Assembly: GCA_023954035.1 (NCBI GenBank)
Contig: JAMLIT010000014.1
Coordinates: 1-64,000 of the forward strand
Reading direction: 5' to 3'
DNA: 64,000 nt
DNA from: Burkholderiaceae bacterium
Lineage (GTDB): Bacteria; Pseudomonadota; Gammaproteobacteria; Burkholderiales; Burkholderiaceae_C
Part shown: one piece after another, positions 1-64,000 of the stretch
Layout of the letters: every line of letters starts with the position of its first letter
Numbering within the stretch: the first letter of the stretch is position 1
The notes under the pieces: model-generated
Databases searched by the model: none
What the model saw: the letters and a program-made list of their open reading frames with translations, nothing else
Told to the model about the DNA's origin: nothing
Made by a program: the position numbers and the translations under genes

Positions 1-596
1 CCAGCCAGGGCCGCCGGATCTTCTGGGGCCGCGTCGCCGCAGGCACGGCCCAGCCGGGCTCGCAAGTGCAGGTGTTTCCCAGCGGCCAGCGCGCGCTGGT
101 GGCCCAGGTGCTGAACCACACCCGCCAGCCGGGCGACGTGCAAGCCGGCCAAAGCGCCGGCTTCGTTCTGGACCGCGAGATCGACGTCTCGCGCGGCGAC
201 TGGATTCTGGCCGCGGCGGCGCCAATGCAGAGCAAGCTCCAGGGCGATGATTTCGACGCGCCCGAGCTGGCTTCGCCCTGGCCCGCGCAAACGCTGCTGA
301 GCTGCACCGTCGCTTGGCTGGACGACCAGCCCCTGGTCGCCGGCCGTGTCTACCAGTTGTTGCACGGCCACCGCTGGGTGAAGGCGCGGGTGCAGCGCAT
401 CGTGCACGGGCTCGACATCCATACGCTGGCCGAACAGCCGGCCAGCGAGCTGGCGCCCAACGCGATCGGCCATGTCGAATTGCAACTGCAAGCGCCCCTG
501 CCCGTGGCCGCCTACACCCGCTCGCGCCAGCTCGGTGCCATGATCCTGGTGGACACCGCCAGCAACCGCACCGCCGGCGCGGTGCTGCTACGCTGA
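1..596 (+). CDS. cysN: CysN, sulfate adenylyltransferase large subunit (3' part only)
   Basis: This is the C-terminal part of the GTPase subunit of ATP sulfurylase, which with CysD activates sulfate to adenosine 5'-phosphosulfate for assimilation. The reading frame is open from the window edge and 197 residues are visible. They cover the EF-Tu-like beta-barrel domains. Family landmarks are the segment QGRRIFWGRVAAG at the start, VYQLLHGHRWVKARV in the middle, and the ending LGAMILVDTASNRTAGAVLL, typical of CysN. The N-terminal GTPase domain and start codon lie outside the window. The next gene starts six bases after the stop, so the two are probably cotranscribed. A CysNC fusion is unlikely because no APS kinase domain follows. 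Confidence 0.93.
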   Translation, partial: SQGRRIFWGRVAAGTAQPGSQVQVFPSGQRALVAQVLNHTRQPGDVQAGQSAGFVLDREIDVSRGDWILAAAAPMQSKLQGDDFDAPELASPWPAQTLLSCTVAWLDDQPLVAGRVYQLLHGHRWVKARVQRIVHGLDIHTLAEQPASELAPNAIGHVELQLQAPLPVAAYTRSRQLGAMILVDTASNRTAGAVLLR

Positions 597-601
597 GGCA
601 C

Positions 602-1183
602 ATGCATACACCTGCTGAAAGCCTGCCGCCGGTATTCACCATCGGCCACTCGACGCACAGCTTCGACGCATTCGCTGCGCTGCTGGAGCAGGAAAACGTC
701 GAGCGCATCGTCGACGTGCGCAAGCTCACCGGCTCGCGCCGCTTTCCACAGTTCAATGCCGACGCCCTGTCGCCCGCGCTGCAGGATCGCGGCATCGGCT
801 ACCAGCACATTGTGCAATTGGGCGGACGGCGCGGACGCACCCTGGCCAAAGGCGAGCACTCGCCCAACGGCTACTGGACCAACGACAGCTTTCGCCGCTA
901 CGCCGACTACGCGCTGACCGACGACTTTGCCGCCGGCATGGCCCAATTGCGGGCAGCCAGCCAGGACACGCGCTGCGCGCTGATGTGCGCCGAAGCCGTC
1001 TGGTGGCGCTGCCACCGCCGCATCATCACCGACTACCTGCTGCAGGAGGGCCGGGAGGTACGCCACATCCTGGGCAAGGCGAGTGCCGAGCCCGCGAGCA
1101 TGACGCCCGGTGCCGAGCCGGCCGTCCTGCCAGGGCCCCCGCCGCGCACCGTGTTGCTGTATCCGCCCGGCCCCGAGAAATAG
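602..1183 (+). CDS. DUF488 family protein
   Basis: This 193-residue protein belongs to the DUF488 family, whose biochemical role is not established. Visible family features are the N-terminal TIGHSTHSFDAF block, the DVRKLTGSRRFPQF block around residues 37-50, a LGGRRGR stretch, and the paired cysteines C129 and C137 in CAEAVWWRCHRR. The start ATG at 602 was chosen because it lies just after the cysN stop and immediately precedes the conserved block. A longer frame to the left only overlaps cysN. The last 35 or so residues are proline-rich and look disordered. Spacing suggests cotranscription with cysN, but I see no functional link to sulfate assimilation. Confidence 0.85.
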   Translation: MHTPAESLPPVFTIGHSTHSFDAFAALLEQENVERIVDVRKLTGSRRFPQFNADALSPALQDRGIGYQHIVQLGGRRGRTLAKGEHSPNGYWTNDSFRRYADYALTDDFAAGMAQLRAASQDTRCALMCAEAVWWRCHRRIITDYLLQEGREVRHILGKASAEPASMTPGAEPAVLPGPPPRTVLLYPPGPEK

Positions 1184-1251
1184 CGTCTGCCCGAGTCCCA
1201 CGAGGCCGCAAGACCATCAGGGTCGGCCCCAGGCGCCTCAGTGCTAACCCT

Positions 1252-1257
1252 TAAAAT
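1252..1257 (+). promoter_or_regulatory. possible -10 element upstream of fdxA
   Basis: A TAAAAT hexamer lies 33 bases upstream of the fdxA start in an otherwise GC-rich 107-base gap. No convincing -35 hexamer is visible at the right distance, so this is only a candidate promoter element. Confidence 0.3.
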
Positions 1258-1290
1258 ACCCTTCTTCCGTTTCCGAACAACGAGCCCGCC

Positions 1291-1620
1291 ATGACCCACG
1301 TCGTCTCCGAAAACTGCATCAAGTGCAAATACACCGATTGTGTGGACGTGTGTCCCGTGGACTGCTTTGTTGAAGGCCCGAACATGCTCGTCATCAACCC
1401 CGACGAGTGCATCGACTGCGCGGTCTGCGTGCCCGAATGCCCGGCCAACGCCATCTTTGCCGAAGAAGACCTGCCACCCGACGAACTCGCCTTCATCAAG
1501 ATCAACGCCGAGCTGACCAACGCGCCCGGCTGGAAAGTCATCACCAAGCGCAAGGGCGCACTTCCAGACGCCGACGAGTGGAATGGCAAGCCCGGCAAGC
1601 GCACGGAAATCATTCGCTAG
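1291..1620 (+). CDS. fdxA: FdxA, 7Fe-8S ferredoxin
   Basis: This is a small soluble electron carrier of 109 residues with one [3Fe-4S] and one [4Fe-4S] cluster. Cluster cysteines are visible at residues 9, 12, 17 and 21 and, in the second motif, at 40, 43, 46 and 50 ([12 protein letters not shown]). The long C-terminal extension ending in [10 protein letters not shown] is characteristic of the Azotobacter FdI/FdxA type. Length and start agree with the family. The next gene on the same strand encodes a ferredoxin-NADP reductase of the thioredoxin-reductase-like type, so the pair may form an NADPH-ferredoxin electron shuttle. That link is inferred from adjacency. Confidence 0.97.
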
Positions 1621-1694
1621 GGCCCTTATGGGCTGCGCTTGGCGCAGCTTTTTGCGCACGAGGCCGAAAAAGCCCACGAGGCACGAAAGATTCG

Positions 1695-2741
1695 ATGGAA
1701 ACAGCGGATGCAGTCGTCATCGGCGCAGGCCCCGTCGGTCTGTTCCAGGTGTTTCAACTCGGCCTGCAAGGGCTTTCAAGCCACGTCATTGACGCCCTGC
1801 CGCACGCCGGCGGCCAGTGCGCCGAGCTGTATGGCGACAAGCCGATCTACGACATCCCAGGCATCAAGGTCTGCACCGGCCAGGAGCTGACCGATCGGCT
1901 GCTGGACCAGATCAGGCCGTTCGCGCCACAGTGGCACCTGGGCGAGCAGGCCAGCCTGCTGGAGCCGCGGGCGGGGGGCGGCTTTGTGGTGGAGACCGCC
2001 CAGGGCACCCGCCTGCATGTCCGCACCGTGGTGATCGCCGCGGGCGTGGGCGCCTTCATGCCGCGGACGCTGAAGCTGGCGGGTCTGGCCGCCTTCCACG
2101 GAACGCAGATGCGCTACCGCCTGGAAGCAAACGAGAACCTCCAGGGCAAGCAGGTGGTCGTGCATGGTGGCGGCGAGGCGGCCGTGGCAGCGGCCATTGC
2201 ATGCGCGAGCGCGCCCGAGGCATTGAGGCCTGCACAGACGACGCTGCAGCATCGACGCGACGTGTTCGACGCGCGGGTCGATTTGCTCGCGCAACTGCAG
2301 ACCTTGCGCGCCGCGGGCCGCATCCAGGTGGCGGTTGGCGCACTGACGGATGCTGTCGAGCAAGACGGCCACCTGACCGCTCTCGTGCTCGCATCGCCCA
2401 CCGGCGAATGCCTGCAACTGCCATGCGACCTGCTGCTCGTGCGCCTGGGGTTGGCACCGAAATGGGGCCCACTGGCGGATTGGGGCCTCGCACTGGAGCG
2501 CAAGCAGCTCGTGGTGGACCCGGCTACCTTCTCCACCAGCGTGCCCGGCATCCACGCCGTGGGCGACGCCATCACCTACCCAGGAAAACGCAAGCTGATC
2601 GTCAGCGGCTTTCACGAGGCGTCCCTCGCCGCGTTGGCCGCCGCCGAGTGGCTGGCCGGCCATGCGCTTGCGCTGGAGTACACCACCAGCAGCCAGAGGT
2701 TGCAGCGCAGGCTGGGCGTGTCCTTGGCCAACGGCCGTTGA
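1695..2741 (+). CDS. ferredoxin-NADP reductase, thioredoxin-reductase-like type
   Basis: This is a 348-residue FAD/NAD(P)H flavoprotein that should transfer electrons between NADP(H) and ferredoxin. The FAD-binding GAGPVGLF motif lies at residues 11-18, followed by the GGQCAELYGDKPIYDIPGI stretch typical of the TrxR-like ferredoxin reductases. A second nucleotide motif, GGGEAAVAAA, lies near residue 157, and the HAVGDAITYPGKRKLIVSGFHEA block near the C-terminus closes the flavin site. There is no CxxC redox pair of true thioredoxin reductase. The start ATG at 1695 is just before the first beta strand; the longer open frame upstream overlaps fdxA. It follows fdxA by 74 bases on the same strand. 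Confidence 0.9.
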   Translation: METADAVVIGAGPVGLFQVFQLGLQGLSSHVIDALPHAGGQCAELYGDKPIYDIPGIKVCTGQELTDRLLDQIRPFAPQWHLGEQASLLEPRAGGGFVVETAQGTRLHVRTVVIAAGVGAFMPRTLKLAGLAAFHGTQMRYRLEANENLQGKQVVVHGGGEAAVAAAIACASAPEALRPAQTTLQHRRDVFDARVDLLAQLQTLRAAGRIQVAVGALTDAVEQDGHLTALVLASPTGECLQLPCDLLLVRLGLAPKWGPLADWGLALERKQLVVDPATFSTSVPGIHAVGDAITYPGKRKLIVSGFHEASLAALAAAEWLAGHALALEYTTSSQRLQRRLGVSLANGR

Positions 2742-2844
2742 AACGCTTCCGGTTGGGACCTGTTGCCACGGCAAAGCGGCTGCCTGCGGCCAGGGCAGCG
2801 TATTCCACATTGCAGAAAAGTTATTTCGCAATACGGGATTCGCG

Positions 2845-2988
2845 TGATGCACTGCATCATTTTTCTGCGTAGCTTCAGGGTCTTGCGTATCGCATGATGG
2901 AAAGAAATCCTTAAGCTGTTGATTTGAAACATTTTAAAAACACTCTTCTATAAGACATAAGAGCTTGTCCAAGTCTTGTAGAAGACTT
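2845..2988 (+). promoter_or_regulatory. aceA control region with three palindromes
   Basis: The 311-base gap between the reductase and aceA contains no gene but is much more AT-rich than its surroundings from about 2800 onward. Three dyads stand out. TGATGCA and TGCATCA (2845-2859) are 7-base arms separated by one base. CTCTT and AAGAG bound an imperfect 21-base palindrome at 2943-2963. AAGTCTT and AAGACTT (2971-2988) are perfect 7-base arms around GTAG. The last two share the ATAAGAC/AAGTCTT core and lie 65-110 bases before the aceA start, a position that suits transcription-factor operators or a leader hairpin. The regulator is not identifiable from sequence. Confidence 0.5.
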
Positions 2989-3052
2989 AAAGTGTTTCCA
3001 TGCCGCGCCCTTGGCGCTCTCCCATTTTTCATTCACTTCAATGGAGTCTCCC

Positions 3053-4384
3053 ATGCCCCAATCCCTGACCCAACAACTGAGCCGCGAACAGCAAATTGCT
3101 GCCCTGGAAAAAGACTGGGCCCAAAACCCCCGCTGGAAGGGTGTCAAGCGCGGTTACACCGCAGCCGACGTCGTCCGCCTGCGCGGCAGCCTGCAGCCCC
3201 AGCATACCCTGGCCCAGCGCGGTGCCGAGAAGCTGTGGGAGAAGGTCAACGGCGGTGCCACGAAGGGCTACGTCAACGCCTTCGGCGCCATCTCCGCCGG
3301 CCAAGCCATGCAGCAGGCCAAGGCAGGTCTGGAAGCCGTGTACCTGTCGGGCTGGCAGGTGGCTGCCGACGGCAACACGTCGGAAACCATGTACCCCGAC
3401 CAATCGCTGTACGCCTATGACTCGGTGCCCACCATGGTGCGCCGCATCAACAACACCTTCAAGCGTGCCGACGAAATCCAGTGGAGCCGCGGCATCAACC
3501 CGGGCGACCAGGAATTCATCGACTACTTCCTGCCCATCGTGGCGGATGCGGAAGCCGGTTTCGGCGGCGTGCTCAACGCCTTCGAGCTGATGAAGAACAT
3601 GATTGCCGCAGGTGCTGCCGGTGTGCACTTCGAAGACCAGCTGGCTGCCGTGAAGAAGTGCGGTCACATGGGCGGCAAGGTGCTGGTTCCCACGCAGGAA
3701 GCCTGCGAAAAGCTGATTTCGGCACGTTTCGCTGCCGATGTGATGGGTGTTCCCACCATCATTCTGGCCCGTACCGACGCTGAGGCCGCCAACCTGATCA
3801 CCTCGGACCACGACGCAAACGACAAGCCTTTCCTGACCGGCGAGCGCACGCAAGAAGGTTTCTACCGCGTCAAGAATGGTCTGGAGCAGTCCATCAGCCG
3901 TGGTGTGGCCTACGCCCCCTACGCCGACTTGGTGTGGTGCGAAACCGGCGTGCCCGATATCGGCTTTGCCCGTGAATTCGCCCAGGCTGTGCTGGCTGCC
4001 TGCCCCGGCAAGCTGCTGTCGTACAACTGCTCGCCTTCGTTCAACTGGAAGAAGAACCTCAACGACAAGCAGATCGCTTCCTTCCAGGAAGACCTGTCGG
4101 CGCTGGGTTACAAGTTCCAGTTCATCACGCTGGCCGGCATCCACATCAACTGGTTCAACACCTTCAAATTCGCCCACGCCTATGCGCGCGGCGAGGGCAT
4201 GAAGCACTACACCGAAATGGTGCAGGAACCCGAATTCGCTGCGCGCGAGCAGGGCTACACCTTTGTTTCGCACCAGCAGGAAGTTGGCGCAGGCTACTTC
4301 GACGACGTGACCACCGTGATCCAGGGCGGCTCGTCGAGCGTGAAGGCGCTGACCGGTTCCACCGAAGAAGAGCAGTTCCATTGA
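3053..4384 (+). CDS. aceA: AceA, isocitrate lyase
   Basis: Isocitrate lyase cleaves isocitrate to glyoxylate and succinate in the glyoxylate shunt, allowing growth on acetate or fatty acids. The 443-residue protein carries the active-site KKCGHM motif at residues 201-206 (catalytic Cys203), the substrate-binding NCSPSFNW block and the early block [12 protein letters not shown]. The start at 3053 was preferred over ATG 3041 because GGAG at 3043-3046 lies six bases before it. Length and motifs match the short bacterial form. Malate synthase is not adjacent. A strong hairpin terminator follows directly. Confidence 0.97.
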
Positions 4385-4408
4385 GCTTTGCTTGCCCCGG
4401 ATGAAAAA

Positions 4409-4443
4409 GAAACGACGACCACCTCCAGGGTCGTCGTTTTTTT
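4409..4443. terminator. bidirectional intrinsic terminator between aceA and dedA
   Basis: Perfect 10-base arms AACGACGACC (4411-4420) and GGTCGTCGTT (4429-4438) enclose an 8-base loop and run into seven T residues (4437-4443). The other side is A-rich, so the same hairpin can serve the convergent dedA transcript. Confidence 0.9.
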
Positions 4444-4504
4444 CAGGGTCCGGTCCCCTCCCCCGCCTTCGGTGACGAGCACCCAACGGCGCCCACGCCA
4501 TGGC

Positions 4505-5152
4505 CTACGCCGATTTCGCCTTGCGGCTCCCGCGCCATGCGCCGAAGATGGCGATCAGCCCCGGCACCAGAATCAATCCCCAGATGATCTTGTCCAGGTG
4601 CTCGCGTACGAACGCCAGGTTGCCAAAGAACAGGCCGGCACTTGTGATGCCCACCACCCACAGCACAGCGCCCCCGACGTTGTAGGCCGTGAACTTGGCG
4701 CGCGACATTTCGGCAACGCCCGCCACAAAGGGGGCAAAGGTGCGAACAAAGGGCATGAAACGCGCCAGCACGATGGTGATGCCGCCGTAACGCTCGTAGA
4801 ACGCGTGCGCCTGGTCAAACGCGCGGCGGTTGAACCAACGCGACGATTCCCACTGAAACACGCGCGGCCCGAACCAGCGGCCAATCGAGTAGTTGCACTG
4901 GTCGCCCAGCACCGCCGCCGCCAGCAGCACCGCCACCGCTGGGGCAAACTCCATCATGCCGGCGCCGCAGAGCGCGCCCACGATGAACAGCAGCGAGTCG
5001 CCCGGCAAAAAGGGCATGACGACCAGGCCGGTTTCAACAAACACGATCAGGAACAGCAGCGCGTACACCCACAGGCCGTAGGCGGCAACAAAGGCTTCAA
5101 GGTGCTTGTCGACGTGCAGGATGAAGTCGATCAGAAAGGCAATGGCGTCCAT
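4505..5152 (-). CDS. DedA family (VTT domain) membrane protein
   Basis: This is a 215-residue inner-membrane protein of the DedA/VTT family, members of which are implicated in lipid (undecaprenyl phosphate or phospholipid) flipping and envelope homeostasis. Several hydrophobic segments are visible, as are the re-entrant-loop motif around VMPFLPGDSLLF and the conserved RFMPFVRTFAPFVAG block with the essential-type arginines. The C-terminus is short and basic (RGSRKAKSA). It is divergent from mutL, with 83 bases between the starts, and convergent with aceA. The specific substrate cannot be told from the sequence. Confidence 0.9.
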   Translation of the reverse strand: MDAIAFLIDFILHVDKHLEAFVAAYGLWVYALLFLIVFVETGLVVMPFLPGDSLLFIVGALCGAGMMEFAPAVAVLLAAAVLGDQCNYSIGRWFGPRVFQWESSRWFNRRAFDQAHAFYERYGGITIVLARFMPFVRTFAPFVAGVAEMSRAKFTAYNVGGAVLWVVGITSAGLFFGNLAFVREHLDKIIWGLILVPGLIAIFGAWRGSRKAKSA

Positions 5153-5235
5153 GGGCGGGCTTTGACGGACTTGGAATAGGGCGGGCCATTATGGCCAGCA
5201 CGTCCGACCGCCCTTGCGATCCCTAGAATCTTCCT

Positions 5236-7152
5236 GTGCAAGAAGCTTTCTGCCCGTCCCCCAAGCGCCGCCCCATCTGCGACCTGCCCGACGAACTCGT
5301 CAGCCAGATTGCGGCTGGCGAAGTTGTCGAGCGCCCCGCCTCCGTGGTGCGCGAGCTGGTGGACAACGCGCTCGACGCCGGCGCCACGCAGATCACGCTG
5401 CGACTGCTGGCCGGCGGCGTGCGCCTGATCAGTGTGGAAGACGACGGCGGCGGCATTCCCCAGGCAGAGTTGGCTCTGGCGCTGCGCCGCCATGCCACGA
5501 GCAAGATTCGCACGCTGGACGACCTGGAGAGCGTTGCCACGATGGGTTTTCGCGGCGAGGCGCTGGCGGCCATTGCTTCGGTCTCCGAATTGGCCCTGCT
5601 CTCGCGCCCTGCCGGGCAGGACAGCGCCTTTCTGCTCGATGCCCGCAGCGGCGAGCTGCGCCCGGTGGCGCGGGCCGTGGGCACCACCGTCGAAGTCAAA
5701 GAGCTGTTCTTCAGCACGCCGGCGCGGCGCAAGTTCCTCAAAACCGATGCGACTGAGCTGGCCCACTGCGTCGAAGCGGTGCGCCGCCACGCCCTGGCGC
5801 GCCCGGATGTGGGCTTTGCCATCTGGCACGAAGGCAAGCTGGTGCAGCAGTGGCGCACGGCCCTGACGCACGGCGCGGGAGCGGGAGCCCTGGACCGTCG
5901 CCTGGCGGACGTGCTGGGCGAAGAGTTTCTGGACCAATCGGTGGCGCTGCAGCATCAAGAGGGCCGCGTCACCCTCACCGGCCGCGCGGGCTTGCCAGAC
6001 ACGGCACGTGCGCGCGCCGACCAGCAGTACTGCTATGTGAATGGCCGCTTCGTGCGCGACAAGGTGGTGGCCCACGCCGCCCGCAGCGCCTACGAAGACG
6101 TGCTGCACGGCCAGCGCCAGCCGGTGTATGCGCTGTACATCGACATCGACCCGGCGCGCGTGGACGTGAACGTGCACCCCACCAAGATCGAGGTGCGCTT
6201 TCGCGACAGCCGCGAGGTGCACCAGGCCGTGCGCCACGCCATCGAGAACGCCCTGGCCGCGCCGCGCGCAGGAGCTGTGCTGGCCGTGCCCCCGGCCGCT
6301 GCGGCATCCGCGACAGGTGCCTCAGAAACTTCCTTGAATTTTGAACAAAATCGGCCTCCAGCGCTTATTCCACGGGCGCAGGCAGCTATGCAATTTGATG
6401 CTCCCATCGGCCACCGCGTGACCGATCTCGGTGCGCTGTGGGGCAGCGCACGCCTGCCCGAAGGCGAAAGCAGCGCATCGGTTGGCGCTGCTCCTCTTGC
6501 GTGGGAAAGCCCGGCCCCTCTCACGCCCAGTACGCCTGGCACGCCCGATACCCCTCCGGCCACGGTCTGGCCGCTGGGCCGTGCGCTGGCGCAGCTGCAA
6601 GGCATTTACATCCTGGCGGAGAACGCCCAGGGGCTGGTGATTGTCGACATGCATGCGGCGCACGAGCGCATCGTCTACGAGCGCCTCAAGTCGCAGTGGG
6701 ACAGCAGCGCACGCATTGCCAGCCAGCCGCTGCTGATTCCCGCGACTTTTGCTGCCACGCCGCAGGAACTGGCCACCGCCGAGCAGAACGTGGACGCGCT
6801 GGCCGCTCTCGGCCTGGAGATCGCGGCTTTTTCAGCCCGCACGCTGGCCGTGCGCGCTGTGCCCGCCACGCTGGTGCAAGGCGACGCGGTGGAGCTGGCG
6901 CGCAGCGTGCTGGCCGAGTTGGCCGCGCACGACGCAAGCGGCGTGGTGCAGCGCGCACAGAACGAGATATTGGGCACCATGGCCTGCCATGGTGCCGTGC
7001 GTGCCCATCGCAAGCTCACCATCGACGAGATGAACGCGCTGCTGCGGCAGATGGAAACCACCGACCGGTCCGACCAGTGCAACCATGGCCGGCCCACCTG
7101 GCGCCAGCTCGGTCTGCGTGAGCTCGATGCGCTTTTTCTTCGCGGACGCTAG
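5236..7152 (+). CDS. mutL: MutL, DNA mismatch repair protein with endonuclease motifs
   Basis: MutL couples MutS mismatch recognition to strand incision. The N-terminal GHKL ATPase domain shows the ELVDNALDAGA, DDGGGI, ATSKI and GFRGEAL motifs. The C-terminal dimerisation domain carries DMHAAHERIVYE at residues 471-482, which fits the metal-binding D-x-H-A-x2-E-x4-E motif of nicking MutLs, and the later ACHGAVRAHRK and CNHGRPT motifs. The start is a GTG at 5236 without a clear ribosome binding site. The 638-residue protein has a proline-rich linker. Residues about 367-390 of that linker are encoded by a copy of the dispersed palindromic repeat, kept in frame. MiaA, often next to mutL, lies 7 kb downstream. 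Confidence 0.97.
   Translation: MQEAFCPSPKRRPICDLPDELVSQIAAGEVVERPASVVRELVDNALDAGATQITLRLLAGGVRLISVEDDGGGIPQAELALALRRHATSKIRTLDDLESVATMGFRGEALAAIASVSELALLSRPAGQDSAFLLDARSGELRPVARAVGTTVEVKELFFSTPARRKFLKTDATELAHCVEAVRRHALARPDVGFAIWHEGKLVQQWRTALTHGAGAGALDRRLADVLGEEFLDQSVALQHQEGRVTLTGRAGLPDTARARADQQYCYVNGRFVRDKVVAHAARSAYEDVLHGQRQPVYALYIDIDPARVDVNVHPTKIEVRFRDSREVHQAVRHAIENALAAPRAGAVLAVPPAAAASATGASETSLNFEQNRPPALIPRAQAAMQFDAPIGHRVTDLGALWGSARLPEGESSASVGAAPLAWESPAPLTPSTPGTPDTPPATVWPLGRALAQLQGIYILAENAQGLVIVDMHAAHERIVYERLKSQWDSSARIASQPLLIPATFAATPQELATAEQNVDALAALGLEIAAFSARTLAVRAVPATLVQGDAVELARSVLAELAAHDASGVVQRAQNEILGTMACHGAVRAHRKLTIDEMNALLRQMETTDRSDQCNHGRPTWRQLGLRELDALFLRGR
6334..6402 (+). repeat. palindromic repeat copy 1, inside mutL
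   Basis: A degenerate copy of the dispersed element: the core GGCCTCCAGCGCTTATTCC is followed after a short arm by GGCAGCTAT, with AT-rich flanks. It lies in the linker region of mutL and is translated in frame as about 24 residues. Confidence 0.75.
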
Positions 7153-7604
7153 GTGGCTTTCGGACTTGGAGCGGCGAAAGCGAAACCCTGAAGGTTTCAC
7201 GGAAATCGGCCCCAGAGAACACGGTTTTTGCCGGATTTGCCGCCTCACAGATCGGCCAAGGGACGCAAGGACCCTGGTCTCGACAAGCGGCGAAGCCAAA
7301 AATGGACCGCTGCAGCCCATTGGCAGGCGACGATTCACAGCTCCGACGACCCCTGGGTAGGCCTCGCCCGTGCCGGCGCTGGCCGGCGAATTCTCTTGCG
7401 ACTTCTGCGCCGCTGCAGCAAGCATGGGGCTGTGCTTGTTTTTCGACCTTTTTGCACCGTGGTGTGGCCACTTCGCACCGGTTTTGGGCGCTGCCGCCCT
7501 GCAAACGGGCCTGTCCTCCCTATTTTGTTGCATGAACCCATACCGGTTTGGCATAATGTCATGCTGCACTGCCGCAATAGATTTTTTCCCGAAAGACACA
7601 TGCC
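7153..7604. other. gene-free interval between mutL and gdhA
   Basis: This 452-base interval has short open frames on both strands, but none shows a recognisable protein or a ribosome binding site. Just after mutL a small hairpin (GAAACC 7182-7187 and GGTTTC 7193-7198) is present without a T tract. The right end holds the gdhA promoter. I see nothing else I can name. Confidence 0.6.
7528..7557 (+). promoter_or_regulatory. probable sigma-70 promoter of gdhA
   Basis: TTGCAT (7528-7533) and CATAAT (7552-7557) are separated by 18 bases and lie about 50 bases before the gdhA start codon. Both hexamers match the sigma-70 consensus at four or five positions. Confidence 0.55.
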
Positions 7605-8948
7605 ATGAAATTCGCGTCCGTCGAGGCTTTTCTCCAAGAGGTAGCCACCCGCAATCCGCATCAGCCCGAGTTCCTCCAGGCCGTCACCGAAGTGATGGAA
7701 AGCCTGTGGCCCTTCATTGAAAAACACCCCAAATACGCCGAGCAAAGCCTGCTGGAGCGCCTGGTGGAGCCCGAGCGCGTCATCATGTTCCGCGTGTCAT
7801 GGACGGACGACCACGGCACGGTGCAGGTCAACCGTGGCTACCGCATCCAGCACAGCATGGCCATTGGCCCGTACAAAGGCGGCCTGCGCTTTCACCCCTC
7901 GGTCACGCTCTCGGTGCTCAAGTTCCTGGCGTTCGAGCAGACCTTCAAGAACGCGCTGACCACCCTGCCCATGGGCGGCGGCAAGGGTGGCTCCGACTTC
8001 GACCCCAAGGGCAAGAGCCCCGGTGAAGTCATGCGCTTCTGCCAGGCGTTTGCGAGCGAACTGTTCCGCCATGTGGGCGCCGACACCGACGTGCCTGCGG
8101 GCGACATCGGTGTGGGCGGCCGCGAGGTGGGCTTTATCGCGGGTATGGTCAAGAAACTCAGCAACCGCGCCGACTGCGTGTTCACCGGCAAGGGCCTGTC
8201 GTTTGGCGGCTCGCTGATCCGCCCCGAAGCCACGGGCTACGGCACGGTGTATTTCGCCGACGAAATGCTCAAGACCCGCGGCAAGTCGTTCGATGGCATG
8301 CGCGTCTCGGTGTCGGGCTCGGGCAACGTCGCCCAGTACGCCGTCGAGAAGGCCATGGCGCTGGGCGCCAAGGTGGTCACCGTGTCCGATTCGAGCGGCA
8401 CCATCGTCGATGAAGACGGCTTCACCACCGAAAAGCTCGCCATCCTGATGGACGTGAAAAACCACCACTACGGCCGCGTGAGCGACTACGCCGAGCGCAC
8501 AGGTGTGCACTTCGAAGCCGGCAAGACGCCCTGGCATGTGCCGGTGGACATCGCCCTGCCCTGCGCCACACAGAACGAGCTGGACGCCAAGGACGCCGCC
8601 ACGCTCATACATAACGGCGTGCTGTGCGTGGCCGAAGGAGCCAACATGCCCTCGACCATCGAGGCGGCCAAGGCGTTCGAAGCGGCCGGCGTGCTGTACG
8701 CACCGGGCAAAGCCAGCAACGCTGGTGGTGTGGCCACCTCGGGCCTGGAGATGAGCCAGAACGCCATGCGCCTGAACTGGACCGCCGAAGAGGTGGACAA
8801 CCGCCTGCTGATGATCATGCAAGGCATCCACGCTGCCTGCCTGCAGCACGGTGCCCGCTCCGACGGTTCGGTGAGCTACATCAACGGCGCCAACGTGGCC
8901 GGCTTCGTCAAGGTGGCCGACGCCATGCTGGCGCAGGGCGTGATCTGA
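7605..8948 (+). CDS. gdhA: GdhA, NADP-type glutamate dehydrogenase
   Basis: This enzyme forms glutamate from 2-oxoglutarate and ammonium, normally with NADPH in this hexameric, roughly 450-residue class. The 447-residue protein shows the substrate region YKGGLRFHPSV, the catalytic-lysine motif PMGGGKGGSDFDP (Lys127), the FCQAFASEL helix, and a Rossmann segment VSVSGSGNVAQYA near residue 240. The start at 7605 gives the family's usual N-terminus. It has its own visible promoter upstream and a hairpin terminator directly after the stop, so it is probably a single-gene unit. Glutamate is also a counter-ion in osmotic stress, which may fit the neighbouring operon; that is only an inference. Confidence 0.97.
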   Translation: MKFASVEAFLQEVATRNPHQPEFLQAVTEVMESLWPFIEKHPKYAEQSLLERLVEPERVIMFRVSWTDDHGTVQVNRGYRIQHSMAIGPYKGGLRFHPSVTLSVLKFLAFEQTFKNALTTLPMGGGKGGSDFDPKGKSPGEVMRFCQAFASELFRHVGADTDVPAGDIGVGGREVGFIAGMVKKLSNRADCVFTGKGLSFGGSLIRPEATGYGTVYFADEMLKTRGKSFDGMRVSVSGSGNVAQYAVEKAMALGAKVVTVSDSSGTIVDEDGFTTEKLAILMDVKNHHYGRVSDYAERTGVHFEAGKTPWHVPVDIALPCATQNELDAKDAATLIHNGVLCVAEGANMPSTIEAAKAFEAAGVLYAPGKASNAGGVATSGLEMSQNAMRLNWTAEEVDNRLLMIMQGIHAACLQHGARSDGSVSYINGANVAGFVKVADAMLAQGVI

Positions 8949-8970
8949 ACCCCGGTTGTTGCCTCCAACA

Positions 8971-8997
8971 AAAAGGGACCTGACGGTCCCTTTTTTT
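8971..8997. terminator. bidirectional terminator between gdhA and the ggpS-like gene
   Basis: Arms AAAAGGGACC (8971-8980) and GGTCCCTTTT (8985-8994) with a TGAC loop and a T run to 8997. The A-rich left side makes it usable for the convergent minus-strand operon, whose last stop codon (8996-8998) sits in the T run. Confidence 0.9.
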
Positions 8998-10558
8998 ATG
9001 CCGCCTCGCGCTCTTCGAGCACTTCCGGGCCGTCCGCCACGGGCCGTGCAGGCGCCTCGGACAACCTGGCAAAGCGCGCCAGCACGTGGCGTGTCCAGTA
9101 ACCGATGTCATAGCGCTGCACTTGCCGAAGCATGCGACCCATGCGTTCGCGTTGCTCGCCCTCGGGCATGGCAAGGGCTTCGTCCAAGGTGGTATCGAGC
9201 GAGCTGCGGCTGTAAGGGTTGACCAGCACCGCGTCTTCCAGCTCCATGGCTGCTCCCGAGAATTCGGAAAGCACCAGTACGCCGGGTTCGCCCTGCTTGG
9301 CGGCGACAAATTCCTTGGCCACGAGGTTCAGGCCATCGCGCAGCGGCGCGATCCAGGCGATGTCGGCCGCAGCGTAGGCGCACACCACTTCCTCAAAGGC
9401 CAGCGGTGTGGTCGAGAGATGGATGGGCAGCCAATGCAGGGACCCGAAGTGGCCGTTGATGCGGCCCACAAGCTGCTCGATCTTTTGCTGCTCGGCGCGG
9501 TACACCTCCATGCCTTCGGCGGCGGCCACCGTGACCAGCAGGAGCTTGACGCGGCCATGCAGGTCCGGCCGGCGCGCCAGCAGGCGCTCGAAGGCTTCGA
9601 GCTGCTGGCGCCCGCCCTTGGCGTAGTCCACACGGCTGACCGAGATGATCAGCGTCTCGGCATTCATGTCGCGCCGGATGCGCTCGGTGCGCGCTTTTCC
9701 CTCGGGGGAGTTCACCGTTTTGGCGATGATGGCTGGCGCCGTGCCAATGGGGCAGGTGTCGATGACGATGCTGCGCCCTTCCAGGTCGAGCTGCACCGTG
9801 ACGCGCGGCTCCGACAGCGCGCAAGGACGCGCAATGATGGGCAGGCTGATGGGCGCCTCGTGGCGCACCACGCCCTCGCGCAGGCTCTCGACCACGGCGC
9901 AGAAGTTCTGCGCAAAACGCGGCACGTGAAACCCCACCAGATCGCAGGCCAGCAGGCTGTCGATGATTTCGTCGCGCCAGGGCAGGATGTTGAACACGTC
10001 CGGTGCCGGGAACTGCGTGTGGTGGAAGAAGGCAATCTTCAAGTCGGGGCGCATCTTGCGCACAAAGCCCGGCACCAGCCACAGGTTGTAGTCGTGCACC
10101 CAGACCACTGCACCCTGCTCTGCCTCGGCACAAGCGGCCTCGGCGAAGCGGCGGTTCACTTCGCGAAAATCGGCCCAATGCGTGTTTTCCGTGGAGTACA
10201 GCCAGGGGAAGGAATGAATGACCGGCCACAGCGCCTCTTTGGAGGTGACGTGATAGAACTGGTGAATCTTGGCGGCTTCGAGCGGCAGGCGCACGACGTC
10301 GTAGTTGCCATAGCTGTCGCTGACCGTGATGCGGCGCTCAAAATCGGGCGCCTTGCCTGCGGCAGGTTTTTTCTTCCAGGCCACCCACACCGCTTTGTCG
10401 ACGTGGCTGAAAAAGCCCTTGATGGCGGGGATGATGCCGTTGGGGCTGCGCGGCTCGCGCATCACGGTTTTGCCGTCCTCCACGACCTCTTCGTACGGCT
10501 GGCGGTGGTAGACGACAACGAGTTCGTTCTTCAATTCTTTCTGGGTGGGCATATTCAT
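8996..10558 (-). CDS. ggpS: glucosylglycerol-phosphate synthase-like GT20 glycosyltransferase
   Basis: This 520-residue family-20 glycosyltransferase probably joins an activated glucose to glycerol 3-phosphate, giving the phosphorylated precursor of the compatible solute glucosylglycerol. The N-terminus YHRQPYEEV (17-25), the SPNGI block (38-42), [12 protein letters not shown] (101-112) and [19 protein letters not shown] (177-195) resemble what I remember of cyanobacterial GgpS. The SNR...GG start typical of trehalose-6-phosphate synthase OtsA is absent. General GT20 residues are present: HDYN (155-158), SRVDYAKG (308-315) and [12 protein letters not shown] (405-416). It is the last gene of a minus-strand group behind a HAD phosphatase (12-base gap) and an MscS channel. 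OtsA-type activity cannot be excluded without a phylogeny. Confidence 0.78.
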
Positions 10559-10570
10559 GCGTGTCCTTTC

Positions 10571-11284
10571 TTAGTGAATGCGGTGCAGGGCGTCCAGGAC
10601 ACCGGCGGCGCCGTCTTTTTCGCTCCAATGCACGTTGGCCAGACCTTGCGCGGCGCGCGCCAGCAGCGGCTCGCGGTTGGCGACGATGACGCCCTGCAGC
10701 CCGGTCTGGAACAGCGAGAGGTCGTTGAGCGTGTCGCCCGCCACCAGGGTGCGCTCAGGGGGCAGGCCGAGCGCGCTCAGGGTGCGCAGCAGCGTCGGGC
10801 CTTTCTGCACGCCGCGCGGCAGTACGTCGAAGTAGCGCTCAGCCGACAGCAGCACGTCGTAGCCCGCCGCCTCCAGCTCGCTGCGCGCTGCGCCCGCGAG
10901 ATCCGTGTCGGAATAAAAGCAGGAAACACGCCGCCCCTCCACCACGGGCTGCTCCGTAAGGTGCGGATGGCGCGCCAGAATGCTGCGCACAGCCGCCGGC
11001 GTGTGCTCGGGCCAGCCTTCGTCCAGCCAGCCTTCGAGCGCCGGCAGCGGCGCGCGCTCGGCACCGGCATATACCGCCGTCCCGACGTCGGAAATGATGT
11101 GGTCCGGCTGCAGCGGCAGGTCGTCCAGCACATCGCGCATGGTGGTCAGGCTGCGCCCGGTGACGTAGATCAGCACGATCTCGCTGCGCCGCTGACCAAT
11201 CCAGTCGTAAAGAGCAGCACGCTCGTCGGCGCTGCCGCCAAGAAACGTGCCGTCAAGGTCGGTGGCGAGAATGGTTTGGTGCAT
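10571..11284 (-). CDS. HAD-IIB sugar-phosphate phosphatase, likely glucosylglycerol-phosphate phosphatase
   Basis: This is a 237-residue HAD hydrolase of the sucrose-phosphate-phosphatase-like subgroup. The nucleophile motif DLDGT lies at residues 9-13, motif II at IYVTGRS, the DVGTAVY segment follows, and motif IV at AGDTLND near the C-terminus. By position it should dephosphorylate the product of the adjacent GT20 synthase. Known bifunctional GgpPS proteins carry a phosphatase domain before the synthase domain, the same order as here, so this looks like the unfused arrangement. The start at 11284 has AAAGGAG six bases upstream; the longer open frame is rejected. Substrate specificity is an inference from context. 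Confidence 0.75.
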   Translation of the reverse strand: MHQTILATDLDGTFLGGSADERAALYDWIGQRRSEIVLIYVTGRSLTTMRDVLDDLPLQPDHIISDVGTAVYAGAERAPLPALEGWLDEGWPEHTPAAVRSILARHPHLTEQPVVEGRRVSCFYSDTDLAGAARSELEAAGYDVLLSAERYFDVLPRGVQKGPTLLRTLSALGLPPERTLVAGDTLNDLSLFQTGLQGVIVANREPLLARAAQGLANVHWSEKDGAAGVLDALHRIH

Positions 11285-11429
11285 GGGCGCTCCTTTCGTG
11301 AAGGGTGGACAAAAACCCGCCCCCGGCAGAGGGCCGGCGGCAAAAGCCCCGGCCCCGGCGCAAGCACGGATGAGAAAAAGATGAGAAGAAAGCACGGCCG
11401 CAGAGGCTGCCGTGATCGAGACGCGGCGT

Positions 11430-12542
11430 TTATTGCGCCGTGTCGGCTTCGGAAGCGCCCGAAGCCTTTGCCAGCGCCACCGCAATGGGGCCCTGCTTGC
11501 CCAGCATCAGGGTGCGCGTGGGGAAGGCAAAATCGACACCGAGGGCAGCGAACTCGCGCATCAGCCCCAGATTGATGGCCTGCTGCACATCGCGGTAGGC
11601 TGCATAGTCGGGCGTGAGCATCCAATACACCACCTCAAAATCGAGGCTGGAGCCGCCAAAGCCGGTGAAATGCGCGCGATCGAACCGGGCCTGCTCCTGC
11701 GTATCCACAACCTTCTTGATGACGCCTGGAACCTGTTCAAGCTGCTCAGGCGTGGCGTCAAACGTGAGGCCAAAGGTGAATGGAATGCGCCGCTCTTTCA
11801 TGAGCTTGTAATTGCGCAACCGCGACTTGGTCAGATCGCCGTTGGAAAACACCAGCACTTCCCCACTGAGACTGCGCAAGCGGGTGGTTTTGAGGCCAAT
11901 GTTCTCCACGCTGCCGCTGAAATCGTCAATCACGACAAAATCACCGACCTGGAAGGGCTTGTCCAGAACAATGCTCAAACTTGCAAACAGATCTCCGAGA
12001 ATATTCTGCAGCGCCAGACCAATGGCAATACCGCCAATACCCAAACCGGCCACCAGGGCGTTGACATCAAAACCCAGATTGTCAAGCAACAGCAGCAGCA
12101 GAACGGCCCAGGCGACGACCCGGCCAATGAAACTCAAAATCGACAGGGCGCTGGTGGTGGAAGGGTCTTTTTGCAGCGAATCCTGCCGCACGTTGACAAT
12201 CCAGCCACTGATGAACGCACTGGCGCACAGCCCCAGCTGCAGGAAAAATGCCACCGTGGCAATGCCCGACATCCAGCGCTCGGTGTTGGCGCGCAACACC
12301 AGCTCCTGGCTGGCCGGGTGCAGCGCCACCAGCGCGATCAAATACCAGCGCACGGCGCGCAAGGCCTGAACCAGTGCGTCGTCCCAGCGCGTACTTGTGG
12401 AGACCGCCCATCTGGAAATGCGTCGAATGACCAGCGGCAATATGATTTTCATCAACACCACGGCCCCAACCATCCAGGCCGCTGCCCGCAACCACGCGAG
12501 CGTGTCATTGCCAGCAAAAGACATATCGAGAATTTCCTGCAT
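11430..12542 (-). CDS. MscS family small-conductance mechanosensitive channel
   Basis: This 370-residue protein has about four hydrophobic segments followed by the conserved MscS pore helix and beta domain. The pore region reads NALVAGLGIGGIAIGLALQNI, preceded by transmembrane helices; the cytoplasmic part begins with LDKPFQVGDFVVIDD. Such channels open under membrane tension and release solutes during hypo-osmotic shock. It is the first gene of a minus-strand unit followed after 145 bases by the phosphatase and then the GT20 synthase, so release and synthesis of a compatible solute may be co-ordinated. A strong promoter is visible upstream. The C-terminal tail is not conserved. Confidence 0.9.
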   Translation of the reverse strand: MQEILDMSFAGNDTLAWLRAAAWMVGAVVLMKIILPLVIRRISRWAVSTSTRWDDALVQALRAVRWYLIALVALHPASQELVLRANTERWMSGIATVAFFLQLGLCASAFISGWIVNVRQDSLQKDPSTTSALSILSFIGRVVAWAVLLLLLLDNLGFDVNALVAGLGIGGIAIGLALQNILGDLFASLSIVLDKPFQVGDFVVIDDFSGSVENIGLKTTRLRSLSGEVLVFSNGDLTKSRLRNYKLMKERRIPFTFGLTFDATPEQLEQVPGVIKKVVDTQEQARFDRAHFTGFGGSSLDFEVVYWMLTPDYAAYRDVQQAINLGLMREFAALGVDFAFPTRTLMLGKQGPIAVALAKASGASEADTAQ

Positions 12543-12632
12543 CTTCCGGGGTACTCCTTGGGTCAGATGAAATGAATAGTTATTATTTTGATTTCCACAT
12601 ATTGAAAATCATCAATACTCATAAAAAATAGC

Positions 12633-12649
12633 GCCGCAGAATATGCGGC
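12633..12649 (-). promoter_or_regulatory. 5' leader hairpin with U tract ahead of mscS
   Basis: Arms GCCGCA and TGCGGC with a five-base loop are followed, on the minus strand, by GC and then TATTTTTTAT. The hairpin begins at the predicted transcription start and about 107 bases before the mscS start codon. It could be an RNA-stabilising 5' hairpin or a terminator-like leader element. Confidence 0.45.
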
Positions 12650-12655
12650 CGGCGA

Positions 12656-12684
12656 ATTATAACAAAAAATATTCTCTCTGTCTA
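12656..12684 (-). promoter_or_regulatory. near-consensus sigma-70 promoter for the mscS-phosphatase-ggpS operon
   Basis: On the minus strand TAGACA (12684-12679) and TATAAT (12661-12656) are separated by exactly 17 bases, an almost perfect sigma-70 promoter. It sits in a strikingly AT-rich 228-base divergent region between mscS and the efflux gene. Confidence 0.65.
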
Positions 12685-12695
12685 TATTCAATTAA

Positions 12696-12724
12696 TCCTG
12701 GAATAGAATCAACATAATCCAGGA
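12696..12724. promoter_or_regulatory. inverted repeat in the bcr/mscS divergent region
   Basis: Perfect 7-base arms TCCTGGA (12696-12702) and TCCAGGA (12718-12724) lie 15 bases apart, 47 bases before the efflux gene start and just upstream of the minus-strand promoter. A CATAAT hexamer (12713-12718) between them could be the -10 of the efflux gene. It is a candidate operator for a local regulator. Confidence 0.35.
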
Positions 12725-12770
12725 GTTCTGGGGGAAGCGCATCCCGACTTCGTCTGGTACGCTCAAAGCG

Positions 12771-14018
12771 ATGTCCGCCCCCCCTCTCGCAGCGCCTGCG
12801 GCGCCCCCGATCGCAGCCCCGGCGGTGTCGCCCGGCCTGGCCGTGGTGGTGCTGGCACTGCTGCTCAGCATCCAGCCCGTCACCACCGATCTGTACCTGC
12901 CCGCGCTCCCGGCGCTCACGCGCGATCTGGGCGCGCCGGTGGCGCAAGCGCAACTCACTCTGAGCGCCTTGTTGCTGGCGTTTGGCGTCTCGCAGCTTGC
13001 CTGGGGGCCGCTGTCGGACCGGTTTGGGCGCAGGCCCATGCTGCTCCTGGGCCTGGGGCTGTACACGCTGGCGTCCGTCGGCAGCGCACTGGCGCCCTCC
13101 ATGGATTTGCTGGTGGTCTGGCGCACGCTGCAGGGTGCGGCGATGGGCGCGGTGGTGGTGTGTGCGCGCGCCATCGTGCGCGACCTGTACGCGCCACTGG
13201 CCGGGGCCCGCGCCATGTCGCGTGCGCTCACCGGCCTGGGGATCGTCGCCTGCCTGAGCCCACCGACCGGCGCCTTGCTGTCCGCATGGTTGGGTTGGCG
13301 CGCAGCGCTGCTGGCTTTGACGGTGTTTTCCCTGGCAACGCTGGCGCTGGTGGCGCTGCGCCTGCCCGAGACGCTGGCGCGGCGCAATCTGCGGGCGCTG
13401 GAGCCCGCCACACTGGCGCGCACCTGGATGCAAGTGCTGAGCCACCCGACGTTCTGGGCCTTCTCCCTGCTCACCACGGCGTCCTACGGCGGACTGTTCA
13501 CTTTCCTCGCCTCGTCCTCCTTCGTCTTCATCGAAGTGCTCCATCTTTCGCGCACGCAGTACAGCTTTGTGCTGTTTTTTGGCGCTTTCTCCTATTTCGG
13601 CGGCACTTTCGCCTGCCGCGCCGTGCTCACCCGCCATGGCCTGCGCCGGACCGTGGCGGTGGCGGGGGCGCTGAGCCTGGGCGGCGCGCTCACCATGCTG
13701 CTGCTGGCCTGGGCCGGCGTGCGGCACCCGGTGGGCCTCTTGCTGCCGTTCTACTTCTTCATGGTGGCGCACGGCATGCACCAGCCCTGCGGGCAGGCCG
13801 GCTGCGTCGGGCCGTTTCCGCATGCGGCCGGCGCGGCCTCGGCGCTCAATGGATTGATGATGATGCTGGCGGCTTTTGCCGTGGGCGGCTGGGTGGGCAC
13901 GCACCTGGACGGAACCATCTGGCCGCTGGTGCAAGGCGTGTTCTTCTGGGCCACGCTGCTCGCTGCCGTGGCGTGGACGCTGGTGCAAAAGTATGGGGAG
14001 CCGCTTGAGCACCGCTGA
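12771..14018 (+). CDS. Bcr/CflA family MFS drug efflux transporter
   Basis: This is a 415-residue major facilitator with about twelve hydrophobic segments. The MFS motif [13 protein letters not shown] follows transmembrane segment 2, and the first helix region reads [19 protein letters not shown], typical of the Bcr/CflA drug-proton antiporters. A further family feature is [20 protein letters not shown] in helix 5. The N-terminal 20 residues are alanine/proline-rich. It overlaps the start of miaA by 26 bases, so miaA is probably translated from the same transcript. The substrate is unknown; members export drugs, sulfonamides or short peptides. Confidence 0.88.
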
Positions 14019-14997
14019 TGCCCTGCCCTGCCTGGCGCTTGCCGGCCCGACGGCCTCGGGCAAGACCGGCGCCGCGCTGGCGCTGGCCGAACGGCTGGCA
14101 GGCCGGGTGGCGGTGGAAATCGTCAGCGTGGATTCGGCGCTGGTCTACCGCAGCATGGACATCGGCACCGCCAAGCCCAGCCCCGCCGAGCGCGCTGCGC
14201 TGCCGCACCATCTCATTGACATCCGCGAGCCCTGGGAGCCCTACAGCGCCGCCGCCTTTGTGCAAGACGCCACGCGCCTTGTCGGTGAAATTCGCGCTCG
14301 CAATGCGCTGCCGCTGCTGGTGGGCGGCACCATGCTGTACTTCAAGGCGCTTATGGAAGGCCTTGACCCCATGCCGGCCGCCGACCCCGCCGTACGCCAG
14401 CGCATCGAGGCGCAGGCTGCGCAACAGGGTTGGCCGGCACTGCACGCTGAGCTCGCACGCATTGACCCGGTGACGGCCGCGCGCCTGGCCCCGGCGGACA
14501 GCCAGCGCATCCAGCGGGCGCTGGAAGTGTGGGAAGTCTCCGGTCAGCCGCTCTCCGCCTTCCATACTCCTGAAAAGAGAGCTGCTAACGCAGGTGGGAT
14601 AAGCGCTGGAGGCCTTTTTAGCCTTGAACCTGACGACCGCGCCTGGCTGCACACCCGCATTGCAGCGCGCTTTGACACCATGCTGGAGCAAGGCTTTCTT
14701 GAAGAGGTCCAGCGCCTGCGCGCCGACCCGCGCAACCATTCCGAACTGCCGGCCGTGCGCTGCGTCGGTTACCGCCAGGCCTGGCAGGCGCTCGATGCCC
14801 AGGCGGCCAGCGGCGGCCAGCTCGACTGGGCCGATCTGCGCGAGCGCGGCATCGCCGCCACGCGCCAGCTCGCCAAGCGCCAGATCACTTGGCTGCGCGC
14901 AATGCCCCAGCGCCAGCGGATTGCCTGCGATCAGCCCGGCGCACAAACGGCGCTGGAGCGTGCGGTATGGGCGCGGCTGGAGCAGGCTGTGCCATGA
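13993..14997 (+). CDS. miaA: MiaA, tRNA dimethylallyltransferase
   Basis: MiaA transfers an isopentenyl group to A37 of tRNAs that read U-initial codons. The P-loop GPTASGKT is at residues 18-25, followed by [19 protein letters not shown] and the HHLID motif; the second half has CVGYRQAW and [16 protein letters not shown] 13993 was chosen, but TTG 14005, with GGGGAG just before it, is a real alternative. The 334-residue protein contains an insertion at about residues 192-211 coded by a copy of the dispersed repeat. The stop overlaps the next start (ATGA), showing coupling to the ABC ATPase gene. Confidence 0.95.
14566..14625 (-). repeat. palindromic repeat copy 2, inside miaA
   Basis: Reverse-oriented copy with the signature GAGCTGCTAACGC and, after a short loop, AAGCGCTGGAGGCC. 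It is translated in frame within miaA as about 20 residues rich in Ala, Gly and Ser. Confidence 0.75.
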
Positions 14998-15668
14998 GCG
15001 CGGCACTGCGAGTGGCAGGCCTCGCCAAGCGCTACGGCCAGAGCACGGTGTTCGAGAATGTGGGTTTCGAGGTGGCGCCGGGCGAGTTCGTCGCCATCGT
15101 GGGCGACTCGGGCGTGGGCAAATCCACCCTGCTCAACTGCCTGGCCGGGCTCGACACCTGGAGCGCCGGCAGCATTCGCCACGGCGACACCGATCTTTCC
15201 GCGCAGGACGCCACCGAGCGCGCGCTGTGGCGGCGCGCCCACCTGGGCTTTGTCTTTCAGGCGTTCCACGTGCTGCCGCACCTCGACGTGGCGCAAAACG
15301 TGGCGCTGCCGCTGATGCTGCTCGGGGGCGGCCCCCAGCCCGAGCGCGTGGAGGCCATGCTGCAAGCGGTCGGACTGGCGGGCCTGGGCACGCGCCTGCC
15401 GCAGCAGCTCAGCGGCGGCCAGTTGCAGCGCGTGGCCCTGGCGCGCGCATTGGTGCATCGCCCCGCGCTGCTGCTGGCCGACGAGCCCACCGGCAACCTT
15501 GACCCCGGCACAGCGGCGCGGGTGCTGGAGCTGCTGGTGGAGCAAACGCGTGCGCATGGTGCGTCGCTGGTGCTGGCCACGCATTCACAAGCCGCCGCCG
15601 CGCGCGCCGACCGGGTGCTGCATTTGACGGCTGGCGGCATGCTGGGCGAAGACCGGCTTACTCGATAA
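14994..15668 (+). CDS. LolD/AttE-type ABC transporter ATP-binding protein
   Basis: This 224-residue ATPase has Walker [10 protein letters not shown] at residues 37-45, a Q-loop at [12 protein letters not shown], the signature [16 protein letters not shown], and Walker [13 protein letters not shown]. It groups with the MacB/LolD/AttE class that powers FtsX-like permeases. The partner is very likely the large permease gene at 16198, but an antisense hsp20 gene now lies between them. The start ATG overlaps the miaA stop. The 3' end overlaps the convergent hsp20 gene by 11 bases. The transported substrate is unknown. Confidence 0.88.
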
Positions 15669-16086
15669 CCAGCCGCTGGCCGCGTCCGCCTTGCTTCTTG
15701 GGAAGATTCAAGGTCAGCACACCGTGGTCGTACTTGGCCTGGCAGGCGTCGGCGTCGATGTCGGCCGGCAACTGGAAGCTGCGCGAGACGGAGCCAAAAT
15801 AACGCTCGGAACGCAGCACCTTCTCGCCCTCGGTCTGTTCGTCGCGCTGGCGCACCTCGGCACGCAGCGTGACCACGTTGCCGTCTACCGACACGTGGAT
15901 TTCGTCCTTGGGCACACCTGGCACCTCGGCAGAGACCAGGAAGCCGCCGTCGTTCTCCTTGACGTCCACTTTCATCTGGCCGGGACTGGGCAGCGGGTCG
16001 CCGTGCAGCGGCCGCACGTAGAAGCCCGGGTTCACGTCCTTGAAAAACTCGTCAAACAGGCCGCCGCGGCCAATCAGTGCATTCAT
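15658..16086 (-). CDS. Hsp20/alpha-crystallin small heat shock protein
   Basis: This 142-residue small heat shock protein should hold unfolding proteins for later refolding. The alpha-crystallin domain runs from about residue 38, with the VKENDGGFLVSAEVPGVPKD and GEKVLRSERYFGSVSRSFQLP blocks, and the GVLTLNLPKK motif near the C-terminus. The start at 16086 is preceded by AAGGAGG. It is antisense to and embedded between the ATPase and permease genes of one ABC system, overlapping the ATPase gene's 3' end. No heat-shock promoter was confidently recognised. Confidence 0.92.
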   Translation of the reverse strand: MNALIGRGGLFDEFFKDVNPGFYVRPLHGDPLPSPGQMKVDVKENDGGFLVSAEVPGVPKDEIHVSVDGNVVTLRAEVRQRDEQTEGEKVLRSERYFGSVSRSFQLPADIDADACQAKYDHGVLTLNLPKKQGGRGQRLVIE

Positions 16087-16197
16087 GACAAACCTCCTTG
16101 CGTTGATGGTTGCTGTTGAAGGGACCGGTCTGGTGCCGTCCCTGCCACTCATGTAGGGCAGGCCGCGCAGCTTTTCAAGCATCGCACAATCGCCCGC

Positions 16198-18792
16198 ATG
16201 TGGTCCTTGTTTCGCGTCTGGTCCTTGCAGGAGTTGCGCCACCACCCCTGGCAGAGCGCCGCGGCCGCCTGCGCCGTGATGCTGGGCGTGGCCCTGGCCT
16301 TCGGCGTGCACACCATCAACGCGTCGGCGCTGGAAGAATTTGCCCAGGCCGCCCGCAGCGTCAGCGGCCAGCCCGACCTGCAGCTGCGCGCTGCGCAAGG
16401 CCACCTGGACGAGCGGCTTTACCCGCTGCTGGCCCGCCAGAGCGAGGTGGCACGCGCCAGTCCGGTGCTGGAGATGCAATTGCAGGCGCAATCAGCCGAG
16501 GCCCCGGCCGGCGCGCCCGACGTGCCGCTGCGCCTGGTGGGCGCCGATGCGCTCCTGCTGCCGGCGACGGCCCCGGCGCTGATGCCGCGCCTCTTTCCCC
16601 GCCTGCCCGCCGACCGCTTCGCACTGTTTGCGCCGGCCACGGTTTTTCTCAACGCCGCAGCGCTGCGCGCCCTGGCGCTGCCGGAAGACCCGCAAAGGGC
16701 GCCGCGCATTGCCCTGCGCCGGGGGCTGGAAGTGTTCAGCGTGCGTGTGGCCGGCAGCGTGGCGGCGGGCGGCGCGCCTCTGGCGGTGATGGACATTGGC
16801 GCGGCGCAAGACCTGTTCGGCCGGGCGGGCGCGCTCAGCCGCATCGACCTGCAGCTGCGCCCCGGTGTGCTGCGCAGCGACTTTCGCACCCGCATGACTG
16901 CCCTGCCCAACTGGCCACCGGGCCTGGTCTGGGGCGAGAGCAGCGACGGCGAGCAGCGCATGGGCGCCTTGTCGCGCGCCTACCGCGTGAACCTGAGCGT
17001 GCTGGCGCTGGTGGCCTTGTTCACCGGCGCGTTCCTGGTGTTTTCGGTGCTCTCGCTCAGCGTGGCGCAGCGCGCGCCGGCCTTTGCACTGCTGGCCGTG
17101 CTGGGCGCCACGCCACGCCAGCGCCTGGGGCTGGTGCTGCTGGAATCGCTGTTTCTCGGCCTGGTCAGCAGCGTGGCCGGGGTGGCGCTGGGCACGGCGC
17201 TGGCGGCGGGTGCGCTGCAGCTGCTGGGGGGCGATTTGGGGGGCGGCTACTTCACCGGCGCGCAACCTGCGCTCCAATGGAACCTTCCTGCGGCTGCAGC
17301 CTATGCCGTGCTGGGCGTGGCGGCGGCCCTGCTGGGCGGCTGGTGGCCGGCGCGCGCGGCCGAAGCCCTGCCGCCAGCGCAGACGCTCAAGGGCCTGAGC
17401 AGCGCAGGCAGCGCCCAGGCGTCGGCATGGCCGGCGCTGGCACTCCTCGCTGGCGGTGCATTGCTGGCGTTTGCGCCGGTGGTGGCGGGCCTGCCATTGG
17501 CGGCCTATGTGTCGGTCGGTGCTCTGCTGCTGGGCGGCATCGCGCTGCTGCCGCGCGCCGTCGCCCTGCTTTTGCGCGCGCTGCGGCCCTGGGCGGCGCG
17601 CAATGCCTTGGCACAACTGGCGATCGAGCGCGCGCGGCGCACGCCGGGCCTGGCCGCCGTGGCCGTGGGCGGCGTGGTGGCCAGCCTGGCCTTGGCGATT
17701 GCCCTCACGGTCATGGTCACCAGCTTTCGTGGCTCGATGGTGCAGTGGCTGGACACCGTGCTGCCAGCGCCTTTGTATGTGCGCGGCGCGGCGGCCGACG
17801 GGCAGGCGGCATTCAGCGCCGACTTCTTGCAGCAGGCCGCGCGTCTGCCCGGCGTGGAGCGCATCGAAGGCCTGCGCAGCGTGCCCCTGCAGCCGGATGC
17901 CGCCCGCCCCGCCGTCGCGCTGATTGCGCGGCCGCTGGCACGCGGCGCGGACCAGGTGCTGCCCCTGACCGCGCCCGCCCTGCCCGTTCCACCGGGCCGG
18001 GTGGCGATCTACGCCAGCGAGGCGGCGGCCGAACTGTGGGGGGCGCAGCCGGGCACGGATTTGGCTCCATTTTTGGAGTCTTTTAGGGCTCTAGCGCAGG
18101 TCCAGCAAGCGCCGCAAGCTCTCTATTTTGTAGCAGGCGTCTGGCGCGACTATGGGCGCCAGACGGGCGCACTGGTGATGGACAGCGCCGACTTCGCCGC
18201 GCTGAGCGGCGAGCGCGGCGCCAACGACCTGGCGCTGTGGCCCGCGCCCGGCGCCGATGTAGCCAAGCTGCGCGCCGCGCTCACGCAACTGGCGCAAAGC
18301 GAATCGGGTCCGGCGGCGGCGGGCGGCCTGGAATTCGCGTCCGCCGGCGAGATCCGCGAGCGCTCGCTGCGCATTTTTGACCGCAGCTTTGCCGTGACCT
18401 ACTGGCTGCAGGCGTTGGCCATCGGCATCGGGCTCTTTGGCGTGGCGGCTAGCTTCAGCGCGCAGGTGCTGGCGCGGCGCAAGGAGTTTGGCCTGCTGGC
18501 ACACCTGGGGCTGACGCGGGCGCAAATTCTGGCCGTGGTGGCCGGCGAAGGCGCGGCATGGACGGGCGTCGGCGCGGCGGCCGGCCTGCTGCTGGGCGTG
18601 GCGGTCTCGCTGGTGCTGGTGCTGGTGGTCAACCCGCAAAGTTTTCACTGGACCATGGAGCTGGCCTTGCCCTGGGGACGCCTGCTGCTGCTGTGCGCTG
18701 CGGTGGTGCTGGCGGGCACGGCGACGGCCTGGCTGGCGGGCCGCGCCGCCGCCGGGCGGGATGCGGTGCTGGCAGTGAAGGAAGATTGGTAG
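16198..18792 (+). CDS. FtsX-like ABC transporter permease, AttFG/LolC type
   Basis: This 864-residue inner-membrane protein has two FtsX-like permease domains. An N-terminal helix (about residues 21-40) precedes a periplasmic domain. A first membrane bundle spans about residues 260-380, further helices follow about 400-470 and 480-515, then a second periplasmic domain, and a final bundle at about 730-860. The pattern matches fused permeases that work with MacB/LolD-like ATPases. Residues 623-646 in the second periplasmic domain are encoded by a copy of the dispersed repeat. The ATPase gene lies upstream across an antisense hsp20 gene; an AttH/CrtC-like gene lies 1.7 kb downstream. Substrate unknown. 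Confidence 0.87.
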   Translation: MWSLFRVWSLQELRHHPWQSAAAACAVMLGVALAFGVHTINASALEEFAQAARSVSGQPDLQLRAAQGHLDERLYPLLARQSEVARASPVLEMQLQAQSAEAPAGAPDVPLRLVGADALLLPATAPALMPRLFPRLPADRFALFAPATVFLNAAALRALALPEDPQRAPRIALRRGLEVFSVRVAGSVAAGGAPLAVMDIGAAQDLFGRAGALSRIDLQLRPGVLRSDFRTRMTALPNWPPGLVWGESSDGEQRMGALSRAYRVNLSVLALVALFTGAFLVFSVLSLSVAQRAPAFALLAVLGATPRQRLGLVLLESLFLGLVSSVAGVALGTALAAGALQLLGGDLGGGYFTGAQPALQWNLPAAAAYAVLGVAAALLGGWWPARAAEALPPAQTLKGLSSAGSAQASAWPALALLAGGALLAFAPVVAGLPLAAYVSVGALLLGGIALLPRAVALLLRALRPWAARNALAQLAIERARRTPGLAAVAVGGVVASLALAIALTVMVTSFRGSMVQWLDTVLPAPLYVRGAAADGQAAFSADFLQQAARLPGVERIEGLRSVPLQPDAARPAVALIARPLARGADQVLPLTAPALPVPPGRVAIYASEAAAELWGAQPGTDLAPFLESFRALAQVQQAPQALYFVAGVWRDYGRQTGALVMDSADFAALSGERGANDLALWPAPGADVAKLRAALTQLAQSESGPAAAGGLEFASAGEIRERSLRIFDRSFAVTYWLQALAIGIGLFGVAASFSAQVLARRKEFGLLAHLGLTRAQILAVVAGEGAAWTGVGAAAGLLLGVAVSLVLVLVVNPQSFHWTMELALPWGRLLLLCAAVVLAGTATAWLAGRAAAGRDAVLAVKEDW
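18064..18135 (+). repeat. palindromic repeat copy 3, inside the ABC permease gene
   Basis: Diverged copy recognised by GGGCTCTAGCGCAGG, then AAGCGCCGCAAGCT and a TATTTTGTAGCA tail. It is AT-richer than the surrounding gene and is translated in frame as about 24 residues. Confidence 0.65.
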
Positions 18793-18916
18793 GGGTTGCC
18801 CAACTGGCACAATTGCTCAGCCGACAAAAGGGCCTTATCAGTAAACGCCAGCTGAAGCGGCTTCGCTGCTAACGACCTCAGAGAATTTCGCAACAGTTTC
18901 TAAGGTGGGGAACAAC

Positions 18917-19315
18917 ATGCGGATCAACTATGCGCACCTACGGGAACGATCCACCTCGGGAGGCTGGATTGATTTCGCCGTATTCGAGGCTCATGCCGCC
19001 AACGGTACGGATTCAGGAAATGCCCAAGTGCTGGCGCGCCTTACCGCTAAAGCACGAGCTGCAGGTCAAAAAATCGATCAGTCAGTACGCCAAGCGCTGA
19101 AGAGGCATTGTCTCAGCTGGTTTCCCAATGAACCAACCGCTTGGAAAACTCTCGATCACGCATATGGGTTGCGGAGTGAGCTTTTGCACGAGGGCCGACC
19201 GTCTGATCTCGACCTTCTTCTAGCAGAGCAAACTCGAACCATATCGACCTATCTCCGGGCCATCTATGAAAAGGAGTTCGGGCTGTCTCTGCGCGCGCCC
19301 ACACATACTGCTTGA
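18917..19315 (+). CDS. small hypothetical protein with HEPN-like C-terminal motif
   Basis: I do not recognise the whole 132-residue protein. Its C-terminal half has HAYGLRSELLHEG (around residue 87-99), an R-x4-H arrangement inside a helical context that resembles the HEPN RNase-like domain. The N-terminal half, with YAHLRERSTSGGWIDFAVFEA, looks like a different small conserved family, so the gene may be a deletion fusion. Start ATG 18917 follows GGTGGGG; GTG 18905 is also possible. Its GC content is clearly lower than its neighbours, suggesting acquisition. No antitoxin-like partner is visible. Function unknown. Confidence 0.6.
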   Translation: MRINYAHLRERSTSGGWIDFAVFEAHAANGTDSGNAQVLARLTAKARAAGQKIDQSVRQALKRHCLSWFPNEPTAWKTLDHAYGLRSELLHEGRPSDLDLLLAEQTRTISTYLRAIYEKEFGLSLRAPTHTA

Positions 19316-19439
19316 ACCACCCCGCAAAGACAAACTACCGCCCGTCGCCAATGCATAACGCTTCTTGGTACCGACTCATGTTGCTGTTGGCAGCTGCTTT
19401 TATGCGCGTCCCCCTGTTTGGCTGCACGACAATGCCCGG

Positions 19440-20498
19440 ATGAACTCCCCCACCAACGGATGGCTCCACTCTGCCATCGCCCTCATCGAGGCCGATTACC
19501 AGCGTAGTGCCGATACCCACCTCATTCCGCTGCGCCTGCCCTGCTATGCGCAGTGGGGCATTGACCTGTATTTGAAGGACGAGTCGACCCACCCCACCGG
19601 GAGCCTGAAGCACCGGCTGGCGCGCTCGCTGTTTCTCTACGCGCTGTGCAACGGCTGGGTGCGCGAGGGCTCGACCATCGTCGAGGCGTCCAGCGGCTCC
19701 ACGGCGGTGAGCGAGGCCTACTTTGCGCGCCTGCTGGGTCTGCCCTTTGTGGCCGTGATGCCGCGCGGCACCTCGCCCGAGAAGATTGCCCAGATCGAAT
19801 TCCATGGCGGGCGCTGCCACCTGGTGGAGAGCGCGGGCGCCGTGTACGAGCAAGCCCACGCCATTGCCGCGCAGACCGGCGGGCATTACATGGACCAGTT
19901 CACCTACGCCGAGCGCGCCACCGACTGGCGCGGCAACAACAACATTGCCGAGAGCATGTTCACGCAGATGGCGCGCGAACGCCATCCCATCCCGCGCTGG
20001 ATCGTGGTGGGGGCCGGCACCGGCGGCACCAGCGCCACCATTGGCCGCTATGTGCGCTACCAGCGCCACGCCAGCGCGCTCTGCGTGGCCGACCCGGCGG
20101 GCTCGGTGTTCAGCGCCTACCACCGTACAGGGGACGCAGCGCTCACCGCGCCGGGCTCGCGCATCGAAGGCATTGGGCGCCCACGGGTGGAGCCCAGCTT
20201 CATTCGCGCGCTGGTTGACCGCATGGTGGAAGTGCCCGATGCCGATTCGGTGGCGGCCATGCAGGCGCTGTCGCAGTTGCTGGGGCGGCGCGTGGGGCCT
20301 TCGACCGGCACCAATTTTGTGGCCATGCTGGAGCTGGCCGGCGAGATGCGTCAGCGCGGCGAGCAGGGGTCCATCCTGTCGCTGCTGTGCGATGCTGGCG
20401 AGCGCTACCTGCCCACCTATTTCAACCCGGCCTGGGTGCAGGAGCGCTTTGGCGATTGCGCTCCTGCGCGGGCGCGCGTGGATGCGCTGCTGGCCTGA
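19440..20498 (+). CDS. PLP-dependent cysteine synthase family protein (Cds1-like cysteine desulfhydrase)
   Basis: This 352-residue fold-type II PLP enzyme resembles the cysteine synthase/Cds1 group, which can break down cysteine to sulfide. The PLP lysine is Lys57 in the TGSLKHR motif, the [12 protein letters not shown] phosphate-binding loop follows, and a [13 protein letters not shown] glycine-rich loop binds the cofactor phosphate. The C-terminal half shows a long extension, [13 protein letters not shown], typical of this subgroup rather than of CysK. ATG 19440 was chosen because homology-like sequence begins there; the extra N-terminus from 19365 looks non-coding. It lies between the ABC permease and the AttH-like gene. 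Confidence 0.8.
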
Positions 20499-20519
20499 AC
20501 GCTGCGCTGCAAAACTTCC

Positions 20520-21626
20520 ATGCAGGCCGGTGCCACCCAGCCGCTCGCCTGGTCTCGCCGCCAGTGGCTGGCGCTGTGCCTGGGAGCGGGAATAGGCAGG
20601 GAGGCAGGCGCAGCGGCGTTGGCAGTGCGTCCCCTGGTTTTTCCGCGCGACCATGGCAGCCACCCGGATCTGCGCACCGAGTGGTGGTACCTCACCGGCC
20701 AAACGCGCTCGGGCGGACGCGACCTGGGCTTTCAGCTCACCTTCTTTCGCAGCCGCGTTCCCGGCACCGAGGCCCTGCAGTCGGCCTTTGCCGCCCGCCA
20801 ATTGCTGTTTGCGCACGCCGCGCTGAGCGACACGCAGAACCAGCGGCTGCTGCACGACCAGCGCATTGCCCGCGCCGGTTTCGGACTGGCCGAGGCCAAT
20901 GAAGAAGATACCCACATCGTTCTGGGCGACTGGTCCCTTCGCCGCAGCGAGGTGGCCGGCAGCAGCCGCTACGCCGCGCACATGCAAGGTGAGGCGTTTT
21001 CTCTCGACCTGGTTCTGTCAGCCACCCAGCCCCTGTTGCTGCAAGGCCAGGCAGGTATCTCGCGCAAGGGGCCGGACGCCGAGAACCTGAGCTACTACAT
21101 CACCGAGCCGCAGTTGCAGGTGAGCGGCAGCATCACGCTGGGGGGCGAACGCCTGCTGCTGCAGGATGCGTCGGCGCGCGCCTGGCTGGACCATGAGGCC
21201 AGCGAAGCGATTCTTCCCGAGGGCGCGATGGGTTGGGACTGGATCGGAATGAATTTGTCCGACGGCAGCGCACTGACCGCTTTTCAGCTGCGCCGCGCCG
21301 ACGGCTCGGCGCTGTGGGCAGGAGGTTCGTGGCGAGCAATGGGGGGCCAAGTGCAAACGTTTGACACAGGTGAACTGAGGTTCACCCCGCTGCGCCACTG
21401 GACCAGCCCGGCCAGCGGCGCGCGCTATCCGGTGGCCTGGCAGCTGGACACGCCTGTGGAGCGATTCAAGGTAGAGGCGCTGTTCGACGCCCAGGAGCTC
21501 GACAGCCGTGCTTCCACGGGAGCGTTTTACTGGGAAGGCCTGAGCGCCTTGCAAACAGCAGATGGCCGCGAACTGGGGCGCGGCTATCTGGAAATGACGG
21601 GCTACGCAGCGCGCCTGGCGCTGTAA
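20520..21626 (+). CDS. AttH/CrtC-like lipocalin-type secreted protein
   Basis: This 368-residue protein belongs to the family annotated as carotenoid 1,2-hydratase or AttH. Conserved marks are HPDLRTEWWYLTGQ near residue 45, FQLTFFRSR, the AWLDHEASE block and WDWIGMNLSDGSALTAFQLR. The N-terminus SRRQWLALCLGAG (residues 12-24) looks like a twin-arginine signal, so it is probably exported to the periplasm. In many proteobacteria such a gene accompanies an FtsX-type permease and its ATPase, as in AttEFGH, and both are nearby here. No carotenoid genes are present, so hydratase activity is doubtful. Confidence 0.82.
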   Translation: MQAGATQPLAWSRRQWLALCLGAGIGREAGAAALAVRPLVFPRDHGSHPDLRTEWWYLTGQTRSGGRDLGFQLTFFRSRVPGTEALQSAFAARQLLFAHAALSDTQNQRLLHDQRIARAGFGLAEANEEDTHIVLGDWSLRRSEVAGSSRYAAHMQGEAFSLDLVLSATQPLLLQGQAGISRKGPDAENLSYYITEPQLQVSGSITLGGERLLLQDASARAWLDHEASEAILPEGAMGWDWIGMNLSDGSALTAFQLRRADGSALWAGGSWRAMGGQVQTFDTGELRFTPLRHWTSPASGARYPVAWQLDTPVERFKVEALFDAQELDSRASTGAFYWEGLSALQTADGRELGRGYLEMTGYAARLAL

Positions 21627-21633
21627 TTGCGAA

Positions 21634-21650
21634 GCAAGCTCAAAGCTTGC
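21634..21650. terminator. possible hairpin at the convergent attH/livM junction
   Basis: Perfect 7-base arms GCAAGCT and AGCTTGC with a three-base loop sit across the livM stop codon, eight bases after the AttH-like stop. No T tract is present, so termination is uncertain. Confidence 0.4.
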
Positions 21651-22635
21651 CCTCGCCGCGCCTGCGCTGCAGCCAGGCAATGATTTCGCCCATGATGCCG
21701 CGGCGGAAGGCCAGCACACAGATCACAAAAATCAGGCCGGTAACCATGGTGACCGATTCACCCAGGGTGCTGAACCATTCGATGCTGGTCGCATCGGTCA
21801 ACATCTGGCCGATCTCGCCGAGCTTGTCCTCCAGCATGACGACGACGGCAGCGCCGATCAGCGGCCCCGAGAGCGTTCCCAGCCCGCCCACCAGGGTCAT
21901 GAGCACCACGTGGCCCGACGCGGTCCAGTGCACGTCGCTCAGGGTGGCAAAACCCATGACCAAGGTTTTGAGGGAGCCTGCCAGGCCAGAGAGGGCAGCC
22001 GACAGCACGAAGGCCAGCAGCTTGAAGCGGTTGGTGTCGTACCCCAGCGAGGTGGCGCGCGGCTCGTTTTCCTTGATCGCCTTGAGCACCTGGCCGAAGG
22101 GCGAATGCACGGTGCGCACGATGAGCAGGAATGCGGCGATGACGATGACCAGGACCACGTAGTACAGCACCAGGTCGTTCTTCAGGTTGAGCAGCCCGAA
22201 GAGCTTGCCGCGAGGCACGGCCTGCAATCCGTCCTCGCCGCCCGTAAACGGAGCCTGAAGCGCGACGAAAAACAACATTTGCGCCAAGGCCAGCGTGATC
22301 ATCGTCGAGTAAATGCCCGTTCGGCGAATGGCGAAGAAACCGACGATGAGCCCCAGCAGAGCGCCGCCCGCGGTTCCGAGCAGAAGACCGACCTCCGGCG
22401 TCAGGCCCCAGACCTTCAGCGCCTCGCCGGTGACGTAGGCGGCCCCGCCGAAGAACGCCGCATGACCGAAGGACAGCATGCCCGTGTAGCCGAGCAGCAG
22501 ATTGAAAGCCGCGGCAAAGAGCGCGAAGCACAGCAGCTTCATGACGAACACCGGGTAGACGCCGACGAACGGGGCGATCAGCAGTCCGGCGAGCAAAAGG
22601 CCATAGCCCAGCGCAGCAAGATTCTTGAAATTCAT
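21640..22635 (-). CDS. livM: LivM-type branched-chain amino acid ABC transporter permease
   Basis: This 331-residue inner-membrane permease of the LivM type has about eight to ten hydrophobic segments and the family signatures LLLGYTGMLSFGHAAFFG near residue 47 and FKLLAFVLSAALSGLAGSL near residue 205. With LivH it should form the membrane channel of the importer. It is the last gene of the minus-strand cluster in the order LivG, LivF, binding protein, LivH, LivM. Thirteen bases separate it from livH. The actual substrate may be an amino acid, a urea- or amide-type compound or an aromatic acid; the sequence does not decide this. Confidence 0.92.
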   Translation of the reverse strand: MNFKNLAALGYGLLLAGLLIAPFVGVYPVFVMKLLCFALFAAAFNLLLGYTGMLSFGHAAFFGGAAYVTGEALKVWGLTPEVGLLLGTAGGALLGLIVGFFAIRRTGIYSTMITLALAQMLFFVALQAPFTGGEDGLQAVPRGKLFGLLNLKNDLVLYYVVLVIVIAAFLLIVRTVHSPFGQVLKAIKENEPRATSLGYDTNRFKLLAFVLSAALSGLAGSLKTLVMGFATLSDVHWTASGHVVLMTLVGGLGTLSGPLIGAAVVVMLEDKLGEIGQMLTDATSIEWFSTLGESVTMVTGLIFVICVLAFRRGIMGEIIAWLQRRRGEGKL

Positions 22636-22648
22636 GGCAGCGGCCCCG

Positions 22649-23533
22649 TCAATTTTCTTTGCCGAACAGGCCGGCGGGGCGAATGAGCAGAACGATCACC
22701 ATGATGACGAACACCACGGTAGACGACGCTTCGGGATAAAACACCTTGGTAAAACCTTCGATCACGCCCAGGCCGAGGCCCGTGAGGATGGAGCCCATGA
22801 TCGATCCCATGCCGCCGATCACGACGACGGCAAACACCACGATGATCAGGTTCTGCCCCATCAAGGGAGACACTTGGTAAATGGGAGCCGAAAGCACCCC
22901 GGCAAAGGCCGCGAGCGCAGCGCCAAAGGCGTAGGTGAGCGTCACCATGACAGGCACGTTCACACCAAATGCTTCGACCAGGCGCGGATTTTCCGTTCCA
23001 GCGCGCAGGTAGGCGCCCAGCTTGGTCTTCTCGATGACGAACCAGGTTGCAAGGCACACGGTGACCGAAGCCACCACCACCCATGCGCGGTAGTTGGGAA
23101 GGAACATGAACCCCAGGTTCGTGCCGCCCGAGAGCAGCTCGGGCGTGTCGTAGCGCAGGCCCGAGACGCCGTAGATCGAGCGGAACACCCCCTCGATCAG
23201 CAAAGTCAGTCCCAAAGTGAGCAACAGACCGTACAAATGGTCCAGCTTGTAAATCCAGCGCAGCAGCAGGCGCTCGACAACCACCCCGAATACGCCGACC
23301 ACCAGGGGCGCCAGTATCAGCATGAGCCAATAGTTGACGCCCAGGTAGTTCATGGCCATCCATGTCACCAAGGCTCCCATCATGAACAGCGCACCATGCG
23401 CAAAATTGATGACGTTGAGCAGGCCGAAGATCACGGCCAGCCCCAGACTGAGAATTGCGTAGAACGAGCCGTTGACCAGCCCCAGAAGGAGCTGGCTCAG
23501 CAAGCCTGGCAACGAGACACCAAAGATTTCCAT
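22649..23533 (-). CDS. livH: LivH-type branched-chain amino acid ABC transporter permease
   Basis: This 294-residue LivH-type permease has the typical N-terminus GLLSQLLLGLVNGSFYAILSLG and the LLNVINFAHGALFMMGA motif near residue 38. The conserved YLRAGTENPRLVEAFGVNV cytoplasmic loop, which contacts the ATPases, is near residue 175. Length and helix pattern match the family. The binding-protein gene lies 45 bases upstream and livM 13 bases downstream in the same transcript. Confidence 0.93.
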   Translation of the reverse strand: MEIFGVSLPGLLSQLLLGLVNGSFYAILSLGLAVIFGLLNVINFAHGALFMMGALVTWMAMNYLGVNYWLMLILAPLVVGVFGVVVERLLLRWIYKLDHLYGLLLTLGLTLLIEGVFRSIYGVSGLRYDTPELLSGGTNLGFMFLPNYRAWVVVASVTVCLATWFVIEKTKLGAYLRAGTENPRLVEAFGVNVPVMVTLTYAFGAALAAFAGVLSAPIYQVSPLMGQNLIIVVFAVVVIGGMGSIMGSILTGLGLGVIEGFTKVFYPEASSTVVFVIMVIVLLIRPAGLFGKEN

Positions 23534-23578
23534 GGGAGCGGCGATAAGAAGCGATTCGGGATGGGTCGGCTCAGAAAA

Positions 23579-24778
23579 TCACTTCCAGAGCGCGCAGGTG
23601 CTGTCGGCCTTGGTGGTAAACACCGACTCGCCGGGAAGCGTCTTCACAATCTTCAGGTAATCCCAGGGCTTCTTGGATTCCGCCGGCTGCTTGGCCTGCA
23701 CCAGGTACATGTCGTGCACCATGCGGCCGTCCGGACGCACGATGCCATTCTTGGCGTACATGTCGTTGATCGGGGTCTTCTTGATGTACTCCATCACCTT
23801 GTCGGCGTTGGTGGTCTTGACCGCTTCCACCGCCTTGAGGTACGTCATGGTGGCCGAATAGTCCGCCGCCTGGATGTCGGTGGGCATGCGCTTCATCTTG
23901 GCGTAGTACCTGTCGGCGAACTTGCGTGTCTCGTCGTCACGGTCCCAGTACCAGCTGGTGGTATGCAGCAGTCCACCGACGTTCTTCAGGCCCAGGCTGT
24001 GGATGTCGCTCACGAAGACCAGCAGGCCGGCCACGTCCATGCTCTTGTCGATGCCGAATTCCTTGGCTGCCTTGACCGAGTTGATCAGGTCGCCGCCGGC
24101 GTTGGCCAGCGCCAGCACCTTGGCCTTGGAGCTTTGGGCCTGCAAGAGGAAGGAGGAAAAATCGGACGCGTTCAGGGGGTGGCGCACCGCCCCCAGCACC
24201 TTGCCGCCTTTGGCTTCGACCACTGCGCTGGTGTCTTTCTCCAGCGAATGACCGAAAGCGTAGTCGGCCGTCAGGAAGAACCAGGTCTTGCCGCCGTTGT
24301 CCACGATGGCGCCGCCCGTGCCCTTGGCCAGGGCGACGGTGTCGTAGGCGTAATGAATGGTGTAGGGGCTGCAAGAGGCATTCGTCAGCGCAGAGGAACC
24401 CGCCCCGCTGTTCATGTAGACGACCTTTTTCTCCTGGGCCACTTTGGCGCCGGCCAGGGCCGTGCCCGAGTTGGTGCCGCCAAAGAGCATGGTGGCTCCT
24501 TCGGTGTCAACCCACTCGCGCGACTTGGCGGCAGCGATGTCGGCCTTGTTCTGGTGATCCGCCGTCAACAGCTTGATGGGCTGGCCGAGGACCTTGCCGC
24601 CAAAGTCGTCGATGGCCATCTGGATGGCTTCCGCGCCGCCCTTGCCTTCCACGTCCGAATACAGGCTGGACATGTCGGTAATGAAACCAATGGTGACTTT
24701 TTCCTGCGCCTGTGCGGCCCCGGTGGCCAGGCCTGCGGCCGCCAGCATCAGGGCCAGGGTGGTGTGCTTGTACTTCAT
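23579..24778 (-). CDS. periplasmic substrate-binding protein of the Liv-type ABC importer
   Basis: This is a 399-residue periplasmic binding protein of the Leu/Ile/Val-binding (Peripla_BP_6) fold. The N-terminal signal peptide MKYKHTTLALMLAAAGLATG ends at an AQA cleavage site before QEKVTIGF. The mature protein begins VTIGFITDMSSLYSDVEGKG, and the KLLTADHQNKADIAAAKSREW segment is typical of members that bind aromatic or other organic acids. Two cysteines occur, one near the C-terminus. It lies between livF (77-base gap) and livH (45-base gap). Substrate specificity is not predictable from sequence alone. Confidence 0.9.
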   Translation of the reverse strand: MKYKHTTLALMLAAAGLATGAAQAQEKVTIGFITDMSSLYSDVEGKGGAEAIQMAIDDFGGKVLGQPIKLLTADHQNKADIAAAKSREWVDTEGATMLFGGTNSGTALAGAKVAQEKKVVYMNSGAGSSALTNASCSPYTIHYAYDTVALAKGTGGAIVDNGGKTWFFLTADYAFGHSLEKDTSAVVEAKGGKVLGAVRHPLNASDFSSFLLQAQSSKAKVLALANAGGDLINSVKAAKEFGIDKSMDVAGLLVFVSDIHSLGLKNVGGLLHTTSWYWDRDDETRKFADRYYAKMKRMPTDIQAADYSATMTYLKAVEAVKTTNADKVMEYIKKTPINDMYAKNGIVRPDGRMVHDMYLVQAKQPAESKKPWDYLKIVKTLPGESVFTTKADSTCALWK

Positions 24779-24855
24779 GCAGTGTCTCCTTGTGGACGGT
24801 TGAAAAACGGAAAAGCGACGGGAAACGAATGCCTGCCCGGCTGTGGGCGGCCGGG

Positions 24856-25581
24856 TCAGATCCCGAGCAATTGATTGAGGATGGGCATGCGCGCCTGCAG
24901 CTGCGAGGACTGGAAGCTCTGAACCACTGTGCCATGCTCGATCACATAGAAGCGATCGGCCAGCGGCGCGGCAAAACGGAAGTTCTGCTCGACCATGACG
25001 ACCGTATAGCCCTTCGCACGCAGCATGGTGATCATGCGCGCCAGCGCCTGGACGATCACCGGGGCCAGGCCTTCCGAAATCTCGTCCAGGAGCAGCAGCT
25101 TGGCGCCCGTGCGCAGGATGCGGGCAACCGCGAGCATTTGCTGCTCTCCGCCGGAGAGCCGCGTTCCCTGGCTGTTTCGCCGCTCCGCGAGGTTGGGGAA
25201 CATTTCGTAGATCTCTTGCACCGTCATGCCGGGCGTGCCGGTGTTGAGCACCGGCGGCAGCAACAGGTTTTCCTCGCAGGTCAGGCTGGAAAAAATCCCC
25301 CGCTCCTCCGGACAGTAGCCCACGCCCAGATGCGCGATGCGGTGGGTGGACATTTGGATGGCTTCCACGCCGTTGATCTTGATGGAACCCGCGCGGGCGC
25401 CCGTCAGGCCCATCACGGCCCGAAGCGTCGTGGTGCGGCCGGCGCCATTGCGCCCCAGCAGCGTGACCACTTCTCCGGGCTGCACCACGACGTCGATGCC
25501 GTGCAGCACGTGGGACTCGCCGTACCACGCCTGGAGTTTCGAAATTTCAAGTGCCGGAGTCTGGCTGGCAGTGTGGGCCAT
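24856..25581 (-). CDS. livF: LivF-type ABC ATP-binding protein with variant Walker A
   Basis: This 241-residue ATPase pairs with LivG. The signature RLSGGEQQMLAVARIL and Walker B LLLLDEISEGLAP are intact. The Walker A reads GRNGAGRT at residues 43-50, so the usual catalytic lysine is Arg49 (codon CGC). The LivG partner has a normal GPNGAGKTT, so the heterodimer may have one canonical and one altered ATP site. Length and C-terminal region are otherwise normal. A single base separates it from livG. A sequencing error is unlikely, as one codon is cleanly substituted without a frameshift. Confidence 0.92.
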   Translation of the reverse strand: MAHTASQTPALEISKLQAWYGESHVLHGIDVVVQPGEVVTLLGRNGAGRTTTLRAVMGLTGARAGSIKINGVEAIQMSTHRIAHLGVGYCPEERGIFSSLTCEENLLLPPVLNTGTPGMTVQEIYEMFPNLAERRNSQGTRLSGGEQQMLAVARILRTGAKLLLLDEISEGLAPVIVQALARMITMLRAKGYTVVMVEQNFRFAAPLADRFYVIEHGTVVQSFQSSQLQARMPILNQLLGI

Positions 25582-25582
25582 G

Positions 25583-26353
25583 TCAGTGCGCTCCCTGCAA
25601 CTGGGCTTCGGAGCTGCCCATGTAGGCTTCCATCACTTCGGGGTTGGTGGACACTTGGGCATAAGGCCCCTCCGCCAGCACCGCGCCGCGCTGGAGCACG
25701 GTGATGCGGTCGGCAATGGTGGAGACGACCTTCATGTTGTGCTCGACCATCAGAATCGTCCGGCCCGCCGACACCTTGCGGATGAGTTCCGTCACGCGAT
25801 CGACGTCCTCGTGGCCCATGCCCTGGGTGGGCTCGTCGAGCAACATCAGCTCGGGCTCCATGGCCAGCGTGGTGGCAATTTCTAGCGCGCGTTTGCGACC
25901 ATAAGGAAGGTTGACAGTGACTTCGTCCGCCATGTCCTGCAAGCCAACCTCGGAAAGCAATTGCATGGCCCGGTCATCGAGCTGGCGCAGGCTGCGCTCG
26001 CTGCGCCAGAAATGGAACGCCGTGCCCAGGCTGCGCTGCAGGCCCACGCGAACATTTTCTATGAGGGTGAGATGGGGAAACACCGCCGATATCTGGAACG
26101 AGCGGATCACCCCCCGGCGTGCGATCTGGGCGGGCTTGTCGCGCGTGATGTCGCGCCCGTTGAAGCGAATGCTGCCCGACGTGGGCTCAAGAAACTTGGT
26201 GAGCAGGTTGAAACAGGTGGTTTTGCCCGCGCCGTTGGGGCCAATCAGGGCATGAATGCTGTGGCGCTGCACGTTCAAGGTGACGTCGCTCACGGCGGTA
26301 AAACCCTTGAACTCTTTCGTCAAATTCCGGGTCTCGAGAATGAAGTCGCTCAT
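25583..26353 (-). CDS. livG: LivG-type ABC ATP-binding protein
   Basis: This 256-residue ATPase of the importer has Walker A GPNGAGKTTCFN near residue 38, the LivG-specific GVIRSFQISAVFPHLT Q-loop, a relaxed signature VNLPYGRKRALEIATTL, and Walker B LMLLDEPTQGM. The start at 26353 was preferred over an upstream extension, which lacks family similarity. It is the first gene of the five-gene minus-strand unit and is divergent from the MsbA-like exporter (177-base gap). No clear promoter was recognised. Confidence 0.93.
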   Translation of the reverse strand: MSDFILETRNLTKEFKGFTAVSDVTLNVQRHSIHALIGPNGAGKTTCFNLLTKFLEPTSGSIRFNGRDITRDKPAQIARRGVIRSFQISAVFPHLTLIENVRVGLQRSLGTAFHFWRSERSLRQLDDRAMQLLSEVGLQDMADEVTVNLPYGRKRALEIATTLAMEPELMLLDEPTQGMGHEDVDRVTELIRKVSAGRTILMVEHNMKVVSTIADRITVLQRGAVLAEGPYAQVSTNPEVMEAYMGSSEAQLQGAH

Positions 26354-26530
26354 CGCCGCGGGGGTACTTTCGTGGAGAAAAAACAAACAGGCTGCATTGA
26401 TCGAGTGCAAGGAAATGCCTGGATCGCGGGGAATGGTAAGGCGCAGGGCCCTGCGGAGCACTGGGGCTAACGCGTATGTAAAAGTGCCTACAAGGCAGGG
26501 CGCGCGCGCTTGCGCCTACACTTCTGGCGC

Positions 26531-28357
26531 ATGCCCTCCGCCACCCAGAATGTGCCCGCCTCGGCCGCGCCGCGCGCGCTCTCCGGACTGCTTCCCTTCC
26601 TGCGACCGTACCGCGCGAGAATTGGCTTGGCATTGGTCTTTCTGCTGCTGGCGGCGGTGGCGACGCTGGCGTTTCCCATGGCTTTGCGCGCGCTCATCGA
26701 CGGCGGTTTGACGCCTGAGGCCGGCGGCGCCAAGGCGCTGGCCTTGCGCGAGCATTTTCTGGCCCTGTTCGGCGTAGCCGTCATGCTGGGCCTGTTCTCC
26801 TCGGCGCGCTTTTATCTGGTGAGTTGGCTGGGCGAGCGCGTCACCGCCGATCTGCGCAACGCCGTGTACGCGCACGTGCTGCGCCAGAGTCCGCAGTTCT
26901 TCGAGACCACGCAAAGCGGGGAAGTGCTCTCGCGCCTGACGACCGACACCACGTTGGTGCAGACCGTGGTCGGCTCATCGCTGTCCATGGGACTGCGCAA
27001 CGCGGTGGTGGGCAGCGGCGCCATCGTGATGCTGGTCTGGACCAACCCGCGCATCATGGCCATCGTCCTGCTGATGCTGGTCGTCGTGGTGCTGCCCGCG
27101 ATGTGGATCGGGCGGCGGGTGCGCAAGCTCTCGCGCGCCAGCCAGGACCGCGTGGCGGACTCGAGTGCCATTGCGGCCGAAGTGCTCAACGCTGTGCCGG
27201 TGGTGCAAAGCTTCACCGCTGAGCCGCGCGAAGCCGTGCGCTTTGCCCGCGCCACCCAGAATGCTTTTGAAACTGCAGTGCGGCGCTCGCGCGCGCGCGC
27301 CGCACTGGTCGCTTTCATCATCATCGCCAACGCCGCCTTGCTGCTCTGGGGTCTGTACCGGGGCACCCAGGCAGTGCTCGCCGGAACCATGAGTGCCGGT
27401 CACCTGGGAGAAACGGTGCTCTACGTCGGGCTGCTCGCCGGCGCGGCCGCAGTGCTCGGCGAGGTCTACGGCGATCTGCTGCGGGCTGCCGGCGCTACAG
27501 AGCGCCTGATGGAGCTTTTGGCCAGCCAGTCGCCGGTGGCATCCCCGGTGCAAGCCAAGAAGCTACCGCACAGTGGCCGGGGGCTGGCCGTGGAGTTTGA
27601 CTCTGTCGATTTCCACTACCCTTCGCGCCCCGGCCAGGCCGCCCTGTCGAAATTCAGCCTCAACCTGCGTCCCGGGGAAACCGTGGCGCTGGTGGGCGCC
27701 AGCGGCGCGGGAAAGACCACGGTCTTCCAATTGCTGCAGCGCTTCTACGATGTGGACCCGCCACCGGTGCAGTCCGCTGGCGCGCGCAGGCACGGCGTGC
27801 GGCTCAATGGCATCGACGTGCGCGAGCTGTCCCTCGAAGATTTGCGCCAACACATTGGCACCGTGCCCCAGGATGCCGTGATCTTCTCTGCCTCGGCGCT
27901 GGAGAACATTCGCTATGGCCGCCCCGACGCCAGCGTCGATGAAGTGCACGCCGCCGCCCGCGGCGCGTTTGCGCACGAGTTTCTGGTGGCGCTGCCGGAC
28001 GGCTACGACACCTTTCTGGGCGAGCGCGGCGTGCGCCTGTCGGGCGGCCAGCGCCAGCGCATTGCGATTGCTCGCGCCATGCTCAAGAATCCTCCGCTGC
28101 TGCTGCTGGACGAGGCCACCAGCGCGCTCGACGCGCAAAGCGAGCGCGTGGTGCAGGCGGCGCTCGACTCCGCCATGCACAGCCACGCCGGCCAGCGCAC
28201 CACCCTGGTCATCGCCCACCGCCTGGCGACGGTGCAGAACGCGGACCGCATCGTCGTGCTGGAGCACGGCCGGGTGGTTGAGGAGGGAACGCACGGCGAG
28301 CTGATCGCGCGCGGCAGCACCTATGCGCGCCTTGCTGCCCTGCAGTTCACGGTCTGA
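26531..28357 (+). CDS. MsbA-type ABC exporter, fused permease and ATPase
   Basis: This 608-residue half-transporter has an N-terminal six-helix membrane domain (about residues 25-310) and a C-terminal nucleotide-binding domain. Walker A is GASGAGKTT (near residue 396), the signature is RLSGGQRQRIAIARAM and Walker B is LLLLDEATSALD, followed by the H-loop VIAHRL. The membrane domain has the coupling segment RLTTDTTLVQTVVGSSLSM. It probably works as a homodimer exporting a lipid or drug. ATG 26531 was chosen over TTG 26510. The 3' end faces the DUF1178 gene, with a repeat copy between. Confidence 0.92.
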   Translation: MPSATQNVPASAAPRALSGLLPFLRPYRARIGLALVFLLLAAVATLAFPMALRALIDGGLTPEAGGAKALALREHFLALFGVAVMLGLFSSARFYLVSWLGERVTADLRNAVYAHVLRQSPQFFETTQSGEVLSRLTTDTTLVQTVVGSSLSMGLRNAVVGSGAIVMLVWTNPRIMAIVLLMLVVVVLPAMWIGRRVRKLSRASQDRVADSSAIAAEVLNAVPVVQSFTAEPREAVRFARATQNAFETAVRRSRARAALVAFIIIANAALLLWGLYRGTQAVLAGTMSAGHLGETVLYVGLLAGAAAVLGEVYGDLLRAAGATERLMELLASQSPVASPVQAKKLPHSGRGLAVEFDSVDFHYPSRPGQAALSKFSLNLRPGETVALVGASGAGKTTVFQLLQRFYDVDPPPVQSAGARRHGVRLNGIDVRELSLEDLRQHIGTVPQDAVIFSASALENIRYGRPDASVDEVHAAARGAFAHEFLVALPDGYDTFLGERGVRLSGGQRQRIAIARAMLKNPPLLLLDEATSALDAQSERVVQAALDSAMHSHAGQRTTLVIAHRLATVQNADRIVVLEHGRVVEEGTHGELIARGSTYARLAALQFTV

Positions 28358-28361
28358 AGGG

Positions 28362-28432
28362 CAAAAATTTAACTATAAATATGCCTCTAGCGCTTATCCA
28401 TAAACGTTTTATTGCTATTTTTAATATAGCAT
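28362..28432 (+). repeat. palindromic repeat copy 4, between convergent genes
   Basis: Core GCCTCTAGCGCTTATCC with degenerate second arm and a TTGCTATTTTTAATATAGC tail. It fills most of the 86-base gap between the exporter and the DUF1178 gene, both of which end here. It may serve as a transcription end or RNA-stabilising element. Confidence 0.75.
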
Positions 28433-28443
28433 CAAGAAGCGCG

Positions 28444-28884
28444 TCAGTGCAGCGGTTCGCTGAGCGCAGGCGGCACAGGAAGCACCAAAATGCCGTCCGA
28501 GAGCAGTTCCCGCGTCTCCTCGGCACTGGCGACCCCGCGGATCGCACGGGCCGGCAAATCGCCTTCGTGCATGGCACGCGCTTGGCTGGCAAAACGTGGG
28601 CCGACATCCTCGCTGCGCGCCACCCATTCGCGCATCCGCGAGAGCCATTGCCCGTTTTCGGAGACCTCGGCGACCTGTGCCGGGCCCGATTCGGACGGAG
28701 GAGTTGAAGGGGGCGCCGCGCCCCGCTGGATGCGTGGGGCACTGAGCAACTTGTGAACCCGGGCATCCGCACAAAAAGGGCACTGAACCAGGCTTTCAGC
28801 AAGCTGGTGCTGGAAGTCCTGCTCGCTGGCAAACCAGCCCTCAAACGTGTGGCTGTTGGCGCACTGCAGATCGAGGACTTTCAT
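28444..28884 (-). CDS. DUF1178 family protein
   Basis: This 146-residue protein has the DUF1178 N-terminus MKVLDLQCANSHTFEGWFAS and a CPFC pair at about residues 34-37 that, with an earlier cysteine, could bind zinc. The end ILVLPVPP is also family-typical. The start at 28884 has GGGAGG upstream; the longer frame is rejected. Function is unknown. It is the last visible gene of the minus-strand complex I transcript, 25 bases after the DUF2818 gene. Confidence 0.88.
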   Translation of the reverse strand: MKVLDLQCANSHTFEGWFASEQDFQHQLAESLVQCPFCADARVHKLLSAPRIQRGAAPPSTPPSESGPAQVAEVSENGQWLSRMREWVARSEDVGPRFASQARAMHEGDLPARAIRGVASAEETRELLSDGILVLPVPPALSEPLH

Positions 28885-28909
28885 CGCAGAAACCCTCCCA
28901 TGCTTGCGC

Positions 28910-29215
28910 TCAAGCGCGCCGCCGAAGCAAGTAGCGGTAGACAAAGCCAGGAAACGCGAGCGTGACGAACAAGGTGCCCGTCACCGCGTAGAACTCCCAC
29001 TGCTGCGGCGCGATCTGTCCGGCGCGCTTCTCCAGCAGCAAACCGACGGCCCCCACCACAAAGTACATCAGCACCAACTCGGCAAAGCGCTCGAGCAGCC
29101 GCTTGGACGGCTGGCGCAGGGGACCCACGAACAACAGCCGGTTGCTGACGAACGGCAGGTTCGCCGCCACACAGGCCAGAAGGATGACGAGCCAGACGGC
29201 TCCGCTTTGTGACAC
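28910..29215 (-). CDS. DUF2818 family small membrane protein
   Basis: This 101-residue protein has three hydrophobic segments (about residues 7-25, 45-62 and 72-95) and the SKRLLERFAELVLMYFVVGAVG block, matching DUF2818. The start is a GTG at 29215, five bases after the nuoN stop; this gives the expected family length. Its fixed place after nuoN suggests a link to complex I assembly or membrane function, but none is proven. Confidence 0.85.
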   Translation of the reverse strand: MSQSGAVWLVILLACVAANLPFVSNRLLFVGPLRQPSKRLLERFAELVLMYFVVGAVGLLLEKRAGQIAPQQWEFYAVTGTLFVTLAFPGFVYRYLLRRRA

Positions 29216-29220
29216 TGCGA

Positions 29221-30714
29221 TCAGGAGGCCAGCGAACGCAGGATGGCGTCGGAGCACAAAGCCATCAGCCCCCCCGGCACGATGCCCAGTACGAAAAGCA
29301 GGGCGCCGTTGAGGGTAAGCACCAGCCGCACGTCCAGCGGCGCGCTCACGGCCGCCGTTTGCACGGGCGCATCGAAGTACATCACCTTGACCACCCGCAG
29401 GTAGTAGAACGCGCCGATCAGCGACATCATCACCGCGAACACTGCCAGGGCGATATGCAGCGTCTCGCCCGAGGCGACCAAGGCCTGAAGCACCGCCAGC
29501 TTGGAGTAGAAGCCGACCAGCGGCGGGACGCCGGCCATGGAAAACAGGCAGATGGCGAGGATGCCGGCATACAGTGGGCTGCGCTGGTTCAGGCCTGCCA
29601 TGTCGGCGATGGTGTCGCTCTCAAAGCCGCTGCGGGCCAGCAGCAGGATGACGCCAAAGGCCGCCAGCGTGGTCAGCACATAGGTCACCACGTAAAACAT
29701 GGACGCGCTGTAGGCTGCCTGCGCAGTGGCTGCGTCGACCGTGCCGTTGATGACACCCGACATCAGGCCCAGCAGCACGAAACCCATTTGCGAGATCGTG
29801 GAGTACGCCAGCATGCGCTTGAGGTTGGTCTGCGCAATGGCGGCCAGGTTGCCCACCAGCAGGGAGCCGATGGACAGCACGGCCAGCATCTGCTGCCAGT
29901 CAATGGCCAGCGGCAGCAGGGCATCGACCAGCAGACGCATCACGATGGCAAAGGCGGCAAGCTTGGGGGCGCCGGCAATGAGCAGCGTGACCACCGTGGG
30001 CGCACCCTCGTAAACGTCGGGCACCCACATGTGAAACGGCACGGCGCCCAGCTTGAACGCCAGGCCGGCGACGATGAACACCAGGCCGAACACCAGCACC
30101 TGGTGACGAATCTGTCCCGCATTGACGGCCTTGAACACCTCGCCAATGTCCAGCGAGCCGGTCGCGCCGTAGAGCATGGACAGGCCGTAGAGCAGAAAGC
30201 CGCTGGCCATGGCACCGAGGACAAAATATTTCATGGCCGCCTCGGTGGCCGTGGCGTCGTCGCGGCGCAGAGCGACCAGCGCATAGCTCGAGAGCGTGAG
30301 CAACTCCAGACCGAGATAAAGCACCAGAAAATTGTTGCCGCCGATCATGATGAACATGCCCAGCAGCGAAAACAGGCTCAAGGTGAAGAGCTCGCCGCCG
30401 CGCAGCATGTCGCGGTCTCCCGCATAGGGTCGACCGTAGACCAGGGTCACCATGAGCGCCACCGCTGCAAAGCATTTGAGCCAGCTGCCCATGGCATCGC
30501 TGACGACCATGTTGCCGAAACCGTAGAAGGTGTTGCCGCGGCTGGCATACATGCCTTCGAGCAGCGCCACGACGCCCAGCGTCAACAAGGTAAGCGCATA
30601 GGTGCCGGTGCGCCGCGGGCTGTGGATGGCGAGGTCGACCAGCGCGATCACGCAGGCCATGACCAGCAGGACGATCTCCGGATAAATGGCCAGCCAGCTG
30701 ATGTTGTCAATCAT
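29221..30714 (-). CDS. nuoN: NuoN, complex I membrane subunit
   Basis: NuoN is one of three antiporter-like proton-channel subunits in the membrane arm of NADH:quinone oxidoreductase. The 497-residue protein has about fourteen hydrophobic segments. Visible family blocks are [18 protein letters not shown] near residue 136, the buried-lysine [23 protein letters not shown] stretch near residue 220, and [18 protein letters not shown]. It is the last nuo gene; 19 bases separate it from nuoM. The DUF2818 gene follows after five bases. Confidence 0.96.
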
Positions 30715-30733
30715 CGGGGTACTCTTGTTTCGG

Positions 30734-32209
30734 TCAGTTCAGCTTGGACGCAGCCACGTGCCGGAGCAGCTTGGCCACGGAGGCATCGGTCACGTCGGTC
30801 ACAGGCTTGGGATACAGGCCCATGGCCAGGATGGCGGCGGTCAGCAGGGCCAGCACGAAGAACTCGCGCCGGCCAATGTCGAGCATGGCGCGCACATTAG
30901 CGTTGCCCACAGGGCCCAGGTAGACCCTCTTGAACATCCACAAACTGTAGGCGGCGCCCCAGATCAAGGCGCTTGCTGCCGCCAGGCCAAGCCAGAAATT
31001 GGCCTTCACCGCAGCCAGGATGACCATCCATTCGCCGACAAAGCCCGCCGTCCCCGGGAGTCCGCAGTTGGCCATGGTGAACAAGAGGGCAAACGCAGCA
31101 AAGTTGGGCATGGTGTTGACCACGCCGCCGTAGTCGGCGATTTCGCGCGAATGCATGCGGTCGTACAGCACGCCGATCGACAGGAACATCGCGGCGGAGA
31201 CGAAGCCATGGGCAATCATTTGCGCAATGCCGCCCGAGACGCCCAGGTCGTTGAAGATGAAAAAACCCAGGGTCACGAAACCCATGTGCGCCACGGACGA
31301 ATAGGCGACGAGCTTCTTCATGTCCTTTTGCACCATTGCGACCAGACCCACGTAAATCACTGCGATAAGCGAGAGGGTGATCATCAGCCAGGCCCATTCG
31401 CGCGAAGCGTCCGGCGCGATCGGCAGCGAAAAACGCAGGAAACCGTAGGCGCCGAGCTTGAGCATGATGGCTGCCAGCACGGCAGAACCCCCCGTGGGCG
31501 CTTCGACGTGCACATCGGGCAGCCAGGTGTGCACCGGCCACATCGGCACCTTGACCGCGAACGCCGCGAAGAAGGCGAAGAACAGCATGGTCTGCGCATG
31601 GGCCGACAGCGGCAGCGCATGCCAGGTGGCGATGTCGAAGCTGCCCCCGGCCTCGTTGTAGAGGTAGAGCAAGGCAATCAGGGTCAGCAGTGAGCCGAGC
31701 AAGGTGTACAGGAAGAACTTGAAGGCTGCGTAAATCTTGCGTGGTCCGCCCCAGATACCAATGATCAGGTACATGGGGATCAAGGTGCCTTCAAAGAACA
31801 CATAGAACAGCATGCCGTCGAGCGCACAGAAGACCCCGATCATCAGGCCCGAGAGGATCAGGAACGCAGCCATGTACTGGTTCACCCGGGAGGTGATCGA
31901 TTCCCAGGAGGCAATCACCACGATCACCGTGATGAAGGCCGTCAACGGGACGAACCAGAAGGAAATGCCGTCCACGCCCAAGTGGTAGAAGATCTGGAAC
32001 GTATCGATCCAGCGCGCTTTTTCGACGAACTGCATGTCCGCCGTGCCCGGTACGAAGCCAGCCATCAAGGGGAAGGTCACCAGCAGGCCGGCCAGCGCGC
32101 CCACCAGGGCCAGCCAGCGCACGGCGCCCGCCTGGCTATCGCGGCCCAGCAAGAGCAGCACAAGTCCGAACGCGATCGGCGTCCAGATAGCAAGACTCAA
32201 CAAACCCAT
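30734..32209 (-). CDS. nuoM: NuoM, complex I membrane subunit
   Basis: This 491-residue antiporter-like subunit has about fourteen transmembrane segments. Signatures include the [19 protein letters not shown] region with the conserved membrane glutamate upstream of the proton path, [23 protein letters not shown] near residue 220, and [18 protein letters not shown]. The N-terminus and length match NuoM rather than NuoL or NuoN. It lies 13 bases after nuoL. Confidence 0.96.
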
Positions 32210-32222
32210 TTTTGTTTTTCCC

Positions 32223-34241
32223 CTACTTGTTGAGCCAGACGAAGTACGTCATGAGCACGAAGATCCCCAGAATCATGACCAGTGCATAGTGGTAGACGTA
32301 GCCCGTCTGAACGCGCCGCACCACGCTGGCCACCCATCCCACCAGCTTCCAGGAACCATTGACCAGCGCCCCGTCGATCACGGCTTGGTCGCCGCCCTTC
32401 CACAACGCCACGCCCAGCCCGCGCGCAGCGCGCGCCAGGATGTTCTCGTTGATCCAATCGAGGTAGTACTTGTTTTCCAGCAAGGTGTAGATCGGCTGGA
32501 ACGCACGCTGGATCGCTGCGGGCAGCGCGGGATTGACCATGTACAGGTAGTAGGCTGCCGCGACGCCTGCGAGCGCGAGCCAGAAAGGCGCTGTCGTCAG
32601 ACCATGGAGCGCCATCGCGGCCGGGCCATGGAAAGCTTCGGCCAATTCCGCCATGGCCGGGTGCCGGGCGGCATCCACCACGATGGCGTCCTTGAAAAAG
32701 TCGCCAAAGAGCATGGGCCCCATGGTGAGGAAACCGATCACCACCGAGGGAATGGCCAGCAGCACAAGGGGGACCGTCACCACCCAGGGCGACTCGTGGG
32801 GCGCAGGCGCAGCCCCGTGCCCGTGGTCGTCGTGGCCGTGGTGCGCATCCGGGTTCTGGTCGTAGCGCTCCTTGCCGTGGAACACCAGAAAGTACAGCCG
32901 GAAGGAATAGAAAGCGGTGACGAACACCCCGGCCAGCACGGCAAACGACGCAAATCCTGCGGCAGGCAGCGTGCTTGCGTGCACCGCTTCGATGATGCTG
33001 TCCTTCGAGTAGAAGCCGGCGAACAGCGGCGTGCCGATCAAGGCCAGCGAGCCGAGCAGAAAGGTGACCCAGGTGATGGGCATGTACTTGCGCACCGCGC
33101 CCATCCAGCGAATATCCTGGTTGTGGTGCATGCCGATGATCACCGAGCCTGCTGCCAGGAACAAAAGGGCCTTGAAAAAGGCATGTGTCATCAGGTGGAA
33201 CACGCCGACCGAGTAGGCCGACGCCCCCAGGGCGACGGTCATGTAGCCCAGTTGCGAAAGCGTGGAATAGGCAATGACGCGCTTGATGTCGTTCTGGATG
33301 ATTCCCAGAAAGCCCATGAACAGCGCCGTGATCGCACCAATGATCAAAATGAAGTTCAGGGCAGCGTCGGACAACTCGAAGAGCGGCGACATGCGTGCCA
33401 CCATGAAGATGCCAGCCGTCACCATGGTGGCCGCGTGAATCAGCGCGGAAATGGGCGTTGGGCCTTCCATCGAGTCCGGCAGCCAGACGTGCAGCGGAAA
33501 CTGCGCGCTCTTGCCCATGGCACCGATGAAAAGGCAGATGCAGATCACGGTGATGAGCATCCAGGACGTTCCCGGAAAGTTCAGGCTGCCCAGTTCTCCG
33601 GCCTTAGCAAACAGTTCGCCGTAATTCAGCGTATTGGTAAATGCGGCAATGAGTCCGATGCCCAGGATGAAGCCGAAGTCGCCCACACGGTTCACCAGAA
33701 AAGCCTTCATGTTGGCAAAAATCGCCGACGGCTTGTTGAACCAGAAACCGATCAGCAGATAAGACACCAGACCCACTGCCTCCCAGCCGAAAAAGAGCTG
33801 CAGCAGGTTGTTGCTCATGACGAGCATGAGCATGGAGAAGGTAAAGAGCGAGATGTAGGCGAAGAACCGGTTGTAGCCTTCGTCCTCTTCCATGTAGCCG
33901 ATGGTGTAGATGTGCACCATCAGCGAAACGAAGGTGACCACGCACATCATCATCGCGGTCAGGCTGTCGATCAGAAAGCCCACTTCCATTTTCAGCCCGC
34001 CAACGACCATCCAGGTGTAGATGCTCTCGTTGAAGCGGGCGCCATCGATCGCCACACTCTTGAGCGTCATCGCCGAGACGACGAAGGCCAAGAACACGCC
34101 CAGGATAGTGAGCGTGTGGCTCAAGCGCCGGCCAATCCAGTTGCCGCCGAACGTGGTACCGAACACGCCGGCCAGCAATGCTCCTGCAAGCGGAGCAAGC
34201 GGCACGATCAGCAGCGTGGATGCAGAGAGGGTTTGACTCAT
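32223..34241 (-). CDS. nuoL: NuoL, complex I membrane subunit
   Basis: This is the 672-residue distal proton-pumping subunit. The antiporter core has LFFGWEAVGLVSYLLIGFW near residue 150, GKSAQFPLHVWLPDSMEGPTP near residue 225, and KRVIAYSTLSQLGYM. Residues after about 500 form the long lateral helix and last transmembrane segment that run along the membrane arm. A histidine/aspartate-rich loop lies near residue 463-480 (DAHHGHDDHGHG). It lies 27 bases after nuoK. Confidence 0.96.
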   Translation of the reverse strand: MSQTLSASTLLIVPLAPLAGALLAGVFGTTFGGNWIGRRLSHTLTILGVFLAFVVSAMTLKSVAIDGARFNESIYTWMVVGGLKMEVGFLIDSLTAMMMCVVTFVSLMVHIYTIGYMEEDEGYNRFFAYISLFTFSMLMLVMSNNLLQLFFGWEAVGLVSYLLIGFWFNKPSAIFANMKAFLVNRVGDFGFILGIGLIAAFTNTLNYGELFAKAGELGSLNFPGTSWMLITVICICLFIGAMGKSAQFPLHVWLPDSMEGPTPISALIHAATMVTAGIFMVARMSPLFELSDAALNFILIIGAITALFMGFLGIIQNDIKRVIAYSTLSQLGYMTVALGASAYSVGVFHLMTHAFFKALLFLAAGSVIIGMHHNQDIRWMGAVRKYMPITWVTFLLGSLALIGTPLFAGFYSKDSIIEAVHASTLPAAGFASFAVLAGVFVTAFYSFRLYFLVFHGKERYDQNPDAHHGHDDHGHGAAPAPHESPWVVTVPLVLLAIPSVVIGFLTMGPMLFGDFFKDAIVVDAARHPAMAELAEAFHGPAAMALHGLTTAPFWLALAGVAAAYYLYMVNPALPAAIQRAFQPIYTLLENKYYLDWINENILARAARGLGVALWKGGDQAVIDGALVNGSWKLVGWVASVVRRVQTGYVYHYALVMILGIFVLMTYFVWLNK

Positions 34242-34268
34242 TGTGGAAAACCTTGGCTTGAAATCGCG

Positions 34269-34577
34269 TCACCCCTGCAGGGTGTCGAGCGCATCCGCAT
34301 TGATATTGGACTTGTTGCGGAACAACAGCACCAGAATGGCTAGACCGATGGCCGATTCGGCCGCCGCCACCGTAAGAATGAAGAACACGAACACCTGGCC
34401 ATGCATGTCGCCCAGGTAGTGCGAGAACGCGACGAAGTTCATGTTCACCGCAAGCAGCATCAGTTCGATCGACATCAGCAGCACGATGAGATTCTTGCGG
34501 TTGAGGAATATGCCGATCACGGCAAGCGCAAACAGCATCGCCCCCAGCGAGAGATAGTGGCCCAAGGTCAAGCTCAT
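34269..34577 (-). CDS. nuoK: NuoK, complex I membrane subunit
   Basis: This 102-residue three-helix subunit has the ordinary NuoK sequence, with the two conserved membrane glutamates in [19 protein letters not shown] and [19 protein letters not shown]. Its start overlaps the nuoJ stop by four bases, indicating translational coupling. Confidence 0.96.
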
Positions 34578-35239
34578 GCTTTGTTCTCCGGTGCTGCTGC
34601 TGGCGCAATGGGTTCGGCAGCCGGCAGCGTCGGCGCCAGTTTCACGATGCGCATGCGGTCGGCCGCACGAACATGCACCTGGGCCGAGGGTTCAATGGCC
34701 TTGCTGTCCTTGCGTTTGCGCAGGGTCAAAGCGATTGCGGCGATCATTGCCACCAGCAAGATCACCGCAGCGATCTCGACGGGAAGCAGGTACTGCGTGT
34801 ACATGAGCTGGCCCAGGGCCTTGGCGTTGGAGAACGGCAGCACCTGCCCTGCTGCACCCACGGCGCTGGCCATGAGCTTGGGTTCGTCGGTGCCACGAAA
34901 ACCCGCCATCAAGACCAAGGCCATTTCGGCTGCAATGAGGCCGCCCACCAGCGCCGCCAGGGGAAAGTGCTTCCAGAAACCCTTGCGAACGCCCGCCATG
35001 TCGATGTCCAGCATCATCACGACGAACATGAACAGCACCATCACTGCGCCCAGATACACCAGCACCAGCACGATGGCCAAGAACTCGGCCTTCAGCAGAA
35101 ACCACAGGCCGGCGGCCTGCGAAAACGCCAGCATCAGGTGCAAAACCGCGTGCACGGGATTGCGCGCCGTGATCACCCGGAAGGCTGCAAACAGCAGCAC
35201 CACCGAGAAAAGATAGAAAAAACCAGTCTTGGCGTCCAT
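34574..35239 (-). CDS. nuoJ: NuoJ, complex I membrane subunit
   Basis: This 221-residue subunit has five hydrophobic segments, with the conserved [20 protein letters not shown] helix near residue 56, whose pi-bulge region takes part in coupling. The C-terminal tail beyond about residue 175 is basic then alanine/proline-rich and not family-conserved. It overlaps nuoK by four bases and lies 43 bases after nuoI. Confidence 0.95.
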
Positions 35240-35282
35240 GAATCGGTTCTTTTCGAGAAAACTTGCCTAAGGGGCTTACCGC

Positions 35283-35792
35283 TCAGCGGTAGGGCGCGTC
35301 TGCCGCTCGGGCAGCGGCGATGTCGGCCTCGTACCGGTCGCCCACCGCCAGCAGCATGTCTTTGGTGAAATACAGGTCGCCCCGCTTTTCCCCGTGGTAC
35401 TCGAGGATGTGCGTCTCCACGATGGAATCGACCGGGCAGCTTTCCTCGCAAAACCCGCAGAAAATGCACTTCGTCAAATCGATGTCGTAGCGCGTCGTGC
35501 GGCGCGAGCCGTCGTCACGGATATCGGATTCGATGGTGATCGCAAGCGCGGGGCAGACCGCCTCGCACAGCTTGCACGCAATGCAGCGCTCTTCGCCGTT
35601 GTCGTATCGGCGCAGGGCGTGCAGACCGCGAAAGCGCGGCGACAGCGGCGTCTTTTCTTCTGGGAACTGCACGGTCACCTTGCGCCGGAATGCGTAGCGC
35701 CCGGTCAGCACCATGCCTTTGGCCAGCTCGACCAGCAAAAAGCTCTTGAAAAAATCCTTGATGGAAAAAGATGCAGCAGCAACGGCAGCCAT
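35283..35792 (-). CDS. nuoI: NuoI, complex I iron-sulfur subunit
   Basis: This 169-residue peripheral subunit carries two [4Fe-4S] clusters (N6a, N6b). The ligands are seen in [12 protein letters not shown] and [12 protein letters not shown]; the amphipathic N-terminal helix anchors it on the membrane. Length is near the family norm. It lies 12 bases after nuoH. Confidence 0.97.
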
Positions 35793-35804
35793 GGGGTTCT
35801 CCGC

Positions 35805-36881
35805 TTATTTCCAGATGTTCCAGGGCGAGAGCAGCCAGCCCGCGATCACGAGCAGCCACAACAGCGTGACAGGAATGAAGATCTTCCAGCCCAGACGCAT
35901 GATCTGGTCATAGCGAAAGCGCGGAAAGGTGGCGCGGATCCAGATGAACATGGACACCACGACGAAGGTCTTGATCCCCAGCCAGATCCAACCCGGAATG
36001 AAGTCAAGCACCGCGACCGGCGAGAGCCAACCGCCCAGAAACATGATGACCGCAAGAATCGAGACCAGCCACATGCTCGCGTACTCGGCGAGAAAGAAAA
36101 TGGCAAAGCCCATGCCCGAATACTCGACCATGTGGCCGGCGACGATTTCGGCCTCGCCTTCCACGACGTCGAAGGGATGGCGGTTGGTTTCGGCCACCGC
36201 CGAGACCAGATAGACGATGAATATGGGCAGCAGCGGCAACCAGTTCCACGACAGGAAGGACAGGCCGCTCGACGCCATCGTGCCGCGGCCCTGTCCCAGC
36301 ACGATTTCCGTGAGGTTCATGCTGCCTGAGACCATGATGACCACCAAGAAGCAAAAGCCCATGGCAATCTCGTAGCTCACCATTTGGGCCGAAGCGCGCA
36401 TTGCGCCGAGAAACGCGTATTTCGAGTTGGACGCCCAGCCGGCGATGATCACGCCGTAGACTTCAATGGACGTGATGGCCATCACCAAAAGCAGGCCGGC
36501 ATTGACGTTGCTGAGCGCCACGTCCGGACCGAAGGGAATGACGACCCAGGCGGCCAGCGCCGGCATGATTGCCATCACCGGTCCGAGGACGAACAAGCCT
36601 TTGGACGCTGCCGTCGGCTGGATGATTTCCTTGGTGAGCAGCTTGACTGCGTCCGCAATCGGCTGCAGCAAACCCAGCGGTCCGACGCGGTTGGGGCCAT
36701 GGCGCACCTGCATGAAACCCAGCAGCTTGCGCTCCCACAGCGTTAGGTAGGCCACGGCGCCCATCAAGGGCAGCACCACGGCGACGATCTTGATCAAAAT
36801 CCACAGCACCGGCCAGGCGGCGCCCGTCCACCAGCCCTGGTCCAGCAAGTGCAGTCCGCCGTTGTACATCGCGTCGATCAT
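35805..36881 (-). CDS. nuoH: NuoH, complex I quinone-site membrane subunit
   Basis: This 358-residue subunit forms part of the quinone chamber. Visible signatures are the [29 protein letters not shown] stretch, read here in parts near residue 50-80, the [20 protein letters not shown] loop, and [20 protein letters not shown] near residue 205 to 225. About eight transmembrane helices are visible. Its start overlaps the nuoG stop by four bases. Confidence 0.96.
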
Positions 36882-39007
36882 GGCTGCACCTCCCCGAAGG
36901 CTGCGCGACCATCGCGCGTCGCCTGGAGCGAGGGCGCGCGCCGCACCAAGCCGTCGAGCTGATAGATGGCGGCCGATACCGGAGCCTCATGCGCGGCGCC
37001 GTGGACGTCGCTGACCACAGCGTCGCTTCGGTTGCTGAGCAGGTCCGCAGGCACAAGCGCTGTACCGCCCGGATTGATCCGCGCCAAGACCTCCTGGGAG
37101 GACTCGAACTCGAACCCGGGAATCTCCATCAGATTGGCCAGCACGCGAAGCACCTTCCAGGCCGGCCGGGTCTCGCCCAAGGGACGCACGACGGCATGAA
37201 AGCTTTGCAGACGCGCTTCGGCGTTGACGAAGCTGCCGGAGGTTTCCGTGAAGGGCGCGATGGGAAGCAAGACGTCGCTGCAGTCCAGATTGGTCTTGAA
37301 CGGACTCAGCGTCACCACCATGTCCGCGCCGGCCAGCGCAGCAACGGCGCGCTCGCCCGCTGCCGAATCGAGGGCAGGCTCGGTATTGAGCAGCAGCACG
37401 CCCTTGAGAGCGCCTGAGAGCATTTGGCCAGCATGCAGCCCACCTGCATCCGGCAGGGCCCGCGCCCACTGGGCGCCCACGGTATTGGCAGCCTGCGTCA
37501 GATAGCCAACGCTTGCGCCGGTCTGCTCGCCGATCCAGTTGCAAAGCGCCAGCAGCCTGGACGCCTGGCTGTGGTGCGCCGCAGCATTCCCAAGCAAAAT
37601 GGCTTTCTGCTCCCCTTGCAGCAGCGCCCTGGCGATGTCCGCCGACGCAGCGCTCGGCGTCAGCCCTTCCACCGGCGCAGCCCCGCCGCTCATCTGCGCA
37701 ACGGAGGCTGCGATTTCCGCCAGCGCACGCAGCCACTCCGCAGGAGCGGCTACCACGCTGTGGGCCACGGGCATCGCCCAGTCGGGCTGCACTGCGTTGA
37801 CCGAGCAGACCACCCCCCCATGGCGCTGGGCCTGGCGAATACGTTGCGCAAAAAGGGGCTGGTCCTTGCGAATGTTGGAGCCCACGATCAGCGCCGAATC
37901 GAGCGTGGAGAGAGACGCAATGGAGCGACCCAGCCAGCGTATGCCGGCGGGGACGTCAAACTCCGCATCGCGCAAACGATAGTCGATGTTGCCGCTGCCC
38001 AGGCCGCGCACCAGGGCACCGGCCAGATAGAGCTCCTCCAGCGTGCTGTGCGGGCTCACCAGTGCACCGATGCTTGCGCTGCCGTGCTCCGCTTCGATGT
38101 CCTGCAGGCCGTTGGCAACGTATTCGAGCGCGGTCTGCCAATCCACCTCGCGCCACTCGCCACCTTGTTTGAGCATGGGGCGTTCGAGGCGATCCGGAGC
38201 CGACAAGGCTTCGTAGGAGAAGCGGTCGCGGTCCGCAATCCAGCATTCGTTGACGTCTTCGTTCTCAAAAGGAAGGACGCGCATCACGCGGTGGTTTTTT
38301 ACCTGCACGATGAGGTTCGCTCCGGTGGAATCGTGCGGGCTGATGGACTTGCGCCGCGAGAGTTCCCAGGTGCGGGCGCTGTAGCGAAATGGCTTGCTGG
38401 TGAGCGCCCCCACGGGGCAGATGTCAATCATATTGCCCGACAGCTCGGAGTCGATGGTATCGCCCGCCACCGTGGTGATTTCGGAGTGCTCGCCGCGGTG
38501 GATCATGCCCAGTTCCATCACGCCGGCCACCTCCTGGCCAAAACGAATGCAGCGCGTGCAATGGATGCAGCGCGTCATTTCCTCCATGGAAATCAGCGGG
38601 CCTACATCCTTGTGCAGAACGACGCGCTTTTCTTCTTCGTAGCGCGAGGCCGATGCGCCGTAGCCCACCGCCAGGTCCTGGAGTTGGCATTCGCCCCCCT
38701 GGTCGCAGATCGGGCAATCCAGGGGGTGATTGATGAGCAGAAACTCCATGACGGACTTCTGCGCCTTCAGCGCCTTGTCGCTCCTCGTGCGCACCACCAT
38801 GCCTTGCGTGACCGGCGTGCAGCAGGCCGGCATGGGCTTGGGAGCCTTTTCAATGTCCACCAGACACATGCGGCAGTTGGCCGCAATGGTGAGCTTCTTG
38901 TGGTAACAGAAATGCGGAATGTAGGTGCCCGCCTTTTCGGCCGCATGCATGACCATGCTGCCCTCGGCAATCGCTACCTTTTCTCCGTCGAGTTCAATTT
39001 CAACCAT
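36878..39007 (-). CDS. nuoG: NuoG, complex I iron-sulfur subunit
   Basis: This 709-residue subunit carries several Fe-S clusters. The N-terminal [2Fe-2S] ligands appear in [15 protein letters not shown], then the H-x3-C type motif and [14 protein letters not shown], and [13 protein letters not shown] for a [4Fe-4S] cluster. The C-terminal half is the molybdopterin-oxidoreductase-like domain without molybdenum. It lies 15 bases after nuoF and overlaps nuoH by four bases. Confidence 0.96.
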
Positions 39008-39022
39008 ATGCTTTACTCGCGA

Positions 39023-40375
39023 TCAGGCCGAAGCCGACGTACGCGGATTCGTCTTCGGAATCATCGCTTCGAATTCGTGGCGGAAATGCTTGAGCATCGC
39101 GCGCACCGGCATGGCTGCGGCGTCGCCCAGGGCGCAAATGGTGCGCCCCATGATGTTCGCCGCGACGTCGTCCAGCACGTCCATGTCCGCCTGGCGGCCC
39201 TCGCCCCGGTGAATGCGATCCACCAAGCGCCACAGCCAGCCCGTTCCCTCGCGGCACGGTGTGCACTGCCCGCAGGACTCGTGCATGTAAAAATAGGACA
39301 GGCGCTTGAGCGACTCGACCATGCAACGGCTGTCGTCCATGACGATCACCGCGCCGGAACCCAGCATGGAGCCGGCTTTGGAGATGGAGTCGTAGTCCAG
39401 CGTGCACTCCATCATGATGGAGGCGGGCAACACGGGAGACGACGATCCGCCGGGAATGACGGCTTTGAGCTGGCGCCCTTTGCGCACACCTCCGGCGAGT
39501 TCAAGCAGCTTCGCAAACGGCGTGCCCATGGGTACTTCGTAGTTGCCGGGAAGCTCGACGTCGCCAGAGACCGAGAATATCTTGGTGCCCCCATTGTTGG
39601 GCTTGCCGCAGGCAAGGTAGGCGGCGCCGCCGTGGCGGATGATCCAGGGAACGGCGGCAAAGGTTTCGGTGTTGTTGATGGTGGTGGGCTTGCCGTACAA
39701 GCCGAAACTGGCGGGAAACGGCGGCTTGAACCGCGGCTGGCCTTTCTTGCCTTCGAGCGACTCCAGCAAGGCCGTCTCCTCGCCGCAGATATAGGCACCA
39801 AAGCCGTGGTGCGCGTGAAGCTGGAAGCTGAAGTCGCTTCCCAGCAGCTTGTCGCCCAGGTAGCCCGCGGCCCGCGCCTCTTCCAAAGCAGCTTCGAAGC
39901 GCTCGTAGACCTGGAAAATCTCGCCGTGGATGTAGTTGTAGCCCACGCTGATGCCCATGGCATAGGCAGCGATGATCATTCCCTCGATCACGCTGTGCGG
40001 GTTGTACATCAGGATGTCACGGTCTTTGCAGGTCCCGGGCTCGCCCTCGTCGGAATTGCAGACCAGGTACTTCTGCCCCGGAAACTGCCGCGGCATGAAG
40101 CTCCACTTGAGCCCCGTGGGAAAGCCGGCACCACCGCGCCCGCGCAGTCCGGATTCCTTGACGGTGGCAATCACCTGATCGGGCGTCAGCGCCGCAGCGC
40201 CTTGTGCTCCAAGCATGGTGCGCACCGCCTGGTAGCCACCGCGCTCGATGTACGCGTCGATGCCCCAATTGGAGCCGTCCAGGCCCGCATAGATCTGCGG
40301 GTCGATGTGGCGGCCGTGAAAACAGGTCTCCAGGCCGGCCGCCTGAAATTGCGATAGGACTTGCGCCGCCTTCAT
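39023..40375 (-). CDS. nuoF: NuoF, complex I NADH-binding flavoprotein subunit
   Basis: This 450-residue subunit binds NADH, FMN and a [4Fe-4S] cluster. The glycine-rich [18 protein letters not shown] stretch binds nucleotide, [16 protein letters not shown] follows, and the cluster motif is [12 protein letters not shown] near residue 360. The start at 40375 overlaps the nuoE stop (ATGA). The longer open frame to the right runs through nuoE and is rejected. Confidence 0.97.
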
Positions 40376-40863
40376 GCCCGCCCCTCGGCAGAACGCAGGC
40401 TGTCGACCAGCTGGTCGAGCTTGTCGTCCGACATGAAACTGCACATCGAGCGGTCGTTGACCAGCATCACCGGGGCGTCGGCGCAGGCACCGAGGCATTC
40501 GCATTGCTGCAGCGTGAACATGCCATCGGCCGTGGTGCCTCCCATGGCGATCCCCAGCTTCTTCTCCAGATGCTCCAGCGCCTTGCCGCCATCGCGCAGC
40601 AGACAGGGCAGATTGGTGCAGACGTTGAGCTTGTACTTGCCCACCGGCGCCTGGTTGTACATGTTGTAGAAGGTGGTGACCTCGTGCACGGCGATCTCGG
40701 GCATACCGAGGTACTGCGCCACTTCGGCCTCGGCCTCCTGGCTGATCCAACCCTGCTCCTGCTGGACAATGGCCAGGCATGCCATCACCGCCGACTGCTT
40801 TTGCTCGGCGGGGTACTTGGCAAGTTCACGCTCGAAGCGCGCAAAAGTGGTTTCAGAAATCAT
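40372..40863 (-). CDS. nuoE: NuoE, complex I [2Fe-2S] subunit
   Basis: This 163-residue thioredoxin-fold subunit has the four cluster cysteines in CTNLPC and CECLGAC. The N-terminal helical region with [14 protein letters not shown]-like sequence is ordinary for the family. Start overlaps nuoD stop by four bases and the stop overlaps the nuoF start. Confidence 0.96.
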
Positions 40864-42113
40864 CGGTCAATTTCTCCGAACACGATGTCCATGGTGCCGA
40901 TGATGGCGACCACGTCGGCCAGCATATGGCCGCGCGCAAGCTCGTCCATGGCCGCCAGATGCGGATAACCCGGCGCGCGAATCTTGAGCCGATAGGGCTT
41001 GTTCGCCCCGTCGCTCACGAGGTAGATGCCAAACTCGCCCTTGGGATGCTCGACAGCGGCATACGCCTCTCCCTCGGGCACGTGCATGCCCTCGGTAAAC
41101 AGCTTGAAGTGGTGGATCAGGTCCTCCATGCCGGTCTTCATGGCCTCGCGGCTGGGGGGCGCGATCTTGTGGTTGTCGGTGATCACCGGACCGGGGTTTT
41201 TGCGCAGCCAGTCCACACACTGCTTGATGATGCGATTGGACTCACGCATTTCCTGCACGCGCACCAGATAGCGGTCGTAGCAATCGCCCGTGACGCCCAC
41301 GGGGACGTCAAACTCCAGCCGATCGTAAACCTCGTAGGGCTGGGTCTTGCGCAGGTCCCACACCACGCCCGAACCCCGCAGCATGGGGCCGGTCATTCCC
41401 AGGTTCAGCGCGCGTTCGGCTGAAACCACGCCAACGCCCACGGTGCGCTGCTTCCAGATGCGGTTGTCGGTGAGCAGAATTTCGTACTCGTCCACGCACT
41501 TGGGGAAGCGCTGCGTGAAATCATCGATGAAATCGAGCAACGAACCCTGGCGGTTCTGGTTGCGCGCCTCCAGTGACTTGGCGTTGCGCACCTTGCTGGC
41601 TTTGTACTGCGGCATGCTGTCCGGCAGGTCGCGGTAGACGCCGCCCGGCCGGAAATACGCAGCGTGCATGCGCGCGCCCGACACGGCTTCGTACATGTCG
41701 AACAGGTCTTCGCGCTCGCGGAAGGTGTAGATCAGAATCGTCGAGCTGCCGCAGTCGTTGCCGTGCGACCCAAGCCACATCAGGTGGTTCATCAGGCGCG
41801 TGATTTCAGAAAACATCACGCGGATGTACTGGGCGCGCAGCGGAACCTCGACACCCAGCAGTTTTTCTATGGCCAGGCAGTAGGCGTGCTCGTTGCACAT
41901 CATGGAGACGTAGTCCAGCCGGTCCATGTAGGGCAGCGACTGAATGAAGGTCTTGTGCTCGGCCAGTTTCTCGGTGGCGCGGTGCAGCAGACCGATGTGC
42001 GGATCGGCACGCTGGACGACTTCGCCGTCGAGTTCGAGCACCAGGCGCAGCACACCGTGCGCCGCCGGATGCTGCGGCCCCAGGTTCAGCGAGTAATTCT
42101 TGATTTCTGGCAT
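40860..42113 (-). CDS. nuoD: NuoD, complex I 49-kDa subunit
   Basis: This 417-residue subunit, related to the hydrogenase large subunit, contributes to the quinone site. The start [19 protein letters not shown] carries the quinone-site histidine; other blocks are [28 protein letters not shown] and the C-terminus [19 protein letters not shown]. It is separate from NuoC, 19 bases after it, not fused as in Escherichia. Confidence 0.97.
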
Positions 42114-42132
42114 GGCAATCCCTGAGCTGGCC

Positions 42133-42741
42133 TCAGTGCAGGCCCCCGTATTTGTCTTCGCGAATGATGCGGGGCGTCACCTCGCGCGGCTCGATGGTCA
42201 CTGGCTCGTAGATCACGCGGCGCTGGTCGGCGTCATAGCGCATTTCCACATGGCCGGACAAGGGGAAATCCTTGCGGAACGGGTGTCCGATGAAGCCGTA
42301 ATCGGTCAGGATGCGACGCAGGTCGCCATGGCCTTCAAAGACCACGCCGAACAGGTCAAAGGCCTCGCGTTCGTACCATTGGGCGGAGTTCCAAAGATCG
42401 GTCACAGAATCGACCACCGGGAAGTCGTCGTCCGGGCAAAACACCTTGACGCGAACGCGCTGGTTGAGACTGACCGAAAGCAGATGCGATACCACGCTGT
42501 AGCGCGCACCGTCGGCGCCGATGTCGCCATAGGTCGAGTGGTCGACAGCGCACAAATCGACCAGCTGCTCGAATCGGCAGGTCGGCGCATCGCGCAGCAG
42601 CTGCATGGCCTGGTGGTAGCGCGCGGCAGGGACTTCGCAAATCACCTGGCCGAGCAGGACATGCACTTTGCGCGCCGCATCGCCCAGCACCAGCGCCACG
42701 GCGTCACGAACCGCCTCGGGGCTTACAGCAAAAGATGTCAT
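42133..42741 (-). CDS. nuoC: NuoC, complex I 30-kDa subunit
   Basis: This 202-residue peripheral subunit has the family block [29 protein letters not shown], seen in parts near residue 128-155, and [12 protein letters not shown]. Start 42741 was chosen as the first ATG with family-typical sequence. It lies 10 bases after nuoB. Confidence 0.95.
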
Positions 42742-42751
42742 GGAAAAGCCC

Positions 42752-43231
42752 TCAAACGCGCGCAATGGTGTGGGTGCGGCGGATTTTTTGCTGCAACTGA
42801 ATGATCCCGTAGATCAAGGCCTCGGCCGTAGGCGGGCAGCCCGGCACGTACACGTCCACCGGAACGATGCGATCGCAGCCACGCACCACGGAATAGCTGT
42901 AGTGGTAATAGCCGCCGCCGTTGGCGCACGACCCCATGGACAGCACCCAGCGCGGCTCGCTCATCTGGTCATAGACCTTGCGCAGTGCCGGCGCCATCTT
43001 GTTGCACAACGTGCCGGCAACAATCATCAGGTCGGACTGGCGGGGGCTGGCGCGGAACACCTCGGCGCCAAAACGGCCAATGTCGTAGCGCGCGGCTGCC
43101 GCGTGCATCATTTCAACTGCGCAGCACGCCAGGCCAAAGGTCATGGGCCACAGCGAACCGGTCTTGGCCCAGTTCACCACCGAGTCGTAGCTCGTGGTGA
43201 CGAAGCCTTCCTTCATTACGCCTTCAATCAT
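42752..43231 (-). CDS. nuoB: NuoB, complex I N2-cluster subunit
   Basis: This 159-residue subunit carries the terminal [4Fe-4S] cluster N2 that reduces quinone. The paired cysteines in [11 protein letters not shown], the later [11 protein letters not shown] and the VPGCPP motif supply the four ligands. It lies 24 bases after nuoA. Confidence 0.97.
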
Positions 43232-43255
43232 CGCGTCAGTCCTTGTTCGAGGCGC

Positions 43256-43615
43256 CTATTCCCACTCCAGGGCGCCCTTTTTCCACTCGTAGGCAAACCC
43301 CACCACCAGCACCGCCAGAAAGATGGAGACCGCGACAAAGCCGGTCAGACCGACTTCATGCAGGGAGACAGCCCACGGAAAAAGAAATGCGATTTCGAGA
43401 TCGAAAAGAATGAAGAGGATGGCGACCAGGTAGTAGCGCACGTCGAACTTCATGCGGGCATCTTCGAACGCCTCGAAGCCGCACTCGTAGGGGGAGTTTT
43501 TTTCGGGATCTGGGCGGTTGGGGCCCAGGATATAGCCCAGGGCGATGGGCACGATGCCGACCGCCATACCCACCAGGATGAACAAAAGAACGGGGAGATA
43601 CTGATCGAGGTTCAT
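43256..43615 (-). CDS. nuoA: NuoA, complex I membrane subunit
   Basis: This 119-residue three-helix subunit has the conserved loop [20 protein letters not shown] with the Cys that reports active/deactive state in other species, and [11 protein letters not shown] in helix 2. The start at 43615 gives the expected N-terminus; upstream in-frame codons are not family-like. It is the first nuo gene, 76 bases after the tRNA-Leu gene. Confidence 0.96.
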
Positions 43616-43691
43616 CTTGTGGATGCGCTCACCGCTGTGGTCTGGGCATTTGCAAGGTGCCAGTGGACATTGCAAGCAGACCTGTTTTGTT

Positions 43692-43776
43692 TGGTGCCGT
43701 CGGCGAGACTCGAACTCGCACAGCTTTCGCCACTACCCCCTCAAGATAGCGTGTCTACCAATTTCACCACGACGGC
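43692..43776 (-). tRNA. tRNA-Leu(GAG)
   Basis: A class II tRNA of 85 bases including an encoded CCA. Acceptor arms GCCGTCG and CGACGGC pair fully. The D-loop reads AAATTGGTAGAC, the anticodon stem-loop holds GAG (complement at 43740-43742) with one G-U pair in the stem, the long variable arm GGCGAAAGCU typical of Leu is present, and the T-loop is GTTCGAGTC. It lies between secG and nuoA on the same strand. Confidence 0.95.
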
Positions 43777-43782
43777 CAAGTG

Positions 43783-43828
43783 TTGTCTGGGTGGCATGAG
43801 GACCAAGCGGTTTTGGCTTCCCAGACAA
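43783..43828 (-). promoter_or_regulatory. long inverted repeat just upstream of tRNA-Leu
   Basis: Perfect 9-base arms TTGTCTGGG (43783-43791) and CCCAGACAA (43820-43828) enclose a smaller nested hairpin (CCAA/TTGG). It begins seven bases before the tRNA 5' end. A TAGAAT hexamer on the minus strand (43840-43835) just beyond it could be a -10 for the tRNA-nuo transcript. It may guide tRNA processing or be an operator. Confidence 0.35.
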
Positions 43829-43843
43829 TCCCGGATTCTACTC

Positions 43844-43884
43844 GGGAAAAACCCTGCTCCCGGCTCGCAGGGACAGTTTTTCCC
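43844..43884 (-). terminator. intrinsic terminator after secG
   Basis: On the minus strand CCCTGC and GCAGGG arms with a nine-base loop run directly into TTTTT. The outer sequences GGGAAAAA and TTTTTCCC also pair. It lies just after the secG stop and should separate tpiA-secG from the tRNA-nuo transcript. Confidence 0.8.
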
Positions 43885-43888
43885 CTCT

Positions 43889-44311
43889 TTATTTCGTCGG
43901 AATCTGCCCAGCGCCTGAAGCGGGCGCAGCAGGCGCCGGCGCAGCAGCAGCGCTGGCCGGGGCCGAGCCCTCCGCGCCCGGTATGGCACCCGGTGCGGCG
44001 CCGCCAGGAATCGCCCCGGCGGGTGCGGCAGGAACAGCCACGCTCTCCAGCACGCTGCCCGAGCTGGCCGGCTGCAAGTTGCCGAAATACGCCAGGGCCA
44101 GCGTGCACACGAAAAACACTGCTGCGAGCACCGCCGTGCTGCGCGAGAGGAAATTGGCGCTGCCGCTGGCGCCGAACAGGCTGCCCGAACTGCCGCTGCC
44201 GAAGGCCGCGCCCATGTCGGCGCCCTTGCCGTGCTGGATCAGGATCAGGCCCACCATGATCAACGCCGCCAGGATCTGCGCCGTCAAGATAACGTTCAAA
44301 AGCACACTCAT
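43889..44311 (-). CDS. secG: SecG, protein translocase subunit
   Basis: This 140-residue subunit of the SecYEG translocon has two transmembrane segments (about residues 3-22 and 55-76) with the conserved HGKGADMGAAFGSGSSGSLFG loop, seen in parts at 27-47. The C-terminus after about residue 80 is an unusually long Ala/Pro/Gly-rich tail. It follows tpiA by 57 bases and is followed by a terminator. Confidence 0.94.
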   Translation of the reverse strand: MSVLLNVILTAQILAALIMVGLILIQHGKGADMGAAFGSGSSGSLFGASGSANFLSRSTAVLAAVFFVCTLALAYFGNLQPASSGSVLESVAVPAAPAGAIPGGAAPGAIPGAEGSAPASAAAAPAPAAPASGAGQIPTK

Positions 44312-44368
44312 TCTCTATTCACTCCGGTTGATCTCGTGGATGGATTCGCTTGCCGCGCGGCGCGACCC

Positions 44369-45115
44369 TTATCGCGCCGCTGCAATGATGCTCAGGAAGT
44401 CGGGCGCCTTGAGCGACGCCCCGCCCACCAGGCCGCCATCGATGTCTGGTTCGGCCAACAACTGCGCCGCGTTCGACGCGTTCATGCTGCCGCCGTAGAG
44501 CAAGCGCATGGCCGGCGCATGGGCGCTGGCTGCAGCCAGCTGCGCACGCAAGGCAGCGTGGACTTGCTGCGCCTGGGCCGGTGTGGCGGTATGGCCGGTG
44601 CCAATCGCCCAGATGGGCTCATAAGCGACGACCACCTCGCTGATGCAGCGCCCGTTGCGGTGAACGACCGCGGCCAGTTGGCGCCGCACGACGGCCTCGG
44701 TCTGGCCGGCCTCGCGCTCGGCCAGGGTCTCGCCAACGCAAACGATGGGCGTAATGCCGGCAGCCAGCGCGCGCTGCGCCTTTTCCGCCACCGCAGCGTC
44801 GCCTTCGCCATGCAACTGGCGCCGTTCGGAGTGGCCGACGAGGACGTAGCGCACGCCGAAGTCGCGCAGCATGGGCGCTGAAACCTCGCCGGTATAGGCG
44901 CCCGCATCATGCTGTGACACGTCCTGGGCGGCCAGGGCGATGCCGCTTGCGTCCACCAGCGACTGCACCTGCGCCAGGTAGGGCGAAGGCACGGCGACGG
45001 CAACGTCGCAATCGGCAGCCGCGGGCCAGCCCGCGCGCAGAGCCTGAACCAGCGCCTCGTTGGCCGCGAGGCTGCCATTCATTTTCCAGTTGCCAACGAT
45101 GAGTTTCTTTTTCAT
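44369..45115 (-). CDS. tpiA: TpiA, triosephosphate isomerase
   Basis: This glycolytic enzyme interconverts dihydroxyacetone phosphate and glyceraldehyde 3-phosphate. The 248-residue TIM barrel shows GNWKMNG at the start (substrate Asn/Lys), VGHSERR with the catalytic His, [11 protein letters not shown] with the catalytic Glu, and a [11 protein letters not shown] phosphate loop. Start 45115 gives [14 protein letters not shown]. The upstream quinone reductase stop overlaps the start (ATGA). Confidence 0.97.
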
Positions 45116-46104
45116 GGTTCCCACGTCAAAACGATCTTGCCCGCATGCTGGCTCGACTCCATCAGCGCATGCGCCTGAGCCGCCTGCGCCGCAGGGAAGG
45201 TGCTGTGCACCACAGGCGCCACCGAGCCCGATGCAATCAGCGGCCAGACCCTGCTGCGCAGCGCATCCGCGATGGCCGCCTTGAAAGCCACGGGACGCGC
45301 GCGCAGCGTCGACCCGGTGATCACCAGCCGCCGGCGCAGCACCAGGCCCGCATCGAATTGCGCGCTCGTGCCGCCCTGCACTGCGATGATCACCAACCGG
45401 CCATCTTCGGCCATGCAGGCCACTTCGCGCGCCACATAGTCGCCCGCCACCATGTCGAGCACCACATCCGCGCCCCGCCCTTCGGTGATGCGCAACACCT
45501 CGGCACCGAAGTCCTGGCGACGGTAGTTAATGGCGTGCTGCGCGCCCAACGAAAGGCACAGCGCACACTTTTCATCGGAGCCCGCCGTGGCGATGACGGT
45601 GGCGCCGAAAGCGCGCGCAAGCTGAATCGCCGCCACGCCAATGCCGCTGCTGCCGCCTTGCACCAGCAAGGTTTCGCCCGATTGCAGCCCGCCCCGATCA
45701 AAGACATTGCTCCAGACGGTGAAGAAGGTCTCGGGCAGCGAAGCGGCTTCAACATCGCTCAGGGCGCCCGGAATCGGCAGGCATTGGCCCACCGGCACCA
45801 CGCACCACTGCGCATACGCACCGCCGGCCACCAGCGCGCAGACACGCTGACCCAGTTGCAGGCCGGCGCGCGCCAGCGCCTGCGCATCGCCCGACTCGAT
45901 GACCCCCGCCAACTCCAGGCCCGGAATGTCGGACGCGCCCGGTGGCGGCGCGTAGTAGCCCTTGCGCTGCAACACGTCGGGGCGGTTGACGCCGCTGGCC
46001 GACACGCGCACCAGGACCTCGCCGGCGCCGGGCACAGGCACGGGACGCTCGGCCAGACGCAGCACATCGGGCGCGCCAAATGACGATATTTCTACGACGC
46101 GCAT
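45112..46104 (-). CDS. zinc-independent NAD(P)H:quinone oxidoreductase, MDR family
   Basis: This 330-residue medium-chain reductase of the QOR/PIG3 type lacks the zinc-binding cysteines of alcohol dehydrogenases. The N-terminal [14 protein letters not shown] and the coenzyme loop [24 protein letters not shown]-like stretch (about residues 148-171) are typical. It should reduce quinones with NADPH. It is translationally coupled to tpiA. Downstream of pnp, a repeat copy lies in the 95-base gap. Confidence 0.9.
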
Positions 46105-46117
46105 GGCGAGAGAGGCT

Positions 46118-46186
46118 GAAATTTCATATGATTTTGGCCTCTAGCGCTTACACAGCAAGCGCTAGTAGCTATTAAATCAATAGCAA
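46118..46186 (+). repeat. palindromic repeat copy 5, the best-preserved copy
   Basis: Perfect 9-base arms CTAGCGCTT (46141-46149) and AAGCGCTAG (46157-46165) with a seven-base loop, preceded by TTTTGGCCT and followed by TAGCTATTAAATC. It lies between pnp and the quinone reductase gene and serves as the reference copy for the family. Confidence 0.85.
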
Positions 46187-46199
46187 AAGCCCTTTTGTC

Positions 46200-48461
46200 C
46201 TAGGCGTCGTGCTGCGAAGCGCCGCCCAGCGGCAGCGCCTGCTGCGGGGCCTGCTCGGGCTCACGCGCAGGCTGCTCGGCGCGGTCACGGCGCTCGCCCC
46301 GCTCCGGGCGCTCGCCCCGCTCCGCACGCTCGCCACGATCGGCCGGCGCACGGTCATTGCCGCCGCTGCTGCGCTCGGCCAGTGCCTTCATGGACAGCTT
46401 GACGCGACCCTTCTCGTCCGTCTCGAGCACTTTCACGCGAACGAGCTGCCCTTCGCTCAAATAGTCGCTCACGCGCTCGACACGCTCATGGGCAATCTGG
46501 CTGATGTGCAGCAGGCCGTCCTTGCCGGGCAGCAGGTTGATCAGCGCGCCAAAGTCGAGAATCTTGGTCACCGGGCCTTCGTAGACCTTGCCGATTTCGA
46601 CCTCGGCCGTGATCTGCTCGATGCGGCGCTTGGCTTCGTCGGCGCGCGCAGCTTCGGTGGACGCAATGGTGATCGTGCCGTCCTCGTCGATATTGATCTG
46701 GCAGCCGGTTTCTTCCGTCAGCGCGCGAATCACGGCGCCCCCCTTGCCGATCACGTCGCGGATCTTCTCGGGGTTGATCTTCATGGTGTAGAGCTTGGGT
46801 GCGAAGCTGCTCACTTCCTGCTTGGCTTCGCCCATGGCCTTTTGCATTTCGCCCAGGATGTGCATACGCGCTTCCTTGGCCTGCGCCAATGCCACCTGCA
46901 TGATTTCCTTGGTGATGCCCTGGATCTTGATGTCCATCTGCAGCGCGGTAATGCCGGCTGTGGTGCCTGCCACCTTGAAATCCATGTCGCCCAGGTGATC
47001 TTCGTCGCCCAGGATGTCGGTCAGCACGGCAAAGCGGTTGTCTTCCTTGATCAGGCCCATGGCAATACCGGCCACATGGGCCTTCATGGGCACGCCGGCG
47101 TCCATCAGCGACAGGCAGCCGCCGCAGACCGACGCCATCGACGAGGAACCGTTGGATTCGGTGATTTCGGACACCACGCGCATGGTGTAGGGGAACTCAT
47201 CCTTGCTCGGAAGCACGGCGACCAGCGCGCGCTTGGCCAGCCGACCGTGGCCGATTTCGCGGCGCTTGGTCGAGCCCATGCGGCCGACTTCGCCCGTGGC
47301 AAAGGGAGGCATGTTGTAGTGGAACAGGAAGCGGTCTTCGTACTCGCCCATCAGCGCGTCAATGCGCTGCGCGTCGCGCTCGGTGCCCAGGGTGGACACC
47401 ACCAGCGCCTGCGTCTCGCCGCGCGTGAACAGCGCCGAGCCGTGGGTGCGGGGCAGCACGCTGGTGCTGATTTCGATGGGGCGCACGGTGCGCGTGTCGC
47501 GCCCGTCGATGCGTGGCTCGCCGGACAGAATCTGGCTGCGCACGATTTTGGCTTCGATGTCGAACAGCATGTTCTCGACCTTGACCGGGTCGAACTCCAC
47601 GCCTTCGTCCTTGAGGGCGGCCTTGACGGCCGCGTAGGCGTCGCGGCAGGCATGGGTGCGCACCTGCTTGTTGCGGTTCTGGTAGGCCGCGCGCAGCTGG
47701 TCTTCACCCAACGCCGTCACCTTGGCAATGAGCGGCTCATCCTTGGCAGGGGCCTGCCAGTCCCACATGGGCTTGCCGGCATCGCGCACCAGCTCGTGGA
47801 TCGCATTGATGGCGATCTTGCCCTGCTCGTGGCCAAACACCACGGCGCCCAGCATCACGTCTTCGGGCAACTGCTGTGCCTCGGATTCGACCATCAGCAC
47901 CGCGGCCTCGGTGCCCGCGACGATCAGGTCCATCTGGCTGCTCTTGCGCGCGGTCTGGCCCGGGTTGAGCACGTATTCGCCGTTGATGTAGCCCACGCGC
48001 GCTGCACCAATCGGGCCGTTGAACGGAATGCCCGAGATCGCAAGCGCTGCGCTGGAGGCAATCAATGCCGCGATATCGGCGTCGACTTCCGGATTCAAAG
48101 ACACGGTGTGGATGACCACGTGCACTTCGTTGTAGAAGCCCTCAGGGAACAGCGGGCGAATGGGGCGGTCGATCAGGCGGCTCGTCAGCGTCTCGTGCTC
48201 GCTGGGCTTGGCTTCGCGCTTGAAGAAGCTGCCGGGGATTCTGCCAGCGGCGTAGGTCTTCTCGATGTAATCCACCGTGAGCGGAAAGAAATCCTGCCCC
48301 GGCTTGGCCGACTTGGAGGCCACCACGGTGGCCAGCACCACGGTGTCGTCAATATTGACCAGTACCGCGCCAGAGGCCTGGCGGGCGATTTCACCGGTTT
48401 CCATGACCACGGTCTTGTCGCCCCACTGGAACGTCTTGCTGACTTTATTGAAAATGCTCAT
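46200..48461 (-). CDS. pnp: Pnp, polynucleotide phosphorylase
   Basis: This is a 753-residue phosphorolytic 3'-5' exoribonuclease and degradosome component. Two RNase PH-like domains fill the first 550 residues (for example [15 protein letters not shown] and [18 protein letters not shown]). The KH domain has GKGG in [17 protein letters not shown], the S1 domain has [19 protein letters not shown]. The C-terminal tail after about residue 705 is a low-complexity stretch of alternating [12 protein letters not shown] units, longer than usual. It follows rpsO; a ribosome site AGGAGC precedes the start, and a repeat copy lies in its leader. Confidence 0.97.
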
Positions 48462-48472
48462 TTTTGCTCCTG

Positions 48473-48520
48473 TTTATATAGCTAGTAACGCAATACCAGC
48501 AAGCGCCAGAGCCCTTTCAG
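48473..48520 (-). repeat. palindromic repeat copy 6, in the pnp leader
   Basis: Reverse-oriented, diverged copy with TATAGCTAGTAACGC and AAGCGCCAGAGCC. It sits directly upstream of the pnp ribosome binding site and about 85 bases after the rpsO terminator, so it would be part of the pnp mRNA leader. Confidence 0.65.
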
Positions 48521-48604
48521 AACACGATGCCATTCCAGTGAAACCGCGCGCGGAACTTCAATGGAATGACACAGCTTCGATCTGCAGGAACCGCTGGCAA
48601 AGTA

Positions 48605-48642
48605 AAAAACGCCTGAGCTAGCGTGCTAACCCAGGCGTTTTT
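48605..48642 (-). terminator. intrinsic terminator between rpsO and pnp
   Basis: Arms AAAAACGCCTG and CAGGCGTTTTT enclose a 16-base loop that contains a further GCTAGC/GCTAAC pairing. It starts 15 bases after the rpsO stop on the minus strand and should give partial termination before pnp. Confidence 0.85.
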
Positions 48643-48656
48643 GCATGGCCTTGCGC

Positions 48657-48923
48657 TTACTTGCGCAGGCCCAGTTTCGCGATCAGCGCCATATAGCGCT
48701 CGCCGTCCTTGGACTTGAGGTAATCGAGCAACTTGCGGCGGCGGCTGACCATGCGCAGCAGACCGCGGCGACCGTGATGGTCCTTGGCATGCTGCTTGAA
48801 GTGGGGCATCAGTTCATTGATGCGGGCGGTCAGCAGTGCTACTTGCACTTCGGGGCTGCCGGTGTCGTTGGCGGCGCGTGCATTGGCCTTGACGACCTCG
48901 GCCTTGATGGAGGATGCGATCAT
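48657..48923 (-). CDS. rpsO: RpsO, ribosomal protein S15
   Basis: This is an 88-residue small-subunit ribosomal protein. The sequence has the family blocks [49 protein letters not shown], seen in parts, that bind 16S rRNA. The start at 48923 gives the usual S15 N-terminus; in-frame sequence upstream is not ribosomal. The rpsO-pnp order is widely conserved. Confidence 0.97.
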
Positions 48924-49056
48924 TTGGGGGAATTTCCTGAAATGGGGCCGGCAAGGACTCGAGCGGGCAAGGCAAGAGCAAAGCGGCACTGGTTTTACTT
49001 GCGCGGGCAGCTGGAAGGGTTGCCTGCGTGCGTCTTGCACCGTGCAAAACCCGCAA

Positions 49057-49062
49057 ATTGTA
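49057..49062 (-). promoter_or_regulatory. possible -10 of rpsO
   Basis: TACAAT on the minus strand lies about 134 bases before the rpsO start. The leader also contains a TTGCAC/GTGCAA hairpin (near 49034-49046). No good -35 is seen. The 241-base gap to the next gene otherwise shows nothing I can name. Confidence 0.35.
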
Positions 49063-49164
49063 CACCGCAGCCACGCCCTAAGGGAATGCGCGCATTTCTC
49101 AACCCCGCGGCGAGAGGCACGATACCTGACTGCTTTTACCGCCCATCGTCTTTAGGAGCCGCCC

Positions 49165-49461
49165 ATGCCGCACCTGTTGCCGCTGAAACCCCGCCACACA
49201 TTTGCGCTACCGCGCACGGCCACCGCCCTCCTGGCGCTGGTCTGCGCCGCGGCGTGCATGGCGCCGGGCAGCGCCGTGGCCAAGAGCCAGAAAAACCCCC
49301 ATTCCGCCGCGAGCGGCGCCGGCCAGAAGAAAGGCGCCACCAAAACCACCTACCGCCCCAGCCCCTCCGAAGAAACCCGCGCCGAACGCGAGCGCAGGCT
49401 GTTGCGCGAGTGCAAGGGCATGCACAACGCAGGGGCGTGCAAGGGGTTTACGCGCCGCTAG
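49165..49461 (+). CDS. small exported protein of unknown function
   Basis: This 98-residue protein has a long basic N-terminus followed by a hydrophobic segment LLALVCAAACMAPGSAVA, ending at about residue 39, consistent with a Sec signal peptide. The mature part is basic and charged, ending in ERRLLRECKGMHNAGACKGFTRR-like sequence with two cysteines that could pair. AGGAG lies six bases before the start. I do not recognise a characterised family. It is divergent from rpsO and precedes the pilin cluster by 77 bases. Confidence 0.75.
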   Translation: MPHLLPLKPRHTFALPRTATALLALVCAAACMAPGSAVAKSQKNPHSAASGAGQKKGATKTTYRPSPSEETRAERERRLLRECKGMHNAGACKGFTRR

Positions 49462-49538
49462 CGGCCGTTCGTCGCCGCCCGAGGGCCGCTTGTCCATGCA
49501 CCGCGACCATCCACAACCTGCCCGCTTAGGATGCACTA

Positions 49539-50114
49539 ATGCCACTCTGCCCTTCTCTCCGTCATTCCGTCGCAGCGCGAAACCGCCCGTACGAACGAGG
49601 ATTTACCGCCATCGAACTCATGGTGGTGGTGGCCATTGTGGCCATTTTGGCGGCGTTGGCTGGACCGAGCTTTCGAGATCTGATCGACGGCTGGCGGGTG
49701 CGCAGCGCAGTCGAAGAAATTACCAGCACGATTTACTACGCGCGATCTGAGGCGATTAAGCGGGGAGGCCGCGTTTCCGTCCGAAAGAACTGCGCGGCGG
49801 GAACGGCACAAGAATGGCAGTGCGGCTGGATTGTTTTTACCGACACAAATTCAAACGGCGTATTGAATACTGGCGGCGCCAATCCGGATGTGATTCTTCA
49901 GACCTACTCCGCGCAACAAGGGGTGAATGTGAACCACCTTCGGAACTCGGCTTTCTTCACGCTTGACAGGTGGGGGCAGATCAATGGCTTGGGCGCTGCC
50001 AGCTTTTCGTTCACGCCTGAAGGGCTGGGCAGTTCTTCGCGGCATGCTTCTGCTCTGTGCGTAACCTCTGGCGGTCGTATCAAAACGACGAAGGATACCG
50101 TTTCATGCCCTTGA
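49539..50114 (+). CDS. fimT: FimT/GspH family minor pseudopilin
   Basis: This 191-residue minor pilin has the prepilin peptidase site G|FTAIELMVVVAIVAILAAL at about residue 21, with Glu at +5 of the mature protein. The rest matches the GspH/FimT pseudopilin domain, including TIYYARSEAIKRGG, and a C-terminal cysteine. It opens a six-gene cluster of minor pilins and PilY1 for type IV pilus assembly. Its stop overlaps the pilV start by 10 bases. Confidence 0.9.
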   Translation: MPLCPSLRHSVAARNRPYERGFTAIELMVVVAIVAILAALAGPSFRDLIDGWRVRSAVEEITSTIYYARSEAIKRGGRVSVRKNCAAGTAQEWQCGWIVFTDTNSNGVLNTGGANPDVILQTYSAQQGVNVNHLRNSAFFTLDRWGQINGLGAASFSFTPEGLGSSSRHASALCVTSGGRIKTTKDTVSCP

Positions 50115-50728
50115 AAAACAAAATGGAGCGTGGATTTGCGCTCATCGAATCGATGGTGGCCATTGTGGTGGTGGCGCTTGGCATTTTGGGCATTATTGGC
50201 GTGCAAATGCGCACCTTGGCCGATACCCAGACCGGTGTGCGCCGTGCCCAGGCCATACGACTGATCGAGGACCTCAGCGAACGCCTGAAGGTCAATCCCA
50301 ACGCCTTAGGCAATATTGCAAGCTACGAAATCGCAGCCGGACCCCAGCCCGCTCCGCCCAATTGCAAGACCAATCCGTGCAATGCGCAGAATTTGGCCCT
50401 GGCCGACATTCGCAATTGGCGCCAAACGGTGGTGGATGCGCTGCCGCTCGGTGATGCCGTCGTATTCCAAGTCGCCGACGAGGCCCTGCCCACCAATCAC
50501 CGGCAGTTGGGCGTTCTTTTGAGTTGGCGCGAGAACGAACGCGCAGACGGAACGGCAGCAGAAAACGCAGCCTACAAAAATGTGTTTAACCTGGACGCCA
50601 CGGGCGTCGCCGGAGCGAGCTGCCCAGCTGGCCGCAGTTGCCATCTGCAATATATCCAGTTGACGTCACGGTGTAGCCCGTATCTGCTGGGCGGTGTGGC
50701 CGCTCCGACAGTGTTTTGCCCATTTTGA
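50105..50728 (+). CDS. pilV: PilV, type IV pilus minor pilin
   Basis: This 207-residue minor pilin has the cleavage site ERG|FALIESMVAIVVVALGILG at residue 9-10 and the PilV-type LADTQTGVRRAQAIRLIEDLSERL stretch, read in parts. Several cysteines in the C-terminal region could form a disulfide. Start 50105 was chosen inside the fimT 3' end as the first ATG before the prepilin leader. Confidence 0.88.
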   Translation: MPLKNKMERGFALIESMVAIVVVALGILGIIGVQMRTLADTQTGVRRAQAIRLIEDLSERLKVNPNALGNIASYEIAAGPQPAPPNCKTNPCNAQNLALADIRNWRQTVVDALPLGDAVVFQVADEALPTNHRQLGVLLSWRENERADGTAAENAAYKNVFNLDATGVAGASCPAGRSCHLQYIQLTSRCSPYLLGGVAAPTVFCPF

Positions 50729-50763
50729 CCCGCCTCTGATCACTCAACCTACCTCCACCCACC

Positions 50764-51696
50764 ATGCCTTCTTTTCCCAGTCCACCGCCGCGATTTGGAA
50801 GCGCGCCCGCAAGAGGGATGACACTGGTCGAGCTGATGGTCGGCATCGCCGTCGGCTTGCTCGTCATTGCGGTCGCAACGGGCGCTTTGATGGTATCGCG
50901 CGGCGTTTCCGGTACGGTCACAGATGCGAGCCAATTACAGCAGCAGGCATCCTATGCGTTTCGAATCCTTGGACAACAGATTCGGCAGGCTGGTTCAATG
51001 CAGCTGAATCTTGCGGCAAACAAAAGCCCTGGAGATCCCATTCTGATCGAAGATTTTGTTGCATTTTCACCGAATACCGAAATATATTCCGCGCTCCCCG
51101 AAACCGTTCCGCCCAATACACCCGCAGTCAGTGGCAAGGATGCTCCAGCTGCTGGCGAATATAGACTTTCCCTTGCGTTTCAAAATTACGAGGAACCGAG
51201 TTTTCCCGGCGGGGCCACCGTCTCTTTCTTTCGAGATTGCTTGGGCGCTCAACCTTCATCGACAATTATTCAAAGCCAGTTCGTTTTGGACACGGTCTTG
51301 GGTGAACTTCGCTGCGCCGGGTCGAACAATGTTCCGCAGTCGCTGATCCGCAATGTGGCTGATTTTCAAGTCAGATATCTCATTCAAAATCGCGCTGCAG
51401 CGCAAAGCGGTCTTCCGACGATTCAGTACGTAAGTGCCGCGGGGGTACCGCCCATTCCCGCAGGTGGGGCGACAGATTGGTCGACCGTCTTTGGCGTGGA
51501 AGTGTGTCTGGTGCTGTATGGCGATGAACCCATCGACATGCCTGCCGGCAGTGACTACACGGGATGCGTCGACGCCGATGGGAATGGCCTTTTCGACAAA
51601 GTCGTCATGACCTCGCTGGCGGGAGCGCGAAGGAACCGCCTGCACATGGCCTTTCGCTCCGTCTTCCAGCTACGCAGCCAGGGTTTGGCCGGCTGA
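50764..51696 (+). CDS. pilW: PilW, type IV pilus minor pilin
   Basis: This 310-residue minor pilin has the leader ending in ARG|MTLVELMVGIAVGLLVI at residue 18-19 and the PilW pattern of QQQASYAFRILGQQIRQAG near residue 60. The C-terminal half is poorly conserved except for FQLRSQG at the end. It follows pilV by 35 bases. Confidence 0.88.
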   Translation: MPSFPSPPPRFGSAPARGMTLVELMVGIAVGLLVIAVATGALMVSRGVSGTVTDASQLQQQASYAFRILGQQIRQAGSMQLNLAANKSPGDPILIEDFVAFSPNTEIYSALPETVPPNTPAVSGKDAPAAGEYRLSLAFQNYEEPSFPGGATVSFFRDCLGAQPSSTIIQSQFVLDTVLGELRCAGSNNVPQSLIRNVADFQVRYLIQNRAAAQSGLPTIQYVSAAGVPPIPAGGATDWSTVFGVEVCLVLYGDEPIDMPAGSDYTGCVDADGNGLFDKVVMTSLAGARRNRLHMAFRSVFQLRSQGLAG

Positions 51697-51716
51697 ACCA
51701 CCGAAAGAGACCACCC

Positions 51717-52466
51717 ATGCGACGCACTCCTTGCCATCGATCACCGAAACGCCAGCGCGGTATCTCGCTGTTCGTGGTGATTGTGTTCGTCATGCTGTCG
51801 ATGCTGCTCGCCCTGTGGGGCGCGCGCACCTCGTTGTTCAATGAAATGGTGGTGGGAAACGACGCCGACTACCAACGTGCATTTGAAGCGGCCCAGGCAC
51901 TCATCCAAGACGCAGAGCTGGACATCCGTGGCGAGCGGCCGGACGGCACAGCCTGCGTTCGTAGCATCCCCAACGTTACTGCGGACACATGCCGCCCCGC
52001 TGCGACGGCGCTGGTCTGGTTTCCTACCGAAGACAAGGAATTTGCTGACATCGTCTCTACTTTGGAGAAAAAAACAGCGACCAAATTCTGCTTCAAGGGC
52101 CTATGCCTCAAACGGACAGGTAACCAGGATTTTTGGAACGACAAAACCACCTTGGACGCGATGCTTCCGGAGGGAGCGCGCTACGGCCAGTTCACCGGCG
52201 CTGAGATCGGCACGGCCGGCAGCACGGGCAGCAGTCCCATTCTGAAGAGCACTGTGGCCGACCGAGGGGGCTGGTATTGGATCGAAGTGATGCCGTACGA
52301 CCCCAACGCTGGAAACTCCGGCCTTATCACCAACGGCTCCACCAATCTCGCTCTCAATCTGAAACCCAGCATTGCCTATCGGATTACCGCGGTAGCGAGG
52401 GGGCTCAAGGCGAGCACGCAGGTGGTGTTGCAATCGACCTTCGTTCGCCAAAAGGTCAAGAACTGA
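51717..52466 (+). CDS. pilX: PilX, type IV pilus minor pilin
   Basis: This 249-residue protein has the PilX-type leader KRQRG|ISLFVVIVFVMLSMLLALWGAR, which lacks the usual Glu at position 5, then NEMVVGNDADYQRAFEAAQALIQDAE. Four cysteines in the central region may form disulfides. Start ATG 51717 is chosen because the leader begins there. It follows pilW by 20 bases and precedes pilY1 by 13. Confidence 0.87.
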   Translation: MRRTPCHRSPKRQRGISLFVVIVFVMLSMLLALWGARTSLFNEMVVGNDADYQRAFEAAQALIQDAELDIRGERPDGTACVRSIPNVTADTCRPAATALVWFPTEDKEFADIVSTLEKKTATKFCFKGLCLKRTGNQDFWNDKTTLDAMLPEGARYGQFTGAEIGTAGSTGSSPILKSTVADRGGWYWIEVMPYDPNAGNSGLITNGSTNLALNLKPSIAYRITAVARGLKASTQVVLQSTFVRQKVKN

Positions 52467-52479
52467 CTGGAGAAAAATA

Positions 52480-55400
52480 ATGAAAGAATCACTAAGCTTG
52501 CAAAGAAATCTCCTGGCAGCGCTGATTGCCGGTATCTATGCCTGTCAGCCGGTGTTTGCGGACCCACTGGACCTCTCCAAACTACCTCCCGGGCTGGTCG
52601 CCATTCCCCCGGCTCCCAACGTCATTCTGACCGTAGACGATTCTGGAAGCATGAGCGAGAGTGCAGGCGACGGCAAATCGAAGATTTTCCGTCTCAGCGA
52701 AGCATTGGGGACCGTCTTTAACGACAAGCTCCTGCTGCCTGACGGGAAGATTCGCCTTGCCTGGCAGGCCATGTGGAACAACGGAGGTTCTCCTGGCGCC
52801 GGATCGCTGAGCGCAGGTGCTACCAACTCGATGAAGGTGCTTGATACTACGCATCGCGCCAACTTCCTGGCATTTGCTTCCGGCCTGAAAGCAAGTAACG
52901 GAACTCCTTCGCACAAGATGATGAAGCAGGCCTACGACTACATGAAGACGGGCAAAGGAATTGACAGCCCGTGGGCATATTCTCCGGGAACAAAGGAAGC
53001 GCCGTACCTGGGATGTCGCCGGGCGTATCACATTTTCCTTACCGATGGTGCGTGGAACGGCTACTCCGCGAGCGTTTTGCCCGGCAACGGAGACAATACG
53101 GACATCACCTTGCCGGACGGGGTCGTTTACAGTACCTCGTCAGCGCAGACCAACGTTTATCGTGGAAAATCGAACAATCTGCAAAATCTTCTTGCAGACT
53201 GGGCCATGAGGATGTGGGCGGAGGACCTGCAGCCAGGTATCTCCGACGATCTCAAGGCAAGCACGACGGACGGCGTTCCCAGCACGGAGACCTACGGTTC
53301 CGTCGCACTGCAGCGGTATTGGAACCCCAAACACGACCCTGCCTCCTGGCAGCATGTGGTTCACTACACGATTGGCTATGGTCAAAGCGCCTATAAATGG
53401 CCCAGCGAACCCAAATGGTCTGCAGCGGACGATGACAATTATGGTGCCGGCGGCGACTATTCCAAACTTGTGCAAGGAACTTCGGATTGGGCGCCAACGA
53501 CGTTCGGCAATCTCAACTCCAATAACCCAGCCGAGCTGTGGCATATGGCGATCAATAGCCGCGGCAAGTTCTATCCAACGGGCCCCGGGCGTAAATATGG
53601 CCTGAAGGAGGCATTCCAAAAAATCGTCGAGGACATCAACCTCCAGAACACGGCAGATGTTGCGAGCATGGCTGGAAGTGCCAGCACCAATATTCGAAAG
53701 GACCTAAAGGAGTACGTGGCAGGTTACGACCCGAAGCGCTGGTCTGGCTATGTGAAATCCAACAATGTGGACACGAAAGGCACGGTGACCCCCAATACGG
53801 ATTGGGGAACGACGGGTGGCGGTTCGCCCAATACCACGGCCAATCTGCTGGACGCGGCCAATATCAATTCGCGCGTCATCCTGACTACCAATACCGACGT
53901 CCCAAACAAAGGCGTGTCTTTTGAATGGGACAGCGGCGGCGCCACCTTCAGCGCCGCGCAGAAGGCGCTGCTCGATGTCGATGGATTGGGCGAAGATCGA
54001 GTCAATTTCCTGCGCGGGGACCGCACCAAGGAAGGCGGCACGCTGCCCTTCCGCGTTCGCGACTCGCGGCAAGGCGACATCGTCAATTCCAACGTGTGGT
54101 ACGTTGACGCGCCGCCAAGCAACTACTTTTTCACGGGATACAAGGCCTTTTCCGCCTTGCATAGAGACCGGCTGCCGATGATTTACGTGGGCGGCAACGA
54201 TGGCATGCTGCATGGGTTTTCGGCCAAAACCGGGCAAGAGCAGATCGCCTACGTTCCCAAGGCCGTCATCCCTGAACTGAAAAAACTCAGCGATCCCGGT
54301 TATTCGCATCGTTACTTTGTCGATGGATCACCGTTCACGGGCGATGCAAATGTGGCGGCTGTTGGAAACCCGTCCGATTGGCGCACTTTGCTGGTAGGAA
54401 CGCTGGGCGCAGGTGGCAAGGGGTATTTCATCCTCGATGTGACCCAGCCGGGCAGCAAGGACGGCAGCGTTGCGTCGACGTTCACCACCGGTAACGCCGC
54501 CAGCCTGGTCGTGCTGGACCGGACGCTGCATCCCAGCGAACCCTTGACCTCGCCCAGCGACGACGAGGATATTGGCCACATCTTTGCGGCCCCCGTGGTC
54601 GACGACAACAACCCATTCAAGTCCAGCCAGGTGGCGCTGATGAACGACGGCCGCTGGGCGGTCGTGATGGGAAATGGCTACAACAGCAAGAACGAGCGTC
54701 CCGTTCTGCTGATCCAATATCTCGACGACACCAACAAGGTCAACGGAGTTCGGGAGCTCAAACGCATCGTTGCTACCGGTTCCCAGGTTCTGAGCACGCC
54801 GGTAAATCCGACGACAGACGCCAACGTGATTGCCAATGGTCTTTCGGCGCCCAGGCTGGTCGACATTGACAGCGACGGCAAGGTAGACATCGCCTACGCT
54901 GGCGACCTCAAGGGCAATCTCTGGAAGTTCGATCTTACGAGCGCTACCGCTTCCAACTGGGGGGTTGCTGTCTGGGGAAGTGCGAGCACGACCCCATGCA
55001 CCACGGCGATCTGCACCCCTCTGTTTACCGCCAGCTATTTGGGCAAGCGCCAAGCCATTACCGCCCCGCCAGTCGTCAAGCCCAACGACCGGGGTGCCGG
55101 TGGAATGATGGTGGCCTTTGGGACTGGCGTTAATCTCACCGACAACGATCGCAGCAGTACGGATGTGCAGTCCGTGTATTCTGTGTTGGACAACACCAAA
55201 TACCGTTTGGACTCAGGCCATGTCGTCATCAATACCAACACCGCTCCAAAGACTGCCGCAAACCCGACCGGTGGCGGCGCGATCCCAACCGCTGTTGTAG
55301 CAAGCAATCTGGTGCAGCAGGATCTCGTCGGTGGCGCGATCGCCGGCCAAGGCAAAAGCTCGGCACGGACGTTCTGGCAGATGACGCAAAATTCCGTCAA

Positions 55401-55839
55401 CTATGTCGACACGACAAAACCGCTGAACAAGGGCTGGTATTTCAACTTCCAGGTAACCGGCGAACGGGTTCTCAAACCGATCAACTTCTTTGACGCCAGC
55501 AACAATCTGATGGTGTTCTCCACGACACCCGCCTACGGTGGCAATGGCAGCACGGAGGAATCTTGCGAACCGGCGGGTACTCCGGAAAAGCAGTACCTCA
55601 CGCTGATGAACATCATGGACGGCAAGCGCCCAAGCGTGCAGGTGATGGACACCAACGGCGATGGTCTTTATAACAGCGGCCCGGACAAGGATGCATCGCG
55701 GATGACGCTGCCTCCGGGCGCGGTCAGTGTCGTGGCAGGCAAGGATAAGATCACGATTTCGGGCGGCGACGGCAAGCCCGACGAACTCGCCCGCATGCCT
55801 GAACAACCCATGCGCCCCAGCTGGCGCCAACTGCAATGA
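52480..55839 (+). CDS. pilY1: PilY1, type IV pilus tip adhesin/assembly factor
   Basis: This is a 1119-residue secreted protein that primes pilus assembly and can act in adhesion or mechanosensing. A signal peptide ends near residue 27 (VFAD). A von Willebrand A-like part follows, with a MIDAS-type DDSGSMS (residues 53-59). The C-terminal half has the PilY1 beta-propeller with [12 protein letters not shown] near residue 569. Calcium-loop-like DxDxDGxxD sequences occur at 795-803 (DIDSDGKVD) and near 1057 (DTNGDGLYN). No RGD is evident. The stop overlaps the pilE start. Confidence 0.92.
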
Positions 55840-56303
55840 CCTTGGGCATCATCATGTCGCGTGCAACAAGTCTTTCTCACTGTCGCCAGCGTCAGCACGG
55901 CTTTACGCTGATCGAGGTGATGATCGTGGTAGCGATCGTCGGCATTCTTGCTGCCGTGGCGTACCCCAGCTATGCCGAATTTATTCGGCGCGGCCACCGT
56001 GCGGAGGCCCGCGCCGGCCTGTTGCAGGCCGCGCAATGGATGGAGCGGGCTGCCACGGCGCGTGGCACCTACCCGCTTACGGCCCAATTCCCGACCAATT
56101 TGACAAAGGTGCCCGGGGGTCGGTACGACATTGCTGCGGTGTCCAATGGAACGACATTCACATTGAGCGCCACGCCGAAGTCTGGAACCCCCCAGTTCGG
56201 CGACAAGTGCGGTATCTACACCCTGGACAACACAGGTGCTCGCACAGCCAACGGCAAGAAACCTACTGACTCTGGCTACGACGATACGTGCTGGGGCAAA
56301 TAA
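55836..56303 (+). CDS. pilE: PilE, type IV pilin-like protein
   Basis: This 155-residue type IV pilin-like protein has the leader [28 protein letters not shown], with Glu at +5 and a hydrophobic helix. The C-terminal domain has two cysteines (DKCGIYTLD and DDTCWGK) that would form the D-region disulfide. ATG 55836 overlaps the pilY1 stop (ATGA); ATG 55854 is an alternative. It ends the pilin cluster. RibD follows after 25 bases. Confidence 0.88.
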
Positions 56304-56328
56304 CCCCTGCGCTACCATCCCAGGCGCC

Positions 56329-57450
56329 ATGACCACCGCAGCGCCACCACTCATGCAACAAGCGCTTGGGCTCGCCGCCCAGGCGCTTTTTTTATCCAGC
56401 CCCAACCCGCGCGTGGGCTGTGTGATCGCTCGCGCAGACGGCACGGTGCTGGGCCAAGGCTTCACCCAGCAGGCTGGCGGGCCCCATGCCGAAGTCATGG
56501 CGCTGCGCGATGCCGCGGCGGCAGGTGCCGAGGTGCGTGGGGCCACTGCCTATGTCACGCTGGAGCCTTGCGCGCACCAGGGGCGCACCGGGCCCTGCTG
56601 CGATGCGCTGGTGGCGGCCGGCATTGCGCGGGTGGTGGCCTGCGTCGAGGACCCCAACCCGCTCGTGGCCGGCCAGGGCTTTGCGCGCTTGCGCGCGGCC
56701 GGCGTGGATGTGCACGTGGGCCCGGGCGCCGACGCTTCGCGCGAGCTGAACATCGGTTTTTTCAGCCGCATGCTGCGCGGCACGCCGTGGGTGCGGCTGA
56801 AAGTTGCCGCCTCGCTCGACGGCATCACGGCGCTGAACAACGGCGCCAGCCAATGGATCACCTCGCCCGAAGCACGCGCCGATGGCCAGGCCTGGCGCGC
56901 CCGCGCCTGCGCTGTGCTGACCGGCATTGGCACGGTGCTGGCGGACGACCCGCGGCTGGACGTGCGCGAGCTTTCCACCCCGCGCCAGCCGCAGGCGGTG
57001 GTGCTGGACAGCCGCTTGCAAACGCCGCCAGGTGCTCGTATTTTCATAGCTGACCGCCCTACAACCATCTGCGCTGGCGGCCATTTTGATGCTGAAACCG
57101 CTGGGCGCAAGGCTGCCTTGCAAGCCCGGGGCGCGACCGTGATCGATCTGCCGGGGGACGGTGGCGGCGTCGATCTTCCCGCGCTGCTTCGCCATCTGGG
57201 GGCGCAAGGCGTGAACGAGCTGCACGTGGAGGCTGGCCACCGCCTCAACGGCGCATGGCTGCGCGCCGGGCTGGTGGACGAGCTGCTGCTGTACCTTGCC
57301 CCGCGCCTGTTGGGTCCGGGCCGGGGGCTGGCCGAATTGGCGCCGCTGCACGCGCTGGCCGATGCGGTGGCGCTGCGATTCCACGATGTGCAAGCGGTCG
57401 GGCCGGACTTGCGCGTGCTGGCACGCATTGCGCGTGCGCCGGAGCGCTGA
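56329..57450 (+). CDS. ribD: RibD, bifunctional riboflavin deaminase-reductase
   Basis: This 373-residue enzyme carries out the second and third steps of riboflavin synthesis. The deaminase zinc ligands are in HAEVMALRDA and PCAHQGRTGPC; the reductase domain has VRLKVAASLDGITAL and the C-terminal LLLYLAPRLLG. Residues 238-255 in the reductase domain are encoded by a repeat copy. No FMN riboswitch is visible upstream. The ribE gene follows after 39 bases. Confidence 0.95.
   Translation: MTTAAPPLMQQALGLAAQALFLSSPNPRVGCVIARADGTVLGQGFTQQAGGPHAEVMALRDAAAAGAEVRGATAYVTLEPCAHQGRTGPCCDALVAAGIARVVACVEDPNPLVAGQGFARLRAAGVDVHVGPGADASRELNIGFFSRMLRGTPWVRLKVAASLDGITALNNGASQWITSPEARADGQAWRARACAVLTGIGTVLADDPRLDVRELSTPRQPQAVVLDSRLQTPPGARIFIADRPTTICAGGHFDAETAGRKAALQARGATVIDLPGDGGGVDLPALLRHLGAQGVNELHVEAGHRLNGAWLRAGLVDELLLYLAPRLLGPGRGLAELAPLHALADAVALRFHDVQAVGPDLRVLARIARAPER
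57040..57093 (-). repeat. palindromic repeat copy 7, inside ribD
   Basis: Reverse-oriented copy: ATTTTCATAGCTGACCGCC, then TGCGCTGGCGGCCATTTTGAT. Central arms are partly eroded. It is translated in frame as about 18 residues. Confidence 0.6.
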
Positions 57451-57489
57451 CCCGATCCTGTGGCCCAAAGCGGCTGCCACAATAGCGCC

Positions 57490-58125
57490 ATGTTTACCGG
57501 AATCATCACCCATGTCGGCCAGATCGCCGACGTTCAGGCGCTGGGCAATTCGCCCGCGCACGGCAAGCGCCTGCTGGTTCACTGCGAGCCGGCCTTTCTG
57601 GCCGATGTCGGCCTGGGCGACAGCATCGCGCTCAATGGCGCCTGCATGACGGTCACGGGGCTTGACGCAAGCGCGGGCCAATTTTCGGTCGATGTTTCGG
57701 CCGAATCGCTGGACAAGACCGCCGGCCTGGCCGAGGTGGGCGCCGTCAACCTGGAAAAGGCCTTGCGCGCCAGCGACCGCCTGGGCGGGCACCTGGTGTC
57801 CGGCCACGTCGACGCCGTGGGCCGCGTGACGCACTTCGCTCCCGTGGGCGAAAGCTGGGAGCTGCGCGTGCTGGCGCCACCGGCGCTGGCCCGTTATCTG
57901 GCCTACAAGGGCTCGATCACGGTCAACGGAGTCAGCCTGACGGTCAATCGCATCGCAGACGTCGCCCAGGGCTGCGAGGCGAGCATCAACCTCATTCCCC
58001 ACACCGTGGAAAACACGGCGCTGCACCGTCTGGCCGCGGGCGCAGCGGTGAACCTGGAAGTTGATTTGATCGCGCGCTACGTGGCCCGCATGATGGACGC
58101 ACCCGCGCCGTCCCAGGCAGCATGA
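57490..58125 (+). CDS. ribE: RibE, riboflavin synthase alpha subunit
   Basis: This 211-residue trimeric enzyme dismutates two lumazines to riboflavin. The N-terminal MFTGIITHVGQI, the repeated lumazine-binding folds (GLGDSIALNGACMTV and YKGSITVNGVSLTV) and GGHLVSGHVD are diagnostic. Start 57490 gives the classical MFTGI. The stop overlaps the next start by four bases. Confidence 0.96.
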   Translation: MFTGIITHVGQIADVQALGNSPAHGKRLLVHCEPAFLADVGLGDSIALNGACMTVTGLDASAGQFSVDVSAESLDKTAGLAEVGAVNLEKALRASDRLGGHLVSGHVDAVGRVTHFAPVGESWELRVLAPPALARYLAYKGSITVNGVSLTVNRIADVAQGCEASINLIPHTVENTALHRLAAGAAVNLEVDLIARYVARMMDAPAPSQAA

Positions 58126-59219
58126 GCCAGCGCGGCCCGGTGCGCATCGAAGACCGGCACGGGTTCGACGCCGTGATCGACGCCCGTTCGCCGGCCGAGT
58201 TCGCCATCGATCACCTGCCCGGCGCGATCAACTGCCCGGTGCTGGACGATGAGGAGCGCCGTATCGTCGGCACGCTCTACAAGCAGCAGGGGGCTTTTGA
58301 GGCACGGCGCGTCGGCGGCGCCATGGTCGCGGCCAATCTGGCGCGCCACTTGCGCGAGCGCTTTGCCGACAGGCCTGCCACGTGGAGGCCGCTGGTGTAC
58401 TGCTGGCGCGGGGGCATGCGCAGCGGCTCCATGGTGACCTGGCTGCGCCTGGTGGGCTGGGACGCGCAGCAACTGGCCGGCGGTTACAAGGCGTGGCGGC
58501 GCCATGCCATCACGCAGATCGATACCTTGGCGCCGCAGCTGCATCTGCGCGTGCTCTGCGGGCCCACGGGCAGTGCGAAGACGCGCGTGCTGCAGGCGCT
58601 GGCGGAGCGTGGCGCGCAGACGCTGGACCTGGAAGGCCTGGCGCGCCACAGGGGTTCGGTTCTGGGCGGGTGGCCGGGGGTGGCGCAACCTGCACAGACA
58701 GCATTCGAGACGGCGCTGGCCGACGCCATCGAGCGCCTGGAGCCGGCGCAGCCGGTGTATGTGGAGGCAGAAAGCGCGCGCATTGGAAAGATCAGCGTGC
58801 CGCCAGCCTTGGTCCGGCGCCTGCGCGCCAGCCCCTGCGTGGAGATAGTGGCCAGCGCCGAGGCGCGGCTGGATTTTCTGCTGCGCGACTACGCCAACCT
58901 GGGCGACGACCCTGAGCTGCTGGCGCGCCAGCTGCACGGCCTGCGCGAGCTGCACGGCGGCGACGTCATTGCGCGCTGGCAAGCCTGGGCGCATGCGCGC
59001 GATCTGCCTGCGCTGTTTTCCGAGCTGATGGCCCGCCACTACGACCCGCTGTATGCGCGCTCGCAGGGCACGAACCTCAAGCATTGGGCGCAGCGCCAGC
59101 GCGTGGCGGCGCACACGCTGGCGCCCGCAGCCATCGAGAGGCTGGCCGCGGAGATCCTTGCCCTGCCTGCGCACGCTTGGGGCGCAGAACCAAGGCAGCC
59201 GGCCCTGGGCGAAAATTGA
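58122..59219 (+). CDS. mnmH: MnmH (SelU), tRNA 2-selenouridine synthase
   Basis: This enzyme replaces the sulfur of 2-thiouridine in tRNA wobble positions by selenium through a geranylated intermediate. The 365-residue protein has an N-terminal rhodanese domain with the catalytic Cys94 in VYCWRGGMRSGS, and a C-terminal P-loop GPTGSAKT at 147-154. The C-terminal Gly-Glu-Asn and stop codon fall in repeat copy 8, which may have shortened it. ATGA overlap with ribE shows coupling. SelD is not seen in the window. Confidence 0.92.
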   Translation: MSQRGPVRIEDRHGFDAVIDARSPAEFAIDHLPGAINCPVLDDEERRIVGTLYKQQGAFEARRVGGAMVAANLARHLRERFADRPATWRPLVYCWRGGMRSGSMVTWLRLVGWDAQQLAGGYKAWRRHAITQIDTLAPQLHLRVLCGPTGSAKTRVLQALAERGAQTLDLEGLARHRGSVLGGWPGVAQPAQTAFETALADAIERLEPAQPVYVEAESARIGKISVPPALVRRLRASPCVEIVASAEARLDFLLRDYANLGDDPELLARQLHGLRELHGGDVIARWQAWAHARDLPALFSELMARHYDPLYARSQGTNLKHWAQRQRVAAHTLAPAAIERLAAEILALPAHAWGAEPRQPALGEN

Positions 59220-59280
59220 TAGTGAAATTGGCCCTTAGCGCTTATTGGCAAAGCGCTGACAGCTATTTTGTTTATAGCAA
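59212..59280 (+). repeat. palindromic repeat copy 8, at the mnmH stop
   Basis: Core GGCCCTTAGCGCTTATTGG, second arm AAGCGCTGACAGCTAT and a TTTGTTTATAGC tail. It covers the mnmH stop codon (59217-59219) and reaches to within 12 bases of the convergent DUF2249 stop. Confidence 0.78.
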
Positions 59281-59291
59281 CGGTTGACCAA

Positions 59292-59546
59292 CTACACCCG
59301 GACGAAGTCGATCACGATGGCACCGGGCTCGCGCTGCCGATAGGTGATTTGCACCGCGTCGCCATACCGCGCCTGCAGTTGCTGCAGCAGCGGCAGCGGG
59401 TCATGGTCGTTGACGAAGCGCATGGTTTCGCCAGGGTGCAGCGAATCGAGCGCACCAAAAATGGCGGCATGGCGGAACCGCTTGGCGACTCCGCGGGCGT
59501 CGAAGGGGTAAATGGCGTCGGGTGAGGTATGGACGTGTGCGTTCAT
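59292..59546 (-). CDS. DUF2249 domain protein
   Basis: This 84-residue protein has the DUF2249 pattern: FDARGVAKRFRHAAIFGALDSLHPGE then VNDHDPLPLLQQLQ and YRQREPGAIVIDFV. Such proteins often occur near nitric-oxide, denitrification or hemerythrin genes. ATG 59546 was chosen because a 23-base NsrR-like operator overlaps the alternative ATG 59567 (91 residues). No strong ribosome binding site is visible for either. A TACACT hexamer (59588-59583, minus strand) is a possible -10. Confidence 0.82.
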   Translation of the reverse strand: MNAHVHTSPDAIYPFDARGVAKRFRHAAIFGALDSLHPGETMRFVNDHDPLPLLQQLQARYGDAVQITYRQREPGAIVIDFVRV

Positions 59547-59558
59547 GGCGGGAGTTAA

Positions 59559-59581
59559 AAGATTCATTTGCAAAGAATCTT
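59559..59581 (-). promoter_or_regulatory. NsrR-like operator upstream of DUF2249 gene
   Basis: Two 11-base half-sites, AAGATTCATTT and its inverted partner CAAAGAATCTT, are separated by one base, the 11-1-11 spacing of NsrR sites. Nine of eleven positions are symmetric. It lies just downstream of a possible -10 and 13 bases before the chosen start, where repressor binding would block transcription. Confidence 0.55.
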
Positions 59582-59653
59582 TAGTGTACTGCGACCCATC
59601 CGGCCTGCGCATTGGCCCTGAAGCCGCCGGGGCCACGCAAGCGAGGAGCCGCC

Positions 59654-61051
<1,398 letters not shown>

Positions 61052-61176
61052 GGCAGGCTTTCTTGGCAAACGTGGACCGGTACGGCGGCTGCCTGCCAGC
61101 ATAGCGCGCACAGTGCAAAAAATCCTGCCCGCCGGCCAAGGCCGGGCCGCGACAGGCCTGCGCAAGGCAGCAGCGC

Positions 61177-61182
61177 GATAAT
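61177..61182 (+). promoter_or_regulatory. possible -10 of fumA
   Basis: GATAAT lies 35 bases before the fumA start in the divergent fumC/fumA region. No clear -35 was seen. Confidence 0.3.
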
Positions 61183-61217
61183 TCGGGATTTCGCGACCCC
61201 TGCAAAGCACCTCTGCC

Positions 61218-62765
61218 ATGACCACCCTCATCCGCCAAGAAGACTTGATCGAATCCGTCGCTGCGGCCTTGCAATACATCAGCTATTACCACCCGGCGGA
61301 CTACATCGCCCATCTGGCGCGCGCCTATGAGCGCGAGCAAAGCCCGGCCGCCAAGGACGCCATGGCGCAAATCCTGACCAACAGCAAGATGAGTGCCACC
61401 GGCCACCGGCCGATCTGCCAGGACACGGGCATCGTCAACGTGTTCCTGAAGGTGGGCATGGACGTGCGCTTCGAAGGCTTCACCGGCAGTCTGGACGACG
61501 CCATCAACGAAGGCGTGCGCCGGGGCTACAACCACCCGGACAACACCTTGCGCGCCAGCGTGGTCGCCGACCCGCTGTTTGCCCGCAAGAACACCAAGGA
61601 CAACACGCCGGCGGTCATCTTCACCGAAATCGTTCCGGGCGGCACGCTCGACATCACCGTCGCGGCCAAGGGCGGCGGCTCGGAGAACAAGAGCAAGATG
61701 ATCATGCTCAACCCCAGCGACAGCGTGGTCGACTGGGTGCTCAAAACGGTGCCCACCATGGGCGCTGGCTGGTGCCCCCCCGGCATGCTGGGCATCGGCA
61801 TTGGCGGCACGGCAGAAAAGGCCGTACTGATGGCCAAGGAAAGCCTGATGGACGACCTGGATATGTACGAGCTGCAGGCCAAGTCTGCCCGCGGGGAGCC
61901 GCTCACGCAGACCGAGGAGCTGCGTCTGGAGCTGTTCACCAAGGTCAACGCCCTGGGCATTGGCGCGCAGGGCCTGGGGGGCCTGACCACCGTGCTCGAC
62001 GTGAAGATCAAGATGTACCCCACGCACGCCGCCAGCAAGCCCGTGGCCATGATCCCGAACTGCGCCGCCACACGGCACGCGCATTTCGTGATGGACGGCT
62101 CGGGCCCGGTGTATCTGGAACCCCCGTCGCTCGACCTCTGGCCCAAGGTGGAGTGGTTGCCCGACACGCAAAAAAGCCGGCGCGTTGACCTCAATACGCT
62201 GACCCCTGCCGAGGTGGCCAGCTGGAAGCCCGGCGAGACGCTGCTGCTGGGCGGCAAGATGCTTACGGGCCGCGACGCCGCGCACAAACGCATTCAGGAC
62301 ATGCTGGCCAGGGGCGAGAAGCTGCCGGTGGATTTCACCAACCGCGTCATCTACTACGTGGGCCCCGTCGACCCCGTGCGGGACGAAGTCGTGGGCCCCG
62401 CCGGCCCCACCACCGCCACGCGCATGGACAAGTTCACCGACATGATGCTGTCGCAAACCGGGCTGATCGCCATGATCGGCAAATCCGAGCGCGGCCCGGC
62501 AGCCATCGAAGCCATCAAGAAGCACAAGAGCGCCTATCTGATGGCCGTGGGCGGCGCTGCCTACCTGGTTTCGAAGGCGATCAAGCATGCCAGGATGGTA
62601 GGCTTTGAAGACCTGGGCATGGAAGCGATCTACGAATTCGACGTGGTCGACATGCCCGTCACCGTGGCGGTGGATTCTGGCGGCACCAGCGCGCACATCA
62701 CCGGCCCGGCCGAGTGGCAAAAGCGCATTGCGGCCGGTGAATTCATCGAGCTGGCCAGCGCCTGA
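61218..62765 (+). CDS. fumA: FumA-type class I fumarate hydratase
   Basis: This 515-residue enzyme is an iron-sulfur fumarase. Candidate [4Fe-4S] ligands are Cys67 (CQDTG), Cys186 (GWCPPGM) and Cys282 ([10 protein letters not shown]). The C-terminal region has [15 protein letters not shown] and [16 protein letters not shown], diagnostic of class I. Class I is oxygen-sensitive while the adjacent class II is not, so the pair may be used under different conditions. MurI follows after seven bases. Confidence 0.95.
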
Positions 62766-62772
62766 GGCGGAC

Positions 62773-63660
62773 TTGGGCCAGGCGAACTCGCCGGCAGATC
62801 GGGCACGCCCGGCGCCCATTGGGGTCTTTGACAGCGGCATTGGGGGCTTGAGCGTTCTACAGGCGCTGCGCGCCGAATTGCCGGCAGAGCGCTTCGTCTA
62901 TTTGGCCGACACCGGCCACGCGCCCTACGGCGAACGGGGCGACGCCTTTGTCGCGCGGCGCACCCATGTGCTGGCCCGCTACCTTGTGCAACAGCACGGC
63001 GTCAAAGCCCTGGTGGTCGCCTGCAACACCGCCACGGCGGCCGCGATGGACAGCTTGCGCCAGCGCTACCCCCACCTGCCCCTGGTGGGCGTGGAGCCGG
63101 CGCTCAAGCCGGCCGCCAGCGCCACCCGCTCGCAGCGGATCGCCGTCATGGCCACCCGCGGAACCGCCAGCAGCGCACGGTTCGAACGCTTGCTGGCCGC
63201 GCTTCCGCCCGGCGTGCAATGCAGCGTGCAAGCCTGCGACGGCCTGGCCAGCGCCATCGAAGCCCAGGCGGCCTGCACACCCGACGCCGCAGCCGCTGGC
63301 ACCGCCAGCACGCTGGAACTGTGTCGGCGCTATGCCGATGCGCTGGGACCCTGGGGCGAGCGAGCCGGCGAGAGCGACACGCTGGTGCTGGGCTGCACAC
63401 ACTACGTGTTTGCTCAGGACGTGCTGCAGCGGCTCGTCGGGCCCAGGGTGACCATTGTCAGCACGGGCGAGCCGGTGGCACGCCAGACGCGGCGGCTACT
63501 GGCCAGAACGAATCGCCTGCAAGCGGTGGGCCGCATGGCGCCGCAGCCGGACGTGTGCCTCCTGACCACCGGCGCTGCAGCACCGCTCGCCTTGGCAGCG
63601 CAGCGCTGGCTGGGCTTGGGGTTGTCCGTGCGCAGCTTGGGAGTGCGCGGAAAAAATTAG
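62773..63660 (+). CDS. murI: MurI, glutamate racemase
   Basis: This enzyme makes D-glutamate for peptidoglycan. The 295-residue protein has GVFDSGIGGLSV with Asp20, VVACNTATAAA with Cys84, and LVLGCTHYVF with Cys208, the two-cysteine racemase centre. The first in-frame start outside fumA is TTG 62773, with GAGGCGG close upstream; the ATG start within fumA at 62605 is unlikely. It ends in repeat copy 9. Confidence 0.93.
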   Translation: MGQANSPADRARPAPIGVFDSGIGGLSVLQALRAELPAERFVYLADTGHAPYGERGDAFVARRTHVLARYLVQQHGVKALVVACNTATAAAMDSLRQRYPHLPLVGVEPALKPAASATRSQRIAVMATRGTASSARFERLLAALPPGVQCSVQACDGLASAIEAQAACTPDAAAAGTASTLELCRRYADALGPWGERAGESDTLVLGCTHYVFAQDVLQRLVGPRVTIVSTGEPVARQTRRLLARTNRLQAVGRMAPQPDVCLLTTGAAAPLALAAQRWLGLGLSVRSLGVRGKN

Positions 63661-63712
63661 GTCAAATAGCCCTCTAGCGCTTGCAAATCAAGCGCTTGCA
63701 GCTATTATTTCA
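63659..63712 (+). repeat. palindromic repeat copy 9, after murI
   Basis: Perfect 8-base arms AGCGCTTG (63676-63683) and CAAGCGCT (63689-63696) with a five-base loop, preceded by AAATAGCCCTCT and followed by TGCAGCTATTATTTC. It fills most of the gap between the convergent murI and the last gene. Confidence 0.83.
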
Positions 63713-63747
63713 GGAGTGCGGCGAGCGGGCGAGAGCTGCCGCCCGGC

Positions 63748-64000
63748 TCAGTGCAGATGGCGTGGCCGGCGACCGCCCCCGCCGCCGTGGCTGCCGCCTG
63801 CGCCGCCGGGTCCGCGCGGCGGCCGGCCGATTTCCAGCGAGTTGACCAGCGCATCGAAGCGCTGGGTAAAAAGCTTGTCAATCTCGGCAACGACGCCGCC
63901 CAGCTCGGCGCCGTCGAAATGGCGCTCCATCATGTTGACGACATCCTGGACCAACAGGTCGCGCTGCACCTGCATGATGGCGGCCGGCGTGGGGCCGACG
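63748..64000 (-). CDS. unrecognised protein, C-terminal part (runs off the window)
   Basis: At least 84 C-terminal residues are visible, since the frame is open to the window edge; an internal ATG at 63975 could be the start but looks too late. The sequence QVQRDLLVQDVVNMMERHFDGAELGGVVAEID is helical and acidic-basic mixed, followed by RPPRGPGGAGGSHGGGGGRRPRHLH, a Gly/His/Arg-rich tail. I do not recognise the family. It is convergent with murI. Confidence 0.6.
   Translation of the reverse strand, partial: VGPTPAAIMQVQRDLLVQDVVNMMERHFDGAELGGVVAEIDKLFTQRFDALVNSLEIGRPPRGPGGAGGSHGGGGGRRPRHLH

What the first reader, a model, noticed from the sequence alone, without database searches (positions are those of the whole stretch)
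6334..63712. Nine copies of a dispersed palindromic element in 64 kb
A degenerate unit with GGCCTCTAGCGCTT, a short loop, AAGCGCTAG and then AGCTAT plus AT-rich flanks occurs at 6334, 14566, 18064, 28362, 46118, 48473, 57040, 59212 and 63659, in both orientations. Copies 5 and 9 have perfect 9- and 8-base arms. Three copies lie between convergent genes. It looks like a REP-type, possibly mobilised, non-autonomous element of the family Comamonadaceae; I have seen similar sequences in that group but cannot name it. No transposase is visible, so how it spreads is an open question.
Basis: partly seen in the sequence, partly recalled or inferred. Interest (0 to 1): 0.72.

Follow-up and report, generated by a model that had tools for sequence, protein, structure and literature searches.

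The report
Possible DNA-uptake tag in Comamonadaceae
Hundreds of scattered copies of a DNA motif of about 68 letters in these bacteria appear not to have jumped in but to have been shaped in place by base changes, as happens to the tags by which some bacteria recognise their own kind's DNA before taking it up; if that is what they are, this would be a third bacterial family with such tags.

Summary
All nine copies are real; the genome holds at least 150 (capped). The unit is a sharply bounded, asymmetric motif of about 68 bp (61 bits): GGCCTCTAGCGCTTAT-n5-AAGCGCTA-n-CAGCTAT, flanked by A/T tracts about a helical turn apart. It does not behave like a REP or other mobile element. Orthologous sites with and without it mostly have equal length; 51 anchored comparisons (two directions, partly the same sites) show no empty site. 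Four window copies overlie codons of mutL, miaA, an ftsX-type permease gene and ribD. The arms do not covary. It occurs in 121 of 299 family genomes and 0 of 24 outside, seems lost in place in one clade of this genus, and has genus-specific cores. Transposase (Y1_Tnp/RAYT) genes do not track it. Uptake sequences (USS/DUS) behave like this. Verminephrobacter and Acidovorax, of this family, are reported to take up DNA selectively. The window encodes a ComP-type minor pilin; one subtype is in 16 of 17 motif-rich and 1 of 7 motif-poor genomes examined. Best reading: a candidate third uptake-sequence system. Uptake itself is untested.

The parts
6329..6405 (+). motif copy 1, inside mutL between its annotated domains, reading frame open
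   Evidence: orthologous site 71 bp in G002 and 66 bp in G005 against 77
14562..14638 (-). motif copy 2, inside miaA (IPPT domain), reading frame open
   Evidence: orthologous site 77 bp in G002, 80 in G005, 83 in G008; three solved homologues differ by 4-7 residues here
18062..18138 (+). motif copy 3, inside an FtsX-type permease gene, reading frame open
28358..28434 (+). motif copy 4, just after an ABC transporter gene (26510-28357)
46112..46188 (+). motif copy 5, between pnp and an alcohol dehydrogenase gene; top score in the genome search, but it is in the training set
48462..48538 (-). motif copy 6, in the pnp leader between a conserved stem-loop and the start codon
57030..57106 (-). motif copy 7, inside ribD (RibD_C domain), reading frame open
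   Evidence: G002, G005 and G008 have the same length, 77
59206..59282 (+). motif copy 8, between convergent genes (58122-59219 + and 59654-61279 -)
63645..63721 (+). motif copy 9, at the end of and after the Asp/Glu-racemase-like gene (62605-63660)
55836..56303 (+). ComP/PilE-like minor pilin gene (ComP_DUS, 73.9 bits): candidate receptor
49539..55839 (+). minor pilin gene cluster: GspH/FimT-like, Tt1218/PilV-like, PilW, PilX, PilY1

Best explanation
The copies are matches to a genome-wide, sequence-recognised DNA motif that arises and decays in place by substitution, most likely a DNA uptake signal of a naturally transformable lineage. Proposed mechanism: a type IV pilus carrying a ComP-like minor pilin prefers DNA with the motif; the A/T tracts, about one helical turn apart, help bend or kink the duplex at the outer membrane; recombination of the imported DNA slowly drives matching sites up to about one per 7 kb wherever coding allows. 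When the receptor or competence is lost the sites decay in place; when specificity shifts the sites follow, giving dialects. Shown here: turnover without change of length, stronger conservation of the informative motif columns than of the others, taxonomic range, an apparent clade-wide loss, dialects, and an imperfect co-occurrence with a ComP-like subtype. Inferred: recognition during uptake, the identity of the receptor, and the drive.
For: No insertion: G012 against G007, 25 of 55 and 26 of 65 copies anchored (two directions, partly the same sites); net length exactly 77 in 12 and 13, within 60-95 in 21 and 22, empty (0 +/- 12) in 0 and 0. Four polymorphic sites all have equal length: two (55 against 31 and 31 against 5 PSSM bits) differ by scattered single changes, two (41 against 0 and 51 against -7) are densely changed. 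High-information columns diverge 10.5-10.9%, other motif columns about 20% (column permutation 0/2000 and p 0.0005). Apparent loss in one nested clade, G002/G005/G008, with near-equal length (single-gene tree). Dialects: in g3 the core reads GCCCTT in all 14 distinct copies examined, where g1 copies have GCGCTT (G at that position in 94% of 53); in g10 the consensus is TTGCGCCC/GGGCGCAA; at two orthologous sites each genus shows its own form, though lengths differ there by 17 and 27-29 bp. Depleted in genes: 14 of 55 and 13 of 65 wholly inside, against 77-78% of random windows. Spaced W-tracts. ComP-like subtype in 16 of 17 motif-rich and 1 of 7 motif-poor genomes (Fisher 0.0003, or 0.002 if the two dialect genera count as lacking it). 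Pilus-dependent uptake with signs of sequence selectivity is reported for Verminephrobacter, and same-species-only transformation for Acidovorax temperans (PMC4212676, passages; no signal is named in them). USS arise by point mutation (PMC7811141, PMC1939737, passages); DUS have dialects (PMC3630211, passages).
Against: No uptake was measured. The motif (68 bp, 61 bits) is far longer than USS/DUS and rarer (about 1 per 7 kb; USS about 1 per kb). The informative columns diverge only slightly less than the flanks (10.5-10.9% against 11.7-14.1%), which are largely coding. A few sites are not length-neutral: one copy (266491) has no counterpart in G007, where the interval is 166 bp shorter, and one G002 site is 56 bp shorter. 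The receptor association has two exceptions: G005 (3 copies) keeps the subtype; G010 (at least 79 copies, density as in its sister G001) has another pilin. The subtype was defined after seeing the alignment, 13 of the positives trained its profile, two of the negatives (G008, G033) are incomplete genomes, and related genomes are not independent. ComEC and ComP-family genes as such occur with and without the motif. The test for depletion in acquired DNA was uninformative. A. temperans was not transformed by DNA of A. facilis, A. defluvii or A. delafieldii, although genomes labelled A. facilis and A. defluvii hold exact g1-dialect matches; whether A. temperans has the motif was not seen.
Confidence: 0.58

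Rival explanations
1. A genome-wide binding site for a chromosomal protein (nucleoid organisation, segregation, recombination), kept by direct selection at hundreds of places and unrelated to DNA uptake.
For: Also predicts in-place evolution, conserved informative columns, dialects by co-evolution with the protein, and enrichment outside genes. Copies in G007 are somewhat more evenly spaced than random (CV 0.72 against a 5-95% range of 0.81-1.19); in G012 they are not (0.83 against 0.78-1.21).
Against: Absence from relatives and patchiness within genera is odd for a housekeeping site; little or no polarity along the chromosome (p 0.034 and 0.157 on truncated hit lists); 61 bits is far more than needed to find a few hundred sites; the co-occurrence with a pilin subtype is unexplained.
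Confidence: 0.25
2. Patchwise overwriting: short gene-conversion or templated-repair tracts copy the motif over pre-existing sequence of the same length.
For: Explains equal length together with the high similarity of copies. Two of four polymorphic sites (372645 and the ribD site) are densely changed across the unit.
Against: The other two (168187 and 119551, the latter coaBC-like by recall) differ only by scattered single changes; loops between the arms differ from copy to copy.
Confidence: 0.09
3. A REP-like or MITE-like mobile element, moved by a RAYT or another transposase.
For: At least 150 similar copies with a dyad core; Y1_Tnp-family genes occur in 18 of 22 genomes of the genus tested.
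Against: 0 empty sites in 51 anchored comparisons; copies overlie native codons of miaA and ribD; Y1_Tnp genes not found in motif-rich G003, present in G002, G005 and G008, and not flanked by the motif in four genomes except for one weak match about 0.3 kb away in G012; informative columns conserved against the other motif columns.
Confidence: 0.04
4. An RNA-level element such as a terminator or processing hairpin.
For: Dyad core; many copies between genes or at gene ends.
Against: Arms vary independently: paired counts are close to the independent expectation at all nine pairs in 103 copies; the g3 dialect breaks the dyad in the 14 copies seen; copies occur inside genes in both orientations; no Rfam match in the window.
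Confidence: 0.04

Closest known systems
Haemophilus/Pasteurellaceae uptake signal sequence (USS)
   Same: Dispersed, evolves by point mutation rather than insertion, under-represented in coding sequence, core plus flanking A/T tracts, confined to a family (PMC7811141, passages).
   Different: About 68 bp and 61 bits against a 9-bp core with A/T-rich flanks; about 1 per 7 kb against about 1 per kb; unrelated sequence; A/T tracts on both sides of the core.
Neisseria DNA uptake sequence (DUS) with ComP receptor
   Same: Lineage-specific dialects, some relatives without it, a candidate ComP-family minor pilin whose subtype goes with the motif (PMC3630211, passages).
   Different: DUS is about 10-12 bp and occurs in thousands of copies; here receptor and uptake are untested and the association has exceptions.
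REP/BIME elements and RAYT transposases
   Same: Short dyad-containing sequence in hundreds of copies, mostly outside genes.
   Different: No sign of insertion, no RAYT link, dyad not conserved as a pair.
Rickettsia palindromic elements (recalled, not examined)
   Same: Occurrence within protein genes with the frame kept open.
   Different: Those are insertions that lengthen proteins (recalled); here protein length is unchanged or nearly so.

Membership tests
DNA uptake sequence (USS/DUS) | strong genome-wide over-representation, both orientations | tested here: met
   53 copies in 400 kb of G012, 0 in a Markov and 0 in a reversed control
DNA uptake sequence (USS/DUS) | arises by substitution in place, not by insertion | tested here: met
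   overwriting of the same length not excluded
DNA uptake sequence (USS/DUS) | under-represented in coding sequence | tested here: met
   27 of 120 copies wholly inside predicted genes against 77-78% of random windows
DNA uptake sequence (USS/DUS) | lineage-specific dialects | tested here: met
   two other genera, 14 distinct copies in g3 and 15 loci in g10; two orthologous sites
DNA uptake sequence (USS/DUS) | rare in newly acquired DNA | tested here: inconclusive
   G012/G007 test invalid because the stretches overlap only by about half; 6 of 72,556 plasmid and 1 of 50,697 phage-collection records match one copy; 5 IMG/VR stretches match one pattern
DNA uptake sequence (USS/DUS) | receptor pilin that co-varies with the motif | tested here: inconclusive
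   ComP-like subtype in 16 of 17 motif-rich and 1 of 7 motif-poor genomes; exceptions G010 and G005
DNA uptake sequence (USS/DUS) | presence on a fragment increases its uptake | not testable with these tools
   needs an uptake assay
REP element | mobile: empty sites in relatives | tested here: not met
   0 of 25 and 0 of 26 anchored copies
REP element | associated RAYT transposase, flanked by the repeats | tested here: not met
   (one weak match about 0.3 kb from the gene in G012)
REP element | conserved hairpin with compensatory change | tested here: not met

The most novel reading that the evidence does not exclude
A third, independent DNA uptake-sequence system, in Comamonadaceae: a motif of about 68 bp with A/T tracts about a helical turn apart on both sides of the core, with dialects, read by a ComP-like subtype encoded in the minor-pilin cluster of this same window.
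Probability: 0.53. Interest if true: 0.88.

Novelty: new variant of a known kind. Interest (0 to 1): 0.78.

Why it matters
Strong preference for a short sequence motif in DNA uptake is described as found in two families (PMC7811141, passages). A third one, with a much longer motif, dialects, a natural loss clade and a candidate receptor, would give an independent test of how such tags arise and are read, and could supply the signal behind the selective uptake reported in Verminephrobacter. It would also bear on recombination barriers across a large group of environmental bacteria.

Tried and rejected
REP/RAYT: rejected. RNA hairpin or terminator: rejected. Replication polarity (Chi/KOPS-like): weak at best (on the listed part of the hits only: 95 copies of G012 and 42 of G004, each with at least 150). 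A rival over-represented motif in motif-free G002: none found; the top words look like codon usage to me. ComEC presence: 27 of 30 genomes, does not separate. ComP_DUS family as such: 30 of 30 genomes, does not separate; the subtype does, imperfectly. Depletion in accessory DNA: the two stretches overlap only by about half, so the test is invalid; it showed no difference. Comparison with 400 kb of G002 (380 kb joined plus one 20-kb stretch) anchored only 6 of 53 copies: net 77, 81, 71, 67, 51 and 21, where 77 means same length and 0 empty; the last three have 71-307 unaligned flank bases. First divergence figures used only pairs with both scores at least 40 (10 pairs); replaced by unfiltered equal-length pairs (12 and 13 pairs). 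A first PNPase tree and leader alignment used loci read on the wrong strand and was redone; three outgroup genomes (G042, G048, G039) still gave no usable pnp reading and were left out there. phmmer alignments of RibD through the motif region are ambiguous, so MiaA is the main outside comparison. G031 (18 copies) was put in neither class of the pilin count, and G016 gave no pilin hit in the stretches held; other genomes were not examined for it. Literature: seen as listings; (core words) found 112 papers, of which 25 were listed, none with a title or abstract on this family. Nothing wider is claimed about print.
Full report
Observation. All nine units are present. Aligned as 77 columns (A1), they give a profile that finds exactly these nine in the window at E <= 1e-10. 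The window is contig C6 of G000, a 3.33-Mb draft genome in 76 contigs. In 400 kb of the relative G012 there are 53 unique copies, one per 7.5 kb, against none in a Markov sequence, none in the reversed sequence and one weak match in 400 kb of G002.

What the unit is. From 53 G012 copies the information is about 61 bits; it starts at column 8 and ends at about column 76, with little in the flanks. Its parts are a W-tract (8-13), a second W-tract (20-24), the core GGCCTCTAGCGCTTAT (25-40), a variable loop (41-45), AAGCGCTA (46-53), CAGCTAT (55-61), a W-tract (64-66), ATAGC (69-73) and a last short W-tract (74-76). The outer A/T tracts lie about one helical turn apart, and several columns are A or T about equally, which may mean that shape is read rather than base (inference). 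The two arms of the dyad do not covary: over 103 copies the paired counts are close to the independent expectation at all nine pairs. Rfam has no match in the window.

Not an insertion. Copies 1, 2, 3 and 7 lie in mutL, miaA, an FtsX-type permease gene and ribD. Element-bearing relatives mostly carry the motif at the same sites; the congeners G002, G005 and G008, with 0, 3 and 1 copies, have native sequence of the same or nearly the same length (miaA 77, 80, 83; ribD 77, 77, 77; pnp leader 81, 77, 77; mutL, a variable linker, 71 and 66 in G002 and G005). Solved MiaA chains 2zm5, 3crm and 2qgn (recalled as E. coli, P. aeruginosa and a Bacillus) differ by 4 fewer, 7 more and 4 fewer residues across the region, not by the 26 that an insertion would add. 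The pnp leader from the conserved stem-loop to the start codon is 64, 69, 69 and 73 bases in motif-free genera g2, g9, g8 and g6, against 63-66 in the motif-rich g1 genomes. Between G012 and G007, 25 of 55 and 26 of 65 copies could be anchored on both sides (two directions, partly the same sites): exactly 77 in 12 and 13, 60-95 in 21 and 22, empty in none. The eight others have net lengths 55, 42, -18 and -89, and 112, 243, 172 and 99; in the -18 case the motif is present in both; in the -89 case G007 lacks it and the interval is 166 bp shorter, more than the unit. Against G002 only 6 of 53 could be anchored: 77, 81, 71, 67, 51 and 21.

How copies change. The orthologous site scores at least 30 PSSM bits in 22 of 25 and 25 of 27 anchored cases. 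Four sites of equal length are good in one genome and weaker or absent in the other: two differ by scattered single changes, two are densely changed. Over unfiltered equal-length pairs (12 and 13), high-information columns diverge 43/408 and 48/442, other motif columns 103/516 and 113/559, flanks 169/1440 and 215/1560; the contrast within the motif is beyond column permutation (0 of 2000, and 0.0005), the contrast with the largely coding flanks is small.

Distribution. In a wider draw 121 of 299 family genomes, in 67 of 141 genera, have at least one match, 81 of them at least 10 by my count from the table (cap 16). An exact-pattern scan of named genomes gave 66 stretches labelled Acidovorax, Paenacidovorax, Giesbergeria, Simplicispira, Comamonas, Extensimonas, Rhodoferax or broader group names. 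A PNPase tree places G002, G005 and G008 as one clade (100/99) inside the motif-bearing genus, sister to G001/G010 (87/88), so the motif was probably lost there; it is one gene, and G008 is partial.

Dialects. In G027 (g3) the core reads GCCCTT in all 14 distinct copies examined (15 loci, two sharing one copy), which breaks the dyad; in G034 (g10, 15 loci) the consensus is TTGCGCCC/GGGCGCAA; the outer parts stay. The copies were found with the g1 model, a bias against other dialects. At two orthologous sites each genus has its own form, with intervals 17 and 27-29 bp shorter. Many sites shifting together suggest a trans-acting reader (inference).

Context. Only 14 of 55 (G012) and 13 of 65 (G007) copies lie wholly inside predicted genes, against 78% and 77% of random windows; 19 and 24 overlap a gene end; 10 of 14 and 8 of 13 of the inside copies use one reading phase for their orientation (a simple codon-usage gene finder of mine). 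Polarity along the chromosome is weak. Y1_Tnp/RAYT genes do not track the motif.

Mechanism. Of the systems I know, uptake sequences fit best: they are reported to evolve by point mutation, to be under-represented in coding sequence, to have A/T tracts beside a core, to form dialects and to be missing from some relatives (PMC7811141, PMC1939737 and PMC3630211; passages only). In Comamonadaceae, Verminephrobacter takes up DNA through type IV pili with evidence of sequence selectivity, and Acidovorax temperans was transformed only by its own species' DNA (PMC4212676; passages only). The window carries a minor-pilin cluster ending in a ComP_DUS-family pilin. That family is in 30 of 30 genomes tested, but one subtype (around RGHRAxARxGLLQAxQWxER) scores 209-255 bits in 16 of 17 motif-rich genomes with the g1 dialect, 133 and 123 in the dialect genera g3 and g10, 114 in G031 (18 copies, in neither class), and 54-117 in six of seven motif-poor family genomes. 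Exceptions are G010 (rich, 70) and G005 (3 copies, 221). G010 has about the same motif density as its sister G001, so a recent swap is possible but unproven. Thirteen of the positives trained the profile; of the genomes outside training, G013, G021, G028 and G005 have the subtype and G010 does not.

Verdict. Evolution in place of a recognised motif is well supported; uptake as the cause is the best of the available explanations, at about 0.58.

Noticed in passing
L297, L298 and L299, about 2481-2558 in each: Good copies of the motif (53-58 PSSM bits) sit in integron arrays with sul1 and qacEdelta1 in Escherichia, Acinetobacter and Salmonella records: in a DUF1010 reading frame between aadA5 and blaOXA-2, and between dfrA12 and aadA2. 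This may mean that these cassettes came from Comamonadaceae. Three of seven matching records were opened.
   Followed up: partly
G028:C1:1836740-1837544: The ComEC domain match is split into three pieces in motif-bearing G028, whose best motif score is the lowest but one among the genomes with at least 70 copies.
   Followed up: no
window 28435-46111: A stretch of nearly 18 kb without a copy; the largest gap in the G012 stretch, 29.8 kb and 92% alignable to G007, overlies the same region.
   Followed up: no
window 59654-62765: Two unrelated fumarase genes side by side, FumC type on the minus strand and iron-sulphur type (recalled) on the plus strand, with overlapping called starts.
   Followed up: no
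window 43692-43776: tRNA-Leu (gag), minus strand.
   Followed up: no
L300-L304: Five IMG/VR viral contigs hold an exact core pattern; not checked whether these are prophage edges or viral DNA.
   Followed up: no
G002:C14:842249-842542 and G010:C19:28410-28538: Both have a different pilin type near pnp in place of the ComP-like subtype, while G001 and G005, their neighbours in the tree, keep the subtype.
   Followed up: partly
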